A DNA stretch of 64,000 nt from Tropicimonas isoalkanivorans (GTDB lineage Bacteria; Pseudomonadota; Alphaproteobacteria; Rhodobacterales; Rhodobacteraceae): NCBI RefSeq assembly GCF_900112335.1, contig NZ_FOLG01000001.1, forward strand, positions 744,001 through 808,000, written 5' to 3'. The notes beneath the pieces are model-generated. The model had not been told where the DNA came from and did no database searches. It worked only from the letters and a program-made list of their open reading frames with translations. Below, piece after piece: positions 1 through 64,000 of this stretch (the first letter of the stretch is position 1; every line of letters starts with the position of its first letter). The translations under genes were made by a program, and so were the position numbers.

Positions 1-321
1 CGCGGCAGCCTCGCGGCCCTTTTCCACTTCGGTCAAGATGCGGCCCTTGACGTAAAGGCCCCGGGCGTCTTCCCGAACCTCGTCCCACACGCCGATGGGC
101 TGGGCGGGATCGTGTTGCCACAGCATCTTCACCCGCCGGTCCGCACCCGCCATCGCCTTGAGCGAGGCCGCGTAGGCACCCGGTTGCACAACGTCGCCGC
201 CCTGGTCGGTCTTGCCGAAAAGCGACGCGTAGCCTTCCACGACAGCGCCGTCCTTGACGATGAGCGTCGCGTCCTGCGGACAGAACTTGCGTTCCAGCCC
301 GCCTCCGTCGATCTGAGTCAT
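1..321 (-). CDS. GTA HK97-family prohead protease, N-terminal part (runs off left edge)
   Basis: The first 107 codons of a maturation protease that would cleave the capsid protein during gene transfer agent head assembly. The translation contains the family pattern VVEGYASLFGKTDQGGDVV near residues 24-42, followed by KMLWQHDPAQPIGVWDE with the conserved WxH around residue 63. The ATG at 319-321 follows a GGAAGG ribosome site. It lies 30 bp downstream of the portal gene on the same strand, in the terminase-portal-protease order of GTA clusters. The gap leaves no room for the small orfg3.5 found between portal and protease in Rhodobacter capsulatus. The remainder of the gene is outside the window. 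Confidence 0.85.
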   Translation of the reverse strand, partial: MTQIDGGGLERKFCPQDATLIVKDGAVVEGYASLFGKTDQGGDVVQPGAYAASLKAMAGADRRVKMLWQHDPAQPIGVWDEVREDARGLYVKGRILTEVEKGREAAA

Positions 322-351
322 CCTTCCATCCTTCTCGAAATCCGTTGCGCC

Positions 352-1536
352 TCATTCCACCAATGGGGGCAGCCCCAGCAGCGACCGCTTTTCCGCCTCC
401 GTGAGGAAGGACGCGGCGCCGATGCGGGCCCACTGAGCCTCCCTCTCGGCGCTCAGGGCCGGGATGCGATCCAGATCGGGAGCGAGCGTCACCGCCTCGC
501 CCTGGAACCGGGACAGCCAGTCGGAGAGCGTCGCCGCCACGCGGCTGGCGAGCGGCAGCACCGTCAGCCGATAGAACGCCCGGTTCGCCTCCTGGTAGTT
601 CGCGTAGGTCATGTCGCCCGGTATCCCGAGCAGCATCGGCGGCACGCCGAACGCCGTCGCGATCTCCCGCGCGGCATCGGCCTTCGTCTGTTGAAACTCC
701 ATGTCCGACGGCGAGAACCCCATCGGCTTCCAGTCCAGCCCGCCCTCCAGGAGCATCGGCCGCCCGGCATTCCGCGCGCCCTGGTGGTGCATCTCCATCT
801 CGCTGAGCAGCCGGTCGTACTGGTCCGCCGTCAGCGTCCCGTGCCCCCCGTCCGAACCACGATAGACAATGGCCCCCGACGGGCGCGCCGCGTTATCCAG
901 AAGCGCCTTCGACCAACGCGACGCGCTGCTGTGAACGTCGATCGCCATCGCCGCCGCCTGCATCGGCGACAGCCCATAATGATCGTCCTGCGGGTGAAAG
1001 CTCCGCATGTGGCAGATCGGTGGAACCTCAGCCGCCATGTCGAACCGGAACGTCTTTCCGCCGACGGTGTATTCGTAGGCCACCGGCCAACCATCCGCGC
1101 CCGGGATCAGGTTCATCCGGTCTGAGCGCAACACATGCAGTTCGGACGGCAACCCGCCGGTACCGACCGCCTCGATGTAGCCGTTCCCCGACAGCAGGAT
1201 CTGCCCGAAGAGCGCCTCCAACAGGTCTGCACGGCCCTGCGCGCCATTCGGCCGGGAGAGAAGCGACAGGACGGGATGGGTTTCGTACCGCCGCTCCGTG
1301 TCCTGGCAGACCAGCGGCACCGCCGCCGCCGCCTCCGCGACGAGCTTGACACAACGAAACCCGATCGGATTCCCGACGAACCCCGTCCGCGTCAGGGACG
1401 CCGTGTCACGAGGCGACCACGCCACCCGCCCGGCACCCTGCCAGGCGATCACCGGCCCCGTCGCCGAGGCCTTCCGTTCCGGCGGCTGACTGGTCTCGGC
1501 CCCGTCGCCGGACCGTCGCAGGAAATCCAGTACCAT
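352..1536 (-). CDS. GTA portal protein (HK97 family)
   Basis: Portal vertex protein through which DNA is packaged into the GTA head, 394 aa. HK97-type portal features include the N-terminal hydrophobic segment ending VKLVAEAAAAVPL, the central FHPQDDHYGLSPMQ motif near residue 190, and the late GIPGDMTYANYQEANRAFY stretch. The frame stays open upstream to 1620, but the ATG at 1534-1536 has an AAGGAG ribosome site eight bases before it, so the shorter form is chosen. It sits between the large terminase and the protease on one strand. It is separated from the terminase by an unusual 314-bp spacer, whereas GTA genes are normally packed tightly. Confidence 0.92.
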   Translation of the reverse strand: MVLDFLRRSGDGAETSQPPERKASATGPVIAWQGAGRVAWSPRDTASLTRTGFVGNPIGFRCVKLVAEAAAAVPLVCQDTERRYETHPVLSLLSRPNGAQGRADLLEALFGQILLSGNGYIEAVGTGGLPSELHVLRSDRMNLIPGADGWPVAYEYTVGGKTFRFDMAAEVPPICHMRSFHPQDDHYGLSPMQAAAMAIDVHSSASRWSKALLDNAARPSGAIVYRGSDGGHGTLTADQYDRLLSEMEMHHQGARNAGRPMLLEGGLDWKPMGFSPSDMEFQQTKADAAREIATAFGVPPMLLGIPGDMTYANYQEANRAFYRLTVLPLASRVAATLSDWLSRFQGEAVTLAPDLDRIPALSAEREAQWARIGAASFLTEAEKRSLLGLPPLVE

Positions 1537-1741
1537 GCGTTCTCGCTCCTTTTCCTGTGGGGCGGGACGCCCCGGCATTCCCAGCCCGTCCCCCCGCCAA
1601 ATGGCGGGGGGCGGGCGCACCAGGAGAGGGCGCGTCCCTTCAAGGCGCGCGCCACGCTCTCCTGATTGTCAGTGTTCGAAGAGCCGCAATCCGGGCGGTG
1701 CGCTTTACCTTCTCACCCGTCGCAAGCGACAACTGCGGACA

Positions 1742-1800
1742 TGGGTATTTTTACCAACAAGAAGACAGCGGCCGCACGTTCTTGTTGGCGCAAATACCCA
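1742..1800. repeat. Long inverted-repeat element, copy 1
   Basis: Two 22-nt arms (1742-1763 and 1779-1800) pair at 19 of 22 positions, with a three-base internal mismatch and a 15-nt loop containing GCGGCCGC. The arms read TGGGTATTTTTACCAACAAG.. and ..CTTGTTGGCGCAAATACCCA. A second copy with nearly identical arms is at 17029-17092, and a half copy at 24498-24521. The loops are unrelated, so the arms are the conserved part. Here the element lies in the spacer between the GTA terminase and portal genes. Function is unknown; a hairpin terminator or processing site and a mobile miniature repeat are both possible. Confidence 0.85.
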
Positions 1801-1804
1801 AATC

Positions 1805-1840
1805 CCGACGCCCGCCATGGGCGGCGCAGCCGGGCGTCGG
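1805..1840 (-). terminator. Possible hairpin terminator after GTA terminase
   Basis: A perfect 10-bp stem (CCGACGCCCG at 1805-1814, CGGGCGTCGG at 1831-1840) with a 16-nt loop lies 10 bp beyond the terminase stop codon. On the minus strand it is followed by the T-rich start of the inverted-repeat element rather than a clean T run. It may attenuate transcription between terminase and portal. Confidence 0.4.
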
Positions 1841-1850
1841 TGCAAACGTC

Positions 1851-3194
1851 CTAAAGCGTCCGCACCCGCGGCCGGCGAAACTGGCCTGACGGCTCGATCA
1901 CCAGTTCCGTCATTGCCCAGACAAGCGCGTCCACCCTGTCCGGCGATCCCCGCCCCTCAAAACCCCGCGTGGTCATCCGGCACATCTGATCCTCCAGAGC
2001 GCCGAGCCCGCGCACATGCCGCACTCGCCCCTGTTCGTAGAGCGCGGCCACCGGTTCCGCCCGCGCGGCCTTGCCCCGCTGCGCCCGCACCGCCTTGAAG
2101 GGAAGCAGCGGATCGATCTGGTTCAACACCGTTTGCACCAGGTCTCCGCCCTGGTTGACCTCCGCCACCAGCCGGTCCGCGCCATGACGCTCCCGCGCCG
2201 CCACCGCGGCATGCGCCCACGCGGTCGGAGAGGAGGCCGAAACGCTCGCGTCCTCCAGCACCCAAGCGATCCAGTCCTTCGGATCGCCCTTCGCCTCCAC
2301 GCCAACGACCACGATCCCGCATTCGTCGGACCCAGAGTGCCCCGTCACGGGCGGGTCGATGGCCACCACGATCCGGTCGAGCGCCGGCGCCGAGTCCCGC
2401 CGCGCCGCCTCGATCAGCGCCGAGGTCCAAAGCGCGCCCTCGGTGTTCTCCACCAGAACGCCGTCCAGTTCCTGCCGCCCCAGCCGTGTGCCGCCGTACC
2501 GCGCCTCGACCTCGGCCAGAAAGCTCGCCGCCAGGTTGGCCCGGTTCGCCTCCGTCGCGGCCGAGGTCACCACCGTCGAGTCCCGCTTGAGCAGATCCTT
2601 CAGGATTGCCACGTCCCGCGGCGTCGTCGTCACGCATTGCTGCGGGTTGTCGCCCAGCCGCAGCCCGAACTGCAGCATCGACCAGGTCTCCTCGGCCTTC
2701 TTCCACTTTGCCAATTCATCAACCCAGGCACAGTCGAACTGCGGCCCCCGCAGGCTCTCCGGCTCATGCGCCGAGAACACCTGCGCCACCGCCCCGTTCG
2801 GCCAGACCAACCGCTTGCGCGTGGACTGCCACTCCGGAACCCGGTCGGGCGGCGAGCAGGCCAGGATGCCGCTGTCGCCGAAGATCATCACTTCCCGCAC
2901 CTGCTCCACCGTCTCGCCCACCAGTGCGACGCGGTGGGCCTGCCCGGTGTCCTGCGGGCACGGCCCCTCGACCTTGGACCGGACCCATTCGGACCCGGCG
3001 CGGGTTTTCCCCGCGCCGCGCCCACCCAGGATGACCCATGTCTTCCAGTCCCCGGCCGGCGGCACCTGATGCGGCATCGCCCAGAACTCGAACAGCCAGG
3101 GCAACGCGCACAGCGCCTCCGCGCTCAGCCCCTCAAGAAACGCCTCCTGCACCTCTGGCGGCTCGGAGGCGAGCAATTCTGCCCCCGATCTCAT
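1851..3194 (-). CDS. GTA large terminase (TerL)
   Basis: ATPase and nuclease that cuts and pumps host DNA into GTA heads. With the ATG at 3194 it has 447 aa. The Walker A GGRGAGKT is at residues 57-64, a Walker B-like FDCAWVDE follows, then the coupling motif TTPRDV, and the C-terminal RNase H-like nuclease shows VVAIDPPVTGHSGSDECG and a late acidic RVDALVWAM. The frame is open up to an ATG at 3266, but that would overlap the small terminase by 134 bp; 3194 reduces the overlap to 62 bp. The true start is uncertain. It is immediately downstream of the small terminase. Confidence 0.92.
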   Translation of the reverse strand: MRSGAELLASEPPEVQEAFLEGLSAEALCALPWLFEFWAMPHQVPPAGDWKTWVILGGRGAGKTRAGSEWVRSKVEGPCPQDTGQAHRVALVGETVEQVREVMIFGDSGILACSPPDRVPEWQSTRKRLVWPNGAVAQVFSAHEPESLRGPQFDCAWVDELAKWKKAEETWSMLQFGLRLGDNPQQCVTTTPRDVAILKDLLKRDSTVVTSAATEANRANLAASFLAEVEARYGGTRLGRQELDGVLVENTEGALWTSALIEAARRDSAPALDRIVVAIDPPVTGHSGSDECGIVVVGVEAKGDPKDWIAWVLEDASVSASSPTAWAHAAVAARERHGADRLVAEVNQGGDLVQTVLNQIDPLLPFKAVRAQRGKAARAEPVAALYEQGRVRHVRGLGALEDQMCRMTTRGFEGRGSPDRVDALVWAMTELVIEPSGQFRRPRVRTL

Positions 3195-3474
3195 CGCGGG
3201 CCGCGGCAAGGTCGAAAGCCTGCTTGTGAACATCCCCGACGAGCTTTCGGCGAAGGTCTTCGACATGACGTGCCTCTTCCATCATGGTGAACGAAGCCTT
3301 GCGAAGCTCCGACAGAACTCCCTTTAGCTTCCGTGCCCGCTCGGTCTTGCCCAGACCGATCTCTTCGATGATATCCGTCAGCTCCCGCGAGCCGCTGCGA
3401 TATAGGGTGATGGCCTGATCAAAATACTGGCCGGCGTCGTCTCCCGGCTGTCCGGGAACAAAGGTCTTGTTCAT
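3133..3474 (-). CDS. GTA small terminase (orfg1-type TerS)
   Basis: A 113-aa, largely helical, charged protein at the head of the GTA cluster, where R. capsulatus encodes its TerS-like orfg1. The segment DIIEEIGLGKTERARKLKGV resembles the helix-turn region of these proteins, and the C-terminal half is predicted coiled coil (EEARHVEDLRRKLVGDV). Small terminases recruit DNA to the large subunit; the GTA version is thought to act with reduced sequence specificity. Identity rests on position, size and residue pattern. The 3' end overlaps the large terminase in another frame. Confidence 0.75.
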   Translation of the reverse strand: MNKTFVPGQPGDDAGQYFDQAITLYRSGSRELTDIIEEIGLGKTERARKLKGVLSELRKASFTMMEEARHVEDLRRKLVGDVHKQAFDLAAARDEIGGRIARLRAARGAGGVS

Positions 3475-3511
3475 CTATGAACCTGCTCTTTCACGTGCCT
3501 CCACACGAGTG

Positions 3512-3547
3512 AAACGAAAAAGCGCCGAGACCATTGGTCCGGCGCTT
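3512..3547 (-). terminator. Intrinsic terminator of the fab-mltG operon
   Basis: AAGCGCCG at 3520-3527 pairs with CGGCGCTT at 3540-3547, with a further GACC/GGTC inner pairing. On the minus strand the stem runs into TTTTT. It lies about 115 bp past the mltG stop and 38 bp before the GTA cluster start, insulating the two units. Confidence 0.8.
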
Positions 3548-3662
3548 GCCCACTTCTTCCAGCTTGACTTGTTTCTACATTAGACCGTTCGCCGAGTCAA
3601 GCTCGGAGCTTCGCGCGCCACCTGAGCAGCGCGCGCCAGGTTACTGTTTGTTAACCGTTTTC

Positions 3663-4817
3663 TTACTGCGCCACCTGCTGCGCCTCGATCTCGCGCCAGC
3701 GTCGGACGTTCTCGTTGTGCTCGCGCAAGGTCGAGGCAAAAGCGTGCCCACCGCTGCCATCGGCAACAAAGAAAAGGTAATCCGTATCTGCCGGATTCAA
3801 GGCCGCCGCGATGGACTCGCGGCCCGGGTTTGCGATCGGTGTCGGCGGCAGGCCGGGAATCACATAGGTGTTGTAAGGCGTCGCCTTGCGCAGTTCGCTC
3901 TGCCGGATGCCGCGTCCGAGCGGCGCCTTCCCTTCCGTCAGGCCGTAGATCACCGTCGGGTCCGTCTGCAGCCGCATCCCGTCCTTGAGTCGATTCACGA
4001 AAACGCTCGCCACCATGGGGCGCTCGTCGGCCACCCCGGTTTCCTTTTCGACGATCGACGCAAGGGTCAACGCCTCCTCCGGCGTCTCCAGCGGCAGCCC
4101 CTCGGCCCGCGCGGCCCAGAGGTCCGCCAGAATCGCAGACTGCCGGGACTTCATCTCTGCGACCAGTTCCCCCAGATCGGCGCCCTTCGGCGTCTCATAA
4201 CTGTCGGGCGCAAGGCTCCCCTCGGCCGGAACCTCGGCAACCTCGCCGCTCAGGAACGGCGCCCGCTTCAGCTCCTCGATCACCTGCCAGCTCGTCACAC
4301 CTTCCGCGAGCGTGATGCGGTAGCGCGTGCTGGGGTTCTCCATGATCGCGTCAAGCCCCTCCGGCGCGGGCTCCTCTCCCGGAACGTAGCTTGCCAGTTC
4401 AACGTACTGCTGTGTGCCCGGATCGAGTTCGCGAACCACCATGTTCGCCTCCGCCACGCCGACGCGATAATTGACCTCGGTGCCGCAGGTGCTCCGCCCG
4501 CTGGCGGTGATCGCTTCGATGATCTCGTCCATGGAGGCGTGCGGCTCCACCACGAAGCTCCCGGCCTTCAACTGGTTGGAGCGCTTGCTGTATTCGGCCC
4601 CCAGCCGAAAGATCGTCCCGTTGGAAATCGCGCCCTGCTCCTCCAAGTCCCGTGAAATCTTGGACATGGAGGCGCCCGAAGGCACCACGACGCAGATCGC
4701 ATCCTCGAGTGGCCCCCGCCCGGCATATTGGCTGCGCCCCCAGCCGATGATGCTGCCGGCCGCAACCATCAGCACAACGAGGATGGTCAGCGCGTTCGAA
4801 GCGAGCGACCGCGCCAT
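3663..4817 (-). CDS. mltG: Endolytic murein transglycosylase MltG
   Basis: Inner-membrane lytic transglycosylase that cleaves nascent peptidoglycan and limits strand length, 384 aa. One membrane segment spans about residues 8-26. A LysM-like region follows, then the YceG catalytic domain with LASIVEKETG, placing the catalytic glutamate at residue 257, and further conserved FVNRL, LQTDPTVIYG and TPYNTY motifs. Its ATG overlaps the fabF stop codon in a TGATG arrangement, so the two are translationally coupled. Clustering of mltG with fabF and acpP is common in bacteria. Confidence 0.95.
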   Translation of the reverse strand: MARSLASNALTILVVLMVAAGSIIGWGRSQYAGRGPLEDAICVVVPSGASMSKISRDLEEQGAISNGTIFRLGAEYSKRSNQLKAGSFVVEPHASMDEIIEAITASGRSTCGTEVNYRVGVAEANMVVRELDPGTQQYVELASYVPGEEPAPEGLDAIMENPSTRYRITLAEGVTSWQVIEELKRAPFLSGEVAEVPAEGSLAPDSYETPKGADLGELVAEMKSRQSAILADLWAARAEGLPLETPEEALTLASIVEKETGVADERPMVASVFVNRLKDGMRLQTDPTVIYGLTEGKAPLGRGIRQSELRKATPYNTYVIPGLPPTPIANPGRESIAAALNPADTDYLFFVADGSGGHAFASTLREHNENVRRWREIEAQQVAQ

Positions 4818-6079
4818 CAGGCGTCGACCTTACCCATCACCAGCGTGGCGTTCGTCCCGCCGAATCCGAAGGAATTCGACAGCGCCACGTTGATCTCCCG
4901 TTCCCGTTTCACCTTCGGCGCCAGATCGATCTTCGCGCCCTCCGGCGGTGTGTCGAGGTTCAGCGTCGGCGGAGCCACCTGGTCCCGAATCGCAAGGATG
5001 CAGAAGATTGCCTCGACAGCCCCCGCAGCGCCAAGCAAATGCCCGATGGACGATTTGGTCGACGACATGGTGGGGTTGCCCACGGCATCACCCAAAAGCC
5101 GCTCCACCGCGCCCATCTCGATCGTGTCCGCCATCGTCGAGGTGCCATGTGCGTTGATGTAGTCGATCGCCGAGGCCGGCAGGTCCGCCCGCTTCAGCGC
5201 CGCCTGCATGGAGCGGAAACCGCCATCGCCATCCTCGGACGGCGCGGTGATGTGATAGGCGTCGCCCGACATCCCGTAGCCGAGGATCTCGGCATAGATC
5301 TTCGCGCCGCGCGCCTTGGCATGTTCGTACTCTTCCAGCACCACGACGCCGGCGCCCTCGCCCATCACGAACCCGTCCCGGTCCGCGTCCCAAGGCCGGC
5401 TTGCGCCCTTGGGGTCGTCCGCCCGCTTGGTCGACAGCGCCTTGCACGCGTTGAACCCCGCGATGCCGATCTCGCAGATCGCGCTCTCCGCGCCACCCGC
5501 GACCATCACGTCCGCGTCGCCGAAGCCAATGATGCGGGAGGCATCGCCGATGGCGTGCGCGCCCGTCGAGCAGGCCGTCACCACCGCGTGGTTCGGCCCC
5601 TTGAAGCCATGGCGAATGCTGACCTGGCCGCTCGCGAGGTTGATGAGCGAACCGGGGATGAAGAACGGCGACACCCGCCGCGGGCCTTTCTCCTTAAGCA
5701 CGATGGCCGTGTCCGCAATGGAACTCAGCCCGCCGATCCCGGAGCCGATCATCACGCCCGTGCGCAGGCGGTCTTCCTCGCTCTCGGGAGTCCATCCGGC
5801 GTCCTTCACGGCCTGATCGGCCGCCGCAATAGCGAACAGGATGAAGTCGTCGACCTTCCGGCGCTCCTTCGGCTCCATCCAGTCGTCCGGATTGAACGTC
5901 CCGTCCGAACCATCGCCTAGGGGAACCTCACAGGCATACTTAGTCGTTACCCGCTCGGGATCGAATCGCGTGATCGGCCCCGCCCCCGACTCTCCGGCCA
6001 GAAGCCGGCTCCAGGTCTCTTCCACCCCGCATGCCAGCGGGCTGACCATTCCCAAACCGGTGACTACCACTCGACGCAT
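4817..6079 (-). CDS. fabF: Beta-ketoacyl-ACP synthase II (FabF)
   Basis: Condenses malonyl-ACP with acyl-ACP in fatty-acid elongation, 420 aa. The Cys-His-His triad is visible: Cys170 in VVTACSTGAHA, His311 in NAHGTSTMADT and His347 in SSIGHLLGAAGA. The start is taken at 6079 because family members begin MRRVVVTGLG; the upstream 22 codons of open frame are not conserved-looking. It lies downstream of acpP and is coupled to mltG. Confidence 0.97.
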   Translation of the reverse strand: MRRVVVTGLGMVSPLACGVEETWSRLLAGESGAGPITRFDPERVTTKYACEVPLGDGSDGTFNPDDWMEPKERRKVDDFILFAIAAADQAVKDAGWTPESEEDRLRTGVMIGSGIGGLSSIADTAIVLKEKGPRRVSPFFIPGSLINLASGQVSIRHGFKGPNHAVVTACSTGAHAIGDASRIIGFGDADVMVAGGAESAICEIGIAGFNACKALSTKRADDPKGASRPWDADRDGFVMGEGAGVVVLEEYEHAKARGAKIYAEILGYGMSGDAYHITAPSEDGDGGFRSMQAALKRADLPASAIDYINAHGTSTMADTIEMGAVERLLGDAVGNPTMSSTKSSIGHLLGAAGAVEAIFCILAIRDQVAPPTLNLDTPPEGAKIDLAPKVKREREINVALSNSFGFGGTNATLVMGKVDA

Positions 6080-6212
6080 TTCTCGCACCCTAGTTCGTTT
6101 GTTGGCTTTGGGGGTGATACACGCGCCCCGTGATTGGCGCAACAAGCCGCGGACCGCGGTATGTCGGTCATGCGGGTTCAGCGAAACGTCGCCGGATCGC
6201 GATACCCCTCAA

Positions 6213-6242
6213 CGAAAAATGGCGCCCCACTGGAGCGCCATT
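6213..6242 (-). terminator. Intrinsic terminator after acpP
   Basis: AATGGCGC at 6218-6225 and GCGCCATT at 6235-6242 form an 8-bp stem with a 9-nt loop; on the minus strand it is followed by TTTTT. It lies 35 bp past the acpP stop. It suggests that highly expressed acpP is partly insulated from fabF. Confidence 0.8.
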
Positions 6243-6276
6243 CCCGGCCAAGCCACAAGGCTTGCGGAAACGCCCG

Positions 6277-6510
6277 TCAGGACGCTTCCTTGATGAACTT
6301 CACCGCGTCGCCGAACGTCTGGATAGTTTCGGCCGCGTCGTCCGGAATCTCGATGCCGAACTCTTCTTCGAACGCCATCACCAGCTCGACGGTATCAAGC
6401 GAGTCGGCGCCCAGGTCGTCGATGAACGACGCGTTTTCGGTCACCTTGTCCTCGTCGACGCTCAGGTGCTCGACCACAATCTTCCTCACGCGATCCGCGA
6501 TATCGCTCAT
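6277..6510 (-). CDS. acpP: Acyl carrier protein
   Basis: A 77-aa acidic protein that carries acyl chains on a phosphopantetheine arm. The attachment serine lies in the canonical [14 protein letters not shown] motif, around residue 37. The ATG follows a strong GAGGAAG ribosome site. It has its own terminator downstream, and a 262-bp gap separates its start from the fabG stop upstream, which probably holds an acpP promoter. Confidence 0.98.
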
Positions 6511-6777
6511 GTTTCTTCCTCATTCGTTGGGGCTTGCTGCCCCGTTCTTGTCCGCACCCCGAAGGCGCTCTACCTCGTTACCCCGCCAGGGGCGGCTCTT
6601 CCCGTCCGCCGCGGGAGCCCATGCCCGGCCCGTCCTCGGAAAGGCCCGGGACCAAAACTGCGCCGCCTTTAACACGTTCGCCTGCAAATGCAAACGCCTT
6701 GATCGGGCGTTCGGCACCCGCAATTCCATTCTCCCGAACCGGCCGCTGGTTGCGCATTCGCGCCCCCGCGCGCCGCG

Positions 6778-7515
6778 TCAGATCATTGCCATCCCGCCGT
6801 TCACATGCAGCGTCGCGCCGGTGACATAGCCCGCCTCGGCGCTGGCCAGGTACAGAACCGCTGCGGCGATTTCCTCCGGCGTACCCATGCGGGCGGCCGG
6901 GATGCGGGTGTTGATCGCATCCTTCTGCTCGTCGGTCAGCTTATCCGTCATCGCCGTGGCAATGAACCCCGGCGCCACCGCGTTGGCGGTGATGCCCCGG
7001 CTCGCCACTTCGTAGGCGATGGACTTCGTCAACCCGATCATGCCCGCCTTGGAGGCCGCGTAGTTCGCCTGCCCCGGGTTGCCGGTCACGCCGACCACGG
7101 AGGAGATATTGACGATCCGCCCCCAGCGCTTTTTCATCATCGGCCGCATCACGCCCCGGCAGAGCCGCATCGTGGAGGTCAGGTTGACCTCCAGAACCTG
7201 CGCCCATTCCTCGTCGGACATCCGCATGAAGATCTGGTCACGGGTGATCCCGGCGTTGTTGACCAAAATGTCCACCCCGCCCATCGCCTCGATGGCCTGC
7301 TTCGGCAGCGCATCGACCGCGCCGGCATCGCTCAGGTTGCAGGGCAGCACATGTGCGCGCTCCCCCAATTCCGCCGCCAACGCCTCCAGCGGCTCCACCC
7401 GCGTGCCCGACAGGCCCACGACAGCCCCCGCGCCATGAAGCGCCTTGGCAATCGCCCCCCCGATGCCGCCCGAGGCACCAGTGACCAGTGCCGTCTTTCC
7501 GCTCAGATCAAACAT
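6778..7515 (-). CDS. fabG: 3-oxoacyl-ACP reductase FabG
   Basis: NADPH-dependent reductase of the short-chain dehydrogenase family, 245 aa. It has the cofactor motif TGASGGIG near residues 12-19, NNAG, the catalytic Ser in NISSVVG, and the YxxxK motif in NYAASKAG. An ATG two codons upstream (7521) is almost on top of the AAGGA ribosome site, so 7515, with a spacing of about six bases, is the better start. It lies 35 bp downstream of fabD. Confidence 0.95.
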   Translation of the reverse strand: MFDLSGKTALVTGASGGIGGAIAKALHGAGAVVGLSGTRVEPLEALAAELGERAHVLPCNLSDAGAVDALPKQAIEAMGGVDILVNNAGITRDQIFMRMSDEEWAQVLEVNLTSTMRLCRGVMRPMMKKRWGRIVNISSVVGVTGNPGQANYAASKAGMIGLTKSIAYEVASRGITANAVAPGFIATAMTDKLTDEQKDAINTRIPAARMGTPEEIAAAVLYLASAEAGYVTGATLHVNGGMAMI

Positions 7516-7550
7516 GTCCATTCCTTCCCGTCAGTCTCGCCAGGCCCCGA

Positions 7551-8492
7551 TCAACCCTTGGCGCTTTCGGCGGCCGCCGCGACGTCCTCCGGCGTTCCCA
7601 CCGCGCGTGTGGCCACCGTCTTGTCGATGCGCCGGATCATGCCCGTCAGCGCCTTCCCGGCACCAATCTCCCACGTCTCGTCCACGCCCTGCGCGGCCAT
7701 CCACGCCACGGACTCCCGCCAGCGCACCGCGTGGGTCACCTGCTCCACCAGCAGCGCGCGGATCTCGTCGGGGTCCGTCACCGCCTCCGCGCGCACGTTG
7801 GCGACGACGGGCACCTTCGGCACGGCGATATCCACCTGCGCCAGCGCCTCGGCCATGACCTCCGCCGCCGGTTGCATCAGCGCACAATGGAACGGGGCGC
7901 TGACCGGCAGCAGGATCGCCCGCTTGGCGCCCCGACCCTTGGCAATCTCCACCGCCCGCTCCACGGCCGCCTTCGCCCCGGACACGACGACCTGCGCGGG
8001 GTCGTTGTCGTTTGCTGCCGCACACACCTCGCCCTGCGCGGCTTCAGCCGCCACCTCGCGCACCGCGGCCAGGTCCAGCCCCAGCACGGCGGCCATGGCG
8101 CCTTCGCCCACCGGCACGGCCTGTTGCATGGCCTTGCCCCGCGTCCGCAACAGCCGCGCGGTATCGGTGATGCTGAATGCCTGCGCCGCAGCCAGAGCCG
8201 AGTATTCACCCAGCGAGTGACCGGCAACGAAGGCCGCCGCCTCGATCCCGACGCCTTCGGCCTCCAGCGCCTTCATCGCTGCCAGCGAGGTCGCCATCAG
8301 CGCCGGCTGCGCATTCTCCGTCAACGTCAGCGTCTCGATATCGCCGTCCCAGATCAGGTCGGAGAGCTTTTCGCCCAGCGCTTCGTCCACCTCGTCGAAC
8401 ACGGCCCGTGCCGCCGGATACGCGTCGGCGAGCGCCTTGCCCATCCCGATCGCCTGCGCGCCCTGCCCCGGAAAAACGAATGCCCTGCTCAT
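7551..8492 (-). CDS. fabD: Malonyl-CoA:ACP transacylase FabD
   Basis: Transfers malonyl groups from CoA to ACP, 313 aa. The nucleophile elbow GHSLGEY places Ser at residue 93, the oxyanion motif FPGQGAQ is at the N-terminus, and the catalytic His202 lies in SAPFHCALM. It is the first gene of the minus-strand fabD-fabG-acpP-fabF-mltG group. The 184 bp to the divergent b561 gene should hold its promoter. Confidence 0.97.
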   Translation of the reverse strand: MSRAFVFPGQGAQAIGMGKALADAYPAARAVFDEVDEALGEKLSDLIWDGDIETLTLTENAQPALMATSLAAMKALEAEGVGIEAAAFVAGHSLGEYSALAAAQAFSITDTARLLRTRGKAMQQAVPVGEGAMAAVLGLDLAAVREVAAEAAQGEVCAAANDNDPAQVVVSGAKAAVERAVEIAKGRGAKRAILLPVSAPFHCALMQPAAEVMAEALAQVDIAVPKVPVVANVRAEAVTDPDEIRALLVEQVTHAVRWRESVAWMAAQGVDETWEIGAGKALTGMIRRIDKTVATRAVGTPEDVAAAAESAKG

Positions 8493-8676
8493 GGTCTCAC
8501 TCCCAACCTTCTCGTCTCATGGCGCCCGTGTATCGCCAAGTGCTGCGACCGACAAGCGACAGGAGCGCCCCGCCCGGCGCGCACACCGCCTGTGCGCCCG
8601 CGGAGATGGGCCATCCCCCGGTTTGGACATATGTCACCGTACCTGACCGATCCAACCGCCATGGAGCCCGCATCCC

Positions 8677-9876
8677 ATGTCCCTTTCGAACACGCCCGAC
8701 CGCTACGGCCTGGTGTCTCGTGCCCTGCACTGGCTGACAGCCGGCCTCATCCTCGTGCTGCTGCCGCTCGGCCTGATCGCAGAAGAATGGCCCTACGACA
8801 CCGGAGCCCAGCTCGCCGTGAAGGCCCAGCTCTTCAGCCTGCACAAGACCCTCGGCATCCTCGTCTTCTTCCTCGCCCTCGCCCGGCTCGTCTGGACCGC
8901 GCTGCAACCGCATCCCGCGCTCCTGAACGGTGACCGTCGGATCGAGGCCCGGCTCGCCCAGACGGTGCACTGGCTGCTCTATGTGGCGCTCGTGGGCACG
9001 CCCCTGACCGGCTGGATCCATCACGCCGCCACCGAAGGCTTCGCGCCGATCTGGTGGCCGTTCGGCCAGTCGCTGCCGCTGGTTCCGAAATCCGAATCCG
9101 TCTCCGTCCTCTTTTCCGGGCTTCATCTCGTCTTCGTGCTGCTGCTGGTGGCCACCCTCGGCCTTCACGTGGCGGGCGCGCTGAAACACCACCTCTTCGA
9201 CCGGGACGCGACCCTGCGCCGGATGCTCTTCGGCACCCGCGCGCCCGGCCAACCGGACGCAGAAGCGCCCCGCGTGACGGCCGTTGCGGCTGTCGCCGTC
9301 GCCCTCGTCGCCATCGGCCTCGGCGCGGCTGCCGGACTGTACGAAGGGGAGACCGACGCGCAGGAGACCCAGGCCCTCGCCGCCGTCGAAAGCGGCTGGG
9401 AGGTGCAGGAGGGTACGCTCGCGATCACCGTCAGCCAGATGGGGGCCGACGTGACGGGCGCCTTCGCGGACTGGACCGCCAGCATCGACTTCACCGAGGA
9501 AGCCGTAGCCGGCAAACACGGCACCGCCGAAGTGACCATCGCCATCGGCTCGCTCACCCTCGGCTCCGTCACCGACAAGGCCATGGGGCCGGAATACTTC
9601 GACGCCGGCAGCTTCCCCACCGCCACGTTCCGGGCCGACCTCCTGCCCGCCGACGGCGAGGGCCAATACCTGGCCGACGGGGTCCTGAGCCTGCGCGGCG
9701 CGGACGTGCCCGTGCAAATGCCCTTCACGCTCGACATCTCCGGCGACACTGCGGAGATGACGGCGACCGTCACTCTGGACCGGCGCGACTTCCACATCGG
9801 CGACACCCAGACGGACGCGAAAACCCTCGGCTTCGACGTCGTGGTCGACATCGCCCTGACTGCCCAACGCTCCTGA
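8677..9876 (+). CDS. Cytochrome b561-YceI fusion protein
   Basis: A 399-aa fusion. Residues about 8-190 are a four-helix cytochrome b561 domain with candidate haem ligands His18 (RALHW), His56 (SLHKT) and later histidines in GLHVAG. A fifth hydrophobic segment around 205-225 leads to a YceI-like lipocalin-fold domain at about 235-398, which in other proteins binds isoprenoid quinones or lipids. A membrane electron-transfer role with a periplasmic quinone-binding module is inferred. The start is the ATG at 8677, with GGAG about ten bases upstream. Confidence 0.9.
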   Translation: MSLSNTPDRYGLVSRALHWLTAGLILVLLPLGLIAEEWPYDTGAQLAVKAQLFSLHKTLGILVFFLALARLVWTALQPHPALLNGDRRIEARLAQTVHWLLYVALVGTPLTGWIHHAATEGFAPIWWPFGQSLPLVPKSESVSVLFSGLHLVFVLLLVATLGLHVAGALKHHLFDRDATLRRMLFGTRAPGQPDAEAPRVTAVAAVAVALVAIGLGAAAGLYEGETDAQETQALAAVESGWEVQEGTLAITVSQMGADVTGAFADWTASIDFTEEAVAGKHGTAEVTIAIGSLTLGSVTDKAMGPEYFDAGSFPTATFRADLLPADGEGQYLADGVLSLRGADVPVQMPFTLDISGDTAEMTATVTLDRRDFHIGDTQTDAKTLGFDVVVDIALTAQRS

Positions 9877-10188
9877 AAGTTGGGTCACGCACTTCTACAG
9901 GCCGGTCGCTCCGCGGCCGGCCTGTTGCTGTAGAATAGTCGACGTCTGCCACGCGCACGGCCTCACGCTCAAATAGCGAAAAACCACCCGGACGGACTTC
10001 CCCGCACGACCTCGTGGTTTCAACTTTCAGGATTGGGACACGACAACGCGCGCTCAGCGCGACCCGATCAGGGCCATCGCAAGCAACGCGCTTGGCAATA
10101 TTCAGGATTGTTTGGAAGAGATGCCCGGACGGTCGGGCACCCGTGGTACTGGCACGGTAGCGAGACGCGCCAAAGCGCGCCTCCAAAT
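9877..10188. other. 312-bp intergenic stretch between convergent genes
   Basis: Between the b561 fusion (plus) and DUF1150 (minus). Besides the terminator it holds a 10-bp direct repeat TTCAGGATTG (10026-10035 and 10101-10110) and short CGCGC/GCGCG hairpins. A minus-strand frame covering it has arginine-rich, non-protein-like composition and overlaps the b561 gene, so no gene is called. Confidence 0.5.
9898..9924 (+). terminator. Probable terminator after b561-YceI
   Basis: CAGGCCGG at 9898-9905 and CCGGCCTG at 9917-9924 form a perfect 8-bp stem with an 11-nt loop, followed by TTGCTGT. The T run is weak. It lies 22 bp past the stop codon. Confidence 0.5.
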
Positions 10189-10425
10189 TCAGTGGACGTT
10201 GACCGGCGTCATGTCGTTCTGACGCGCCAGCACGAACGCCAGTTCGCGCCCCTGCACCAGCGCCAGGCGCTGCCCCTGCTCGTCATGGACGGCGTAGAGA
10301 TTTTCCACGCCCTCAGCCTGCTGCCGAAGCTCCACCGGCAAGTCAGTCACGGCCACCGGACGAATATAGACGATCGGCCGGTCTTCCTGGGCTTGCGCCT
10401 CGATAAGCGGATGTTTATGGTCCAT
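10189..10425 (-). CDS. DUF1150 family protein
   Basis: A 78-aa soluble protein with the pattern IVYIRPVAVTDLP and a C-terminal half (YAVHDEQGQRLALVQGRELAF) matching the small DUF1150 family. In alphaproteobacteria the family is commonly encoded right behind an Hsp20 gene, as here with 12 bp between them. Its function is not established; a role with the small heat-shock protein is inferred from linkage. Confidence 0.85.
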   Translation of the reverse strand: MDHKHPLIEAQAQEDRPIVYIRPVAVTDLPVELRQQAEGVENLYAVHDEQGQRLALVQGRELAFVLARQNDMTPVNVH

Positions 10426-10437
10426 ACCTGCCTCTCC

Positions 10438-10851
10438 TCAGTTCCGGTTGATCTCTATTGTCTGGACAACGGTTTCGGGCGCCGCACGTTCCAGATCCAC
10501 GTGCAAAAGGCCGTTTTCCATCGTCGCTCCCTTCACCTCGACTCCGTCCGCCAGCACGAAACTGCGCTGGAACTGCCGGGCCGCGATCCCGCGGTAGAGA
10601 AAGATCCTGTCGTCGCCGGCCTCTGCCTGGCGTCCGCGGATGACCAGTTGCCGGTCCTCGACGGTGATCGACAGATCCCCCTCGCTGAAGCCCGCAACGG
10701 CCAGCGTGATCCGGTAGCTCCGGTCCCCGAACTGTTCGATGTTATAGGGTGGGTAGCCTTCGTTGCCGGACTTCGCGGTCCGTTCGACGAGGCGTTCAAG
10801 CTGCTCGAATCCCAACAGGAAGGGATGCGAACCGAGGGCGGTCTTGGTCAT
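10438..10851 (-). CDS. Small heat-shock protein, Hsp20 family
   Basis: A 137-aa ATP-independent holdase chaperone. The alpha-crystallin domain covers about residues 35-130, with YRITLAVAGFSEGDLSI and ENGLLHVDLER, and the C-terminal IEI matches the I-x-I motif that anchors oligomers. The start at 10851 (MTKTALGSHPF) has AAAGGA eight bases upstream; the longer open frame to 10944 is cysteine-rich and unlike the family. It forms an operon with DUF1150. Confidence 0.93.
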   Translation of the reverse strand: MTKTALGSHPFLLGFEQLERLVERTAKSGNEGYPPYNIEQFGDRSYRITLAVAGFSEGDLSITVEDRQLVIRGRQAEAGDDRIFLYRGIAARQFQRSFVLADGVEVKGATMENGLLHVDLERAAPETVVQTIEINRN

Positions 10852-11033
10852 CGGGCACGTCCTTTCACAAAGCGACCATGCATGTGCGGGCCCCGCGTTC
10901 GGGCACCCGAAGCGACATATGGGCACGATACCGCAACGGCGCAAGGTGGGGCTTGGCGGATCGGGCCGGGCGCGCCTATAGTCATGACGTTATCGCCCAG
11001 AGTTCAAGCTGGCAGAGGTCGCGGAAGGCTCGC

Positions 11034-11252
11034 ATGAACGCACCCAGTGAAATGGACCCCACGGAGGTGAAGCGCGTCAAGCTCCAGGTACTCGTCCGCG
11101 AGCACCGGGACCTCGACGAGGCCATCCACGCGCTCCAGGAAAGAGGCACGGCCGATTCCTTCACCATTCGGCGCCTCAAGAAGCAGAAACTGGCGCTGAA
11201 AGACCGCATCGCCGCGCTCGAAGATGAACTGACCCCCGATATCATCGCCTGA
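11034..11252 (+). CDS. YdcH/DUF465 family protein
   Basis: A 72-aa charged helical protein ending in two helices (FTIRRLKKQKLALKDRIAALED), typical of the DUF465 helical hairpin. GGAAGG lies five bases before the ATG at 11034. It is probably transcribed with purE, 68 bp downstream. Function is unknown. Confidence 0.85.
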   Translation: MNAPSEMDPTEVKRVKLQVLVREHRDLDEAIHALQERGTADSFTIRRLKKQKLALKDRIAALEDELTPDIIA

Positions 11253-11320
11253 CCCGCGCGCCCCGTTGCCCCTGACCGCCGCGCTGCTATGGTGCGCGCT
11301 CCGTGGGACAGGAGGGCGCG

Positions 11321-11806
11321 ATGCCGGAGCCGAAGGTGGGAATCATCATGGGCAGCCAGTCGGACTGGCCGACCATGAAGGAAGCCGCAGCCATTCTCGA
11401 CGAGCTCGGCGTGCCCTACGAGGCCCGCATCGTCTCCGCCCACCGCACGCCCGACCGGCTCTGGACCTATGGCAAGACGGCGGCCGAGCGCGGCCTGAAG
11501 GCGATCGTCGCCGGCGCCGGCGGCGCGGCACACCTGCCGGGCATGGTCGCCTCCAAGACCCGCGTGCCGGTCATCGGCGTTCCAGTGCAGACGCGCGCAC
11601 TCAACGGCGTCGACTCGCTCTATTCCATCGTCCAGATGCCCCGCGGCTTCCCCGTCGCCACCATGGCCATCGGGGCGGCCGGGGCGGCCAACGGCGGGCT
11701 CATGGCCGCCGCCATCCTCGCCAACGAGGACCCCGCACTGGCCGAGCGGTTGGACGCCTGGCGCGCGGCGCTCTCCGCCTCCATCCCGGAGGAGCCGCAG
11801 GAATGA
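11321..11806 (+). CDS. purE: N5-carboxyaminoimidazole ribonucleotide mutase PurE
   Basis: Class I PurE converts N5-CAIR to CAIR in purine synthesis, 161 aa. Substrate-binding motifs [19 protein letters not shown] and [11 protein letters not shown] are all present. An AGGAGG site lies five bases before the ATG at 11321, which decides this start over an in-frame ATG 18 bp upstream. The stop overlaps the start of the next gene (ATGA), and purK follows that gene. Confidence 0.97.
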
Positions 11807-12558
11807 GCCGGATCGGGTTCATCGGCACCGGCCACATCGCTGCCCCCATGGTGCGCTTCCTGGCCCGCAAGGGCCACCAGATCACCGTGACGGAACGCAA
11901 CGCCCAGGTCTCCGCCGCCCTCGCACGGGAGGTGGGCGTGCACGTCGCGGACGCGCAGGGCGTGCTCGACGCCGCCGACATCGTTTTCCTCTGCCTCCGC
12001 CCCCCGGTGGCCGAAAGCGTCCTCGCCCCGCTGACGTTCCGCCCCGACCACCGCATCGTCTCGGTCATGGCCAGCAATCCGGAGCCCCTCCTCCGCACCC
12101 TCTGCGCCCCCGCAACCGATCTCGTCCAGACCGTCCCGCTCGGCTTCGTGGAGGCCGGCGGCTGCCCCCTCGCGGCCTACGGAAACGACCGGCTGCTGGC
12201 GGAGCTGTTCGGGCCCGAGAACCCCGTCATCAAGGTCGGCAGCGAGTCCGCCCTCAACGCGCATTTCGCGATCTGCGCCATGGTCCCCGGCCTTCTGGAC
12301 CTGATGGCAACCGGCGCGGGCTGGCTCGGCGACAAGACGGGCGACCCCACCGGGGCGGAGGTCTTCACCACCCAACTCGTCGCAGGCTTCCTCGCCGCCA
12401 TGGACAAGGGCCGCGCCGGCCGCCTCGCGGAGGAACGCGACGCCCTGGGTACCGAAGGCACCCTGAGCCTTCAAATGGTCGAGACGTTGCGCCGCGAAGG
12501 CGCCCACGACGCGCTGCGAACCGCCCTGAAATCCATTGAGAAACGGCTTGAAGAGTAG
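11803..12558 (+). CDS. NAD(P)-binding oxidoreductase, pyrroline-5-carboxylate reductase-like
   Basis: A 251-aa protein with an N-terminal Rossmann fold ([18 protein letters not shown]) and a helical C-terminal domain of the kind seen in ProC and F420-dependent NADP oxidoreductase relatives. Its substrate cannot be read from the sequence. It is translationally coupled to purE and ends 4 bp before purK, so it is embedded in the purine operon, although such enzymes are not part of the classical pathway. Confidence 0.75.
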
Positions 12559-12562
12559 CCCC

Positions 12563-13633
12563 ATGACGACGCTCCCCCCCGGTTCGACCATCGGCATCCT
12601 TGGCGGCGGCCAGTTGGGCCGCATGCTCTCTGTCGCCGCCGCCCGCCTCGGCTATCGCTGCCACATCTTCGAGCCCGGTGCCGCGCCCGCGGCGGACGTG
12701 GCCGCACAGCTGACCCAGGCCCCCTACGAGGATTCGGCCGCGCTGGAGGCCTTCGCCAAAAGCGTCGACGTCGTCACCTTCGAATTCGAGAACGTTCCCG
12801 CCGAGGCGCTGGACCGGATCGAGGCCCTCCGCCCCCTGCGCCCCAACCGCCGCGCCCTCGCCGTGAGCCAGGACCGCCTGACGGAAAAGGAGTTCCTCAG
12901 CGGCCTCGGGCTGCGCACGGCCCCCTATGCGAATGTCGAAAGCGCGGCGGACCTCGCCGCCGCCGTCCAGTCGCTCGGCTGCCCCGCCATCCTGAAGACC
13001 CGCCGCCTGGGCTACGACGGCAAGGGCCAGGTCCGCCTCACGGACCCGGCGCAGGTCCCAGACGCCTGGGCGGCTATGAAGGACGCTCCCGCCGTGCTGG
13101 AGGGGTTCGTTGGCTTCTCCATGGAAATCTCGGTGATCGCCGCGCGCGGTCTCTCCGGCGAGGTCGCCTGTTACGACCCCGGACAGAACGTCCACGAGGC
13201 CGGCATCCTGCGCACCACCACCGTCCCGGCCCCGATCCCGGCCGCGCTCCGCGCCGACGCGGTGCTTCTCGCAGGGCGGATTTTGAACGCACTCGACTAT
13301 GTGGGCGTCCTCGGCGTCGAACTCTTCGTCACGCAGGGCGGCCTGCTGGTAAACGAAATCGCCCCGCGCGTCCATAACTCCGGCCACTGGACCCAGAACG
13401 GCTGCACCGTCGACCAGTTCGAACAACACATCCGCGCCATCGCCGGCTGGCCCCTCGGCGACGGCAGCCGCCATGCCGACGTGACGATGGAAAACCTCAT
13501 CGGCACCGACATGACCCGCGTGCCCGACCTCGCCGCCACCCCCGGCATCGCCCTGCACCTCTACGGCAAGGCAGACGTCCGAGAGGGCCGAAAGATGGGG
13601 CATGTCAACCGGATCACGAGCGCGACCGCCTGA
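12563..13633 (+). CDS. purK: N5-carboxyaminoimidazole ribonucleotide synthase PurK
   Basis: ATP-grasp enzyme that carboxylates AIR to N5-CAIR, the step before PurE, 356 aa. It has the N-terminal ILGGGQLGRML, the ATP-grasp lysines in AILKTRRLGYDGKGQ, and the metal-binding end VNEIAPRVHNSGHWT. The ATG at 12563 (MTTLPPGS) is preferred over the longer frame, which overlaps the upstream gene. It pairs functionally with purE. Confidence 0.97.
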   Translation: MTTLPPGSTIGILGGGQLGRMLSVAAARLGYRCHIFEPGAAPAADVAAQLTQAPYEDSAALEAFAKSVDVVTFEFENVPAEALDRIEALRPLRPNRRALAVSQDRLTEKEFLSGLGLRTAPYANVESAADLAAAVQSLGCPAILKTRRLGYDGKGQVRLTDPAQVPDAWAAMKDAPAVLEGFVGFSMEISVIAARGLSGEVACYDPGQNVHEAGILRTTTVPAPIPAALRADAVLLAGRILNALDYVGVLGVELFVTQGGLLVNEIAPRVHNSGHWTQNGCTVDQFEQHIRAIAGWPLGDGSRHADVTMENLIGTDMTRVPDLAATPGIALHLYGKADVREGRKMGHVNRITSATA

Positions 13634-13646
13634 CCTTCTTGTGTCC

Positions 13647-13733
13647 GAAAATATCCTCGGGGGGAGCGCGGCCCGGGCCGCGCGGGGGGCAGACGCCCCC
13701 CATCGCCCCTCATAGTTTTCGCCGTCGGCGAAA
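13647..13733. repeat. Hairpin-rich convergent intergenic region
   Basis: Between the convergent purK and DUF167 genes. After ATATCCTCGGGGG the sequence has three consecutive folds: a perfect 18-bp palindrome GCGCGGCCCGGGCCGCGC (13666-13683), a 7-bp stem with four-base loop GGGGGGC/GCCCCCC (13684-13701), and TTTCGCC/GGCGAAA (13717-13733). They probably end transcription from both sides. Confidence 0.7.
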
Positions 13734-13741
13734 CGAAGCGC

Positions 13742-14002
13742 CTACCCATCCACACGGAACACCTTGTCCCGCGACGTCGCTCCTCGCACCAGCGCCAACG
13801 TCGACTTCGGCACCCCAAGCGCCTTGGCGAGCAGCTTCTGCACGGCGGCATTGGCCTTTCCGGCTTCCGGAACGGTTGTCACGTAAACCCGCAGCGCGCC
13901 GTCGTCGGCCACCTCGACCGCATTGCGCGACGCCTTCGGCGTCACCCGCACCGCGATCTCCGCACCCGGTTCCGCAAGGTACGCCAGGTCTGCCTTGCTC
14001 AT
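13742..14002 (-). CDS. DUF167 (YggU) family protein
   Basis: An 86-aa protein with the DUF167 pattern IAVRVTPKASRNAVE, followed by LRVYVTTVPEAGKANAAV and LLAKALGVPKSTLALVRG, which is the full length of the family. The start is the ATG at 14002. Function is unknown. It is divergent from the nitroreductase gene. Confidence 0.88.
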   Translation of the reverse strand: MSKADLAYLAEPGAEIAVRVTPKASRNAVEVADDGALRVYVTTVPEAGKANAAVQKLLAKALGVPKSTLALVRGATSRDKVFRVDG

Positions 14003-14156
14003 CGCCCCGCCTCTTTTCCCGACCACCTCGCAGGGTAGCCCTCTGCAATAGGGAATGCCAGCCGCCGACAGACGCCGCATCACCCCGTCTCCGGTCTGGA
14101 GGATCGCCCCCGGCGGGACTAGATACGGGAGCGACACCTGCCGCATTGGAGAGACC

Positions 14157-14735
14157 ATGCCCATCCCGAACCAGGCCGCCCTGGAGTTCCTCCAGACCCG
14201 CCGGTCCCGCCCGGCCAAGACGCTCACGACGCCGGTGCCCGATCCGGACGCGCTGCGCGCGCTGCTGACCATCGCCGCCCGCACCCCCGACCACAAGAAA
14301 CTGGAGCCCTGGCGCTTCATCGTGCTGGAAAAGCCCGCGCTGGAGCGGCTTGCCGCCCTGATCCCCGCCCGCGCCGCCGCGCTGGACATCGCGCCCGAGG
14401 CCGCCGAAAAGATGGTGCGCCAGTTCGCCGACGCCGATCTTGCGGTGGCCGTGATCGGCACCCCGAAGCCCCGCGACGATGTTCCTGAAATCGAACAGGT
14501 GCTGTCGGCGGGCGCAGCCTGCTACGGCCTGCTCGCCGCCGCGCTTGCGGCCGGCTGGGGCGCAAACTGGCTCACCGGATGGGCCGTCTACGACCGCCCC
14601 TTCGTCGAACAGGGCCTCGGGCTCCAGCCACAGGAGTTCGTTGCCGGGTTCATCCATATCGGCAGCGAAAAGGCCCGCCCGCCGGAACGCCCGCGCCCGG
14701 ACGTCGACGCCATCACCGAGTGGGTGCGCGAATGA
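14157..14735 (+). CDS. Nitroreductase family protein
   Basis: A 192-aa FMN-dependent NAD(P)H oxidoreductase of the YdjA-like nitroreductase group. FMN-contact regions are visible as RRSRPAKTLTTPVPD near the N-terminus, ARTPDHKKLEPWRFIV and GWGANWLTGWAVYD. Substrate unknown. A GGAGA site precedes the ATG at 14157. The stop overlaps the EI24 gene (ATGA), so the two are coupled. Confidence 0.88.
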   Translation: MPIPNQAALEFLQTRRSRPAKTLTTPVPDPDALRALLTIAARTPDHKKLEPWRFIVLEKPALERLAALIPARAAALDIAPEAAEKMVRQFADADLAVAVIGTPKPRDDVPEIEQVLSAGAACYGLLAAALAAGWGANWLTGWAVYDRPFVEQGLGLQPQEFVAGFIHIGSEKARPPERPRPDVDAITEWVRE

Positions 14736-15442
14736 GGATCTTCCGCGACGTCTCGCTTGCCCTGTCCCAGATGTCGGACCGGCGGTTCCTCCGCGTGTTC
14801 CTGCTGGGGGTCGGCCTGACGGTCCTGCTCCTTGCCGGCGCCACCGTGCTGCTGGTCTGGCTGATCGGCGGACTGGTGCCCGACCACCTCACCCTCTTCG
14901 GCCTGTCGCTGGACTTCGCGGACAACGTCGTCTCGGTGGCAACCGTCGGGCTGATGCTCGTGGCCTCTGTCTTCCTGATGGTCCCCGTGGCCTCGGCCTT
15001 TACCGGGTTCTTCCTGGACGAGGTCGCCGAAGCCGTGGAAGAACGGCACTACCCCCAGCTTCCCCCCGCGAACCCGGGAAATTGGGGCGAGGCGATGAAG
15101 GACAGCGTCAGCTTTCTCGGGGTAATCGTCGTGGTCAACCTGATCGCCCTGATCCTCTACTTCTTCGTCGGCCCCTTCGCGCCGCTGCTGTTCTGGGTGG
15201 TCAACGGATACCTGCTCGGACGCGAATATTTCCAACTCGTCGCCATGCGGCGCGTGGGGCGCAAGGGGGCCATCGCGGCCCGGCGGCGGCACATGCCACG
15301 GATCTGGCTGGCAGGCACGCTCATGGCCGCGCCGCTGTCCATCCCCATCGTCAACCTCTTCGTGCCGATCCTCGGGGCGGCGACCTTCACGCACCTCTAT
15401 CACCGGCTGGAAACGCCGGACGCCGCGCGGAACCGGCGGTAA
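14732..15442 (+). CDS. EI24/CysZ-like membrane protein
   Basis: A 236-aa integral membrane protein with about four long hydrophobic segments (LRVFLLGVGLTVLLLAGATV and others) and the EI24 pattern FTGFFLDEVAEAVEERHYP. In enterobacteria the related CysZ transports sulfate, but many alphaproteobacterial EI24 proteins have no assigned substrate, so none is claimed. It is coupled to the nitroreductase gene. Confidence 0.82.
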   Translation: MRIFRDVSLALSQMSDRRFLRVFLLGVGLTVLLLAGATVLLVWLIGGLVPDHLTLFGLSLDFADNVVSVATVGLMLVASVFLMVPVASAFTGFFLDEVAEAVEERHYPQLPPANPGNWGEAMKDSVSFLGVIVVVNLIALILYFFVGPFAPLLFWVVNGYLLGREYFQLVAMRRVGRKGAIAARRRHMPRIWLAGTLMAAPLSIPIVNLFVPILGAATFTHLYHRLETPDAARNRR

Positions 15443-15445
15443 GGG

Positions 15446-15739
15446 TCAGTCCGTCTGAGCCGCACCACTCTCCGGACCGAAGCGCTTGAAAAGGTCGAAA
15501 TCGTCGACCGTGATCGTCTCCGTCACGATGATCGCACAGACGACGGCCCAGAGCGGCAGGGCAATGGCCGTGACGATCAGCGCCCTGCGCTTGAGCATCG
15601 GGTCCGTCGGCGCCGAGCGCGGGGTGCCGTGAACCACGTCCCCCGCGTCGTCCTGCGTCGTCAGCCGGATCGGCAGCACGATGAAGAACACCATGAACCA
15701 GATCACCGACAACAGGACGAACGCGGAGGTGATCGCCAT
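15446..15739 (-). CDS. DUF1467 family membrane protein
   Basis: A 97-aa protein with two membrane helices (SAFVLLSVIWFMVFFIVLP and ALIVTAIALPLWAVVCAII) and the family PIRLTTQ motif between them. It is encoded 3 bp behind methylmalonyl-CoA epimerase, an arrangement common in Rhodobacteraceae. Function is unknown. Confidence 0.85.
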   Translation of the reverse strand: MAITSAFVLLSVIWFMVFFIVLPIRLTTQDDAGDVVHGTPRSAPTDPMLKRRALIVTAIALPLWAVVCAIIVTETITVDDFDLFKRFGPESGAAQTD

Positions 15740-15742
15740 GGC

Positions 15743-16147
15743 TCAGACCTGCTCGAGCTCGACGAGGCAGCCGTTGAAGTCCTTCGGATGCAGGAACAGC
15801 ACGGGCTTCTTGTGGGCGCCGATCTTGGGCTCGCCGTTGCCGAGCACGCGGGCGCCTTCGGCCTTCAGCTTGTCGCGGGCGGCGATGATGTCGTCGACCT
15901 CGAAGCACATGTGGTGAATGCCGCCCGACGGGTTTTTCTCAAGGAAACCGGCGATGGGGGAGTTCTCGCCCAGCGGGTAGAGCAGCTCGACCTTGGTGTT
16001 GGGCAGCTCGATGAACACCACCGTCACGCCGTGATCGGGCTCGTCCTGCGGCGCACCCACCTTTGCGCCGAGGGTGTCGCGGTACTTCGCAGAGGCGGCC
16101 TCGAGGTCGGGCACGGCAATGGCAACGTGGTTGAGACGACCGATCAT
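15743..16147 (-). CDS. mce: Methylmalonyl-CoA epimerase
   Basis: Vicinal-oxygen-chelate enzyme interconverting methylmalonyl-CoA epimers in propionate metabolism, 134 aa, full length. Metal ligands lie in GRLNHVAIAVPDLE, in the central GIHHMCFEVDD and in the final CLVELEQ. The start is the ATG at 16147 because the upstream extension in frame is not family-like. Confidence 0.94.
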   Translation of the reverse strand: MIGRLNHVAIAVPDLEAASAKYRDTLGAKVGAPQDEPDHGVTVVFIELPNTKVELLYPLGENSPIAGFLEKNPSGGIHHMCFEVDDIIAARDKLKAEGARVLGNGEPKIGAHKKPVLFLHPKDFNGCLVELEQV

Positions 16148-16292
16148 GATGAACTTCCTTCTGATGGCTTCGCGCGCCTTATCGCTCCGCTGCCCCGGGT
16201 TTCGCAACCCCGCCGCCTGCGGCGCGACGTCCATTTACCATCCATTAGGGAGAATCGTCCTTAACTCTGCGCAAAGCATGAAAGGAAGGACG

Positions 16293-17009
16293 ATGGACGA
16301 CCTCTGCACGGAGGCCTTTGCCCGCAAACCAACGCCGGACCGGCCGCTTTTGGGCGTGACGGTGCTGGTGGTCGAGGACAGCCGCTTCGCGAGCGAGGCG
16401 ATGCGCCTGCTCTGCCTGCGCAGCGGCGCCCGCATCCGGCGCGCCGATTGCCTGGCCTCCGCCCGCCGCCACCTGGCGACCTACCGCCCCACAGCCGTCG
16501 TGGTCGACCTCGGCCTGCCGGACGGCTCCGGCGACACGCTGATCCGCGAACTGGCGTCGTCCGATCAACCTGCCTCCATCATCCTCGGCACCAGCGGCGA
16601 TCCCGACGCGGAGAGCGTGGCCCTGTCCGCCGGCGCGCATGGCTTCCTGGCAAAGCCCATCACCAGCCTCGCCCTCTTCCAGCAAGCGATCCTGTCCCGA
16701 CTGCCGCTCAGGCGGCATCCGCGCGGGATGCGGCTCATCTCCGGCGACCAGATCGCACCGGACCCGATCGCCCTGCGCGACGACCTCAATCACGCGGCCG
16801 ACATTCTGGCCAGCCGGGTGGACGAGCCGACGCTGGACTACCTCGCGCAGTTCCTCACCTCCGTCGCCCGCAGCGCTTCCGACCCCGCGCTGGCCGAGGC
16901 CGCCAGCCGCCTCCACGCAGCCGGCCGCCGCGGAAAGGACCCGGCGGACGCCCTCCACGCGGTCTCCTCGCTCGTGGATACCCGCAGGGCTGCAAGCGCA
17001 GCCTTTTAG
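16293..17009 (+). CDS. Response regulator with receiver domain and unclassified C-terminus
   Basis: A 238-aa protein. Residues about 25-140 form a CheY-like receiver: VLVVEDSRF carries the acidic pocket, VVVDLGLPDGSG the phospho-acceptor aspartate, and GFLAKP the conserved lysine. The C-terminal 100 residues are helical (LDYLAQFLTSVARSASDPALAEAA) with no DNA-binding or output motif that I recognise. AAGGAAGGA precedes the ATG at 16293. No sensor kinase is encoded nearby. Confidence 0.85.
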   Translation: MDDLCTEAFARKPTPDRPLLGVTVLVVEDSRFASEAMRLLCLRSGARIRRADCLASARRHLATYRPTAVVVDLGLPDGSGDTLIRELASSDQPASIILGTSGDPDAESVALSAGAHGFLAKPITSLALFQQAILSRLPLRRHPRGMRLISGDQIAPDPIALRDDLNHAADILASRVDEPTLDYLAQFLTSVARSASDPALAEAASRLHAAGRRGKDPADALHAVSSLVDTRRAASAAF

Positions 17010-17028
17010 GCAAAATGGCACCGGTGCG

Positions 17029-17092
17029 ATTTGGGTATTTTTACCAACAAGAAGATCAACCCTCGGCTTCTTGTTGGCGCAAATACCCAAAT
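17029..17092. repeat. Long inverted-repeat element, copy 2
   Basis: Arms of 26 nt (17029-17054 and 17067-17092) pair at 23 of 26 positions around a 12-nt loop. The arm sequence matches the copy at 1742-1800, including the same TTA/GCG internal mismatch. It lies between the convergent response-regulator and DUF1501 genes, 20 bp after the former stop, where it could act as a bidirectional terminator. Confidence 0.88.
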
Positions 17093-17125
17093 AGCCACAG
17101 GAGTCGCCATGCGAAGACCGTCCTA

Positions 17126-18316
17126 TTAAAGGATCACCCCTCCGGTTCCCTCCATTCTCAGCCCCGGAAAGATCGTGGTCTCCAGTAGGGTCCGGTCGAT
17201 CCCAAGCAGCTCCCGCATGACGGCCGCGGCGTAGCCTCGCACGTCCGCGGTCGGCAGCAGGTCCCGCCGCTGGTAGAGGTCCGCCTCTCCCAGCCCCGGC
17301 CAGCGACCGTGTACGACCCCGCCGCGCACCGCGCCCCCCGCCATCAGCATGGCGCCGCCGGTGCCGTGGTCCGTTCCCCCGGTCCCGTTCGGCCGCACTG
17401 TCCGGCCGAATTCGGTCATCGCCAGAACAGCCGTCTGCCCCCAAACCGGCCCGAGGCCATCCTGCAAGGCGAGGATCGTGTCAGACAGCCGCCCCAGCGC
17501 CCGCGAAAGCCCATGCCCCTGGTCGCGGTGCGTGTCCCACCCGTTGATCGAAAAGGCGGCGATTCGCGTCTCCGCGCGCAGCCGCTCTGCCGCGAACTCC
17601 GCCACCTGCAGGTGCGGCGCGCCCTTCACGGCGCCGCCATCGGCAATCTCGCCGCTCACCTGAAGCGCCTCCTCGATAGCGTCCCGAAAGAGCACGTCGT
17701 CCTGGCACACGATTTCCAGCAATAGCTCCGCCTGCGGCGTCAGCGCGAGGCTCGCCCCCGGCGCCCAGTTCGCCACCGGCGCATCCCCCCGCAGCAGCAG
17801 CGGGTCCTCCTGTCCGATGGCGAAGGCCGTCTCCGCCTCCAGGCCGGGAATGCCCTGCAACATCCGGTTTAACCAGCCGTCGCGCGCCGGGCGCTCTCCC
17901 GGCCCGAACCCCGCGCCCGCCTCCAGCAGGTCCTGCCCGTCGAAATGGCTCCGCTTGTCGCGGTAGGGCGTCGAGACGGCATGGGCAACGGCAAGGTCCC
18001 CCGCCGTCCAGAGCGGCAGCAGCGGCAGGAGCGCCGGATGGAGCGCGAAGAAGCCGTCGAGATCCTGCGCGTCTCCGCTGGCCTCACCAATCCCAACCGT
18101 CCCACCGCGCAGGCTCGCGAACTCCCGGTCGCCATACGGCTGCACCACGTCCAATCCATCCATGCCCCCGCGCAGGATAATGACGACGAGGCGCGCGTCC
18201 CACGGCGCGGCGGCGAACGAGACCGGCGTCAGCAGCGGACTCGCAGCCGCCGAACAGCCAAGCACCGCACTGGTGCGCAGGAATCGGCGGCGGTCGATCG
18301 GGGCAGTGCGTGCCAT
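17126..18316 (-). CDS. DUF1501 domain protein, Tat-exported
   Basis: A 396-aa protein with a twin-arginine signal (RRRFLRTSAVLG, then an alanine-rich stretch to about residue 35), implying export in folded form. The body matches DUF1501, a relative of the alkaline phosphatase/sulfatase fold: VVIILRGGMDGLDVV, SHFDGQDLLE, INGWDTHRDQG and MTEFGRTVRPNGTGGTDHG. The substrate is unknown. Its ribosome site AGGAG overlaps the stop codon of the DUF1800 gene, so the pair is co-translated. Confidence 0.9.
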   Translation of the reverse strand: MARTAPIDRRRFLRTSAVLGCSAAASPLLTPVSFAAAPWDARLVVIILRGGMDGLDVVQPYGDREFASLRGGTVGIGEASGDAQDLDGFFALHPALLPLLPLWTAGDLAVAHAVSTPYRDKRSHFDGQDLLEAGAGFGPGERPARDGWLNRMLQGIPGLEAETAFAIGQEDPLLLRGDAPVANWAPGASLALTPQAELLLEIVCQDDVLFRDAIEEALQVSGEIADGGAVKGAPHLQVAEFAAERLRAETRIAAFSINGWDTHRDQGHGLSRALGRLSDTILALQDGLGPVWGQTAVLAMTEFGRTVRPNGTGGTDHGTGGAMLMAGGAVRGGVVHGRWPGLGEADLYQRRDLLPTADVRGYAAAVMRELLGIDRTLLETTIFPGLRMEGTGGVIL

Positions 18317-18325
18317 GTCGCGCTC

Positions 18326-19660
18326 CTATCTGCGTTGAAAGTCCGGCGAGGCGAGAACGACCGCCACCCCGTCGCTGCGCGTCTCCGCCGCGCGGGCGGC
18401 GAACATCAGCCGCTCGGATGCCCGCCGCCCCAACGCCGTCCGCACCAGGCGCCGCGGATCGGGCAGTTCCGCACCGACAATCTCCGGCAGGCGCACCGTC
18501 CAGGCAACGCGGGCCGCCAACCCCTGCGGGGTGATCCACGCGCCCCCAGCCTCCGGCCAGCCGTCTGGCCCGCCGGGCGCCTGCCACGGCTGGCCCATCT
18601 GCGCCAGGGGCCCGAGGAATCTGGCCCGCACGTCGGCGGGTTCGAGCGCCACCACATCCGCGCCCGGCGTCCCCAGCGCCCGCAGGCAGGAGACGACGAA
18701 ATCGAACGGCGGCTTGACCTTCCCCGGCGTCCCGCTCTGCGCGGCGGGATGGGTCAGAAGCACCTCCGTCATCGCCAGCAGATCGCCGCCGCTGTCCCGG
18801 AACCTCTGCGCCAGCGCCTCCACCAGGCCCGCGTCGGGCGCCTCGGACACGAAGTGCACGGCCAGTTTGCCCGCTATGTGCCGGGCCGTGTCGGGGTGCG
18901 CCGCCAGGTCGTCCAAGGCGGCCATCACCTCCGCCCGGCCGGGCGCATCCCGGCGCACCGGGGCCGTGACCGCCGATCCGCCCCGCGCCACGCGCGGCAG
19001 CCCGGAGAACATCTCTGCCAGCCGCCGCACATCCGACTGCCCGTAGGCGCCCCCCACACCCAGCGTGTGCAGCTCCAGCACCTCCCGCGCGAGGTTCTCG
19101 TTCATCGCTGGCGCCGACGCCCCCGCGGCGCCCGGCGCGTAGTCGGCAAGGCTTCCCGCCTGGTCGAGGTAGAGCTGCATCATCGGATGCAGAACCGCCG
19201 CCTTCAGCATGTCCGCAAACCGGCCCGCCACATGCGGGCGGATCGCCTCCTCCACGAACAGCGACACCCCGCCAAGCGTGTCCGGTCGCGTGCTCTCTAC
19301 CGTAAAATGATCCGCCCAGAACCACACCAGCCGCTCCCGCAGCCCATCCTCGCAGTCCAGACCGCGCGCGAGCGTCCGGGCCATCTGGCGCGCCTCGAGC
19401 GCGCTGAGATCCTCCAGCAGGGTCTCCTTCCGCTCCAGCGCCGCCGGGGTCGCCGCGCCGTCCCGGTGCACCGCCTCAATGTCAGCGATTTCCCAAGCGG
19501 CCCGGAACAGCGTCTCCGCCCCCGGCATCGGATGCCGCACCGCCATCCGGTCCTCCCCCGCCAGCGCGTCGAGCATCGCCGACGGCCCGGCGGGGTCGGC
19601 AATCACCGGGGACCGCCCGGTCCCGAACCGAACCGCACCTGTCATAGGGTCGAACGTCAA
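18326..19660 (-). CDS. DUF1800 domain protein
   Basis: A 444-aa protein of the DUF1800 family, which is regularly paired with DUF1501. Features include the N-terminal IRFG-like AVRFGTGRSP, LVWFWADHFTV, MNENLAREVLELHTLGV and KPPFDFVVSCLRALG. Family members normally start just before the FDP motif; here a TTG at 19660 has GGAG six bases upstream, while the ATG at 19693 lacks a ribosome site and the ATG at 19645 would cut the motif. The function of this pair is not known. Confidence 0.82.
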   Translation of the reverse strand: MTFDPMTGAVRFGTGRSPVIADPAGPSAMLDALAGEDRMAVRHPMPGAETLFRAAWEIADIEAVHRDGAATPAALERKETLLEDLSALEARQMARTLARGLDCEDGLRERLVWFWADHFTVESTRPDTLGGVSLFVEEAIRPHVAGRFADMLKAAVLHPMMQLYLDQAGSLADYAPGAAGASAPAMNENLAREVLELHTLGVGGAYGQSDVRRLAEMFSGLPRVARGGSAVTAPVRRDAPGRAEVMAALDDLAAHPDTARHIAGKLAVHFVSEAPDAGLVEALAQRFRDSGGDLLAMTEVLLTHPAAQSGTPGKVKPPFDFVVSCLRALGTPGADVVALEPADVRARFLGPLAQMGQPWQAPGGPDGWPEAGGAWITPQGLAARVAWTVRLPEIVGAELPDPRRLVRTALGRRASERLMFAARAAETRSDGVAVVLASPDFQRR

Positions 19661-19780
19661 CGAAGTCTCCGCACCTGCTCGCGGGCGAACCATAGCACCG
19701 CGCGCCGCAGGCTCCACAGGGCATCCCCACGTAGGAAGAGCCGCCCAGGCATCGCTGCCACATTCCCGCGCAGTCCGCAC

Positions 19781-19814
19781 AAAAAAGGCGCCCGAGGGAG
19801 TCTCCCCGAGCGCC
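19781..19814 (-). terminator. Intrinsic terminator after aspS
   Basis: A GC-rich stem (GGCGC at 19787-19791 with GCGCC at 19810-19814 plus inner CCGAGGGAG/CTCCCCGA pairing) is followed on the minus strand by TTTTTT. It lies 26 bp past the aspS stop. Confidence 0.85.
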
Positions 19815-19839
19815 TGCTGCACTGACCCGCATGGCGGGC

Positions 19840-21615
19840 TTACTCCTGCGGGATCACCCGCAGCGACAGCTCCCGAAGCTGCTCGTTGGTCGGCTCCGAC
19901 GGTGCGCCCATCATCAGGTCTTCGGCCCGCTGGTTCATCGGGAACAGGATCACCTCGCGGATGTTGGCCTCGTCCGCCAGCAGCATCACGATCCGGTCGA
20001 TCCCCGCCGCGCAACCGCCGTGGGGGGGCGCGCCGTACTTGAAGGCGTTGACCATGCCGCCGAAGCGCTTGATCACCTCTTCCTTCGGGTAACCCGCGAT
20101 CTCGAAAGCCTTGAACATGATCTCCGGCTTGTGGTTCCGGATCGCCCCCGACAGAATCTCGTAGCCGTTGCAAGAACAGTCGTACTGGTAGCCGAGCACG
20201 TCCAGCGGGTCGCCCTCCAGCGCCTCCAGCCCGCCTTGCGGCATCGAGAACGGGTTGTGCTCGAAGTCGATCGCGCCGGTCTCCTCGTCCTTCTCGTAGA
20301 TCGGGAAATCCACGACCCAGCAGAAGGCGAAGCGGTCCTTTTCCGTCAGACCCAGCTCATCGCCGATCACGGTGCGGGCGCGCCCGGCGACCGCCTCGAA
20401 GACCGACGGCTTGCCGCCGAGGAAGAACGCCGCGTCGCCCTTGCCGAGCCCCAGTTGCAGACGGATCGCTTCCGTCCGCTCCGGGCCGATGTTCTTGGCG
20501 AGCGGGCCTGCGGCTTCCATTCCGCTCTCGCCGTCACGCCAGAAGATATACCCCATCCCCGGCAGCCCCTGCTCCTGCGCGAACTTGTTCATCCGGTCGC
20601 AGAACTTGCGCGAGCCGCCCGTGGGCGCCGGAATGGCGCGGATCTGCGTGCCGTCCTGCTCCAACAGCTTGGCGAAGATGGCAAAACCCGAGCCACGGAA
20701 ATGCTCGGAGACGTCCTGCATCTTGATCGGGTTGCGCAGGTCCGGCTTGTCCGTCCCGTACCAGAGCGCCGCATCGCGATAGGAGATCTGCGGCCAGTGC
20801 TTGTCGACCTTGGCGCCGTCGCCGAATTCCTCGAACACGCCCTCCAGCACCGGCTGGATGGTGTCGAAGATGTCCTGCTGCTCGACGAAGCTCATCTCCA
20901 TATCGAGCTGGTAGAAGTCCGTCGGCGAGCGGTCCGCCCGCGGGTCCTCATCGCGGAAACACGGCGCGATCTGGAAATACTTGTCGAAGCCCGCCACCAT
21001 CATGAGCTGCTTGAACTGCTGCGGCGCCTGCGGCAGCGCATAGAACTTGCCCGGGTGCAGGCGCGACGGCACGAGGAAGTCGCGCGCGCCTTCGGGGCTT
21101 GAGGCGGTGATGATCGGTGTCTGGTACTCGCGGAAGCCCTGATCCCACATGCGGCGGCGCATGGACGCCACGACATCGGAGCGCAGCTTCATGTTCTCCT
21201 GCATCGCCTCGCGGCGCAGGTCGAGGAAGCGGTAGCGCAGACGCGTCTCCTCCGGATACTCCTGATCGCCGAAAACGATCAGCGGCAGTTCCTCCGCGGC
21301 GCCCAGGACCTCCATGTCACGGATAAAGACCTCAACCTCCCCGGTCGGAATCTTGGGGTTGATCAGGCTTTCGTCGCGCGCCTTTACCTCGCCGTCGATG
21401 CGGATGCACCATTCGGAGCGCACCTTCTCGACCTCGGAAAAGACCGGGCTGTCCGGGTCGGCCAGCACCTGCGTCACGCCGTAATGGTCGCGCAGGTCGA
21501 TGAACAGGATGCCGCCGTGATCGCGCACCCGGTGCACCCATCCGGAAAGACGGACGGTATCGCCCACGTTGGCGCGGGTCAGGTCGGCGCAGGTCATGCT
21601 GCGGTAGGCGTGCAT
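19840..21615 (-). CDS. aspS: Aspartyl-tRNA synthetase
   Basis: Class II synthetase charging tRNA-Asp, 591 aa, bacterial type with GAD insertion. The N-terminal anticodon-binding OB fold includes [15 protein letters not shown]; catalytic motifs are [31 protein letters not shown] and [14 protein letters not shown]. The frame continues open for nearly 400 more codons upstream, but that extension has no protein-like character; the ATG at 21615 with AAAGGG upstream matches the family start. Many alphaproteobacterial AspRS are non-discriminating (also serving tRNA-Asn); the sequence alone does not settle this. Confidence 0.97.
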
Positions 21616-22447
21616 ATCGGGGCCCTTTCGGCGGTCTGTCTTGGTCCGCGCCGATACACCCCTTGGCACGGGAGATGTCAAGCGGCCCGCGCCCGCCGGG
21701 CCTCCGGCGCGTCCGGCGGGAGACGGGAAAAGGCCGGGACGCAGACAATCCGCGCACGCGCCTCGGTCCCCCGAACTGGCATGGCACGCCACAGTCGTAT
21801 CCTTTTCACAGCCAAATTGCCTGCCTGCGCGCAGGCCCGTACCGACGTCGAAAACACGGAGGCCGACCGCAAGCCCTTCGCCCTGCGCCGCCCCGTGCCG
21901 GCAGCCCGCCCGCGGCCGTCCGGTCGGAGAATGACCTAGTGCACTCCACCCGTGAGCCGGACAGGCGCGCCCGTCGCTGTCGAGTGTTTTCCAGAAAATG
22001 CGGCGTCGAATTCCAAGCCAGATTGGCCGCCCATTCCCAAGCAAGACCGGGAAAACTGCCCGACCCACAGCGGCCAACCGAACCCTCTCCGACCCGCGCC
22101 TTGCCGCGTCGGCAAATCCTTCGTAGTCGCTCGAAGGGTGAAGGTCCGCCCAAACCGGCCGACCGCGGGGGCTCCCAAAATGCGCGCCCATCCCCGTCGA
22201 ACGCTGCGCGACCGGCAAGACCGGAATTCCCAACGCCTCCGGCCCCGCCTGAGAGCGGAAAATGAACGAAGACGCCCCCTCCCCGCCGTCGTCGCACCGA
22301 GCCACCCCGGCTTGCCACCGGAACGAAGCAGCGCCCCACCCGTCGACGCGGCCCAATTCCTTAATGCTTCGTGAATACGTACCCGCAAGCCCTTGAAATC
22401 TATAGAACCACGCACTGTCCCACCGTCGGACACCGCCCAGCCGAGGT
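21616..22447. other. Gene-free divergent region upstream of aspS
   Basis: Together with the two repeats that follow, this is a 1.1-kb gap between divergent genes. Open frames exist on both strands, but they are rich in Arg, Pro and Gly and overlap one another, as expected of GC-rich noncoding DNA. A hairpin (CCCGCCGG/CCGGCGGG type) is near 21690-21715. An AT-richer patch near 22355-22410 could hold a promoter. No RNA gene is recognised. Confidence 0.5.
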
Positions 22448-22519
22448 CTCCCGCCCACCGCCGGCGTGCGCGTGCCGCGCACCTCGTCGGCAGTTGGGCC
22501 AAGCCCGCCTTCGGCGGGC
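22448..22519 (+). repeat. Structured intergenic repeat, copy A
   Basis: Order of parts: CTCCCGCCCAC, a 6-bp hairpin (GTGCGC/GCGCAC, 22466-22482), CGTCGGCAGTTGGGCC, then a 6-bp hairpin CCCGCC-TTC-GGCGGG (22504-22518). Copies B (22606-22669, opposite strand) and C (49171-49244) share the two fixed single-stranded blocks and the paired pattern while differing in stem sequence. Confidence 0.75.
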
Positions 22520-22605
22520 AGTCGAGCCGGAGCCGGAGAGCGGGGGAACGGCCGCGAGGGTCGCCCTGCTTCATAGTTCAAGGAGCCATCCAAGATCCCC
22601 GCCGA

Positions 22606-22669
22606 CGCGCCGAAGGCGCGCCCGGCCCAACGGGATGAGGCGCCGACAGGCGCCGAAGACGGGCGGGAG
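22606..22669 (-). repeat. Structured intergenic repeat, copy B
   Basis: Read on the minus strand it has CTCCCGCCCG, a hairpin GGCGCC-TGTC-GGCGCC, CATCCCGTTGGGCC, then the hairpin CGCGCC-TTC-GGCGCG. The last stem differs from copy A by a swapped C-G to G-C pair, which keeps the fold. It is inverted relative to copy A, 86 bp away, and ends 57 bp before the orphan gene at 22727. Confidence 0.72.
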
Positions 22670-22726
22670 CCCCCTTCCCGCTGAACCTGTGCTAGGGTGG
22701 CGGCACAGCGAACAGGAGGACCCGTC

Positions 22727-22972
22727 ATGATCTTGACCGTCGTGCACCAGGAAACGTTCGACTTCAGAAACCCCGGCAGGCACATCATCCTGGAGAGGGA
22801 AACCGATCACATCCCCTGCCCCGGAGATCTCATCAAGAACGGCGGCACCCTGGCGGGATACGACCTCTATCGAGTCGAACAGCGGATCTTCCGGTCGTCG
22901 CCCAAGCCCAACGGAGACAGCAAGGATTTCGATCAGGTGCTGCTGATCGTCTCCGACATGACGGAGGAGTGA
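22727..22972 (+). CDS. Orphan 81-aa hypothetical protein
   Basis: No family recognised. The ATG at 22727 has AGGAGG six bases upstream, good evidence that it is translated. The protein is soluble, without signal or membrane segment, with one Cys and a pattern of short beta-like stretches ([34 protein letters not shown]) that might form a small barrel. It is alone on its strand, downstream of the structured repeats and convergent with the SseB gene. Confidence 0.75.
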
Positions 22973-23021
22973 GAGGACGCGCCGAGCGGCCGGCCGCTCC
23001 GCCCCACGGCGGAGCACAAGT

Positions 23022-23816
23022 TCAGCGCAGGATCGGCGGAGCGTCCGGGTCCATGCCGGGCGGATCGATCTCTGTCACCTCGACCGCCTCCGGCTCCGGC
23101 AGGTCAAAGCGCAGCCCGACCTTCGCCAGCCGCGCCGACATGGGATCGCTGGCAGCGAGGAACGCCACGTCCATCTCGCCCGCCTCCAGCCCGGAAAAGG
23201 TCAGCGCCTCTCCAGCCGCCGTGGCCAGCGCGCCCTCCGCCCCCGGCACCGCATCCACGAAGGCCAGCAAATGCCCGCTGCGCCCGCTCTCGTAGACGAC
23301 GGTGGCAAGGAAAGCGATCTGCGCCAGGCCCCCGGCGGTGGCAAGCTTCACGTCGAGCCCGCGCAAGACCTGCTCGGGCACGGCGCCGGGCGCCGACACC
23401 TCCCGCGGGCGCTCCTCCGCCTGCTCCGGCCGGTGCTCCAGCGTGGCCGCAAGCCAGTCCACCGCCTCCGCGGGCAGAACCGTTTCGGAGTGCGGCACCC
23501 CGAGGTTGACCCCCAGGCCCATCCCCTTCCCGGCCAGCAGCTTCACCACCTGCCGCCCGGAGAGGCCGGCATAATACGCCGCCTCACCTACGAAATCGGC
23601 CAGCCGCACCTCGCGGTCAAACACCAGAACCACCGGCCCGTCGCCCAGCGGAAAGATCCGCGGCTCGATACTGTCGCCCTCCGCCTCCCGCTCCAGCAGC
23701 AGGAACAGCTCCGAATCCGCCAGCCGCTCGTAGAAGCGCATCTGCGCGGTGACATCCTCCGGCGCCTCGGCCACCGCCTGTTGCGCCAGGTCCAGCGCCG
23801 TCGTCTCATCGCTCAT
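23022..23816 (-). CDS. SseB family protein
   Basis: A 264-aa protein with an N-terminal SseB domain (MRFYERLADSELFLLLEREAEGD, then PVVLVFDREVRLADF), a family named after an enterobacterial enhancer of serine sensitivity and of unclear function. The C-terminal half carries a second, less conserved domain. It overlaps the glycosylase gene by 4 bp (ATGA). Confidence 0.82.
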   Translation of the reverse strand: MSDETTALDLAQQAVAEAPEDVTAQMRFYERLADSELFLLLEREAEGDSIEPRIFPLGDGPVVLVFDREVRLADFVGEAAYYAGLSGRQVVKLLAGKGMGLGVNLGVPHSETVLPAEAVDWLAATLEHRPEQAEERPREVSAPGAVPEQVLRGLDVKLATAGGLAQIAFLATVVYESGRSGHLLAFVDAVPGAEGALATAAGEALTFSGLEAGEMDVAFLAASDPMSARLAKVGLRFDLPEPEAVEVTEIDPPGMDPDAPPILR

Positions 23817-24400
23817 TTCAGGGCCTCCTGAACACGCTTTCGTAGCACCGGCAGCAACTCGGCCTCAAACCACGGGTTTCGCTTCAGCCACGCCGTATTG
23901 CGCCAGGACGGGTGGGGCAAGGGAAAGACGGCGGGCGCATGGTCGCGCCAGGCAGCGACGGTGCGGGTCACTCCCCCGGCCGCGGCCTTCCCAAGGTGGT
24001 ACTTCTGCGCATGCCCCCCGATCAGGACCGTCAGGTCGAACCGGCCAGCATAGGAGAGCGCCTCCGCCCGCCAGGCGCGCGCGCATTCCGGCGGAGGCGG
24101 CAGATCGGAGCCCTTTCGATAGCCCGGAAAACAAAACGCCATGGGAATGATCGCCACCCGGCCCCGGTCGTAAAAGGTCGCGCCGTCCATTCCGAGCCAC
24201 TCCCGGAGCCGCGTGCCCGATGCGTCATGAAAGGGAACTCCCGCGGCATGCGCCCGTGCCCCGGGAGCCTGGCTGGCAATCAAAATCCGAGCGCCGGAGC
24301 CGAACCAGACCACAGGCCGGGGCTCATGGGCGGTATCAGTCGCGGCGAAACGGTCGGCGCAGAGACGGCAGGCGGAAATGCGGTCGGGAAGACTGATCAT
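23813..24400 (-). CDS. Uracil-DNA glycosylase family protein
   Basis: A 195-aa protein of the UDG superfamily. Motif-like blocks are ILIASQAPGARAHAAGVPFHDASG (substrate pocket; GxPxxD-like) and a C-terminal PHPSWRNTAWLKRNPWFE, comparable with the HPSP block of these enzymes. Only CRLC is present at the N-terminus, so the four-cysteine FeS cluster of family 4 is probably missing. It may act in base-excision repair, but the exact family and substrate are uncertain. Confidence 0.82.
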   Translation of the reverse strand: MISLPDRISACRLCADRFAATDTAHEPRPVVWFGSGARILIASQAPGARAHAAGVPFHDASGTRLREWLGMDGATFYDRGRVAIIPMAFCFPGYRKGSDLPPPPECARAWRAEALSYAGRFDLTVLIGGHAQKYHLGKAAAGGVTRTVAAWRDHAPAVFPLPHPSWRNTAWLKRNPWFEAELLPVLRKRVQEALK

Positions 24401-24497
24401 GGACGCGACGTTCTAAACCCTTTCAATCGGCGCGCAAAGCAGACGTTTCCGCCCGCCGTACTGTCACACCGTCCGGCAGGCGCGCCTCGCCCCTGCG

Positions 24498-24521
24498 TCT
24501 TGTTGGACCAAATACCCAATT
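24498..24521. repeat. Half copy of the long inverted-repeat element
   Basis: TCTTGTTGGACCAAATACCC plus AATT corresponds to the right arm of the elements at 1742-1800 and 17029-17092, with GGACC in place of GGCGC. No left arm is visible within 100 bp. It sits between the divergent glycosylase and ArsR genes. Confidence 0.7.
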
Positions 24522-24588
24522 CCGCCATTTTCCACCGGCGCACGGCCGAACGAAAGCTATTCCGATTCCACCGCGACTCAATCATTGC

Positions 24589-24606
24589 CATATTTCTAGA
24601 AATGTG
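24589..24606. promoter_or_regulatory. Probable operator of the ArsR-type regulator
   Basis: An 18-bp near-perfect palindrome, CATATTTCTAGAAATGTG, with the perfect core ATTTCTAGAAAT, lies 13 bp before the ArsR start codon. AT-rich palindromes close to their own gene are usual targets of ArsR-family repressors. Confidence 0.6.
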
Positions 24607-24619
24607 AAAATGTCGCGCC

Positions 24620-24964
24620 ATGATGGCTCCGCTGCCTCCCCCGGTTCCGCTTGAAGCCGCCGCCGCGACCTTTGCCGCGCTCGGCTCTGAACAACGCCTC
24701 ATGGTGCTGCGAACATTGGTGCGGGCGGGTGAAGAGGGACTAAGTATCGGCGAACTTGGCACCCGTTCGGGCGTCAGTGGCTCCACGCTCACCCACCATG
24801 TCAAGACACTCGCGCAAGTGGGCCTCGTTCGGCAGACCCGCAAGGGCCGGAGCATCATCTGCGCCGCCGTCGCATTCGACGAGATCCGCGCGCTCACCGA
24901 CATCCTGCTGTCGGAGTGCTGTGCCGACTGCGCCCCCTCGATCCTGCCGGGTTCCGATGACTGA
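24620..24964 (+). CDS. ArsR-family metalloregulator
   Basis: A 114-aa winged-helix repressor. The recognition helix region reads VSGSTLTHHVKTLAQVGLVR. A vicinal cysteine pair in SECCADC near residue 100 is a plausible metal or metalloid sensor, though not the classical ELCVCDL position of ArsR. There is no clear ribosome site, and two ATG codons in a row make the start uncertain by one residue. It overlaps the permease gene by 8 bp and very likely controls it. Confidence 0.87.
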   Translation: MMAPLPPPVPLEAAAATFAALGSEQRLMVLRTLVRAGEEGLSIGELGTRSGVSGSTLTHHVKTLAQVGLVRQTRKGRSIICAAVAFDEIRALTDILLSECCADCAPSILPGSDD

Positions 24965-26009
24965 CACGACGCATAGCTCCCCCACCCGCCCCGCTCTCTG
25001 GCGCAAGGCCGACAAGGTCTGGCTGCTGATCGCGTTTCTGCCGTTTGCCGTGGGCGTGATCGATCCGCCGAAGGCAGTCCCCACAGTCACCTTCGCGCTC
25101 GGCCCGCTGGCCCATACCGCACCTTTCATCGTCTTTGCGGTGCTCGCGGTGGCCTGGCTGAAAGCGACCGGCGCGGAGACGTTGCTGGCGCGCGCCTTCG
25201 AGGGGCGCGAGGTCCGCATGATCCTGTTGGCCGCGCTCGCCGGGGGGCTGTCGCCCTTCTGCTCCTGCGAAGTCATCCCCTTCATCGCCGCCATGCTCGC
25301 CATCGGCGCGCCGCTGTCGGCGGTCATGGCCTTCTGGCTCGCCTCGCCGCTGATGGACCCGGCGATGTTCCTCATCACTTCCGGCACGCTCGGGTGGCAA
25401 TTCGCGACCGCCAAGATGGTCGCGGCGGTGGCTATCGGCCTGTTCGGCGGCTTCGGGGTGAAGGTTTTCGCTGACTCCCCGGTTTTTGCCGACCCCCTGC
25501 GCGCATCGCCTGTCGCCCGCGGCAAGAGCAGGTGCGGCTGCGGGTCGTGCACCCCCGACCCGCTGTCCGGCAAACCGGTCTGGCGGTTTTGGAGCGAACC
25601 GGAGCGCCGCCGGGAGTTCGGGGCGACGGCACGGGACAACGCTCTTTTCCTGCTCAAGTGGCTGCTTCTGGCCTACATGATTGAAGCCCTGATGCTGACC
25701 TACATTCCGCCGGAAGCGGTCGCGGGCGTGCTCGGCGGCACCGGACTGATGCCCATTCTGCTCGGCGCGGTCGTGGGGGCGCCCGCCTATCTGAACGGCT
25801 ACGCGGCCGTGCCGCTGATCGACGCGCTGCTGCAGCAGGGGATGTCCAACGGCGCAGCGATGTCCTTCGCCATTGCTGGCGGGGTGAGTTGCATTCCGGC
25901 AGCGGTCGCGGTCTGGGCACTGGTCAAACCGCGTGTCTTTGCCGGCTACATCGGCTTCGCGACGTTCGGCGCGGTGCTGGCCGGAATCGCGTGGTCCATG
26001 ATCGCCTGA
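24957..26009 (+). CDS. Permease of the ArsP_1 (YraQ/DUF318) family
   Basis: A 350-aa inner-membrane protein with about eight hydrophobic segments in two repeats. The family signature GGLSPFCSCEVIPFIAAML is in the first half and GAPAYLNGYAAVPLIDALL in the second. A cytoplasmic loop near residue 185 has a cysteine cluster CGCGSC that could bind a metal. Relatives include the organoarsenical exporter ArsP, but many members have no known substrate. Coupling with an ArsR-type sensor favours metal(loid) export. Confidence 0.87.
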   Translation: MTDTTHSSPTRPALWRKADKVWLLIAFLPFAVGVIDPPKAVPTVTFALGPLAHTAPFIVFAVLAVAWLKATGAETLLARAFEGREVRMILLAALAGGLSPFCSCEVIPFIAAMLAIGAPLSAVMAFWLASPLMDPAMFLITSGTLGWQFATAKMVAAVAIGLFGGFGVKVFADSPVFADPLRASPVARGKSRCGCGSCTPDPLSGKPVWRFWSEPERRREFGATARDNALFLLKWLLLAYMIEALMLTYIPPEAVAGVLGGTGLMPILLGAVVGAPAYLNGYAAVPLIDALLQQGMSNGAAMSFAIAGGVSCIPAAVAVWALVKPRVFAGYIGFATFGAVLAGIAWSMIA

Positions 26010-26220
26010 GGGCCGGGCGCGCCCGAGCGCGCCGCGCGGGATTTCGCCCCGCGCTCTCCCCCGCCTCCGCGGCGGTCGGCAAGCCGATTTCGGACGGATA
26101 CCCTCGCGGAAACTTGCCGAAAACCGCGCGCCATCCCTTTGCGGAGATACGCAGTCTTACCTAGTGTGGCGCACGAGGCCGGCGCCTGGTTCCGCCGAGC
26201 CACCACCGGAAAGGCAGTCC

Positions 26221-27108
26221 ATGGGCCGTTTTCTCACCATTCTCGTCATCGTGGCCGTCCTGCTCGGCGCCGGCGGCCTGTGGCTGACGCGTCCGAAGCC
26301 ATTGCCGGAGTCGGCGGTCGCGGGGCTGGAGGGCGACCCCGCGGCCGGGCGGCAGGTATTCCTCGCCGCCGGTTGCGCCGCCTGCCATGCCAAGGCGGGC
26401 GCGGAAGGACAGGAGGCGCCGGAAATGAGCGGCGGCCGACGGCTGGCGACCGCGTACGGTACCTTTGTCGCCCCCAACATTTCGCCCGACGCGGAGGCCG
26501 GTATCGGCGCCTACACGCTCGCGGGGCTCGCCAGCGTTCTCAAACGAGGGGTCACACCGGAAGGCAAACACCTTTACCCGGTCATGCCCTACGCAACTTA
26601 TGCGCGCATGCGTGTGCAGGACATCGCCGATCTGAAGGCCTATCTCGACACGCTGCCCGCCGTTGAGACGCCGGCGGCGGCGAGCGAAGTTGCCTTCCCA
26701 TACTCGCTCCGCAGCCTGGTCGGCTTCTGGAAGTGGCGCTATCTGGACACCGCTTTCGTCGGCGCAGCGCCGAGCCCGCAGATGGAACGCGGACGCTACC
26801 TGGTGGAGGCGCTCGGGCATTGCGCCGAATGCCACACGCCGCGCGACCGTTTCGGCGGACTGGATCGCAGCCGATGGATGGCCGGTGCGCCCAACCCTGT
26901 CGGCACCGGGGAGGTGCCGAACATCACGCCCGCCGCCATCGACTGGTCGCGGAGCGAGATGGTCTGGTACCTGCAGAGCGGCTTCACCCCCAGCCACGAA
27001 GAGGTCGCCGGGGAGATGGAGCCTATCATCGCGGGGCTCGGCCAATTGCCCGAAGAGGACCGGGAGGCGATTGCTGTCTATCTCGCTGGGCTCGCACCGG
27101 TGGAATGA
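26221..27108 (+). CDS. Di-haem cytochrome c
   Basis: A 295-aa protein with an N-terminal membrane anchor (FLTILVIVAVLLGAGGLWL) and two cytochrome c domains. Haem sites CAACH (near residue 57) and CAECH (near 203) are each followed by a NISPD or NITP block and later methionines that may be axial ligands. It resembles the cytochrome subunits of membrane-bound dehydrogenases, but no dehydrogenase gene is adjacent. AAGGC precedes the ATG at 26221. Confidence 0.9.
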   Translation: MGRFLTILVIVAVLLGAGGLWLTRPKPLPESAVAGLEGDPAAGRQVFLAAGCAACHAKAGAEGQEAPEMSGGRRLATAYGTFVAPNISPDAEAGIGAYTLAGLASVLKRGVTPEGKHLYPVMPYATYARMRVQDIADLKAYLDTLPAVETPAAASEVAFPYSLRSLVGFWKWRYLDTAFVGAAPSPQMERGRYLVEALGHCAECHTPRDRFGGLDRSRWMAGAPNPVGTGEVPNITPAAIDWSRSEMVWYLQSGFTPSHEEVAGEMEPIIAGLGQLPEEDREAIAVYLAGLAPVE

Positions 27109-27178
27109 CGGGCATGGCTATTTTGGTCGGCGGTGACGCACGTGCTATGATGCGCCCGCGCAACCACAGGACCGAGCC

Positions 27179-28135
27179 ATGCCGCATCCCGATGGAATGC
27201 CCCCGCAGCAGCCAGGAAAGCTCTGGCTGACCGAAGGCGGGATCGAAACCGAGATCATGTACAAGTGGGGACACGAGCTGCCGCAGTTCGCCATGTTCCC
27301 GCTACTCGACAATCCCGCGGCGCTGCAGGCGATGCAGGACATGTGGCGGCGGTCGCTGGATGTCGCGGCGCAGCACGGCTTCTCCATGGTTATGAACGGG
27401 CTGGATTATCGCGCCAGCCCGGATTGGGCTGCGCTGCTGGGGTATTCGCTGGAAGGGCTGGCCGAGATGCAGCACCGCTCCATCGACTTCCTGCGCGAAC
27501 TGCGGGACGAGTACACGGGCCAGATCCCGGACATGGTTGTCTGCGGCACCGTCGGTCCGCGCGGCGACGCCTACGGGTTGAACCGGGACATAACGGCGGA
27601 CTCGGCGGAGGAGTATCACGCCGTTCAGCTTACCACCCTGCGCGAGGCCGGCGCCGAGATGGCATGGACGATGACGTTCAACAACATCCCCGAGGCCGTG
27701 GGCGCGATTCGTGCGGCCCGTGCCATCGGGTTGCCGATCGTGATGGGCCTGACGCTCGACAGCAACGCGCGCCTCAAGTCGGGGCCGAGCCTTGGAGAGG
27801 CTATCGAAAGGATCGACGCGGAGGCCGGTGGCGGCCCGGAGTTCTACCTGCTGAACTGTTCGCACCCGGTGGAATTCGAACCCGCGCTGGATGGCGGCGA
27901 TTGGGAGCGCCGGATCCGGGCGCTGCGGCCAAACGCGTCCAAGATGGAGAAGATCGCTTTGTGCCAACTCGGTCACCTCGAGGAAGGCAACCCGGTGGAA
28001 CTAGGCCAATTGATGGGCGATCTGGCGCGCCGGCAGCCCCAGATCGACATCTGGGGCGGATGCTGCGGCACCTGCGAGGTGCACCTGGAGGAGATCGCTC
28101 GGAACGTGAAGGCCGCGCGGATGGAAATGGCGTGA
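27179..28135 (+). CDS. Homocysteine S-methyltransferase family protein
   Basis: A 318-aa TIM-barrel protein of the cobalamin-independent, zinc-dependent family. The N-terminal LTEGGIETEI matches the DGG/MGTEL block, and zinc ligands appear as the Cys in LLNCSHP near residue 223 and the double Cys in GGCCGTC near 298. These enzymes methylate homocysteine or related thiols using S-methylmethionine or betaine-like donors; which applies here is unknown. AGGA lies upstream of the ATG. Confidence 0.87.
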   Translation: MPHPDGMPPQQPGKLWLTEGGIETEIMYKWGHELPQFAMFPLLDNPAALQAMQDMWRRSLDVAAQHGFSMVMNGLDYRASPDWAALLGYSLEGLAEMQHRSIDFLRELRDEYTGQIPDMVVCGTVGPRGDAYGLNRDITADSAEEYHAVQLTTLREAGAEMAWTMTFNNIPEAVGAIRAARAIGLPIVMGLTLDSNARLKSGPSLGEAIERIDAEAGGGPEFYLLNCSHPVEFEPALDGGDWERRIRALRPNASKMEKIALCQLGHLEEGNPVELGQLMGDLARRQPQIDIWGGCCGTCEVHLEEIARNVKAARMEMA

Positions 28136-28170
28136 TGTCCTGAACGCATTGACACACGGACGGCGCCGGA

Positions 28171-29112
28171 TCAATCGCCTTCGTCGAACGCGATGGGGGT
28201 CTGCCGCGCACGGTTCACCCTTAGCGTGAACACATCCGGCCGTGCGTAGTGGCCGCTCACGTCGAACTTGCGCCGGGAGGCGCGCGCCGCGTCAACGTCG
28301 ATCTCTGCAAACAGAAGCCCCTGTTCGCGCGACATGGGCCCCGCCTCCCGCCCGCCGAAGGGGCGAAAGACGACTGCATCGCCGGGATTCACCCATTCTT
28401 CCGGATCGGGGAAAAGCTCCTCCCGATAGGGCACCAACGCCGGCACGTCCGACGCCTTCAGCGCCGTCGCGCAACCCACCACCCAGCAACCGCCCTCGCG
28501 CGCGATGTGCTGCATGGTGGCGAGCCAGGTCGCGCCGCTGTCCCAGGTCGGAGCGGCGTAGATATCTATGCTCTGCGCGTAGAGAGCGAACCGCGCGAGC
28601 GGCATGTAGTTTTCCCAGCACAGCAGCGCGCCCACCCGGCCCACGGCTGTGTCGACCACGTTCAGCGTCGAGCCGTCACCGAAGCCCCAGATCATGCGCT
28701 CGGGGTTCGTAGGCATCAGCTTGCGGTGATTGTTCAGCAGCCGCCCGTCCGCGTCGATGATCGCCACGCTGTTATAGAGCGTGCTGCCGCTCACCGCGCC
28801 GTCGAGTTCCTGGTGGCCCATGACGACGACCATGGAATGCTCCTTCGCGGCCGCCTTTACCGGGGCGAGATCGTCCCGGCTCAGATCGATGGAATTGGCC
28901 TGGGCGCGGGCGAACAACTCATCCGTTTTGCCCATCCCTGCGCCGGGGGCCAGACGCCAGACGAACGTCGGGTAGCCGGGTAGCCACGCCTCGGGGAACA
29001 CGATCATCTCGCAGCCTTCCGCTCCGGCCTCCGCAACAAGGTCCACCGCGCGTTCCAGCGAACGTTCCTTGTCCAGGTAGACCGGCGGATACTGCACCAC
29101 GGCAAGTCTCAT
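28171..29112 (-). CDS. Nitrilase family hydrolase
   Basis: A 313-aa carbon-nitrogen hydrolase of the nitrilase branch. The Glu-Lys-Cys triad is visible as FPEAWLPGYP (Glu), NNHRKLMPTNPE (Lys) and GALLCWENYMPL (Cys). The arrangement CWEN is characteristic of true nitrilases that convert nitriles to acids and ammonia. GGAGG lies seven bases before the ATG at 29112. It is next to lipA on the same strand, without obvious functional connection. Confidence 0.92.
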   Translation of the reverse strand: MRLAVVQYPPVYLDKERSLERAVDLVAEAGAEGCEMIVFPEAWLPGYPTFVWRLAPGAGMGKTDELFARAQANSIDLSRDDLAPVKAAAKEHSMVVVMGHQELDGAVSGSTLYNSVAIIDADGRLLNNHRKLMPTNPERMIWGFGDGSTLNVVDTAVGRVGALLCWENYMPLARFALYAQSIDIYAAPTWDSGATWLATMQHIAREGGCWVVGCATALKASDVPALVPYREELFPDPEEWVNPGDAVVFRPFGGREAGPMSREQGLLFAEIDVDAARASRRKFDVSGHYARPDVFTLRVNRARQTPIAFDEGD

Positions 29113-29191
29113 GACAGCCCCTCCAAGCGGATCGGAGGAGCGTAGTCGGTTCCGCAACGTAAATCAAAGAGTGGCCGGCAGCGCCGGTCTG

Positions 29192-30142
29192 TCAGGCCCG
29201 CCCGAGCTTCGCCAGCCGCGCCGCCCGCAAACGGTCGAAATCGTCGCCCGCGTGGTAGGAGGAGCGCGTGAGCGGCGTTGCCGAGACCATCAGGAAGCCC
29301 TTGCCGTATGCCGCCTTTTCGTAGGACTTGAATTCGTCCGGCGTCACGAACCGCTCCACGGCGTGGTGCTTGGGCGTCGGTTGCAGGTATTGGCCAATGG
29401 TCAGGAAATCGACGTCCGCCGATCGCATGTCGTCCATCACCTGCAGCACACCTTGCCGGTCCTCACCCAGTCCGACCATGATGCCCGACTTCGTGAACAT
29501 CGTGGGGTCCAGCTCCTTCACCCGCTGAAGCAGGCGGAGGGAGTGGAAATAGCGCGCACCGGGCCGGACCGAGGGATAGAGGCCAGGGACCGTCTCAAGG
29601 TTGTGGTTGAATACGTCGGGTTTCGCCTCGACCACGGTTTCCAGAACCGAAGGCGCGCATTTCAGGAAGTCCGGCGTGAGGATCTCGATTGTGGAATCCG
29701 GCGCTCGGTGACGGATGGCGCGGATGGTCTGCGCGAAATGCTCCGCCCCGCCGTCCTCCAGATCGTCACGGTCGACGGAGGTGATGACCACGTGGCGCAG
29801 GCCAAGCTTCTCCACCGCGTGCGCCACGCGGCCCGGCTCGAACACGTCGAGATCCGACGGCTTGCCGGTGGCCACGTTGCAGAAGGTGCAGCCACGGGTG
29901 CAGATCTCGCCCATGATCATCATGGTGGCGTGGCCTTGGGTCCAGCACTCGCCCACGTTCGGGCAGCCGGCCTCCTCGCAGACGGTGGAGAGCCCCAGGT
30001 CGCGCATCAGCTTGTGCGTGTCGTTGAACCCCTGCCCGCCGGGCGCCCTCACGCGAATCCAGTCCGGCTTCTTCGGCTGGGCGTTGTCCGGGCGGTGCGC
30101 CTTTTCCGGGTGGCGTTGGTCGGGGATCTTCAGGTCGCGCAT
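29192..30142 (-). CDS. lipA: Lipoyl synthase
   Basis: Radical SAM enzyme inserting sulfur into octanoyl groups to make lipoate, 316 aa. Both clusters are present: [12 protein letters not shown] for the auxiliary 4Fe-4S centre and CTRGCTFC for the radical SAM centre; the final [10 protein letters not shown] block is also conserved. The ATG at 30142 is preferred over a GTG four codons upstream because GAGG is six bases before it. Confidence 0.97.
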
Positions 30143-30341
30143 GTCACACCTCACGAGTTCTCTCCCTCATATATGGTGCAGGCCCCGAAACCAATTGCCC
30201 TTTTCGGAGCGCAAAGCCGGCTTGCGGCGCGAGGGAACCGCCTGAAATAAGGCGCCCCACGAAATCGTGCGACACGATCTTGCAAAATATCTTTGGCTTT
30301 CGACTGATCCTGTCCAATATTCGCCGCTGGGAGGACGCCCT

Positions 30342-31343
30342 ATGGAATCCAGGAACCATCACGCGGACCGCGTGGTCGAGGTGGCACAGTCCGGGACGGC
30401 CGCGGCGCGCTCGCGTCTGGCCGCATCTTGGCGCCGTTCGATGGTCAAGCACGGGCTCGACCCGACACAGGATCACTACCGCCACCGCCTGGGCGACACG
30501 CAGCTCAAGTTGCGCAAGGAGGCCCTGGAGCCGTTTCTGCGGATCGCGGCACCACAGCTCGACAGGCTTTATTCGCTGCTGGGCATGAACGGCTGCGGCG
30601 TGGTGCTGACCGATGCCGAAGGCGTCATCCTCGAACAGCGATACTCCGAGGGGGACGCCGCGATCTTCGAGACCTGGGGCCTGTGGGAAGGCGCGGACTG
30701 GAGCGAGGCCCGCGAAGGCACCAACGGCATCGGCACCTGCCTTGCCGAAGGGCGGCGTCTGATCGTCCACCGGGACGAGCATTTCCATCCCCGCAATATC
30801 GCCATGAGCTGCATCGACGCGCCGATCTATGGCGCGGACGGGCAGTTGCTCGCGGCGCTCGACGTCTCCTCCGCACGGGCCGATCAGACCGAGGCGATCA
30901 ACAAACTGATCGCCGCGACGGTGGCCCAGACCGTCCGGCAGATCGAGGCCGAGCACTTCCGCGCGAGTTTCCCCGAGAGCCGCATCGTTGTGGTGGAAAG
31001 TGGCGATGCGGATGCCGCGGCGCTGCTCGCGGTGGATGGCGACGATATCGTCGTTGGCGCGACCCGCGAGGCGCGGCGGCGGTTCGATCTGGGCAACGGC
31101 CCGCTCGTGAAGGCACGACCGGCGCGCGATCTGCTGGAGTCCGGCGATGGTCCGAGCGGCTTCGAACGGGCGGAGCGGGCGGCGGTGAAACGCGCCCTCG
31201 CCCGTGCCGGCGGGAACGTCAGCCAGGCGGCCCGCGCACTCGGAATCGGCCGGGCGACGCTTTATCGGCGGATGAAACGGCTCGGATTGCTGGACTCCGG
31301 CGCCGAGTCGGGCGAAACCGGCGACGACCTGTCTCAGGGTTGA
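30342..31343 (+). CDS. GAF-Fis transcriptional regulator, AcoR-like without AAA+ domain
   Basis: A 333-aa protein. The N-terminal half is a GAF-type sensor region as in AcoR (SWRRSMVKHGLDP, then VVLTDAEGVILEQRYSEGDA and REGTNGIGTCLAEGR); the C-terminus is a Fis-type helix-turn-helix (GNVSQAARALGIGRATLYRRMKRLGL). The central sigma-54 AAA+ ATPase with its GAFTGA loop is absent, so it cannot activate sigma-54 polymerase in the usual way. GGAGG lies seven bases before the ATG. It directly precedes the aldehyde dehydrogenase and probably controls it. Confidence 0.9.
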   Translation: MESRNHHADRVVEVAQSGTAAARSRLAASWRRSMVKHGLDPTQDHYRHRLGDTQLKLRKEALEPFLRIAAPQLDRLYSLLGMNGCGVVLTDAEGVILEQRYSEGDAAIFETWGLWEGADWSEAREGTNGIGTCLAEGRRLIVHRDEHFHPRNIAMSCIDAPIYGADGQLLAALDVSSARADQTEAINKLIAATVAQTVRQIEAEHFRASFPESRIVVVESGDADAAALLAVDGDDIVVGATREARRRFDLGNGPLVKARPARDLLESGDGPSGFERAERAAVKRALARAGGNVSQAARALGIGRATLYRRMKRLGLLDSGAESGETGDDLSQG

Positions 31344-31450
31344 GACACATGGCCGCTCCCGACGTATGCGCCGGGGGTCACAGGGCCAGTACCTCCTCCT
31401 AGTCTCCTCCCATTCCGGGCCATGACCCGGTCCGTCTGGGAGGACACCAA

Positions 31451-32974
31451 ATGAACGAGATGACGCAACCGGCCGCAACAGGCCACACGTCGCCCTTCAA
31501 AGACCGTTACGACAACTTCATCGGTGGACAGTTCGTGCCGCCGAAATCCGGCCGCTACTTCGACAACGTGACGCCGATCACCGGCCAGGTGGTCTGCGAA
31601 GTCGCCCGCTCCAACGCCGAGGATGTGGAGTCCGCGCTCGACGCCGCCCACGCAGCGAAGGACGCCTGGGGCCGCACCTCGCCGGCGGAACGCTCCAACA
31701 TCCTGCTCAAGATCGCCGACCGGATGGAGCAGAACCTCGACCTTCTCGCCGCCGCCGAGACCTGGGACAACGGCAAGCCCATCCGCGAGACCACCGGGGC
31801 CGACATTCCCCTCTCCATCGACCACTTCCGATACTTCGCGGGCGTGCTGCGCGGACAGGAAGGCACGATGTCGGAGATCGACGCCGATACCGTGGCCTAT
31901 CACTACCACGAACCCCTGGGCGTCGTGGGCCAGATCATCCCCTGGAACTTCTCCGTGCTGATGGCCGCCTGGAAGCTGGCCCCGGCGCTGGCCGCAGGCA
32001 ACTGCGTCGTTCTCAAACCCGCCGAGCAGACCCCGGCCGCCATCATGGTTCTGGCAGAGATGGTCGCGGACCTGCTGCCCCCCGGCGTGATGAACATCGT
32101 CAACGGGTACGGCGCCGAGGTCGGTGCGCCGTTGGCAAGAAGCACCCGCATCGCCAAGATCGCCTTCACCGGATCCACCCAGACCGGCCGCATGATCATG
32201 CAGTACGCCACCGAGAACCTGATCCCGGTGACGCTGGAACTGGGCGGCAAGTCTCCCAACATCTTCTTCTCGGATGTCATGCGCGAGGATGACGCCTATC
32301 TCGACAAGGCCATCGAAGGCTTCGTCATGTTCGCGTTCAACCAGGGCGAGGTCTGTACCTGCCCGAGCCGCGCGCTGGTCCAGGAGGATATCTACGACGC
32401 CTTTATCGAGCGGGCCGTCGCCCGCGTGCAGGCGATCGTTCAGGGCGATCCGCGCAGGATGGACACGATGGTCGGCGCACAGGCGAGCCAGGAGCAGCAG
32501 GAAAAGATCCTCTCCTACCTGAAGATCGGCCGCGAGGAAGGCGCCGAGGTGCTGACCGGCGGGGACGCCGCGAAGCTGGGCGGCGAACTGGAGAGCGGCT
32601 ATTACATCCAGCCGACGATCCTGAAGGGCCACAACAAGATGCGGGTCTTCCAGGAGGAAATCTTCGGCCCGGTGGTGTCGGTGACCACCTTCAAGGACGA
32701 GGAGGACGCGCTGCACATCGCGAACGACACGATGTACGGCCTCGGCGCTGGCGTGTGGTCGCGGGATCTGAACACCTGCTACCGCTTCGGCCGCCACATC
32801 CAGGCCGGACGCGTGTGGGTGAACAACTATCACAGCTACCCCGCGCACGCGGCCTTCGGCGGCTACAAGCAGTCCGGCATTGGGCGCGAGAACCACAAGA
32901 TGATGCTCGATCATTACCAGCAGACCAAGAACATGCTGGTCAGCTACAACCCGACCAAGAACGGCTTCTTCTGA
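31451..32974 (+). CDS. Aldehyde dehydrogenase, ExaC/AcoD type
   Basis: A 507-aa NAD-dependent dehydrogenase. Catalytic Cys lies in [12 protein letters not shown], the general-base Glu in [11 protein letters not shown], and the NAD loop in [11 protein letters not shown]. The CTCPSR context and overall length match acetaldehyde dehydrogenases such as ExaC and AcoD, used in ethanol or acetoin catabolism. An AcoR-like regulator is encoded 107 bp upstream, which supports acetaldehyde as substrate. A GGGAGG site precedes the ATG. Confidence 0.94.
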
Positions 32975-32986
32975 ACCCAACGAAAA

Positions 32987-33012
32987 GAGGGCCCACCTCC
33001 CCCCGGGCCCTC
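32987..33012. terminator. Hairpin after aldehyde dehydrogenase gene
   Basis: GAGGGCCC at 32987-32994 pairs with GGGCCCTC at 33005-33012. The T tract (TTTT) is on the minus-strand side, so on the plus strand this is a stem without a T run; it may be a Rho-independent stop for antisense transcription or an RNA 3' end stabiliser. Confidence 0.45.
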
Positions 33013-33210
33013 CGACCGGTCGGCGGGCGTCCCCTCCCTCTACCGTCCGTCGACCCTTCCGGCCCGTCGACCGTCTGCTGACGGTCGGCGGGCCAGTCGA
33101 TCTCGTCCTCCCTTACCGCGACGCAAAACGCGCCTGCTGTGCTACACTGGCCGCAAGGCGGAAACCGGCATGACAAGAGCAGCGAGGCGCAGCCCGGGAG
33201 GAGGGTCCCG

Positions 33211-33507
33211 ATGATCATGCGCATTTTCCAGGTGACGACCCACCCGGGCAAGGAAGCCGAGTTCGCGCGGTTCTTCCACGAGGTGGCCATTCCGATGATG
33301 AAAAGCACGCCGGGCCTGGTGCGGTTATTACCGGGCCTGCCGCATGGCGATCATCCAAACGAGTTCTCGATGGTGATGGTCTGGGACAGCCTCGACGCGC
33401 TCAAGGCGTTCGTGGGAGAGGACTATACCAACCCGCACATCGATCCCTCGGAGGCTGACCTGGTCAAGTTCCGACGGATTTCGCACTACGACCTGATCGA
33501 AATTTGA
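33211..33507 (+). CDS. Antibiotic biosynthesis monooxygenase-like protein
   Basis: A 98-aa ferredoxin-like ABM fold protein: MRIFQVTTHPGKEAEFARFF, then EFSMVMVWDSLDALKAFVG and a C-terminal VKFRRISHYDL. Such proteins are small dimers, some degrading haem or oxidising quinones, and the fold alone does not define activity. A GGAGGAGGG site precedes the ATG at 33211. Confidence 0.8.
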   Translation: MIMRIFQVTTHPGKEAEFARFFHEVAIPMMKSTPGLVRLLPGLPHGDHPNEFSMVMVWDSLDALKAFVGEDYTNPHIDPSEADLVKFRRISHYDLIEI

Positions 33508-33581
33508 CAGCCCCTGGAATGCCGTCGTCTGCTGGCCCGGGTACCAACTGATTTTCGTGGTGTGGAACAGGGAGAGCCGAC

Positions 33582-34456
33582 TTGTCTCATCCCGCTGACG
33601 TTCTCGTCAGGGCGTTCCTCGCAGTCCCTTCGATCTGCACCGCCGTCGCCGCCTCCGCCTTCACCCCGCCGACGGTGTGACCGTCACGTTTTACGGCCAG
33701 GTGAGCCCCATGTACCTCGGCTACGACGACGACGCGAAATCCTACGGCAACCTCACCGACAACGGGAATTCGAACTGCCGTATCGGGCTCACGCTCATGC
33801 AACCCGCGGGGAGCGGCCTCACGTTCGGCATGGTGCTGGAGGCAGCGCTCGGCGGCCCTCAATGCTCCGGGTTCGCTCAAGTGTCGGACCCGATCTGGAT
33901 TTGGCAAAAGACGGACATCCGGAAAGCCGAGATTAGCCTGGGCGGTCATTTCGGCACACTGTTCTTGGGTCAGGGCAGCATGGCGACAGATAGCGTCGCG
34001 GCGCGCGACCTCTCCGGCACCGCGCTTGCCGGATACGTCAACCGGCCCGATACTGCCGGCAGTTACTCCCTTCGCAGGCGGGACGGCGACCTTTCGGGTT
34101 TCACCATCGGCGACGTCTTCAAGGACTACAACGGAAGCACGAGGAAGCAGATACGGTATGACACCCCGGGATGGAACGGTTTGAGCCTGCGAGGCGCCTA
34201 GTGGTACGAGGCGTTGAGCGGTGGCGACCAGTCCGACGACTATGACGTCGCGCGCTCGTACGGCGGAGACATCACCGATCTCAAGCTGGACGGCGCCATT
34301 GGCTATGGCTGGAACGCCAACAACGGCGATTTTGCGGAAAGCTGGATGGAATCCGTCTCGGCGGTGCACACGCCCCCAGGGATCAACGGCAAAATCGCGG
34401 CCGGCGGCGCAGATGGCCGCGGCGGGAAGGTGGGAAGGTTACGTGCGCCGATATGA
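33582..34456 (+). pseudogene. Decayed porin gene (frameshift, internal stop, lost 3' end)
   Basis: The frame from 33677 encodes a typical Rhodobacterales porin N-terminus (VTVTFYGQVSPMYLGYDD, later GHFGTLFLGQGSMATDS). It is broken by an in-frame TAG at 34199-34201, after which the same frame continues as porin (WYEALSGGDQSDDYD). A signal-peptide-like segment (FLAVPSICTAVAASAFT) lies upstream in another frame, joined through a C run near 33664-33667, consistent with a one-base loss. The 3' part ends after GINGKIAAGG at roughly half the usual porin length. At least three lesions make a functional product unlikely. Confidence 0.85.
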
Positions 34457-34482
34457 AAAAGGCGCCCCCGGGGAGGCGCCTT
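34456..34482 (-). terminator. Terminator after DUF6456 gene
   Basis: AAGGCGCC at 34459-34466 pairs with GGCGCCTT at 34475-34482; on the minus strand the stem is followed by TTTTT. It lies 26 bp past the stop of the DUF6456 gene and may also act on the plus strand for the former porin gene. Confidence 0.8.
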
Positions 34483-34507
34483 ACTTCGGTCGGACGTCCG
34501 GCCGCCG

Positions 34508-35659
34508 TCAGCCGATCATGCCGCGTCCGGGGCCATAGGTTTCCTCGTAATGCCGGGCCAGGCGCGCCAAAGCGATGCGCAACACGATCTTGCCGGAACG
34601 CGCGGACCAGCCCAGACGCCGTTCGGTCGCTTCAAGCCCTTCGAGAAAGCAGCAGCAGCGCAGCACCATGTCGCCCAGCCCCGGCCCCAACTCGCGCAGC
34701 GCGCGAGCGACGCGGTCCCGCGCGCCTTCCGGGCCGGACACCGGGTCTCCACCGCCGAAGCCGCCGCGCGCGCCACCGGTGAGGAAACGCTCCCAGTTCT
34801 GCGCAACGCGCGGGCCCATCTGCGCCAGTTCGAAGTCCTCGCGCAAGCGTTCGGCGGCGGCCACGTGTTCGGGGTCGAGGAAGGGCGTACCGTCCTTGTC
34901 GCGGCGGCGGGCGAGCTGGACGACCGGGCTCTCAGCCATGTTGTAGCGCACCCGGCGGCGGCGGGGCTCGCCCTCGCCCTCATCGTCGAACACGACCTTC
35001 TGGCCCCAGTCCCTGTGCTGATCGGCAAAAGGCATCGGCGCCTCGGCGAAACCGGCACCGGCGCCCTCCTCGCTCAGCAGCCGCTTCAACGCGGCGCGCC
35101 CCGCGGCGGTGATCGTGTAGCTCGTCACGCGGCCCGACGACCGGCTGGCAATCCATTCCTTCAGCGCGAAGGCCTGAGCCACCGGCCGGTCCACCACCGC
35201 CGTCCGCGTGGTGCGGCCATCCGGCATCTCGCGCAGAACCGCGGCTTTGTCCATCTCCGGCGCGACGGCGAGCACCGCGCCGCTTTCGGACAGCCGTCGC
35301 AGGATACGGCGCGCTTCGCGCAGGACGGTGGTTTCCTCGCAAACGGCAGTGGGCTTGTCCGTGTGCAGCGAGCAATATGCGGTCATGTCGGCGGTCTCCT
35401 CAGGTCCGGTTCGCTTTCTTCGTTCGGTCCTGAAATGCTCCGCGCCCAGCCGGGCCAGCGCTTCGTCTACGAGCGGGTCGTCCCGCCGCTGTTCGAAACG
35501 CCGAATCCGGCGCAGGATGGTCGAGGCATGGCACCCTTCGGCGCGGGCGACTTCGCGGATCGACACACCTTGTTCAGTGTGCCGGAGATAGTGCATCGCG
35601 GCCTGCGGAACCCAACCGGGCACCTTGCCCGCCAGATCGTCATCGGCCTCACTCGTCAT
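34508..35659 (-). CDS. DUF6456 helix-turn-helix protein, possible GafA-like GTA activator
   Basis: A 383-aa predicted DNA-binding protein. The N-terminal part has a helix-turn-helix (VSIREVARAEGCHASTILRR, residues about 32-51). The middle contains a winged-helix-like region (SGRVTSYTITAAGRAALKRLL). The C-terminal DUF6456 domain includes the basic RRRRVRYNMAESPV segment and ends GKIVLRIALARLARHYE. From memory, the R. capsulatus GTA activator GafA belongs to this kind of protein; I could not verify this, so the GafA link is inference. The start at 35659 is chosen over in-frame ATGs at 35683 and 35695. A CtrA-like site lies 27 bp upstream. Confidence 0.7.
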   Translation of the reverse strand: MTSEADDDLAGKVPGWVPQAAMHYLRHTEQGVSIREVARAEGCHASTILRRIRRFEQRRDDPLVDEALARLGAEHFRTERRKRTGPEETADMTAYCSLHTDKPTAVCEETTVLREARRILRRLSESGAVLAVAPEMDKAAVLREMPDGRTTRTAVVDRPVAQAFALKEWIASRSSGRVTSYTITAAGRAALKRLLSEEGAGAGFAEAPMPFADQHRDWGQKVVFDDEGEGEPRRRRVRYNMAESPVVQLARRRDKDGTPFLDPEHVAAAERLREDFELAQMGPRVAQNWERFLTGGARGGFGGGDPVSGPEGARDRVARALRELGPGLGDMVLRCCCFLEGLEATERRLGWSARSGKIVLRIALARLARHYEETYGPGRGMIG

Positions 35660-35685
35660 ACACCTGAAGTCTCCGGAAACCATGG

Positions 35686-35700
35686 TTAAACGCATCTTAC
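35686..35700. promoter_or_regulatory. CtrA-like site upstream of DUF6456 gene
   Basis: TTAA-N7-TTAC matches the CtrA consensus TTAA-N7-TTAA at seven of eight defined positions. It lies in the 202-bp divergent region between the DUF6456 and DUF6477 genes, an AT-rich stretch that should hold both promoters. One mismatch and the short motif leave room for chance. Confidence 0.4.
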
Positions 35701-35861
35701 CTCGTACCGGCGAATCCCTTCGCTCCGGTTAATTTCAAGACTTCGGCAAGAATTGTTTAAAATTGACAAACATTCCTGAGTGCCCCGTGCGGTGGAGTCG
35801 GCAGGTCCGCAACGCCCGCTGGAGGTGTGCCAGTTTCCCGGCACACTCACGGAGACTCGCC

Positions 35862-36155
35862 ATGACCGATTTTGCCCAAACCCTTGTTTCGCTTCGGCGA
35901 CCCCGGCTGCTGATCCGCGCTGCCCGCCTGGGGATGACCAGCTACAATCGCAAGCGAGATTTGAAGCGGATCACCCACGGCGACACCCAGTTTGACGGCG
36001 CGCGGGCGCTGCGGCGGCTGATGGCGCTGGAAGCCGATCTGGAACAGTCTCGCCGATCAGGCGACATGGCCTATTCGCCCGCCCGCCACGTGGACCTGCT
36101 GATCGCGCTGATGTCGGAAGCGCAGCTCTGGCTTCGGGCGCGGACCACGGCCTGA
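35862..36155 (+). CDS. DUF6477 family protein
   Basis: A 97-aa protein with the conserved start MTDFAQTLVSLRRPRLLIRA, basic and helical throughout (SYNRKRDLKRIT, RALRRLMALEADLEQ). GGAG lies seven bases before the ATG at 35862. It is divergent from the DUF6456 gene, an arrangement I associate with Rhodobacteraceae. Function is unknown. Confidence 0.8.
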   Translation: MTDFAQTLVSLRRPRLLIRAARLGMTSYNRKRDLKRITHGDTQFDGARALRRLMALEADLEQSRRSGDMAYSPARHVDLLIALMSEAQLWLRARTTA

Positions 36156-36192
36156 GGCCGCCGCACCTGCCGCCGGGCTGGAGCGGACGCGG

Positions 36193-37725
36193 TCAAACGA
36201 ACGCGTCCGCCTCCGCCTCTTTCCGCTGGGCGATGAACGCCTCGAGCGCCTCAACCACGGCAGCATCAATCGGCGGTGCTTCGTACTGGGACAGCAGCTT
36301 GGCCACCCGCGCTGACGCCAGCGTCGCCGTGTCCCGACCGCCCTCTTCGTCCCATGTCTCGAATGGCTTGTAATCCAGCAAGTCCGTCCGCCAGAAGGCA
36401 TCCTGGAAATTCCGCTGGGTATGCCCGCATCCAAGGTAATGCCCACCCGGCCCCACCTCTCGGATCGCATCCATAGCCTGAGCTTCCTCGTCGCCGGGCA
36501 CACCTGCCGCAAACCTGTGCAAGGGCCCGAGTTGGTCTGCGTCCATCACGAACTTCTCGAAGGAGGCCACCAGCCCCCCCTCCAGCCAGCCGCAGGCGTG
36601 CAGCATGAAGTTGACCCCCGACAGCAGCCCCGCGTTCAGCGAGTTCGCCGATTCGTAAGCCGCCTGCGCGTCTGGCAGCTTGGAGCCGGTGAACGCGCCG
36701 GCGGACCGGTAGGGGAGCCCCAGCCGGCGAGCGAGCTGGCCCGCGCCATAGGTGATCTGGGACGCCTCAGGCGTGCCAAAGGTCGGAGCCCCGGAATTCA
36801 TGTCGATGGACGCGACGAAGGCGCCGAAAATCACCGGCGCGCCGGCACGGACGAGTTGGCTGTAGGCGACGCCCGCCAGCACCTCCGCCAGCACCTGCGT
36901 GAGCGTCCCCATGACAGACACCGGCGCCATCGCGCCGCCGACGATGAACGGCGAGATGATACAGGCCTGGTTCGCCGCCGCGTATGTTTCCAACGCGCCC
37001 ATCATGGTGGAGTCGAAGGTGAGCGGAGAGTTGATGTTGATGAGCGAGGTGAGGACGGTGCGGTCCGCGAGCCCACCGAAGAGGATATCGCACATCTCAA
37101 CTGAGTCGCGGGCGCGGGACGGTTCCGTGACAGAGCCCATGAACGGCTTGTCCGACAGCGTCATGTGGGCAAGCAGCATGTCAAAATGGCGCTTGTTGAC
37201 CGGCAAATCGGTGGGCTCGCAGACGGTTCCGCCGGAATGATGCAGCCACTTCGACATGTAGCCCAGCTTCACGAAGGTGCGGAAATCCTCCATCGTTGCA
37301 TAGCGCCGCCCACGTTCAGCGTCGCGCACGAAGGGGGGGCCGTAGACGGGAGCAAGCACCAGCTTGCGCCCGCCGATCTCGACAGAGCGTTCGGGATTGC
37401 GGGCGTGTTGGATGAACCGCGCCGGCGCCGTGGCGCAGAGCTGTCGCGCGAGACCCCGGGGAATGCGCACCCGCTCGCCCGAGACGTCGGCGCCGGCCTG
37501 CTTCCACCGCTCCAGCGCCGCCGGGTTTTCGACGAAGGAAACGCCGATCTCCTCAAGGACCGTTTCGGCATTGTGCTCGATGGTCTCCAGCAGATCGTCG
37601 GAGAACACCGGCAGATCGGGGATCCGGCGGTCGATAACCTTCGCGCAGTCGAAGGATACTGCCGTTCGCCGCGCCCGGCGCGCCGCGCCACCGCCCCCAC
37701 GCCGCCGTGATGTGTCTTCCGCCAT
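36193..37725 (-). CDS. Trimethylamine methyltransferase (MttB) superfamily protein
   Basis: A 510-aa protein of the MttB superfamily. The reading frame has no internal amber codon, so it is a non-pyrrolysine member, a group that includes glycine-betaine methyltransferases. Recognisable blocks are [43 protein letters not shown] and [16 protein letters not shown]. Such enzymes pass methyl groups to a corrinoid protein; no corrinoid protein gene is adjacent. The ATG at 37725 is used rather than one 12 codons upstream. It converges on DUF6477 with 37 bp between. Confidence 0.9.
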
Positions 37726-37900
37726 CGTCGATCCTCGCCCAGGCCCCGTCTGTCCCGACAATTTTTACCCATTTGCCCGGAGACGGCAGGGGCGGTTTAC
37801 GGCACCTTGCGCAGGAAACCGACATCCCCCATCGCCTGCACCTGGTTTGCGGGCGGCGCGGCCTCTTGCCAGCGCTATCGCGGCACCCTACTCAGGCGGC

Positions 37901-39466
37901 ATGACCAGTCACACCCATGACCGCTTGCTGATCGTCGACTTTGGCTCCCAGGTCACGCAGCTCATCGCCCGCCGCCTGCGGGAGCTGAACGTTTATTGCG
38001 AGATCCACCCCTACCAGAACGTCACCGACGCTTTTCTGAAGGACTTCGCGCCGCGCGCCGTGATCTTCTCCGGCGGGCCCGATTCCGTGATGCGCGAGGG
38101 GAGCCCGCGGCCCCCGGCGGGCGTCTACGAGATGGGCGTGCCGATCCTCGGGATCTGCTACGGCCAGCAGGTGATGATGCAGGACCTGGGCGGCCGGGTC
38201 GAAGCGGGGGAACATGCCACGGCCGAGTTCGGCCGGGCCTACGTCACCCCCGGCGATGACCGCCTGCCGCTGCTGGACGGCTGGTTCGAGCAGGGCCGCG
38301 AGCAGGTCTGGATGTCCCACGGCGACCACGTGAGCGAGATCGCTCCGGGCTTCGAGGTTTACGGCACCTCGCCCGGCGCGCCCTTCGCCATCACCGCCGA
38401 TCCGTCACGTCATTTCTATGCGGTGCAGTTCCACCCCGAGGTGCACCACACGCCGAACGGAAAACGGCTCTACGAGAACTTCGTGAAACTCGCCGGTTTC
38501 AAGGGCGACTGGACCATGGGCGCCTACCGGGAGGAGGCGATTGCCAAGATCCGTGAGCAGGTGGGCGACGCCAAAGTGATCTGCGGCCTGTCCGGCGGCG
38601 TCGACTCCTCGGTGGCCGCGGTGCTGATCCACAAGGCCATCGGCGACCAACTGACCTGCGTCTTCGTCGATCACGGTCTGCTGCGGAAGGGAGAGGCGGA
38701 AGAGGTCGTCTCCATGTTCCGCGACAACTACAACATCCCGCTGATCGCGGCCGACGATTCGGAACGGTTCCTTTCTGCGCTGGACGGGGTTTCCGACCCG
38801 GAAGTGAAGCGGAAGACCATCGGTCGGCTCTTCATCGATGTGTTCCAGGAACATGCCAACGAGGTGGGGGGGGCCGCGTTTCTGGCGCAGGGTACGCTGT
38901 ACCCCGATGTTATTGAATCGGTGAGTTTTTCAGGCGGCCCTTCCGTCACCATCAAGTCCCACCACAACGTCGGCGGACTGCCGGAGAAGATGGGGCTCAA
39001 GCTGGTCGAGCCGCTGCGGGAACTTTTCAAGGACGAGGTCCGTGCCCTCGGGCGCGAACTGGGCCTGCCGGAGAGCTTCATCGGCCGCCACCCCTTCCCC
39101 GGCCCCGGGCTGGCGATCCGGTGCCCCGGTGAGATCACACGCGCCAAGCTGAAAATCCTGCGGGAGGCCGACGCCGTCTACATCGACCAGATCCGCAAGC
39201 ACGGCCTCTACGACGAGATTTGGCAGGCGTTCGTCGCCATTCTTCCTGTGCGCACCGTCGGCGTGATGGGCGACGGGCGCACCTATGACCACGCCTGCGC
39301 GCTCCGGGCGGTGACGAGCGTCGACGGGATGACGGCGGATTACTATCCCTTCAGTCATGAGTTTCTCGGGGAGACTGCGACCCGCATTATCAACGAGGTG
39401 CCGGGCATCAACCGCGTCACCTACGACATTACCAGCAAACCGCCGGGAACGATCGAGTGGGAATAG
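37901..39466 (+). CDS. guaA: GMP synthase (glutamine-hydrolysing)
   Basis: Converts XMP to GMP, 521 aa. The N-terminal glutamine amidotransferase has its Cys in [11 protein letters not shown] and His-Glu in QFHPEVHHT; the ATP pyrophosphatase P-loop is [10 protein letters not shown]; the dimerisation domain ends [14 protein letters not shown]. The open frame extends far upstream, but the ATG at 37901 ([15 protein letters not shown]) is the family start, with AGGCGG just before it. Confidence 0.97.
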
Positions 39467-39729
39467 GCGGCCTGCGTGAGCTCTAGGGCCACGGGCGTTT
39501 CCGCGGTAGAGAGTTGAGTGGCAGGTCGGTTCTGCCGCGTCAATCGACGCCCCCACTCAAGAAACCTTAACTTTACAACCGGTTGTGCGGCGTTTGTTAA
39601 GTCGCACACGAACCCGTGTGCACTCACCCACAAACGCGATCCGGTTCATTGCGACACGCCCCTCCCTTGCATCCTCGCCCGTTTCAGGACAGGTCGTGGG
39701 CAAGGCTCGTACCTTGAAGGCTCCTGCGA

Positions 39730-40612
39730 ATGTCAGACCCCCACCCGCTTCGCGCGGCCGCCTGGATGGCCGGCGCAATCACCTGCTTCTCGCTGATGGC
39801 GGTGGGGGGGGCGTGCCGTTTCGTTGGACCACGACACGTTCGAGATCCTGATGTACCGCTCGGTCGTGTCCTTCGCCATAGTCCTGATCGTAGGCGGGGC
39901 CACCGGGGCCCTGCGCCAGATCTCCACCCGGAACATGCGCTGGCATGTCGCCCGGAATGTCGCGCATTTCGCGGGACAGAACCTGTGGTTCTACGCGCTC
40001 GCGTTGATCCCGCTGGCGCAGGTCATGGCGCTGGAATTCACCTCGCCGATCTGGGTTGCCCTGCTTGCGCCGCTGATCCTCGGAGAGCGCCTGACCCGGG
40101 TACGGGCGATTGCGGCCGTCATCGGCTTTTCGGGCGTGATCATGGTCGTCCGGCCCGATCTGGGGAACCTGTCGCCGCCGATGCTTGCCGCGGCCGGCGC
40201 GGCCATCGGGTTCGCTGGATCGGCCCTCTTCACCCGCAAGTTGACACGGACCGAAACGATCACCTGCATCATGTTCTGGCTCACTCTCATGCAAGCCGTG
40301 TTCGGTCTTGTCTGCTCTGGCATCGACGGCCAGATCGCCCTGCCCTCCGCCCGGTCCGTACCCTGGCTGGCGCTGATCGGCGCGGCGGGGCTTGGGGCCC
40401 ATTTCTGCCTGTCGAGCGCGCTGGCCCTCGCGCCGGCCGCCGTGGTGATGCCGATGGACTTTCTCAGGCTGCCCGTTATGGCAGTCATCGGCACGCTCTT
40501 CTATGGCGAACCCATGGACGCCATGATGGTCCTCGGGGCTGCCGTGATCTTCGGGGCGAACTGGCTCAACATCCGCGCTGGAACCAGCCGGCGGGCAGCG
40601 CTGCCATCCTGA
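39730..40612 (+). pseudogene. DMT (EamA) transporter frameshifted at an 8-G run
   Basis: The ATG at 39730 begins an EamA transporter (MSDPHPLRAAAWMAGAITCF), but the frame is lost at GGGGGGGG (39804-39811). The rest of the protein continues one frame later (HDTFEILMYRSVVSFAIV to the stop at 40612) with about ten membrane segments in two EamA repeats. With seven Gs the product would be a normal protein of about 293 aa. This could be a real mutation, a phase-variable tract or a sequencing error. Substrate unknown; drug/metabolite exporter family. Confidence 0.85.
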
Positions 40613-40789
40613 TACACATTTGAATCTTCGCGTATCCCGTGTGCAGAAGCGCTGTAGCTTCCCAAAGTGGGAGGGTAGAACCGCCGTAGGGGAAAGCTCG
40701 AATTTGAGGCCCCAGCAACCATACACCAAACGTATCACCCCCGCGCACCGTCCGGCGTGCGGCCAACCGAGAGCCAAGGGACAGGAACG

Positions 40790-41965
40790 ATGAAAAGAGC
40801 ATTGGGCAGCGCGTCCATACTTGCAGCCATTGCAGGAGGCGCCTGTGCGGGCGGACTGGACCGCACTGGCCAGCCGATCGGCGCGCTGTTCGAAGAGGGC
40901 GGCGCGAACGGCGCCTATGTGGAACTCTCTTTCGCCCACACGTCGCCCGACATCACCGGAACCGGCGACGGCATTTCCGTCGCCACGCCGATCGGACCCG
41001 TCGACGTCCTGTCCTCGGGCTTCGGGTACAACGGCGTGGGCGACGATTTCTGGACCTTCGGCGCGGCGGTGAAGATGCAACTCACCGAAGCCCTGTCGGC
41101 GGCGGTGATCTTCGACCAGCCCTATGGCACCGACATTGCGTATAACGGCAGCGCCACCGCGACCGAACTGGGCGGGACCCGCGCCTTCGCGGAAACCAAC
41201 GCCGTGACGGGATTGCTGCGCTACGCCTTCGACCCGCGCTGGAGCGTTCACGGCGGGATTCGTATTGAGGCCGCGGAAGGGTCTATCGGCTTGGAAGGCG
41301 TCGCCTACGGGCCGTTCAACGGCTACGACGTCGATTTGGAACGGGACACCTCGCTCGGTTATTCGCTCGGCTATGCCTACGAGATCCCGGAACTCGCATT
41401 GCGGGTGGCGCTGACCTACAATTCCAAGATCAGCCACGACATGAAGACGACCGAGAACGGCCTCGGCGCCTTCGGCCTGCCCGGAGACCTCAAGACCACG
41501 ACGGAGGTCGAGACGCCGCAATCGATCAACCTGGACATGCAAACGGGCATCGCAGCCAACACGCTGCTCTTCGGCTCGGTGCGGTGGGTCGACTGGAGCG
41601 AGTTCAAGATCGACCCGAAGTATTTCATCGGAACCGCCCGCGAGGGGCTGGTGGACCTCGACGATGCGACGACCTACGAAATTGGCCTTGCGCGCGAGTT
41701 CACCGACGTTTGGGCAGGATCCGTGGCTGTTTTATACGAGCCCGGGGAGGACGACGTTGTGTCGCCGCTTTCGCCGACCAACGGATTCTGGGCCGTAGCT
41801 CTGGGCACAGCCTATGAAATAGGAGACGTGACGGTTTCGGGTGGCGCCCGGTACATGTGGCTCGGCGATGCGAAACCGGAAACGGGCACGCCGGACGTGA
41901 TTCGGGCGGAGTTCGAGAACAACACCGCGTTCACGCTCGGGATGCGTATCGCCTACAACTTCTGA
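40790..41965 (+). CDS. Outer-membrane FadL/OmpP1-type transport protein
   Basis: A 391-aa beta-barrel protein with a signal peptide (MKRALGSASILAAIAGGACA). The N-terminal plug-like LDRTGQPIGALFEEG and the alternating amphipathic strands ending in the aromatic C-terminus (GMRIAYNF) match the FadL family, which imports fatty acids and other hydrophobic compounds. AGGA is three to four bases before the ATG at 40790. Confidence 0.88.
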   Translation: MKRALGSASILAAIAGGACAGGLDRTGQPIGALFEEGGANGAYVELSFAHTSPDITGTGDGISVATPIGPVDVLSSGFGYNGVGDDFWTFGAAVKMQLTEALSAAVIFDQPYGTDIAYNGSATATELGGTRAFAETNAVTGLLRYAFDPRWSVHGGIRIEAAEGSIGLEGVAYGPFNGYDVDLERDTSLGYSLGYAYEIPELALRVALTYNSKISHDMKTTENGLGAFGLPGDLKTTTEVETPQSINLDMQTGIAANTLLFGSVRWVDWSEFKIDPKYFIGTAREGLVDLDDATTYEIGLAREFTDVWAGSVAVLYEPGEDDVVSPLSPTNGFWAVALGTAYEIGDVTVSGGARYMWLGDAKPETGTPDVIRAEFENNTAFTLGMRIAYNF

Positions 41966-41973
41966 TCCGTCTT

Positions 41974-42003
41974 GCCCGGGGCCTGACACATCGGGACCCG
42001 GGC
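41974..42003. terminator. Possible bidirectional hairpin
   Basis: GCCCGGG (41974-41980) pairs with CCCGGGC (41997-42003) across a 16-nt loop, in the 48-bp gap between the convergent FadL and RTX-esterase genes. No T run on either side. Confidence 0.35.
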
Positions 42004-42013
42004 GGAGAGCACC

Positions 42014-43462
42014 TCAGAAGAGGAAATCATCTTCGGTCAGCGTCAAGTCCGCACCCCCGACCAGGACGACGGTCAGGTCCATTCCGCCTGCGTCGATGTG
42101 AATTCGAAGGTTGGAACGGCCCGCGTCGAACTCCAGATCGCCGAAGTCGACGTTCCTGTCTTGGAATACCAGAAGGTCGTCGCCCTGCTCGAACCCGATC
42201 ACGCGGTCCGTCCCGGACTCGTTGGGGCGCCAGATAATCCGATCCTCGCCGCCCCCCGGGCGCAATTCATCGTTGCCTGCACCACCAACCAGCTTGTCCC
42301 GCCCGGCACCGCCGACAAGTTTGTCCCGGCCAGCGTCGCCGAACAGCCGATCCGCGCCGCCGTTCCCGCGCAGCACATCCCGGCCATTCTCGCCGTGGAT
42401 GATATCCCGGCCCCCCCGTCCGGAGGCGACATCGTCTCCGGCGCCGAGGTCGATCACATCCCTGCCTCGCCCCCATCCGATGACCTTGTCCGCCCCGCCG
42501 GACGCGTCGACGGTGTGCATCTGCCGGCCCAGCACGAAGACATCGGCATAGCTCGTCCCCTTGGCCGCCTCCACGCTCACCATGGAGACCGTCAACTCGG
42601 TCGCGTTGCCCCTTTCGTGGGCCACCGCCATCTCGCCGAGGTAGTTCTTGACCCACACGCCGTGTCTCAGGTTCGAGAAATCCGCCGTGTCGTACTGGGT
42701 GAAACCGAGCATCTGCTGCACCGGCGCCCTGGCAGACACCTTGAACCAGTCGTTGCCTTGCGTGCCGACCTGAATGTCCGCGTCGCCAGACACCGACAAC
42801 GTGCTCGCCAGCTCCTGCCCAAGCAGGGCAGCGAAATCGGGTTCGTAATGGATCCGGTCGTCCTGGAACATGTCCTCGACCGTGAAGCCCTGGCCGGCGG
42901 CCACGGTGTCGGGGTCCACGGAGAGGACGGAAGCGTCCTTCGCGGCCACGGCCATTTGCGCCTGACGCACGGTCGCCCAGCCGTTTTCCTGTTCGGCGCT
43001 GTCCTGCCACAGCCCTTCCCGACGTTCCGCCGACACGTCTTCAGAGAGGAGCGAAACGACCATGTCGTGAGCGCCATAGCGTGCGGTCACGTCGGCGTGC
43101 AGCAGCTTCAGGTTCGCCTTGTAGTCCGCGGCCGTTTCGCTCAGGCCCGCGTCGGCCTCCCCCTGCACCCAGATCATTCCGGCGACATGGGCCCCCTCGA
43201 TATGGCCAGGCTTGCCCGGGTCAACGATGCTGTCCACCCGCGCATAGAGATCGTCCAGCAGTTCGCCGGCTCCCGGCTCGCCGGACGGGTCCCAGTCGTC
43301 ATTGTCCTGATAATACCGATGCGCCGACAAGGCGCTGCCCGACACCGCATAGTGGACGACGATGGCGCCCATCTCGGCGAGTTGTTGTGACACTGCGATC
43401 GGCAGGGGCGGCATCGTCGCATTCGACTGCCCCGCCACGATAACGATTGGTTGCTTACCCAT
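42014..43462 (-). CDS. Secreted esterase-like protein with RTX calcium-binding repeats
   Basis: A 482-aa two-part protein without an N-terminal signal. Residues 1-225 resemble the sialate O-acetylesterase (SASA) SGNH hydrolases: IVIVAGQSNAT with the nucleophile Ser, MIWVQGEADAG, and DDRIHYEPDF with the Asp-His pair. Residues about 315-410 hold roughly eight hemolysin-type nonapeptides (GGADRLFGD, GGAGNDELR). A C-terminal segment ending DDFLF suggests type I secretion. A secreted carbohydrate esterase is inferred; no transporter genes are adjacent. Confidence 0.87.
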   Translation of the reverse strand: MGKQPIVIVAGQSNATMPPLPIAVSQQLAEMGAIVVHYAVSGSALSAHRYYQDNDDWDPSGEPGAGELLDDLYARVDSIVDPGKPGHIEGAHVAGMIWVQGEADAGLSETAADYKANLKLLHADVTARYGAHDMVVSLLSEDVSAERREGLWQDSAEQENGWATVRQAQMAVAAKDASVLSVDPDTVAAGQGFTVEDMFQDDRIHYEPDFAALLGQELASTLSVSGDADIQVGTQGNDWFKVSARAPVQQMLGFTQYDTADFSNLRHGVWVKNYLGEMAVAHERGNATELTVSMVSVEAAKGTSYADVFVLGRQMHTVDASGGADKVIGWGRGRDVIDLGAGDDVASGRGGRDIIHGENGRDVLRGNGGADRLFGDAGRDKLVGGAGRDKLVGGAGNDELRPGGGEDRIIWRPNESGTDRVIGFEQGDDLLVFQDRNVDFGDLEFDAGRSNLRIHIDAGGMDLTVVLVGGADLTLTEDDFLF

Positions 43463-43761
43463 ACAAATACACCCGTCAATTCCTTAAGACCGCGGCACGG
43501 GCGCCCTTTTGGGGCGGTTTGTTCGGCTGCGGCACGCTATGCGCCGAACCTAGTTGGCGGGCGCACTGTGTCCATGTTGATTTTCCATACCGGCACGATC
43601 CGGCCGAAATCCCGCCCCTTCGTCGGTCAGGCCGACCGAATATCCGGCACAGCCAGCGCAAGGGTGCGCCGAATTTCCGCAGGTATAATCCCGGCACGTC
43701 ACCGGCCTACACCGACGAATCGCTCTGGATCAATGGCGGTCCGCCCGCTACCAATCGGCGC

Positions 43762-44637
43762 ATGAGCTTCCCGCGCCTCCTCTATCCCGACGCCGCCGCC
43801 TGGTTCGCCACCCCCAAGAAACGCTTGGGTCTGTTTGGCATGTCAGGCTTGGGCAAGACGCATGTCTCGAACCAGCTCCGAGCACATGGCGACTGGTTCC
43901 ACTACTCCGTCGATTACCGCATCGGGACGCGGTACATGGGCGAGTTGATCTCCGACGAGTTCAAACGCCAGGCGATGCAGGTGCCGCACCTGCGGGAATT
44001 GCTGATGTCGGATTCCATCCGTATCGAGTCCAACATCACCTTCAACAACCTCGCGCCGCTCTCCCAATACCTCGGCAAACCCGGCGATCCGGACCGCGGC
44101 GGTTTGCCGATGGAAGAATATCGCAAGCGCCAGGCCCAGCACGACGCGGCTGAACGTGCCGCGATGCTCGACGTGCCGCGTTTCGTCGACAGGGCGGAAG
44201 AGATCTATGGCTACCCCCATTTCGTCTGCGATTTCAGCGGCTCCTTCTGTGAAGTTGTCGATCCCGACGACCCGCAGGACGAAATCCTGACCACGCTGGC
44301 AAAGACGATGCTTCTTGTCTGGATCGAAGGCTCGGAGGCGCATGCGGAGGAGTTGGTGCGGCGTTTCAACCGGGCGCCGAAACCCATGTGCTACCGGCCC
44401 GCCTTCACCGAGAGCTGCTGGCAGGACTTCCTTTGCGACCACAAGGCGACAGCCGGCGAGGTTGACCCGGACGCATTCGTCCGCTTCGCCTACCGCCGTG
44501 CCATGGCCGCGCGGCAACCGGCCTATGCCGCCATCGCCGACAACTGGGGCGTCAAGGTCACGGCGGAGGAAGTCGCCGCCGCCGACAGCCCGGAAGCGTT
44601 CGAGGCGCTCATTGGCCGCGCCCTTGAGCGCGGCTGA
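43762..44637 (+). CDS. P-loop ATPase/kinase-like protein of unknown role
   Basis: A 291-aa soluble protein. A P-loop [11 protein letters not shown] is at about residues 32-42, followed by [20 protein letters not shown] and, later, [16 protein letters not shown], which could hold a Walker B aspartate. The layout suggests a small-molecule or nucleotide kinase fold rather than an AAA+ machine, but no family is certain. The preceding 299 bp (43463-43761) contain no gene that I can support. It ends 41 bp before metA. Confidence 0.72.
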
Positions 44638-44678
44638 CGCAAGGTCTATCTGAGGCGTTCCAACCCGCGAGACATGTC

Positions 44679-45605
44679 ATGCCGATCAAACTGCCCGAAA
44701 CCCTGCCCGCCTATGACATCCTTCAGAACGAGGGCGTCATGGTCATGGGCGAGGATCGCGCGGCGCGGCAGGACATTCGCCCCCTGCGCATCGGGCTGCT
44801 CAACCTGATGCCCAAAAAGATCCAGACCGAGACGCAATTCGCCCGGCTTATCGGAGCGACGCCGTTGCAGATCGACCTTCACCTGATCCGCATCTCCTCC
44901 CACGAGACGCGGAACACCGCCGCCGAGCATATGGAGGCGTTTTACAATCCCTGGACCGAGGTCACGGACGAGAAGTTCGACGGGCTCATTATCACCGGCG
45001 CCCCGATCGAGCATTTGCCGTTCGAGGAGGTGACCTATTGGGACGAGCTCACCCAGATCTTCGAGTGGACCCAGACCAACGTGCATTCCACCCTCGGCGT
45101 CTGCTGGGGCGGGATGGCGATGATCAACTATTTTCATGACGTCCCCAAACACATGCTGGATCACAAGGCCTTCGGGTGCTTCCGGCATCGGAACCTCGCG
45201 CCCGCGTCGCCCTATTTGCGGGGCTTCTCGGACGATCTGTTGATGCCGGTGAGCCGCTGGACCGAGATGCGGCAGGACGAGATCGAGGCCGTACCCGCAT
45301 TGATCCCGCTGATCTCCTCCGACGACACCGGCCCCGCGCTGGTGGAGGACCCCGACCACAGGGCGCTCTACGTGTTCAACCACTTCGAATACGACAGCGG
45401 CACACTGAAGGAGGAATACGACCGGGACGTGGATGCCGGCCAGCCGATCAACGTGCCGGTCAATTACTATCCTGACGACGATCCGGAGAACATGCCGACC
45501 AATCGCTGGCGCAGCCATGCGCACCTGTTTTACGGCAACTGGATCAACGAGATTTACCAAACCACCCCGTTCGACCTTCATGCCATCGGGACTGATCCCC
45601 GGTAG
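44679..45605 (+). CDS. metA: Homoserine O-acyltransferase MetA
   Basis: First committed enzyme of methionine synthesis, acylating homoserine, 308 aa. The Cys nucleophile lies in [11 protein letters not shown] (around residue 142), with His-Glu in YVFNHFEYD. MetA enzymes may use succinyl- or acetyl-CoA depending on one active-site residue, so the acyl donor is left open. The 41 bp upstream show no SAM riboswitch. The hydrolase gene overlaps its 3' end. Confidence 0.95.
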
Positions 45606-46482
45606 CGCCCGCCGGGCGGCGCGCGCCTTTCCACCCGTCGGCCGGCTTTTGCAGGTGGACGGACGGCAGGTGCACGCGTTTGTGGAGGGAGACGGGCCAG
45701 ATGTCGTCTTGCTGCACGGCGCGTCGGGCAGCCTGCGGGATTTCACCTTCGAGTTCGCCGGCCGGCTGGCACGGCACTTCCGCGTCACCGCCTTCGACCG
45801 GCCGGGACTGGGCCATTCGGAGCGCCTGCACCGCGGGGGCGAGAGTCCGTCCGAGCAAGCCGCCATGCTGGACGCGGCGGCCGCGCAACTCGGCATCCGC
45901 CGCGCCGTGATCGTCGGCCATTCCTATGGCGGCGCGGTCGCGATGGCCTGGGCGCTGGACCGGCCGGAGCGGGTGGCCGCGGTGGTCTCGCTCGCGGGGG
46001 CCACGATGCCATGGCCGGGTGAGCTCGGCCTTTGGTACCGTGTCGGAGCCACGCCCGTCGGCGGCTGGCTCGCCGTTCGCCTCGCCACCCGCCTGACACC
46101 GCGTTCGGTGGCCGATCGTGCCATTGCCGCCATTTTCGCCCCGCAGCCCGTGCCGGACGGCTACGTAGAGCACATGGGCGTTCCCCTCACTCTGCGCCGG
46201 CCGAAGGTGCTGGGGGCGAATGTCCGGCAGGTGGGCGGGCTGAAACCCCATCTCGCCGCGATGTCACGTCGCTATCCGACCCTCCGCATGCCGGTCGAGA
46301 TCGTCCATGGCACGTCCGACAGTGTGGTCTATTTCAACGTGCACGCCTGCCCCACGGCCAACCTGCTTCCGGATGCCAAGCTGACCGAATTGCCGGGCGT
46401 CGGTCACATGCCACACCACGCGAACCCGGAGGCAAGCGCGGAAGCCGTGATCCGGGCCGCATCCCGGGGCGGATTGAACTAG
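45580..46482 (+). CDS. Alpha/beta hydrolase
   Basis: A 300-aa hydrolase: oxyanion region [14 protein letters not shown], nucleophile elbow GHSYGGAVA, and the catalytic His in [13 protein letters not shown]. The start at 45580 gives a 26-bp overlap with metA; a start further in is possible because the first 20 residues look unstructured. Substrate unknown. Confidence 0.85.
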
Positions 46483-46524
46483 GGTACGTCCGTCTGCATA
46501 GTGAACAAAACACGGGAAAAGCTT

Positions 46525-47397
46525 ATGTCAAACCTGCCCTTCGACGGCGCCATCAGTGAGTTCTACAAGAAAAAAGCCCCCGATCCCGTCCGCGAGGCGA
46601 TCAAGGATGCCGATGGCAAGCCGATCCTCCAGGGGAGCTATCCCTATGAAGACCGCATGGACAAGGACGAGTACGAGGAGACGCTCCACAAGCTCCAGAT
46701 CGAACTGGTCAAATTGCAGGCCTGGGCGGCAAATTCGAAGGAGCGGATCGCGATCGTCTTCGAGGGCCGGGACACGGCCGGAAAAGGCGGCGCCATCAAG
46801 CGGTTCATGGAATATATGAACCCCCGTTCGGCCCGCGTGGTGGCGCTCAGCGCGCCCACCAGCCGCGAGGTCAACCAGTGGTACTTCCAGCGCTACGTGG
46901 AACAGATGCCCGCGGGCGGCGAGATCTGCCTGTTCGACCGGTCCTGGTACAACCGCGGCGTGGTCGAGCACGTCTTCGGATTTTGCACCAAGGCCGAACG
47001 GCAGGCGTTCTTTCGGCAGCTTCCCGACTTCGAGAAACTGCTGGTGGAGGACGGTATCAAGCTCTTCAAGATCTGGCTGAACATCAGTCAGGCGGAACAG
47101 CTCAACCGGATGCTGTCGCGCGAGCACGATCCGCTGAAGCAGTGGAAACTGTCGAAGATCGACGTGGACGGGCTGAACTTCTGGGACGAATACTCCGAAG
47201 CAATCTCGGAGACGTTGCACCTGACGCACGAGATCTACGCCCCGTGGACCGTCATCCGCGCCGACGACAAGCGCCGCGCCCGGATCGCCGCAATCCGCCT
47301 CGTGCTGAGCCAGATCGAGTACGAGGGCAAGAAACCGAAGGTGGTGGGCGAGGTCGACGCAGCGATCTGCGGTGGCCCTGCCCTGATACATGCCTAA
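46525..47397 (+). CDS. ppk2: Polyphosphate kinase 2, PPK2 family
   Basis: A 290-aa kinase transferring phosphate between polyphosphate and nucleotides. Walker A EGRDTAGKGGAIKRF, the lid SREVNQWYFQRYV and Walker B LFDRSWYNRGVVE are intact. One-domain architecture with this spacing fits class I PPK2 (nucleoside diphosphate phosphorylation), but class assignment needs an alignment. The ATG at 46525 is preferred to a GTG eight codons upstream. The stop overlaps the TetR gene by 8 bp. Confidence 0.94.
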   Translation: MSNLPFDGAISEFYKKKAPDPVREAIKDADGKPILQGSYPYEDRMDKDEYEETLHKLQIELVKLQAWAANSKERIAIVFEGRDTAGKGGAIKRFMEYMNPRSARVVALSAPTSREVNQWYFQRYVEQMPAGGEICLFDRSWYNRGVVEHVFGFCTKAERQAFFRQLPDFEKLLVEDGIKLFKIWLNISQAEQLNRMLSREHDPLKQWKLSKIDVDGLNFWDEYSEAISETLHLTHEIYAPWTVIRADDKRRARIAAIRLVLSQIEYEGKKPKVVGEVDAAICGGPALIHA

Positions 47398-48010
47398 GAA
47401 ACGCGGCTACCACCACGGGAACCTTCGTCAGGCCCTGATCGACGCCGCGCTCGGCCTGATCGAGGCGAAGGGGCCGCAGGGCTTTACCCTGTCGGAGGCG
47501 GCGAAGGCCGCGGGGGTGACGCCGGCGGCCGTCTATCGCCACTTCCAGGGCCGAGAGGATCTGCTCTATGCGATTGCGAAAGAAGGCTTCGAGATCTTTG
47601 CCGACTTGATGGAATATGCCTTCGAGAAGGGCCAGCCGTCGCCGCTTGCAAGTTTCGAGTCCACCGGCCGCGCCTATCTCGCCTTCGCAAGAAAAAACCC
47701 GGGCCATTACCAGGCCATGTTCGAGGCAGGCCTGTCGCTCCGCTCGGATCCGGAACTCGCAAACGCGGCGGATCGTGCGGCGGGGGTGCTGGAGCGCGCC
47801 GCCGAAGGGCTTATGGAGCAGCTTCCACCCGACCGGCGCCCGCCTCCACAGATGGTCTCGGCCCATATCTGGGCGATGAGCCACGGGGTCGTCGAACTCT
47901 ACGCCCGTGGCGCGCCGGGAAGCCGGGCGCCTTTCCCGCCCGAGGACCTGCTGGAAACCGGGATCGGAATCTATCTCCGTGGTCTCGGATTGCTGCCGCC
48001 AGACGTCTGA
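47390..48010 (+). CDS. TetR family regulator
   Basis: A 206-aa repressor. The N-terminal helix-turn-helix is GFTLSEAAKAAGVTPAAVYRHFQGREDLLYAI at residues about 31-62. The C-terminal domain has WHG-type features (AHIWAMSHGVVELYARG). Translational overlap with ppk2 suggests it regulates its own operon or a polyphosphate-linked target. Confidence 0.92.
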   Translation: MPKKRGYHHGNLRQALIDAALGLIEAKGPQGFTLSEAAKAAGVTPAAVYRHFQGREDLLYAIAKEGFEIFADLMEYAFEKGQPSPLASFESTGRAYLAFARKNPGHYQAMFEAGLSLRSDPELANAADRAAGVLERAAEGLMEQLPPDRRPPPQMVSAHIWAMSHGVVELYARGAPGSRAPFPPEDLLETGIGIYLRGLGLLPPDV

Positions 48011-48106
48011 CGCTGGAAGGCGGACGAATCGGCGCTGAGATGATTCGCCGCAACCGGTCGACATGCCGACGCAAGATTATTGCGCGGCGGATCGCCACCG
48101 GGTCGA

Positions 48107-48124
48107 GAATTCTGCTCGGAATTC
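48107..48124. promoter_or_regulatory. GAATTC-N6-GAATTC repeat, possible operator
   Basis: Two perfect GAATTC palindromes 12 bp apart lie in the 216-bp region between the TetR gene and the small gene at 48227. The spacing of about one helical turn is operator-like. No further support. Confidence 0.3.
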
Positions 48125-48226
48125 AGCCGACAAGCCCAAAATGCCGTTCCCCCATAATTAAACCATTTCGTTGCAGCCCAGCACTTCGCGTAACGTGGTC
48201 GCAATAGAAACGAGGGGAGGACGGTG

Positions 48227-48460
48227 ATGACGTGGTGCGAATTTCTGCAGGAATGGCACGGGCAACTTCACCGGTTGCAGACCCTTTTCCCCTATGCTGA
48301 TGCCACCGCGCTGGCGAGATTTCGTGGCAACAAGCACCTTCTCACCGAATATATCGCGAACACGCATGACCTGACTCTGTCCGAAGGGCTGGAGGCACTC
48401 GAACTGCGCCTGCTTCCCGGAGCTCAGGCCAAAACGACTTTCGCTTACGCGGCGGAGTGA
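48227..48460 (+). CDS. Small hypothetical protein, 77 aa
   Basis: Soluble, helical, no signal or membrane segment. The N-terminal WCEFLQEWHGQLHRLQTLFP and DATALARFRGNKHLLTEYIA are the most structured stretches. A GGGGAGG site lies six bases before the ATG at 48227; a GTG directly before it would add one residue. I do not recognise a family. It converges on the XRE-cupin gene. Confidence 0.72.
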   Translation: MTWCEFLQEWHGQLHRLQTLFPYADATALARFRGNKHLLTEYIANTHDLTLSEGLEALELRLLPGAQAKTTFAYAAE

Positions 48461-48475
48461 GACGAGCCACGCGGG

Positions 48476-49111
48476 TCAGTTGAGTGATGTAACCCAGAGG
48501 ATCGTCGCGTCCTCCTGACTGACGGAAACGACGTTGTGGCCCATGGTGGCGTCGTAATAGGCGCTGTCACCGCGCCGCAGGTCTACGGGAGCGTAGAACT
48601 CGGTGTAGAGGCGGATCACGCCGGTCAGGACCAACAGAAACTCTTCGCCCTCGTGGCGGACCCAGCCATCGAATTCCTCCATGGACCGGGCTCGGATGCG
48701 CGCGCGATAGGGCAGCATTTTCTTTGTGGTGAGTCCGTCCGCGAGCAACTCGTGCTCGTAGGTCGCGGTCGCGTGGGCGGCACCGTCGCCGGCCATGTTC
48801 ACGACCATGCGGCCGTTTGCCTCCACCTGAGGCGGCGGTGTGAAAAGTTGGGGAACGCTGATCTTCAGCCCGCCGGCGAGCTTCTTGAGCGCATCGTAAG
48901 TCGGCGACATTTGACCGTTCTCGATCTTGGAGAGCGTGGAGCGCGCCAGCCCGGCTTGCCCGGCCGCCTGCTCCAGCGTCCATCCCTTCGCCTTGCGGAG
49001 CTCGCGAACACGCTCGCCCAGATCGAGCGGCTCCCCCCGCTCGTTCCGGCCGGATTCGCGGGCGATGCGAATGAGGGACCTTGGGTCCGAAGGGGCGCCG
49101 TCCTGAGACAT
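48476..49111 (-). CDS. XRE-family regulator with cupin domain
   Basis: A 211-aa regulator: helix-turn-helix at about residues 32-87 (GWTLEQAAGQAGLARSTLSKIENGQ), then a C-terminal cupin barrel (GWVRHEGEEFLLVLTGVIRLY). Relatives such as PuuR respond to small metabolites. The ATG at 49111 begins MSQDGAPSD; an in-frame ATG 12 codons upstream is less likely. The target is not evident from neighbours. Confidence 0.9.
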   Translation of the reverse strand: MSQDGAPSDPRSLIRIARESGRNERGEPLDLGERVRELRKAKGWTLEQAAGQAGLARSTLSKIENGQMSPTYDALKKLAGGLKISVPQLFTPPPQVEANGRMVVNMAGDGAAHATATYEHELLADGLTTKKMLPYRARIRARSMEEFDGWVRHEGEEFLLVLTGVIRLYTEFYAPVDLRRGDSAYYDATMGHNVVSVSQEDATILWVTSLN

Positions 49112-49170
49112 GCCGGCCCTTCTACGCTCGCGCCGTGCCGAGTTCAACGGGTGTGCAGAGGTCAGGGGGG

Positions 49171-49244
49171 CTCCCGCCCACTGCCTTCCCGCGCCCGGCG
49201 GGCGCGGTTCGTCAGCGGTTGGGCCGCGCCCGCCTTCGGCGGGT
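49171..49244 (+). repeat. Structured intergenic repeat, copy C
   Basis: CTCCCGCCCAC, an 8-bp hairpin CCGCGCCC-GGC-GGGCGCGG (49189-49207), CGTCAGCGGTTGGGCC, then the hairpin CCCGCC-TTC-GGCGGG (49229-49243). Same architecture as copies A and B 27 kb away. It lies between the XRE regulator start and the end of the sucrose-phosphate synthase gene. Confidence 0.75.
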
Positions 49245-49323
49245 CCTGCCAGTCCCGATTGATCAGCCCGATCGACAAGCTATGGCACTCAGGGGGCGTA
49301 GGCGGCAAGCGCGCGGGAGCAGC

Positions 49324-50598
49324 TCAGAACGCCGCCTGGTAACGCCCCTTGAAGCTCTCGAAGATCTCGAGTGTGCGGCGGGCAATCCCGGTCCAGCCGA
49401 AATGACGCCGCGCAAACCGTGCACCCTCCACCGAGAGCCTTTCCCGCAACCGATCATGCTGCATGGGCATGTTCACCATCGCGGCAAATTCCTGCGGCCG
49501 CGTCGGGTCGGCAGCGAGGGCGTGGCGGCCGAAGTCGACTTGCTCGAACAGTCCGCCTCGGGTCGTCAAAACGGTGGGCGTGCCGCAAGCCATTGCCTCC
49601 ACGGCGGTCATCCCGAACGGCTCATAGCGCGACGGCAGGGCGAAGATGCCCGGCGCGCGGTAGTAGTCCGCGAGATCCTCGTCGGCCACGTAGCCGCGCC
49701 AGTCAATGTTGTCAGCCACACCGAGCTCCGCCGCTTCAGCTTTCCAGGAGTCGATGAGGGTTTCGTCATCCTCCGAGTTTGCTCCTGCCGCGAGGACAAG
49801 CCGCGCGTCCGGTTGCAGTTGCCGCAGGTGAGGCAGCGCCTGGATGATCAGGTCGTATCCCTTGTTCGTTGCCGAGCGGCCGACGACGTAGACGTCGTTC
49901 TCCGTCATCTTCAGGCGCTGGCGCACTTCCTCGAGCTGCTGGGGCGTCACCGCGGTAAAGCGCTGTTCGTCGATGCCGGGGGGGATCATCGTGATGTGAT
50001 GGCTCGGCAACTCGTACTGTTCCTCGATCATCGTTGCCTGCTGTTCGCTGGTGGCAATGATGTGGTCGCAGCTGCGATAGAGCACGTATTCGGTCTGAAT
50101 GCGCTCCTTGAAGCGGTAGTTCGCGCTCTCCCCCTCGTCGAGGCTCTTCATGTCCTTGGCCTTCCACCAGCCGAGCGAGTGAGGCGTGTGGATATGGGGG
50201 ATCTGGAGTTCCTCGGCGATCTTCTGGCCAGAAACTCCTGCATCCCAATAGTGGCTGTTGACCACGTCGTAGCTCAACCCCTGCCGCCGGATTGCCGCGA
50301 GGGCATTGGAGACGAAGTCGCCGTACCAGTCGTGCATATCCTCCTTGCGGATGAAATCCGGCCCGCCGAAGGGGATGCGCCAGACCCGCAGGTTGTCGTT
50401 GATCCGATCTTCGGCCGGCTGATCCTCGAACTGCCGCGTCAGAACGTCGACGTTGTATCCCAGACGCGCGAAGCGCTTCGCCAGTTCCATGACGAAGACG
50501 ACCTGCCCCCCCGTGTCCGGCTTGCCGAGTTCGGGCGACCCAGCGACATAGCCGTGAAGGGAAATGAGCATGAGCGATCCGGTGAAATTGCTGTTCAT
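49324..50598 (-). CDS. Sucrose-phosphate synthase-type glycosyltransferase (GT4)
   Basis: A 424-aa retaining glycosyltransferase. The N-terminal HGYVAGSPELGKPDTGGQ is the sucrose-phosphate/sucrose synthase signature that binds the acceptor, and RYEPFGMTAVEAMACGTP is the GT4 nucleotide-sugar motif. The C-terminal phosphatase domain of plant enzymes is absent; a separate phosphatase gene is adjacent. It would join UDP- or ADP-glucose to fructose 6-phosphate. An alternative start at MLISLHGY (50571) is possible since no clear ribosome site precedes 50598. Confidence 0.88.
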   Translation of the reverse strand: MNSNFTGSLMLISLHGYVAGSPELGKPDTGGQVVFVMELAKRFARLGYNVDVLTRQFEDQPAEDRINDNLRVWRIPFGGPDFIRKEDMHDWYGDFVSNALAAIRRQGLSYDVVNSHYWDAGVSGQKIAEELQIPHIHTPHSLGWWKAKDMKSLDEGESANYRFKERIQTEYVLYRSCDHIIATSEQQATMIEEQYELPSHHITMIPPGIDEQRFTAVTPQQLEEVRQRLKMTENDVYVVGRSATNKGYDLIIQALPHLRQLQPDARLVLAAGANSEDDETLIDSWKAEAAELGVADNIDWRGYVADEDLADYYRAPGIFALPSRYEPFGMTAVEAMACGTPTVLTTRGGLFEQVDFGRHALAADPTRPQEFAAMVNMPMQHDRLRERLSVEGARFARRHFGWTGIARRTLEIFESFKGRYQAAF

Positions 50599-50624
50599 GG
50601 TGTGCTTTAATACCTCTCTCTATT

Positions 50625-51383
50625 TTATGGGTCGCCGTCGGTCGCCGGCAGGGCGCCATAATGCCGGAGCCCCTCCAGAACACCGGCCGCGTGGTCGTGC
50701 CTCGCGTGGTAGAACGTGCCCGGCTCAAGCCCATCGAGCAGTTCCTGACGGGCGTTTCCGACCGCTATCCCATTACCGACAACGTGGAACATCGCGAGGT
50801 CGTTCCCGCTGTCACCCGCGACGACTACATGCGTAATGTCGCACCCGAGCGTCCGGGCCAGATGGAGCGTTGCGGCATCCTTACCCGCGTTTTCCGGGAT
50901 GATGTCGAAGTCGTCGATGCCGGACGCGATGATGCGGCACCGGATGTTCTGCTCCGCCAGCGCCGCCCGCACCTCGGCCTGCGCCTTTTCGCCGGGGATT
51001 GCAAAGCTTACCTTGCGTGGCGTCTGGAATTCGGGCGCGTGAGGGCGGTGGCCGAAGCGGGAGACGATCTCGAAGATCCGCTCCTGCGGCCAGCCCTCGA
51101 ACCGGGCATCCCAGTCGGGAACCGGTTCGCCCCCGAGGGAAATTTCCGTACCAAGGGCCGTAATCACAGCGTCCGGCTTCAGGCCGGGGGGAAACACACG
51201 CTCCAGCGTCTCCGCGACGCTGCCCGAGGGGCGGCTGGAATTGACCGCGAACCATATGCGGTCATGGTATCGCGCGATCGCGTCGGAGAAGCGTTGCAGG
51301 GCCTCGGAACTGCCGGTCAGGGTGTCGTCGATGTCGCTGACAAGCAGCCAGGGTCGGGTCTGTCGTATGTCAGTGCCGGTCAT
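50625..51383 (-). CDS. Sucrose-phosphate phosphatase-like HAD hydrolase
   Basis: A 252-aa HAD-IIB enzyme. Motif I is VSDIDDTLTG, motif II VNSSRPSG, and motif IV VVAGDSGNDLAMF, with the cap domain between. It matches sucrose-6-phosphate phosphatases in length and motif spacing and is flanked by the sucrose-phosphate synthase gene (26 bp downstream) and the GH32 gene (4-bp ATGA overlap), which supports that substrate. Confidence 0.9.
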   Translation of the reverse strand: MTGTDIRQTRPWLLVSDIDDTLTGSSEALQRFSDAIARYHDRIWFAVNSSRPSGSVAETLERVFPPGLKPDAVITALGTEISLGGEPVPDWDARFEGWPQERIFEIVSRFGHRPHAPEFQTPRKVSFAIPGEKAQAEVRAALAEQNIRCRIIASGIDDFDIIPENAGKDAATLHLARTLGCDITHVVVAGDSGNDLAMFHVVGNGIAVGNARQELLDGLEPGTFYHARHDHAAGVLEGLRHYGALPATDGDP

Positions 51384-52990
51384 GGTCCCATGGGAACGTC
51401 AGGCGACATGGGAACGTCGCTCTGACGGGTCGATGTATAGACGGTCTCTTCTTCCGCAACGGCGCGGTGCAGGTCTTCAACCGTGATATTGTCGAGCTTC
51501 ACTTTTGCGGACTCGGTGTAGAAGCCGATGCGCCCGCTGCTGTACGCGTCGTCGGCAATGCAAAGCGTCACCTGACCGTTCATGGAGAATTCGATGTATG
51601 GGCCGTGCGCAACGATCTCGGTCTCCCAGGATTCGCGGGGATCGTGGGTCAGGAAGGATCCGCGCTGGAGCCCCTCGTAGGTGAAGGCGTGCTCAAATTC
51701 AGCGTGGGGGTTGGCGCCCCAACGCCGGATCTGCGCGTAGCCCTTCACGAGGTCGAGGGCGAGGAAATACCCGTCCCCCTCGTCGGACGAACGCAGGACC
51801 AGGCCACATTTGCCGAGGCCTTCGAGCTGTATCCGGGCCCGTAGCCGGAAATCATCGCGTTCTCCGGGCAGAAGGAAGGCTTCGTATCCGCTAATGCAGG
51901 AAATGTGGATCTCGCCCCCGCCGTCGGCGACGGACGCGTGGGGGTTGCCGAACAGCGTCCGCAATTCATGAGGCTCTGTGATGGATGTGCACGACTTCGC
52001 AAGCGTGTCGAACCCACCAAAGGAACGCGGAATGAGGTGCCCATTCTTCCCGGCCACAAGCTCCTTCGGCGGGGGCAGAAGGCGGCCGATGGTCTCGCGG
52101 CCATAGACGAACTCCCGCCGCTGGAAGAAGTTGAACAGCAGCAGCCGGTCCTCCACCTGGCAGATGCGGGCGGCGTAGTTCCCCTTGGGCAGCAGCACGT
52201 TGTCGTCGAAATTCATATACGGGCCGCGGAGATCGTCCGCATACCAGTAGTGGATTTTGGTGTCTTCGCGGATCGAGCCTACGAGGTAGTACCGCCCACC
52301 GAGCCGGAACAGGTTCGGCACTTCGACATCGTCGTAGAGGCCCGGCTTGTGCAGCGGCTCCTCGAATTCGAATTGGTCGGGCGCTGTTTCCCGCGCCACG
52401 CCCACGCAGCCGCGGCGGATGACGGGCCCGTGGTTCACCCGGGCTGCCGCGAGCAGAAGGCGATGCCCCTCCTCCGGGTCGTGGTAGAAGAAGGGATCGC
52501 GGAAGCTGACCCAGCTCCGGCCCTCATCGATCCGGGATTCATACCAGGAACCTTCGATTTCGAGCGGGTAATTGGCCTTCTCGCACCGGGTCCAGTGATA
52601 AAGGTCGTCTGACCGGGCCATCCCCACGCGTTGCACGCGCCCGTATTCGGCGCGCGACAGGCCCGTGTAGAACATCCGCCAGGCGCCGGGGCGCTCGGGA
52701 TCGCGTGAGACGTGCATCGTCCACAGCATGTCGTCGTCGAAGTGCCCGGGATCGCCCACGAAAATCGCGTTCTTCACCCGGCGCCACGTCATACCATCAC
52801 GGCTGACCGCGTGGGCGATGAAGTCGTGGTTCGGGAGAACGAGGTGGAAGAGGTGGAACAGGCCGTCGTCATATACAACGTCGACGTCCCCGATGTCGGA
52901 GCGAAGAAAGCCGTGGGATGCGTACATGCCCGCACTCTGCCCAAGCGACGGCCGATTTGCAAACGACGTCTTCGCGGGTTCTTGCGTCAT
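51380..52990 (-). CDS. Glycoside hydrolase family 32-like protein
   Basis: A 536-aa five-bladed-propeller enzyme plus C-terminal beta-sandwich. GH32/68-type acidic residues are plausible in IGDVDVVYDDGLFHLFH (nucleophile region), FRDPFFYHD (RDP motif) and YDDVEVPNLFRL (acid/base region). The canonical WMNDPNG start is not present, so it is divergent. It leads the operon with sucrose-phosphate phosphatase and synthase, hence probably handles sucrose or a sucrose derivative (hydrolysis or fructosyl transfer). No secretion signal is seen, implying a cytoplasmic location. Confidence 0.82.
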   Translation of the reverse strand: MTQEPAKTSFANRPSLGQSAGMYASHGFLRSDIGDVDVVYDDGLFHLFHLVLPNHDFIAHAVSRDGMTWRRVKNAIFVGDPGHFDDDMLWTMHVSRDPERPGAWRMFYTGLSRAEYGRVQRVGMARSDDLYHWTRCEKANYPLEIEGSWYESRIDEGRSWVSFRDPFFYHDPEEGHRLLLAAARVNHGPVIRRGCVGVARETAPDQFEFEEPLHKPGLYDDVEVPNLFRLGGRYYLVGSIREDTKIHYWYADDLRGPYMNFDDNVLLPKGNYAARICQVEDRLLLFNFFQRREFVYGRETIGRLLPPPKELVAGKNGHLIPRSFGGFDTLAKSCTSITEPHELRTLFGNPHASVADGGGEIHISCISGYEAFLLPGERDDFRLRARIQLEGLGKCGLVLRSSDEGDGYFLALDLVKGYAQIRRWGANPHAEFEHAFTYEGLQRGSFLTHDPRESWETEIVAHGPYIEFSMNGQVTLCIADDAYSSGRIGFYTESAKVKLDNITVEDLHRAVAEEETVYTSTRQSDVPMSPDVPMGP

Positions 52991-53225
52991 GGCGTAGTGT
53001 CTCGATTTCGGGGCGCTTCGCTGCGTTGTTGCCCGCCGAAGTCGCCGTTTGCCTGCATGGTCCGCGTGCAATTGCGTGCCCTGCCCTGAAAATCAAGGAC
53101 AAGGCGACATGCTTAACGTGCAAATCCCGTTGGCGAGGTGTTGCTGATACTGTTTTGAATGGTAGAGCATCGATCGCGTTGAATTGCGCGGCGGTGCTAA
53201 CGCCACGCACGGCGTTCGGAAGATG

Positions 53226-54176
53226 TCAGGTGGGCTCCGGCGGTGGGGTATCCGCCTTGGTCGCACCACGCACGCCCATTGGCATTGGAGAGCCCGTCGT
53301 GGTATCTTCCGTCGTTTGTTGCTCCATCTCTGCATCCAGTTCAGCCCCGAGCAGGATCACGTAGGCCGAAATCCACAGCCACATGAGCAGGGCGATCACG
53401 CCGCCAAGCGTGCCGAAGCTTTCGTTGTAATTCGCGAAGTTGTCCGCATAGACGGCGAACAACATGGAGGCCCCAAGCCACACGATGCAAGCCAACGTGG
53501 CCCCAGGCGACAACCAGCTCCACTGTGCGGTGGCGCGGTGGGGGCCGTAGCGATACAGCACCATGATCCCGCCGATCGTCAAAAGAAACATAACCACCCA
53601 ACGTGCCGCGGATATCAGAAGCTCTGTCACCATACCCAGGTTTACGACGGACAGGACTACCGGCAGCACGGTGGTCGCGAAGATCCCCAGCAGCATCCCC
53701 ACGATAAGAAACAGCGTCAGGGCCAGGACAACCAGGTTCTGTTTGATGAAGCCGCGCGTGTCCTTTTCCTCGTAGGCGATGTTGAGCCCTTCAACGAGGC
53801 TGCGAACGCCTTTGGAGGATGAGTAGATCGCGAGCAGGATGCCGAAGATCGCGGCAAGGCCAAGGCCCGTGCTCTGTGCCCCTGCAACCTTTGTTGCCTG
53901 GGATTCGATTATACCGAACGCCTCACGTGGCACGACCGTCGCGACTGTGTCGATCTTCTGACCCACTTCCACCGGGTCCATGACAAGCCCGCCAACAGCG
54001 ACAAGCGCGGTGATGGCGGGGAAGATTGCCAGAAGGCCGTAAAAGGCGACGCCGGCGGCGATGAGGCTTATATGGTCCTCCCCCGCCCGGCGCCATGTCC
54101 GCAGGCCGATTTCCATCCATCCCCGCATGGGGATTTCCGTCGGCTTGGTTGCCGTCGTCCCGCGGACATCCGTCAT
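53226..54176 (-). CDS. YihY/virulence factor BrkB family membrane protein
   Basis: A 316-aa inner-membrane protein with six predicted helices; conserved blocks include DHISLIAAGVAFYGLLAIFPA, SSSKGVRSLVEGLNIAYEE and GSFGTLGGVIALLMWLWIS-like sequence near residue 265. The family is often annotated as ribonuclease BN by error; its true function is unclear. It is the last gene of the stress operon, 2 bp behind the DUF3618-like gene. Confidence 0.9.
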   Translation of the reverse strand: MTDVRGTTATKPTEIPMRGWMEIGLRTWRRAGEDHISLIAAGVAFYGLLAIFPAITALVAVGGLVMDPVEVGQKIDTVATVVPREAFGIIESQATKVAGAQSTGLGLAAIFGILLAIYSSSKGVRSLVEGLNIAYEEKDTRGFIKQNLVVLALTLFLIVGMLLGIFATTVLPVVLSVVNLGMVTELLISAARWVVMFLLTIGGIMVLYRYGPHRATAQWSWLSPGATLACIVWLGASMLFAVYADNFANYNESFGTLGGVIALLMWLWISAYVILLGAELDAEMEQQTTEDTTTGSPMPMGVRGATKADTPPPEPT

Positions 54177-54178
54177 CG

Positions 54179-55489
54179 TCAGGCCTCCGTGTTGCCGAGC
54201 TTCTGCTTCTCGGCCTCATCCTTGGCGGCGGTCGCGATGCGGTCACCCGCCTGGGTCACCCCTTCGCGCACTTTCTGCACGGCCGACTGGCCGGACTCGT
54301 CAGCCTTCCGCGCCTGTTCCTTGGCCGCGTCTATGCCTTCCTTGGCAACTGCACGGGTCTCCTCCAAGGCAGCGACGGCAACGCGCTCTGCCTTGTCGCG
54401 CTCTTCGAGATAGATCCGTTCAGCCTCATCGAAGAGCTGGTCGGAATACTCACCCACCAGTTCATCTTCCCGGCGCGTGCGCGGGAGGCTCGCGGCAAGC
54501 GCGGCGCCGACGGCCACGGCGAGGGCCCCGGCCACGAGGGGATACTCGTCGTAGAACTCCACGGCACTGTCACGCCCGCGGTTCCACCCGTCCTGCGCTT
54601 TTGCCGCTGCGCGGTGCCGCGCATCCAGAGCACGGCGGCGAGCGGTGATGATACGCTCCCGGGCGGCCTCGCTCAGATCCTCGGTTCCGCGCGCAAGGCG
54701 AGCGCGCACTCGAGCGGCGTGGTCTGCTCCGCTCCGCGCGGTGTCGGACACAGTGCGACCAGCGCGGTTGGCAGCATCCGCCGCGCTTCTCGCTGCCGAG
54801 CGCGCGCCGTCCGCGACGGAACTCGCCGCACTGGATACGCCCTCCGCCACCTTGCTTGCACCGGATTGCGCAGCGTCGGAAGCACGTCCCGCACCAGACG
54901 CAACGGCGTCGCCCGCAGACCCCGCGCGCGAGCTGAGCGTCGCGCCGGCTGCCTTGGCACGATCGAGTGCCGAGGGGCTCGTGCTGTCGTCGATATGTCC
55001 CGAAGCGTTGTCAATTGGGTAGCCGTAGAGAGCATCGTCCTCGTCATCGTCCACCGCCCAATCGGGCTCGTAGCCGGTCCGCTTGGTCCCGTAGTAGCCG
55101 GCATAGCTGCTGCGGCGCGGTTCGGTCGGCGACGGCGTCCGATCGGTGACGCGCGGGGGCGTGTACCCATACTCTTCCGGCACGTTGGTGGTCAGTCTGC
55201 GATCGCTCGGACCGGACTGCTGCGCGCCCGGCTCATCATGAGAACGGCCGAACATCAGCCAGGCCAACCCGATGCCGGTAAGTGCCAGCCCGATCGGGTT
55301 CTGCTTGGCAGACCGTCCGATCGCGGTGCCAAACTCGCCACCATGTTCGCGGAGGTTGCCGAAAGCTGCATTCACAGCGGCTTCCGGGGTGAAACGGGAT
55401 TGAAGTTCCGAAATCGTGCTTGCGAGTTCCGAACGGTCGCGTTCGATATCACGCTCGATCTCGCTCGGGGAACGGCGATCAGTTGGCAT
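54179..55489 (-). CDS. DUF3618-like stress envelope protein
   Basis: A 436-aa protein. The N-terminus SEIERDIERDRSELASTISELQ followed by a short hydrophobic segment (NPIGLALTGIGLAWLMFG) fits DUF3618. The middle is a long Ala/Ser/Arg-rich repeat region (SGASKVAEGVSSAASSVADG) like late-embryogenesis-abundant proteins, and a second hydrophobic segment (YPLVAGALAVAVGAALAASL) follows near residue 325. An AAAGGAG site lies six bases before the ATG at 55489, inside the preceding gene. A desiccation or membrane-protecting role is inferred. Confidence 0.8.
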   Translation of the reverse strand: MPTDRRSPSEIERDIERDRSELASTISELQSRFTPEAAVNAAFGNLREHGGEFGTAIGRSAKQNPIGLALTGIGLAWLMFGRSHDEPGAQQSGPSDRRLTTNVPEEYGYTPPRVTDRTPSPTEPRRSSYAGYYGTKRTGYEPDWAVDDDEDDALYGYPIDNASGHIDDSTSPSALDRAKAAGATLSSRAGSAGDAVASGAGRASDAAQSGASKVAEGVSSAASSVADGARSAARSAADAANRAGRTVSDTARSGADHAARVRARLARGTEDLSEAARERIITARRRALDARHRAAAKAQDGWNRGRDSAVEFYDEYPLVAGALAVAVGAALAASLPRTRREDELVGEYSDQLFDEAERIYLEERDKAERVAVAALEETRAVAKEGIDAAKEQARKADESGQSAVQKVREGVTQAGDRIATAAKDEAEKQKLGNTEA

Positions 55490-55880
55490 TGGTAGCTCCT
55501 TTGACGGCGCGCGCATCACGCTTCACATTCTCGGCGGTGCGCGTCGGCGCCAGGCTGGAAAGTTTCAGATTGTTCAAACCGCGGTTCAACAACACCCAGG
55601 CAAGGAGACCGAAGGCAAGGCCAACGATCAAAGCTGCCCAACCGGCGTCGATGCCGAGGTTTGCAAGACCCGCGGCAATAGCGGCCGCAAGCACGTTTAA
55701 CGCTGTCAGCGCCAAGATGACGGCCGCGGCGATCATCCCGAGAGCCATGCCCGCGCTGCGAAGATTCTGATCGATCTCGGCGCGTGCCAAATCGACTTCG
55801 GAGCGAACGAGCGACGCGACGGAGGTCAGCGCCTCGCCGATCAGCGTCGTCGTGCCCTCGGTTGCAGGACGTTCGTTCAT
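55479..55880 (-). CDS. Phage holin family (DUF1469-type) membrane protein
   Basis: A 133-aa protein with an N-terminal amphipathic helix (SLVRSEVDLARAEIDQNL) and two membrane helices (MALGMIAAAVILALTALNVL and AALIVGLAFGLLAWVLL). This matches the actinobacteriophage-holin superfamily proteins found in bacterial stress operons, which are not phage lysis genes. It overlaps both neighbours by 4 and 11 bp. Confidence 0.85.
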   Translation of the reverse strand: MNERPATEGTTTLIGEALTSVASLVRSEVDLARAEIDQNLRSAGMALGMIAAAVILALTALNVLAAAIAAGLANLGIDAGWAALIVGLAFGLLAWVLLNRGLNNLKLSSLAPTRTAENVKRDARAVKGATNAN

Positions 55881-56518
55881 TTATCGGTCCTCCCGTACGG
55901 GGTGTGGGCCGCGCCAGTCGACGGGCTCGGGGAGATCGTGGATGTCGATGGGTTCCCCGTAGCGGGGGTGGTCGGCGGGGTTGCAAGGCCTACCCCACTC
56001 GCGGGCGGTGCAGCCGGCGAGGTGCTCGGGGTGGACGTCGTCGGCGAAACGCTCGGCGTTGACGGTATCGTCGCAGGCGCTGGTGCGGATGGCGAGGACG
56101 GGCTGCGATACGACGCACGCGCCAGCCGCATTCCCGCAAAACCGAGCAAAGCGGCACCGCCCAGGAATGCCATCGGGTTGCGACGCCCGAAGTCGTTGAC
56201 CTCGCTCAGCATCTGGCCGAGGTCCTTTCCGCGCATGGTGTCCGAGAAATCGGCCAGAGCATTCGCAGCGGTGGAGAAGATCTGCTCCTGCGGGGACCCG
56301 TCTCTCAGTTCGCTTGAGGCGGAACGGAGGGCGCGACCGACGGAGCCGACCTCATCGGCAATTCCATCGCGCGCCGATTCAGCTTGTTTCTGGATGTGTT
56401 CACTTGCCGCGTCGCGGACGCCGCGCGCTTCCTCAGCGGCAGTGTCTCGAAGGTCGCGACCGGCCTGCCGGATCTCGGCGGAGGTCTTCGACGTTTCATT
56501 ATATGTCTCAGTGGTCAT
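55877..56518 (-). CDS. YqjD/nutrient-deprivation-induced-like protein
   Basis: A 213-aa protein. Residues 1-105 are a charged coiled-coil region (EIRQAGRDLRDTAAEEARGVRDAASEHIQK-type heptads); a single membrane helix (NPMAFLGGAALLGFAGMRLA) follows; the last 80 residues are low-complexity Pro/Ser/Thr. The organisation resembles ElaB/YqjD tail-anchored proteins and alphaproteobacterial nutrient-deprivation-induced proteins. GGAGG precedes the ATG. It is coupled by ATGA to the holin-family gene. Confidence 0.78.
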   Translation of the reverse strand: MTTETYNETSKTSAEIRQAGRDLRDTAAEEARGVRDAASEHIQKQAESARDGIADEVGSVGRALRSASSELRDGSPQEQIFSTAANALADFSDTMRGKDLGQMLSEVNDFGRRNPMAFLGGAALLGFAGMRLARASYRSPSSPSAPAPATIPSTPSVSPTTSTPSTSPAAPPASGVGLATPPTTPATGNPSTSTISPSPSTGAAHTPYGRTDK

Positions 56519-56535
56519 GGCCAGAGCCTCCGGTT

Positions 56536-56604
56536 TCAGGCGATAAAGTTCAAAACGGCCAGAACCACGACGACCAACCCTATTATGTAGATGATCGAAT
56601 GCAT
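56536..56604 (-). CDS. 22-residue single-helix membrane microprotein
   Basis: A very short gene: 22 codons and a TGA. Apart from the first three residues (MHS) the product is almost entirely one hydrophobic helix (IIYIIGLVVVVLAVLNFIA). AAGGAAGGA stands seven bases before the ATG at 56602-56604, stronger than for most genes here. It is the first gene behind the EcfG-type promoter, 17 bp before the next gene. Similar tiny proteins with a YIIGLVVVVLA core are, from memory, widespread in alphaproteobacteria, with unknown function. Confidence 0.75.
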   Translation of the reverse strand: MHSIIYIIGLVVVVLAVLNFIA

Positions 56605-56677
56605 TGGTGCGGTCCTTCCTTATTTGCGTTTTCTGCGGCTCTCGAAAGGTGGCCGCTCGTTATTGTCATGGCCGACT

Positions 56678-56702
56678 AACGGCTGTTTACCGGTTTTGTT
56701 CC
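56678..56702 (-). promoter_or_regulatory. EcfG-type general-stress promoter
   Basis: GGAAC (56702-56698) and CGTT (56681-56678) separated by exactly 16 bp match the alphaproteobacterial EcfG consensus GGAAC-N16/17-CGTT. The -10 element is 74 bp upstream of the microprotein ATG and the promoter points into the operon ending at 53226. It is the only perfect match found among the intergenic regions I examined. Confidence 0.75.
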
Positions 56703-57012
56703 GCTTCCGACTGTCCACCATGCAAAATGAAATGGTCCTCGCGGCGGCCTTACTGTTGGCCACCGGGCGACGCGGCTTTGGGTTCGCGGAAATGTTCCGA
56801 AGCCGTCCCGACGAGTCGGAGACCCTGTTCGTCCAGCAGTCCGTCGCATGAAGATGAGCGATCGGGTGCTGGGATTGACGGAGGTGTTCACCCGGTATGC
56901 CAGAGCGGACTGTCTCGACAGGTCGAAAAAGTCTTGGCAGAGTGAGCCTTATCGACAATTCGAGCTTGGCGGCAGCCGATTGGTCGCCGGGTGATGACCA
57001 AGAACGTACGCC
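56703..57012. other. 310-bp region upstream of the CFA synthase gene
   Basis: No supported gene. A 44-codon plus-strand frame (56720-56851) has no ribosome site and no recognisable pattern. The stretch should hold the promoter of the CFA synthase gene, but no clear element could be assigned. Confidence 0.45.
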
Positions 57013-58239
57013 ATGTTTAACCGCCTATTCGATACGACCTTGCGCCGCCTTATCGGTACGGGAACGCTCACGGTGATCGACGCCGAGGGAACCAGCCGGA
57101 CCTACGGCTCCGGAAGCAGTCCGCAATGCACGGTACGATTTACCGATCCGGACCTTCCCCGAAAGCTCCTCGCCAACCCCGATCTTGCGCTCGGCGAGGC
57201 CTATATGGACGAGCGTCTGACGATCGAGGAAGGGGACCTGCCCGACTTTCTCGCGCTCATTCTGGCAAATCGCGGCGCGGGACACACGGCCCTGCCTATC
57301 GAAGCCCATCTCGCCATGCGCCGCAGCTTGCGCCGCGCGGCGCAACGCAATCCGGTGTCACGCGCGCAGCGGAATGTGGCCCATCACTACGACCTGTCGG
57401 GCGCGCTGTACGATCTCTTTCTGGACGAAGACCGGAATTATTCCTGCGCTTACTTCAAGACCCCGAACGACACGCTGGAGGTGGCCCAGGCGCAGAAGAA
57501 GGCCCATATCGCGCGCAAGCTGCTGCTCGAGCCTGACATGCGGGTCTTCGATATCGGTTGCGGCTGGGGCGGGCTGGCGCTCACGCTTGCCCGGGATCAT
57601 GGCGCCCGTGTTCTGGGCGTGACGCTGTCTGAGGAGCAGCACAAGGTCGCCAACGAACGGGTACAGGCGGCAGGCCTCGCCGACAGGATCGAGATACGGC
57701 TCGCCGACTACAGGACCGTCACCGGCAGCTTCGACCGCGTGGTCTCCGTTGGCATGTTCGAGCATGTCGGCGTGCCGCACTACCGCGAGTATTTTTCCCA
57801 CGTGCGTCAACGCCTTACGGAAGACGGTGTGGCGCTGATTCACACCATAGGGCGCAACACGCCGCCCGGCTCCACCAGTCCCTGGATCGACAAGTACATC
57901 TTTCCCGGCGGCTACGTGCCCGCCCTGTCGGAGATGATGGCCCCGATCGAAAAGGAACGTCTGTGGGTGACCGATGTGGAGGTCTGGCGGCTGCACTATG
58001 CCGAAACGCTGCGCCACTGGCGCGAGCGGTTCGAGGCGAACATCGACGCCGCGCGCGCCCTCTATGACGAGCGGTTCTGCAGGATGTGGCGGTATTATCT
58101 GACGGCGTCCGAGATGTCGTTCCGCCACTTCAACCAGAACGTGTTCCAGGTCCAGATTGCCCGCCGCCAGGACGCCGTCCCGCTCACGCGCGACTACTTA
58201 TATGAAGGTTTGAAACAGGACGGGCCCGTGGCCGGCTGA
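57013..58239 (+). CDS. Cyclopropane-fatty-acid-phospholipid synthase family methyltransferase
   Basis: A 408-aa SAM-dependent enzyme that adds methylene bridges to unsaturated lipid chains. The N-terminal lipid-binding domain is followed by NVAHHYDLSGALYDLFLDEDRNYSCAYF and the SAM motif VFDIGCGWGGLALTLAR near residue 180; later MFEHVGVPHYREYF and HTIGRNTPPG are characteristic. CFA synthesis usually rises in stationary phase and stress, which fits its place beside the EcfG-controlled operon. Confidence 0.93.
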   Translation: MFNRLFDTTLRRLIGTGTLTVIDAEGTSRTYGSGSSPQCTVRFTDPDLPRKLLANPDLALGEAYMDERLTIEEGDLPDFLALILANRGAGHTALPIEAHLAMRRSLRRAAQRNPVSRAQRNVAHHYDLSGALYDLFLDEDRNYSCAYFKTPNDTLEVAQAQKKAHIARKLLLEPDMRVFDIGCGWGGLALTLARDHGARVLGVTLSEEQHKVANERVQAAGLADRIEIRLADYRTVTGSFDRVVSVGMFEHVGVPHYREYFSHVRQRLTEDGVALIHTIGRNTPPGSTSPWIDKYIFPGGYVPALSEMMAPIEKERLWVTDVEVWRLHYAETLRHWRERFEANIDAARALYDERFCRMWRYYLTASEMSFRHFNQNVFQVQIARRQDAVPLTRDYLYEGLKQDGPVAG

Positions 58240-58257
58240 AAGGCGAGCCAGAGGAAC

Positions 58258-59271
58258 CTACCTGCTTCGGCGCATCGCCACGGAAAGAAGCGCGATCAGC
58301 ACGAGAATGCGGAACAGGTGGTGCGTGGCCACATAGGCGGGATCGAAGTTGAGCGCGAGCCCGATGGCCGACATCGCCTCCACGCCGCCGGGGGCAAAGG
58401 CGATCCAGATCTGTCCGTAAGGGAGCCCGGTCAGGGCGCCGGTTAGCGCTGCGAACCCGGCCGAGATAACGGCAGCGGATCCAACGGCGGCGGCCGTCGC
58501 GCCGAGGGCACCCAAGACCTCCGACACGCCGATGCCGGTGAAACGGCTGCCGAGCGTCGCGCCTGTCACGATGAAGCCAGCTGTCAGGATCCACCCCGGC
58601 GGTCGCCCCTCAACGAGGCCGGAAGCATGCGCCACCGCGCTGACCAGCATGGCTCCCACGAGGAACGCTGCAGGAAACCCCACGCGTCGCAGCAGCAGGG
58701 ACAACGCCGCGCCGGGAACCATGAGGGCCAGGAAGACCGGGAGCGACAGACTGCCCATCGGTTTCCCTGTCCCGCTCGCGGCATCTATCCCCAGCACCGC
58801 AACGGCCAGCGGCACGATGGCCGTAAGGCTCAGCAGGCGCATGGTCTGCATCACCAGCACCGTCGAGGGCTTTCCCCGCCCCTCCGCGACGAGCGCCATG
58901 ACCATGGAGAATGTCCCGGGAACACTGGAGAGGAAAGCGGTATGGCGGTCGAACTTCCAGAACCGCCTGAGCAGCCAACTGCTGCCATAGAGGGTGGCGG
59001 TGATGGAAATCGCCAGCATAGCCAGGCTCGTGGCCCAGCGGTGGAGGTATTGCAGGAAGTCCGGATCGATGCCGGAGCCCAAGGCGACCCCGATCACCAG
59101 AATGGCCCCATCGCGCAAACCGCCCGGCACATGCAACTCGACCTTGGCCCAGGCCGCGGCGGAGGTGGCGAGCGATGCGCCCAGCAGGGCGCCGGCGGGC
59201 AAACCCACAAGTTGCGCCAGCAGGCCGCCGAGCGCCCCGATGGCAAAGGTGATGAGCGTGCTGCGGGTCAT
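58258..59271 (-). CDS. AbrB-family (AmoR-like) membrane protein
   Basis: A 337-aa integral membrane protein with about ten hydrophobic helices in two repeats of the AbrB/ammonia monooxygenase duplication type (GALGGLLAQLVGLPAGALLG, and later PGGVEAMSAIGLALNFDPAYVATHHLFRI, the family signature). Despite the database name it is a transporter-like protein, not a DNA-binding AbrB. Substrate unknown. Confidence 0.88.
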   Translation of the reverse strand: MTRSTLITFAIGALGGLLAQLVGLPAGALLGASLATSAAAWAKVELHVPGGLRDGAILVIGVALGSGIDPDFLQYLHRWATSLAMLAISITATLYGSSWLLRRFWKFDRHTAFLSSVPGTFSMVMALVAEGRGKPSTVLVMQTMRLLSLTAIVPLAVAVLGIDAASGTGKPMGSLSLPVFLALMVPGAALSLLLRRVGFPAAFLVGAMLVSAVAHASGLVEGRPPGWILTAGFIVTGATLGSRFTGIGVSEVLGALGATAAAVGSAAVISAGFAALTGALTGLPYGQIWIAFAPGGVEAMSAIGLALNFDPAYVATHHLFRILVLIALLSVAMRRSR

Positions 59272-59515
59272 GCTTGGCGGGTTTCGGAGCGCGACTTAGT
59301 AATCGAGAGCGGCCGAACGGCTTTTGAACCAGACCGCACTGTCGCACTAGCCCTTGAGATAACGCAATGCCAGACTTTGCCCATCCATTGACGTCGGGTC
59401 AGCTTGACCCACGGGACACCGGCCCCGCTATTGCAGCATCAGACCGAGGTCAGCGCCGCTCCCCCTCGCCGCCTTGCGTCTCGACGACGGCAGACCTGAT
59501 GGCCAATTTCAACCG

Positions 59516-61039
59516 TCAGACCGTTTCGCCTGCGCTCATCCGGTCCAGAAACGCTTCCGCCTCGTCCAGCACAGTCTCCCGTTTATCGTCCGACATTCTG
59601 TCCCAAGTCCGGTACATCTGCGACATGCGCGGGTTCTTCTCGAACCGCTCCCGGTGACGGTTCAGGAAGTACCAGTACAGCAGGTTGAACGGGCACGCCC
59701 CCTGCCCCGTTTTCTTGCTCACCGCATAGTCGCAGCCGCCGCAATAGTCCGACATCTTGTTGATATAATTGCCGGACGAGACGTACGGCTTCGACCCCAC
59801 GATCCCGCCGTCCGCGAATTGGCTCATGCCCACGGTATTCGGCGCCTCCACCCACTCGAAAGCGTCGAAATAGACCGAAAGGTACCATTCGTGAACCTCT
59901 GTCGGGTTGATGCCAGTCAAAAGCGCGAAGTTTCCAGTCACCATCAGCCGCTGAATGTGGTGGGCATAGGCCTCCTCCCGCGTCTGGGCGACGGCATGGG
60001 ACAGGCAGGCCATTTTGGTTTCCGCGCCCCAATACAGGTCCGGCAACTTGCGCTGGTGGTTGAGCGCGTTGCGGCGGGGATAGTCGGGCCCTTCCAGAAA
60101 GTAGATGCCCCGCATGTACTCCCGCCAACCGATGATCTGCCGGATGAACCCCTCAGCGGCATTGATCGGAGCCTTGCCGTCCTTCCATGCTGTCTCCACC
60201 CGGCGGCAGACATCGAGCGGGTCGAGCAGGCCAATGTTCATGTAGGCCGAGATTAGGGAGTGATAGAGGAAGCGATCGTTCGCGAGCATCGCGTCCTGGT
60301 AGTCGCCGAAACACTCCAGGGACTCCGTCAGGAAGTGCTCCAGCACCTGTTCGGCCTGCGCCGCATCGGTCGCGAATCCGAAGGGGCGGAGATCGCCGAA
60401 ATTGTCCCCGAACCGCGCCTCAACGAGGTCCAGAACCTCCTCCACGGTCTTGTCCGGCTCGAACCAACACGGGTGAGGACCGAATAGGTCGTCCTTTGCA
60501 GGTTTCCGGTTCTCATGGTCGAAGTTCCACTTGCCGCCAGCGGGGTCGCCGTCCTCCATCAGAAGGCCGGTCTTTCGGCGCATATCGCGGTAGAAATGCT
60601 CCATCCGCAATTCCTTGCGCCCCTCCGCCCATTTCTCGAACTCAGTATGGCTGGCGATGAAGCGGTCGTCCTCCAACAGCTCCACGTCCAGCGGCGTCTC
60701 CTCCAGCGCCTCGATCAGCCGCCACTCGCCCGGCCGAGTGGCTAGCACAGACTTCGCACCGGTCTCGTCCGCGCGTCGCAGCAATTCGCCGGGGATGGAC
60801 CCTGCGTTGTCTTCGTCGTCCAGCCGGGTATAGGCGACCTCCCAGCCATCGTTGCGCAGTCGGCCCGCAAACTTCCGCATGGCCGCGAAGATCAGCGCGA
60901 TCTTCTTGGGGTGGTGGGAGACATAGGTCGCTTCGCTCGCGACCTCGGCCATGACCACGACGTCTTCGCCCTTGTCGGCCTTTTTCAGCGCGGCCATCTC
61001 CGGGGTGAGTTGGTCGCCCAGCACCAGGATCAATTTCAC
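59516..61039 (-). CDS. FeS bacterial cryptochrome/photolyase (prokaryotic (6-4) type)
   Basis: A 507-aa FAD photolyase of the PhrB/CryB class: LILVLGDQLTPE at the N-terminus, YHSLISAYMNIGLLDP and VHEWYLSVYFDAFEWVEAPNT in the FAD domain. The 4Fe-4S ligands are visible as KMACLSH, SDYCGGCDY and GACPFN. Such enzymes repair (6-4) photoproducts or act in light signalling. A GTG at 61039 is seven bases from AAGGAGG and overlaps the SDR stop (GTGA); the GTG at 61042 is closer to the site than usual. Confidence 0.94.
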   Translation of the reverse strand: MKLILVLGDQLTPEMAALKKADKGEDVVVMAEVASEATYVSHHPKKIALIFAAMRKFAGRLRNDGWEVAYTRLDDEDNAGSIPGELLRRADETGAKSVLATRPGEWRLIEALEETPLDVELLEDDRFIASHTEFEKWAEGRKELRMEHFYRDMRRKTGLLMEDGDPAGGKWNFDHENRKPAKDDLFGPHPCWFEPDKTVEEVLDLVEARFGDNFGDLRPFGFATDAAQAEQVLEHFLTESLECFGDYQDAMLANDRFLYHSLISAYMNIGLLDPLDVCRRVETAWKDGKAPINAAEGFIRQIIGWREYMRGIYFLEGPDYPRRNALNHQRKLPDLYWGAETKMACLSHAVAQTREEAYAHHIQRLMVTGNFALLTGINPTEVHEWYLSVYFDAFEWVEAPNTVGMSQFADGGIVGSKPYVSSGNYINKMSDYCGGCDYAVSKKTGQGACPFNLLYWYFLNRHRERFEKNPRMSQMYRTWDRMSDDKRETVLDEAEAFLDRMSAGETV

Positions 61040-61698
61040 CACGGCACCTCCTTGCCGGCCCAGTCGAAGAACTTGCCGCTCTCGGCAGGCGTCAGGCCGT
61101 CGGTCACCCGCAACAGGTTCTCCGCGGCCTCATGCGGCGCGACCTTTCGATGGCCGGGATAGGCTTTGGTGAATGGCGTCGCCACAGTTCCGGGATGAAG
61201 CGCGACCACGACCGCCTGCTTGTGCTTGCGTCCAATCTCGATGGCTGCGGTGCGAACAATCTGATTGGCTGCCGATTTTGAGGCGCGGTAGGCGTACCAC
61301 CCGCCAAGCCCGTTATCCCCGATCGACCCGACGCGCGCCGTCAGGACGCCGACCACCGATCGCGCGTCCGTTGGCAGCATGCGCGGAACGTGGCGCAGAA
61401 CGAGTGCCGGGCCGATAGCATTGACCGCCATCACGTGCGCCATCGCGGCGGCATCGATCTGATCGAGCGATTTCTCCGGCGTGCCACCCTCCGGGGCGAG
61501 GATACCGGACGCCACGAGGATAATATCGAACGGTCCCTCCTGCGCCCCCAGCACTCGGTCGACCGACGCGGCATCCGTCACGTCGAGGCCGTCCAACGTA
61601 CGGGAAAGGCCAACGACGTCGTAGCCCCGATCTGCGAGCACCCGTTGGAGGGCCGCGCCGATCCCACCGGAGGCGCCAACGATCAATGCGCGTTGCAC
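61036..61698 (-). CDS. Short-chain dehydrogenase/reductase
   Basis: A 220-aa SDR: ALIVGASGGIGAALQ at the N-terminus and YAYRASKSAANQIV carrying the YxxxK motif; the Ser position is replaced by VLTARVGSIGDN-like sequence. The start is GTG at 61698. It overlaps the photolyase start, as often seen in Rhodobacterales, suggesting shared light- or stress-dependent expression. Substrate unknown. Confidence 0.87.
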   Translation of the reverse strand: MQRALIVGASGGIGAALQRVLADRGYDVVGLSRTLDGLDVTDAASVDRVLGAQEGPFDIILVASGILAPEGGTPEKSLDQIDAAAMAHVMAVNAIGPALVLRHVPRMLPTDARSVVGVLTARVGSIGDNGLGGWYAYRASKSAANQIVRTAAIEIGRKHKQAVVVALHPGTVATPFTKAYPGHRKVAPHEAAENLLRVTDGLTPAESGKFFDWAGKEVPW

Positions 61699-61778
61699 CT
61701 TACACCCCTTTGTCGGCGATAACTTGAGGGTCAGCGCGCCGAGCGAAACCAGGAAATCTTGGCAACGACCTCAATGCT

Positions 61779-62309
61779 TTATGACCCCCGATTGAGCAAC
61801 GGCTCAATCTGCCGGGTGATCTGGGGCGCTCGCGGATTGGTCAACGCCCCCCAGGTATTCACCACCTCACCGTCTGGGCCGATCAGGATCTTGTTGAAAT
61901 TCCACCGCGGCGCGAAGCCGGTTTCTGCCCGCACGTCCTCGTAGAACGGATGCGCATCGCCTCCCCGCACGCTGGTGATAGTGGTCATCGGAAGATCGAG
62001 GCCGAAGTTCACCTCGCAGAAGTCCTTGACCGCAGCATCGCTGTCCAGCTCCTGCCGGAAGTCGTCCGACGGGACGGCGAGCACGACGAGGCCACGGTCC
62101 CGATAGGCATCGTAGAGCGCCTGCATGTCGTCGTATTGCCCGGTGAACCCGCACCGCGATGCCGTGTTGACCACAAGCACGGGCCGCCCACGCCAGTCCT
62201 CCAGCGAAATTTCCCCGCCGTCGATGGATGCGAAAGTGCCCCCGACGGGGCCGGCAGTGGCGGCTTGGCCGACGCCCAGGAACAGTAACAAAAGCAGGAT
62301 CGGTTTCAT
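61779..62309 (-). CDS. Exported glutathione peroxidase family protein
   Basis: A 176-aa thiol peroxidase with a signal peptide (MKPILLLLLFLGVGQAATA). The peroxidatic Cys is in NTASRCGFTGQYDDMQALY and the conserved Trp/Asn region is FAPRWNFNKILIGPDGE. It uses Cys rather than selenocysteine (no in-frame TGA). Likely a periplasmic peroxide scavenger; the electron donor may be thioredoxin-like rather than glutathione. Confidence 0.92.
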   Translation of the reverse strand: MKPILLLLLFLGVGQAATAGPVGGTFASIDGGEISLEDWRGRPVLVVNTASRCGFTGQYDDMQALYDAYRDRGLVVLAVPSDDFRQELDSDAAVKDFCEVNFGLDLPMTTITSVRGGDAHPFYEDVRAETGFAPRWNFNKILIGPDGEVVNTWGALTNPRAPQITRQIEPLLNRGS

Positions 62310-62371
62310 GCGGCTCTCCCGTGGCTTCGGTACGGATACGGCCGGGCATGGGCGGCGGATCAATCCGGCGC

Positions 62372-63688
62372 CTATACGAAGGCCGCGAACATCGACCGGA
62401 GAGGAACCCGTGCCCGCAGCCGAGTCGCCAACAGGAACGTGCCGCCGATCTTGCGTTGCAGGAAAAGCGCATCCATCGGTATCTCCGGCGGGGGCATACG
62501 GTCCGCCGCCAGTTTCCGGCCCTCCGTCCGGAGACGCGCCAGCAGGTCGCTTTCCGCAAAGTCGAACACCTCGCGCCGCGCGTCTGCGAACGCGATCTCC
62601 ATCATCGAGAGGATCTGGGCGCGATGGTCTGGCGCCATAGCCTCCGGAAGGACGCCGAGCGCGGCTGAGGCCCTTTCCAGGCCGGGCCGGTCGCCGGCCA
62701 GCCCCGCCGCCAGCATCTCCCTACATTGGTCGATGATCTGGGGCGGCAGGCTGCGCGTGGCCCCGAAGTCGAGCAGCACGACGCGGCCGGTTCCCGGATC
62801 GTAGCGGTAATTGGCGAAGTTAGGGTCGGTCTGCACGAGGCCAAACTCGAAGATCTCCCGCAGAACGAGGTCTATCAGACGGGCGATCACCCGATCCCGC
62901 TCTTCCTGCGACGCGTCGGTGAGCCACTCGATGGGCCGGCTTTCGTGGAAGGACATGGCGAGAACCTCGCCCGTGGACCATTGCTCGGCTACCGTGGGAA
63001 TCTCGAAGCCCTCCGTCTCCCCGACGAGCGCGGCATAGGCTGCGAGCTGGGCCGCCTCGTGCCGGTAGTCGGCCTCCAGCCGCAACTGCCGCTTCCCCTC
63101 CTCAAGGTAGTGCGCGATGTCGAAGCCGGGCGAAAGCATCCCCGACATTCGGATAAGGGTGCCGATATTCGCAATATCGGCGTCGATGCTGCGGGCAACG
63201 CCGGGATACTGCACCTTGATGGCGAGCGTCCGGCCGTCCCGCAGGGTGGCCTTGTGCACTTGGCCGATGGAGGCCGCAGCGATGGGCCGAGGATCGAAAT
63301 GCGCGAAGTCGCCGCGCCAGTCCTCCCCCCAATTGGATCGCAGCACCCGCTCAAGTTGTTTAGGCGGCATCGGGTCCGCCGACGCTTGCAGGCGGGAGAA
63401 AATGGCCGCGAGGTCCGGCGGCAAGACATCGCCCGCCTCCATCGAAACGAGCTGACCCACCTTCATCGCGGCCCCCCGCATACGGGCCAAGTCGTCAGCC
63501 ACACGGGCGGCGTTGCCGGGCGACAACAGCAATTGACGCAGGTCCGGCCGTTGGCCTCGGCTCCATTGCGAGATCCCTTGCGCCGCGACATTCCCGGCAA
63601 CTCCCGTCGCCATCGCGCCGAGCCGGTGCAGCCGAGACAGGCGCCCGGCCGGTACGTGCCGGGACGCCGTGCGATCTTTTTCCGCCAT
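62372..63688 (-). CDS. ABC1/UbiB-family atypical kinase
   Basis: A 438-aa ABC1 kinase-like protein. The KxGQ motif (AAMKVGQLVSMEA) precedes the kinase core, with AAASIGQVHKATLRDGR (Ala-rich loop), AIKVQYPGV (Lys) and VVLLDFGATR (DFG). These proteins support ubiquinone synthesis or lipid homeostasis; whether this is the main UbiB cannot be decided here. No C-terminal membrane helices, unlike UbiB. The ATG at 63688 (MAEKDRTAS) is used. Confidence 0.9.
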   Translation of the reverse strand: MAEKDRTASRHVPAGRLSRLHRLGAMATGVAGNVAAQGISQWSRGQRPDLRQLLLSPGNAARVADDLARMRGAAMKVGQLVSMEAGDVLPPDLAAIFSRLQASADPMPPKQLERVLRSNWGEDWRGDFAHFDPRPIAAASIGQVHKATLRDGRTLAIKVQYPGVARSIDADIANIGTLIRMSGMLSPGFDIAHYLEEGKRQLRLEADYRHEAAQLAAYAALVGETEGFEIPTVAEQWSTGEVLAMSFHESRPIEWLTDASQEERDRVIARLIDLVLREIFEFGLVQTDPNFANYRYDPGTGRVVLLDFGATRSLPPQIIDQCREMLAAGLAGDRPGLERASAALGVLPEAMAPDHRAQILSMMEIAFADARREVFDFAESDLLARLRTEGRKLAADRMPPPEIPMDALFLQRKIGGTFLLATRLRARVPLRSMFAAFV

Positions 63689-63847
63689 TGGTAAACGCCT
63701 CCGTTTCGTTAACACATGTAGGCGCTCCATCGGAAGTCAAAGACGCGACGGTCACGGTTGCGCCATTCGGCCCGGACTAAGCAATTCGACGCATTGGCCG
63801 TGGCCGGAAAACGGTGCAGCAACGGGAGGCATTTCGGAGGCTGATCG

Positions 63848-64000
63848 ATGACCCACCCTACATTTACGTTCGCAACGGCGACCGAAATCCGCTTCGGGCG
63901 CGGCACGGCCGCTGATGCGGTACCGGACCTGGCCCGCCTGGGGCGTCGGCTCCTTCTGGTCACTGGTGCCTCGGCGCTCCGGTCTGCATGGCTGCCGGAG
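63848..64000 (+). CDS. Iron-containing alcohol dehydrogenase, N-terminal part (runs off right edge)
   Basis: The first 51 residues of a group III (Fe-ADH) dehydrogenase: TEIRFGRGTAADAVPDLARLG followed by RLLLVTGASAL, the typical N-terminal beta-alpha unit. GGAGG lies seven bases before the ATG. The metal-binding domain is outside the window, so the substrate is unknown. Confidence 0.85.
   Translation, partial: MTHPTFTFATATEIRFGRGTAADAVPDLARLGRRLLLVTGASALRSAWLPE

What the first reader, a model, noticed from the sequence alone, without database searches (positions are those of the whole stretch)
22448..49244. Three-copy family of structured intergenic repeats with covarying stems
Copies at 22448-22519 (plus), 22606-22669 (minus) and 49171-49244 (plus) share two fixed blocks, CTCCCGCCC and a GTTGGGCC-containing linker, each followed or preceded by a hairpin. 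The first hairpin differs completely in sequence between copies but is always paired (6, 6 and 8 bp). The last hairpin keeps a TTC triloop while one base pair switches from C-G to G-C. Changed sequence with kept pairing suggests selection for an RNA fold rather than a DNA site. I do not recognise it as a described RNA family.
Basis: seen in the sequence. Interest (0 to 1): 0.7.

Follow-up and report, generated by a model that had tools for sequence, protein, structure and literature searches.

The report
REP-like structured repeats after bacterial genes
The three look-alike sequences belong to a family of short folding repeats that mostly sit behind genes, dozens per genome in some marine bacteria of one family; their letters change freely but their fold is largely kept, and what they do is not yet known.

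Summary
The window's three copies belong to a family with about 43 copies in this Tropicimonas genome (35 by pattern; 8 more by model). By an exact two-block pattern, 19 of 199 sampled genomes of the same family hold 5 to 129 copies; the reversed control never exceeds 2. Each copy is CTCCCGCCC, an outer stem, hairpin 1, GTTGGGC(N)3GC and hairpin 2. Stems differ in sequence but stay mostly paired, with strong covariation. Copies are intergenic, about half of them within 30 nt after the stop codon of a same-strand gene, often facing each other between convergent genes. No Rfam match, no link to a Y1 transposase, mostly no T-tract. TC/TC positions, most loops and folding energies favour a fold of the complementary strand, so whether RNA or single-stranded DNA folds is open; a C-over-G bias explains part of the mismatch asymmetry. 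Best reading: a REP-like transcript-end repeat, a new variant of a known kind, not found in the papers searched.

The parts
22448..22519 (+). copy 1: CTCCCGCCC (22448-22456), outer stem and hairpin 1 (stem-loop 22466-22482, loop TGC), GTTGGGC (22493-22499), hairpin 2 (22503-22519, GCCCGCC-TTC-GGCGGGC)
   Evidence: G002 (T. marinistellae) carries a near-identical copy (L119) with a T-A to C-G change in hairpin 1, beside a relative of the gene at 23022-23816
22606..22669 (-). copy 2, facing copy 1: CTCCCGCCC (22669-22661), GTCTTC/TCATCCC outer stem, hairpin 1 GGCGCC-TGTC-GGCGCC, GTTGGGC (22631-22625), hairpin 2 (22620-22606)
   Evidence: counterpart in G005 (T. sediminicola, L167) between relatives of the genes at 19840-21615 and 23022-23816
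49171..49244 (+). copy 3: CTCCCGCCC (49171-49179), outer stem CTG/CAG, hairpin 1 CCGCGCCC-GGC-GGGCGCGG, GTTGGGC (49218-49224), hairpin 2 (49229-49243)
   Evidence: the gene at 48476-49111 has an 88% identical relative on G005 locus L159, which also carries a copy with a long hairpin 1

Best explanation
These are copies of a REP-like dispersed element (about 75 bp, two hairpins) of Rhodobacteraceae that marks the 3' ends of genes. Shown: many copies, covarying stems, intergenic place, frequent placement shortly after a stop codon in the sense direction, old copies shared by species beside the same genes, one lineage with a burst of near-identical copies, and no Y1 transposase tied to them. Inferred: copies spread in the past through an unidentified enzyme acting in trans and were then kept because the folded nucleic acid acts as a transcript boundary (helping RNA 3'-end formation or stopping polymerase), as E. 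coli REPs are reported to act on RNA. The preserved fold is probably that of the strand complementary to the gene's message, which would fit stopping antisense or convergent transcription, or a single-stranded DNA step; which of these is unresolved.
For: Copy number and control. Covariation. Position: of 124 copies in three Tropicimonas genomes 59 convergent, 37 tandem-sense, 17 tandem-antisense, 11 divergent; 65 of 124 within 30 nt after a sense stop; facing pairs 13 against 1. Independent genus G212: 27 of 30 copies read (of 73) follow a sense gene, 0 divergent. Public annotation agrees in Leisingera NJS201, where the match starts 8 bases after the rfbA stop. At metK six Tropicimonas genomes have the element where G004 and several other genera show a hairpin plus T-run by eye. 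Burst in G013, 15 of 23 copies read. REP effects near stop codons and on mRNA stability: PMC12306157 (passages).
Against: No expression, termination or stability data. The T-tract of an intrinsic terminator is mostly missing (TTTT within 14 nt of hairpin 2 in 7 of 117). The strand that folds best is not the sense mRNA strand. Copy number is patchy (0, 2 and 3 pattern hits in three genomes of the same genus), so it is dispensable; at metK G003 and G008 show neither the element nor, by eye, a terminator in its place. The window's own three copies were called in the less usual contexts (divergent, divergent, antisense-tandem), although copy 2's counterpart in G005 is sense-tandem. Of 81 ortholog changes touching a Watson-Crick pair only 16 kept it, under a simple pairing scheme that runs into the loop. 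No enzyme that could have moved the copies was found.
Confidence: 0.45

Rival explanations
1. A single-stranded DNA element: the strand opposite the message folds when exposed and is recognised by a single-strand-specific enzyme, as REPs by RAYT transposases or attC sites by integron integrase. Its job is its own spread.
For: Complementary strand folds better in 179 against 20 (DNA parameters) and 171 against 30 (RNA parameters) of 204 copies, in both transcribed and untranscribed contexts; exact dinucleotide shuffles give 175 against 186. Hairpin 2 triloops are GNA on that strand in 71 against 4, and hairpin 1 tetraloops GNNA in 54 against 2, loops I recall as very stable in DNA. Burst of near-identical copies in G013.
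Against: No Y1 transposase match in G000, G002 or G005, which have many copies; none of 7 Y1 loci searched carries a copy. No replication-strand bias in G212: 34 against 39 (positions, skew). Hairpin 1 triloops are GNA on the other strand in 43 against 11. Orientation follows the upstream gene, which a selfish element need not do.
Confidence: 0.22
2. An RNA roadblock read on the antisense strand: transcripts arriving from downstream fold the element and stop before they enter the gene in antisense. Facing pairs give each of two convergent genes its own guard.
For: Orientation tied to the adjacent gene, many convergent sites and facing pairs; TC facing TC, read as 5'-GA/GA on the antisense strand, alternates with Watson-Crick pairs (69 and 39 of 139), and the next pair shows all four Watson-Crick types in 86 of 88 counted copies.
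Against: No T-run was noticed on that strand after the fold; 37 of 124 copies are sense-tandem with no antisense gene behind them. Part of the mismatch asymmetry is a general C-over-G bias: CC 19 against GG 2 beside AC 66 against GT 24.
Confidence: 0.15
3. An ordinary 3'-UTR hairpin or terminator of the sense mRNA, alike between genes by convergence.
For: Position after stop codons; stands where other genomes have a T-run terminator at metK.
Against: Two fixed sequence blocks that an intrinsic terminator does not need; T-tract mostly missing; hairpin 1 folds less well on the sense strand.
Confidence: 0.1
4. A double-stranded DNA protein site (for example gyrase or a nucleoid protein, as for BIMEs).
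For: Convergent 3' ends are where supercoils meet (established knowledge).
Against: Stem sequences change while pairing is kept; a duplex site would keep letters, not pairing.
Confidence: 0.06

Closest known systems
REP/BIME repeats (GTAG and CGTC superfamilies; PMC3733652, abstract and passages read)
   Same: short palindromic intergenic repeats, many per genome, downstream of genes, often in facing pairs, patchy between species; CGTC REPs also lack a dedicated transposase
   Different: two hairpins joined by a fixed linker instead of one hairpin; no single 8-9 bp stem with AT at its first positions; outer stem with TC/TC mismatches; the words Rhodobacter and Roseobacter have 0 occurrences in that paper's main text
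E. coli REPs within 15 nt of stop codons (PMC12306157, passages read)
   Same: placement just after stop codons; reported to stabilise mRNA or stall ribosomes
   Different: no sequence relation tested; function untested here
Integron attC sites (recalled)
   Same: 3' of a gene in the sense direction, complementary-strand fold, variable terminal hairpin, core GTTRRRY present
   Different: no matching RYYYAAC partner, scattered not arrayed, no integron integrase over the cut-off in 30 genomes
Intrinsic terminators
   Same: GC-rich hairpin after the stop codon
   Different: T-tract mostly missing; fixed blocks present

Membership tests
REP elements (GTAG/CGTC) | high-copy short palindromes, intergenic, mostly 3' of genes | tested here: met
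REP elements (GTAG/CGTC) | unpaired GTAG or CGTC-type tag at one end of a single stem | tested here: not met
   The ends are CTCCCGCCC and GTTGGGC..GC with two hairpins; CGTC occurs only inside one subclass, where its G is in a covarying pair
REP elements (GTAG) | associated RAYT (Y1) transposase | tested here: not met
   PF01797 has no match in G000, G002, G005; no copy on the 7 Y1 loci searched, of 10 returned
Integron attC | paired RYYYAAC / GTTRRRY core sites | tested here: not met
   Only GCCC/GGGC can pair; the AAC side has no partner
Integron attC | integron integrase in the genome, cassette arrays | tested here: not met
   0 of 30 genomes over the TIGR02249 cut-off, though all 30 have weaker matches; copies are scattered
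Intrinsic terminator | hairpin followed by a T-tract | tested here: not met
   TTTT within 14 nt in 7 of 117 copies with hairpin 2; background 2.4%
Described RNA family (Rfam 15) | score over the curated threshold | tested here: not met
   whole window, copies 1-2 down to E 1, nine loci
Structured RNA | transcribed and folded as RNA in the cell | not testable with these tools
   no RNA-seq at hand

The most novel reading that the evidence does not exclude
A new class of genome-wide 3'-boundary element in which evolution preserves the fold of the strand opposite the message: the antisense strand, as RNA from incoming transcripts or as single-stranded DNA, folds through tandem G.A motifs and a bulge next to a conserved GCCCAAC and is read by a dedicated, still unknown factor.
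Probability: 0.2. Interest if true: 0.75.

Novelty: new variant of a known kind. Interest (0 to 1): 0.5.

Why it matters
An abundant structured repeat in a group of mostly marine bacteria was found neither in Rfam nor in the open-access papers searched. It sits where transcription ends. It changes its letters at the same gene in different species while largely keeping its fold, so selection on the fold can be measured and tested directly. If the antisense strand is the one that counts, it would point to a way of guarding gene ends, or a mobile DNA enzyme, not yet described in this group.

Tried and rejected
Rejected: integron attC (GTTGGGC fits GTTRRRY, but no paired partner, no arrays, no integrase over the cut-off). 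RAYT-moved REP. Viral origin (0 hits with one pattern). tRNA in 13 loci or Rfam element in 9 loci, among them the loci with divergent copies (none). Intrinsic terminator. Replication-strand bias in G212: none (34 against 39, counted by hand positions with the roughly two-armed skew). A k-turn was considered in thought only: a Watson-Crick pair stands between the bulge and the tandem G.A, so it does not fit the k-turn I recall. Functional theme of genes beside copies: none seen in 20 proteins (NusB, MetK, PurD, glutamate dehydrogenase, transporters and others; one without a family).

Results against my reading: the A.C over G.T asymmetry is 28 to 3 for isolated hairpin-1 mismatches and 22 to 2 between orthologs, but only 66 to 24 and 40 to 18 on the alignments, where CC against GG is 19 to 2 and 31 to 9; a C-over-G bias explains part of it, and non-orthologous pairs show 216 to 64. 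Hairpin 2 shows no wobble bias (5 to 8). Only 16 of 81 ortholog changes at Watson-Crick pairs kept the pair. The purD site lacks the element in most of the 20 genomes read there.

Rows dropped: L034, L040, L052 and L062 as chance-like before the counts; L061 left out of A2 as a near duplicate of L038. The 139 sequences leave out identical repeats and three chance-like hits, whose list was itself capped. One search used 33 typed ortholog pairs chosen by eye (31 of equal length); one search repeats it by script on all 52 pairs (37 of equal length) and replaces it. The light shuffle (67 to 53) is replaced by the exact one. A3 comes from loci found with a GTC...TCCC pattern, so its TC/TC share is raised by construction, and its alignment was fitted to the model. 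Its one hit cut at a contig end (L183) was left out of the list.
Full report
WHAT IS THERE. The three copies are at the stated places. The pattern CTCCCGCCCN{25,55}GTTGGGC gives 36 hits in the window's genome and none when read backwards; one hit (L034) lies inside a called gene and was dropped. A covariance model from 59 copies finds 42 copies at E up to 0.1: 34 of the 35 pattern copies and 8 new ones, the weakest new one at E 0.04; five of the 8 were read. Window copy 3 falls below that line. That makes about 43.

ANATOMY, in the CTCCCGCCC to GTTGGGC sense: CGGRGSG (weakly conserved), CTCCCGCCC, outer stem, hairpin 1, one base (mostly C), GTTGGGC, three bases, GC (100% and 98% over 239 copies), hairpin 2. 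GCCC of the first block can pair with GGGC of the second; those pairs never vary in A2, because the blocks were searched for, and so prove nothing. Outer stem: counted from the two blocks without any alignment (139 distinct copies), position 1 is G-C in 107 and C-G in 23; position 4 is G-C 73, T-A 23, C-G 16, A-T 6 (85% Watson-Crick against 38% expected). Positions 2-3 are TC facing TC in 69 (expected 41) and fully Watson-Crick in 39 (expected 4.8). Hairpin 2 starts 3 or 4 bases after GTTGGGC in 50 of the 66 entries tallied (that tally counts three facing pairs twice), with best stems of 4-11 bp of changing sequence.

COVARIATION. On A2 the score is 0.296 against 0.101 for shuffles and at most 0.092 when the partner is slid. 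On 89 copies from loci of other genomes it is 0.372 against 0.106 and at most 0.084; there the pair at position 4 is G-C 63, A-U 10, U-A 8, C-G 5 with 2 others, while the two pairs before it are non-standard in 84 and 85 of 89 (fitted alignment, loci chosen by a GTC..TCCC pattern). Copies beside the same gene in different species show it directly. Behind the NusB gene the outer stem reads CTGTTC/GAAGTCAG, CTGTGCC/GGCAACAG and CTGCCCC/GGGAACAG in G000, G002 and G005. Counted by script over 52 ortholog pairs (36 sharing both flanking genes), 37 of equal length: 16 pairs changed on both sides and stayed Watson-Crick, 53 changed on one side and lost it, 12 changed on both sides and lost it; 33 further changes were between non-standard pairs (the scheme pairs inward from the ends up to the loop, so it includes mismatch positions). 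Window copy 1 and its G002 counterpart differ by a T-A to C-G change in hairpin 1.

WHERE COPIES SIT. Gene calls came from a codon-usage caller of my own. Of 124 copies in G000 (38), G002 (43) and G005 (43), 59 lie between convergent genes, 37 between genes in the copy's own direction, 17 in the reverse direction, 11 between divergent genes, none inside a called gene (L034 had been dropped). 65 of 124 start within 30 nt after the stop of a same-strand gene. Neighbouring copies within 500 nt face each other in 13 cases and turn away in 1. In G212, another genus, 27 of 30 copies read (of 73) follow a same-strand gene and none is divergent. Public annotation agrees in two plasmids: the match starts 8 bases after the rfbA stop in Leisingera NJS201, and lies between a YqgE/AlgH gene and an aspartate carbamoyltransferase gene, all in one direction, in Ruegeria TM1040. 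The genes beside copies share no theme in 20 proteins. Behind metK six Tropicimonas genomes have the element 2 to 132 nt after the stop; G004 and genomes such as G014, G016, G017 and G020 show a hairpin with a T-run in that place, read by eye; G003, G008 and others show neither.

DISTRIBUTION. 14 of 60 genomes (own included) have pattern hits, none of them among the 24 genomes of other families. In 199 genomes of the family 40 have a hit and 19 have five or more, up to 129; the reversed control is at most 2 per genome. No hits of that pattern in viral contigs. Within the genus the pattern counts run from 0 (G004) to 63 (G005); G003 and G008 hold some variant copies with changed blocks.

WHICH STRAND. 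Read on the complementary strand, TC/TC is 5'-GA facing 5'-GA, which I recall as a stable tandem sheared pair; on the given strand it is two pyrimidine mismatches. With RNA parameters the complementary strand folds better in 171 and worse in 30 of 204 copies; with DNA parameters 179 and 20. For 122 Tropicimonas cores the figures are 100 and 20, against 175 and 186 for exact dinucleotide shuffles. The preference is the same whether the flanking gene transcribes that strand (60 to 13) or not (40 to 7), and recurs in G212 (24 to 5). Hairpin 2 also scores better on that strand in 106 against 3 of 110, by 0.8 kcal/mol on average. Loops: hairpin 2 triloops GNA on the complementary strand 71, on the given strand 4, other 53; hairpin 1 tetraloops GNNA 54 against 2, other 34, but triloops GNA 11 against 43, other 44. 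Wobble: 28 A.C against 3 G.T in isolated hairpin-1 mismatches, 5 against 8 in hairpin 2; 22 against 2 between orthologs; but 66 against 24 and 40 against 18 over the alignments, with CC 19 against GG 2 and 31 against 9, so a C-over-G bias accounts for part of it. I take the complementary-strand fold as likely (about 0.7), not proven.

MECHANISM. Shown: kept fold, place at gene ends mostly in the sense direction, shared sites, a burst of near-identical copies in G013 (15 of 23 read), no Y1 transposase tied to copies, mostly no T-tract, no replication-strand bias in G212. Inferred: REP-like spread in the past, then retention as a transcript boundary. REPs near stop codons are reported to stall ribosomes, and REPs in 3' regions to stabilise mRNA (PMC12306157, passages). 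PMC3733652 (abstract and passages) describes GTAG and CGTC REPs; this family fails the tag test and is therefore not filed as one of them. PMC2864571 (passages) describes the SAM/SAH riboswitch, a Rhodobacterales motif upstream of metK, not behind it; PMC4809877 was seen as an abstract and outline only. Searches that found no description of this family: in open-access papers only.

Noticed in passing
L394-L412 (G013), 40-110 nt after GTTGGGC; L022, L025, L088, L101 (G000): A second repeat-like 3'-end sequence follows many copies: CTTTCATCTCTT..CAAATACTCCGGGGGTGAGG in G013 and CCTCCGGCGGGGATATTTTC.GACACAAGAAG or close variants in Tropicimonas.
   Followed up: no
L216, L235, L257, L196, L215 (other Rhodobacteraceae): GTTGGGC and hairpin 2 merge into one long hairpin ending GCCCAAGGCCGCCAAG or similar; in L244 and L256 two facing copies share a single central hairpin.
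   Followed up: partly
L310-L330 (G003, G008 and one in G006): Variant copies with changed blocks: GTTGGGGGTGGC, or CTCCCTCCC with GTCGGGC.
   Followed up: partly
L395 (G013): A run of more than 30 C just after hairpin 2 of one copy.
   Followed up: no
window 19786-19815 (-): A terminator-like hairpin (12-pair stem, then TTTTT) lies just after the gene at 19840-21615, which I recall as aspartyl-tRNA synthetase, so T-run terminators coexist with the element.
   Followed up: no
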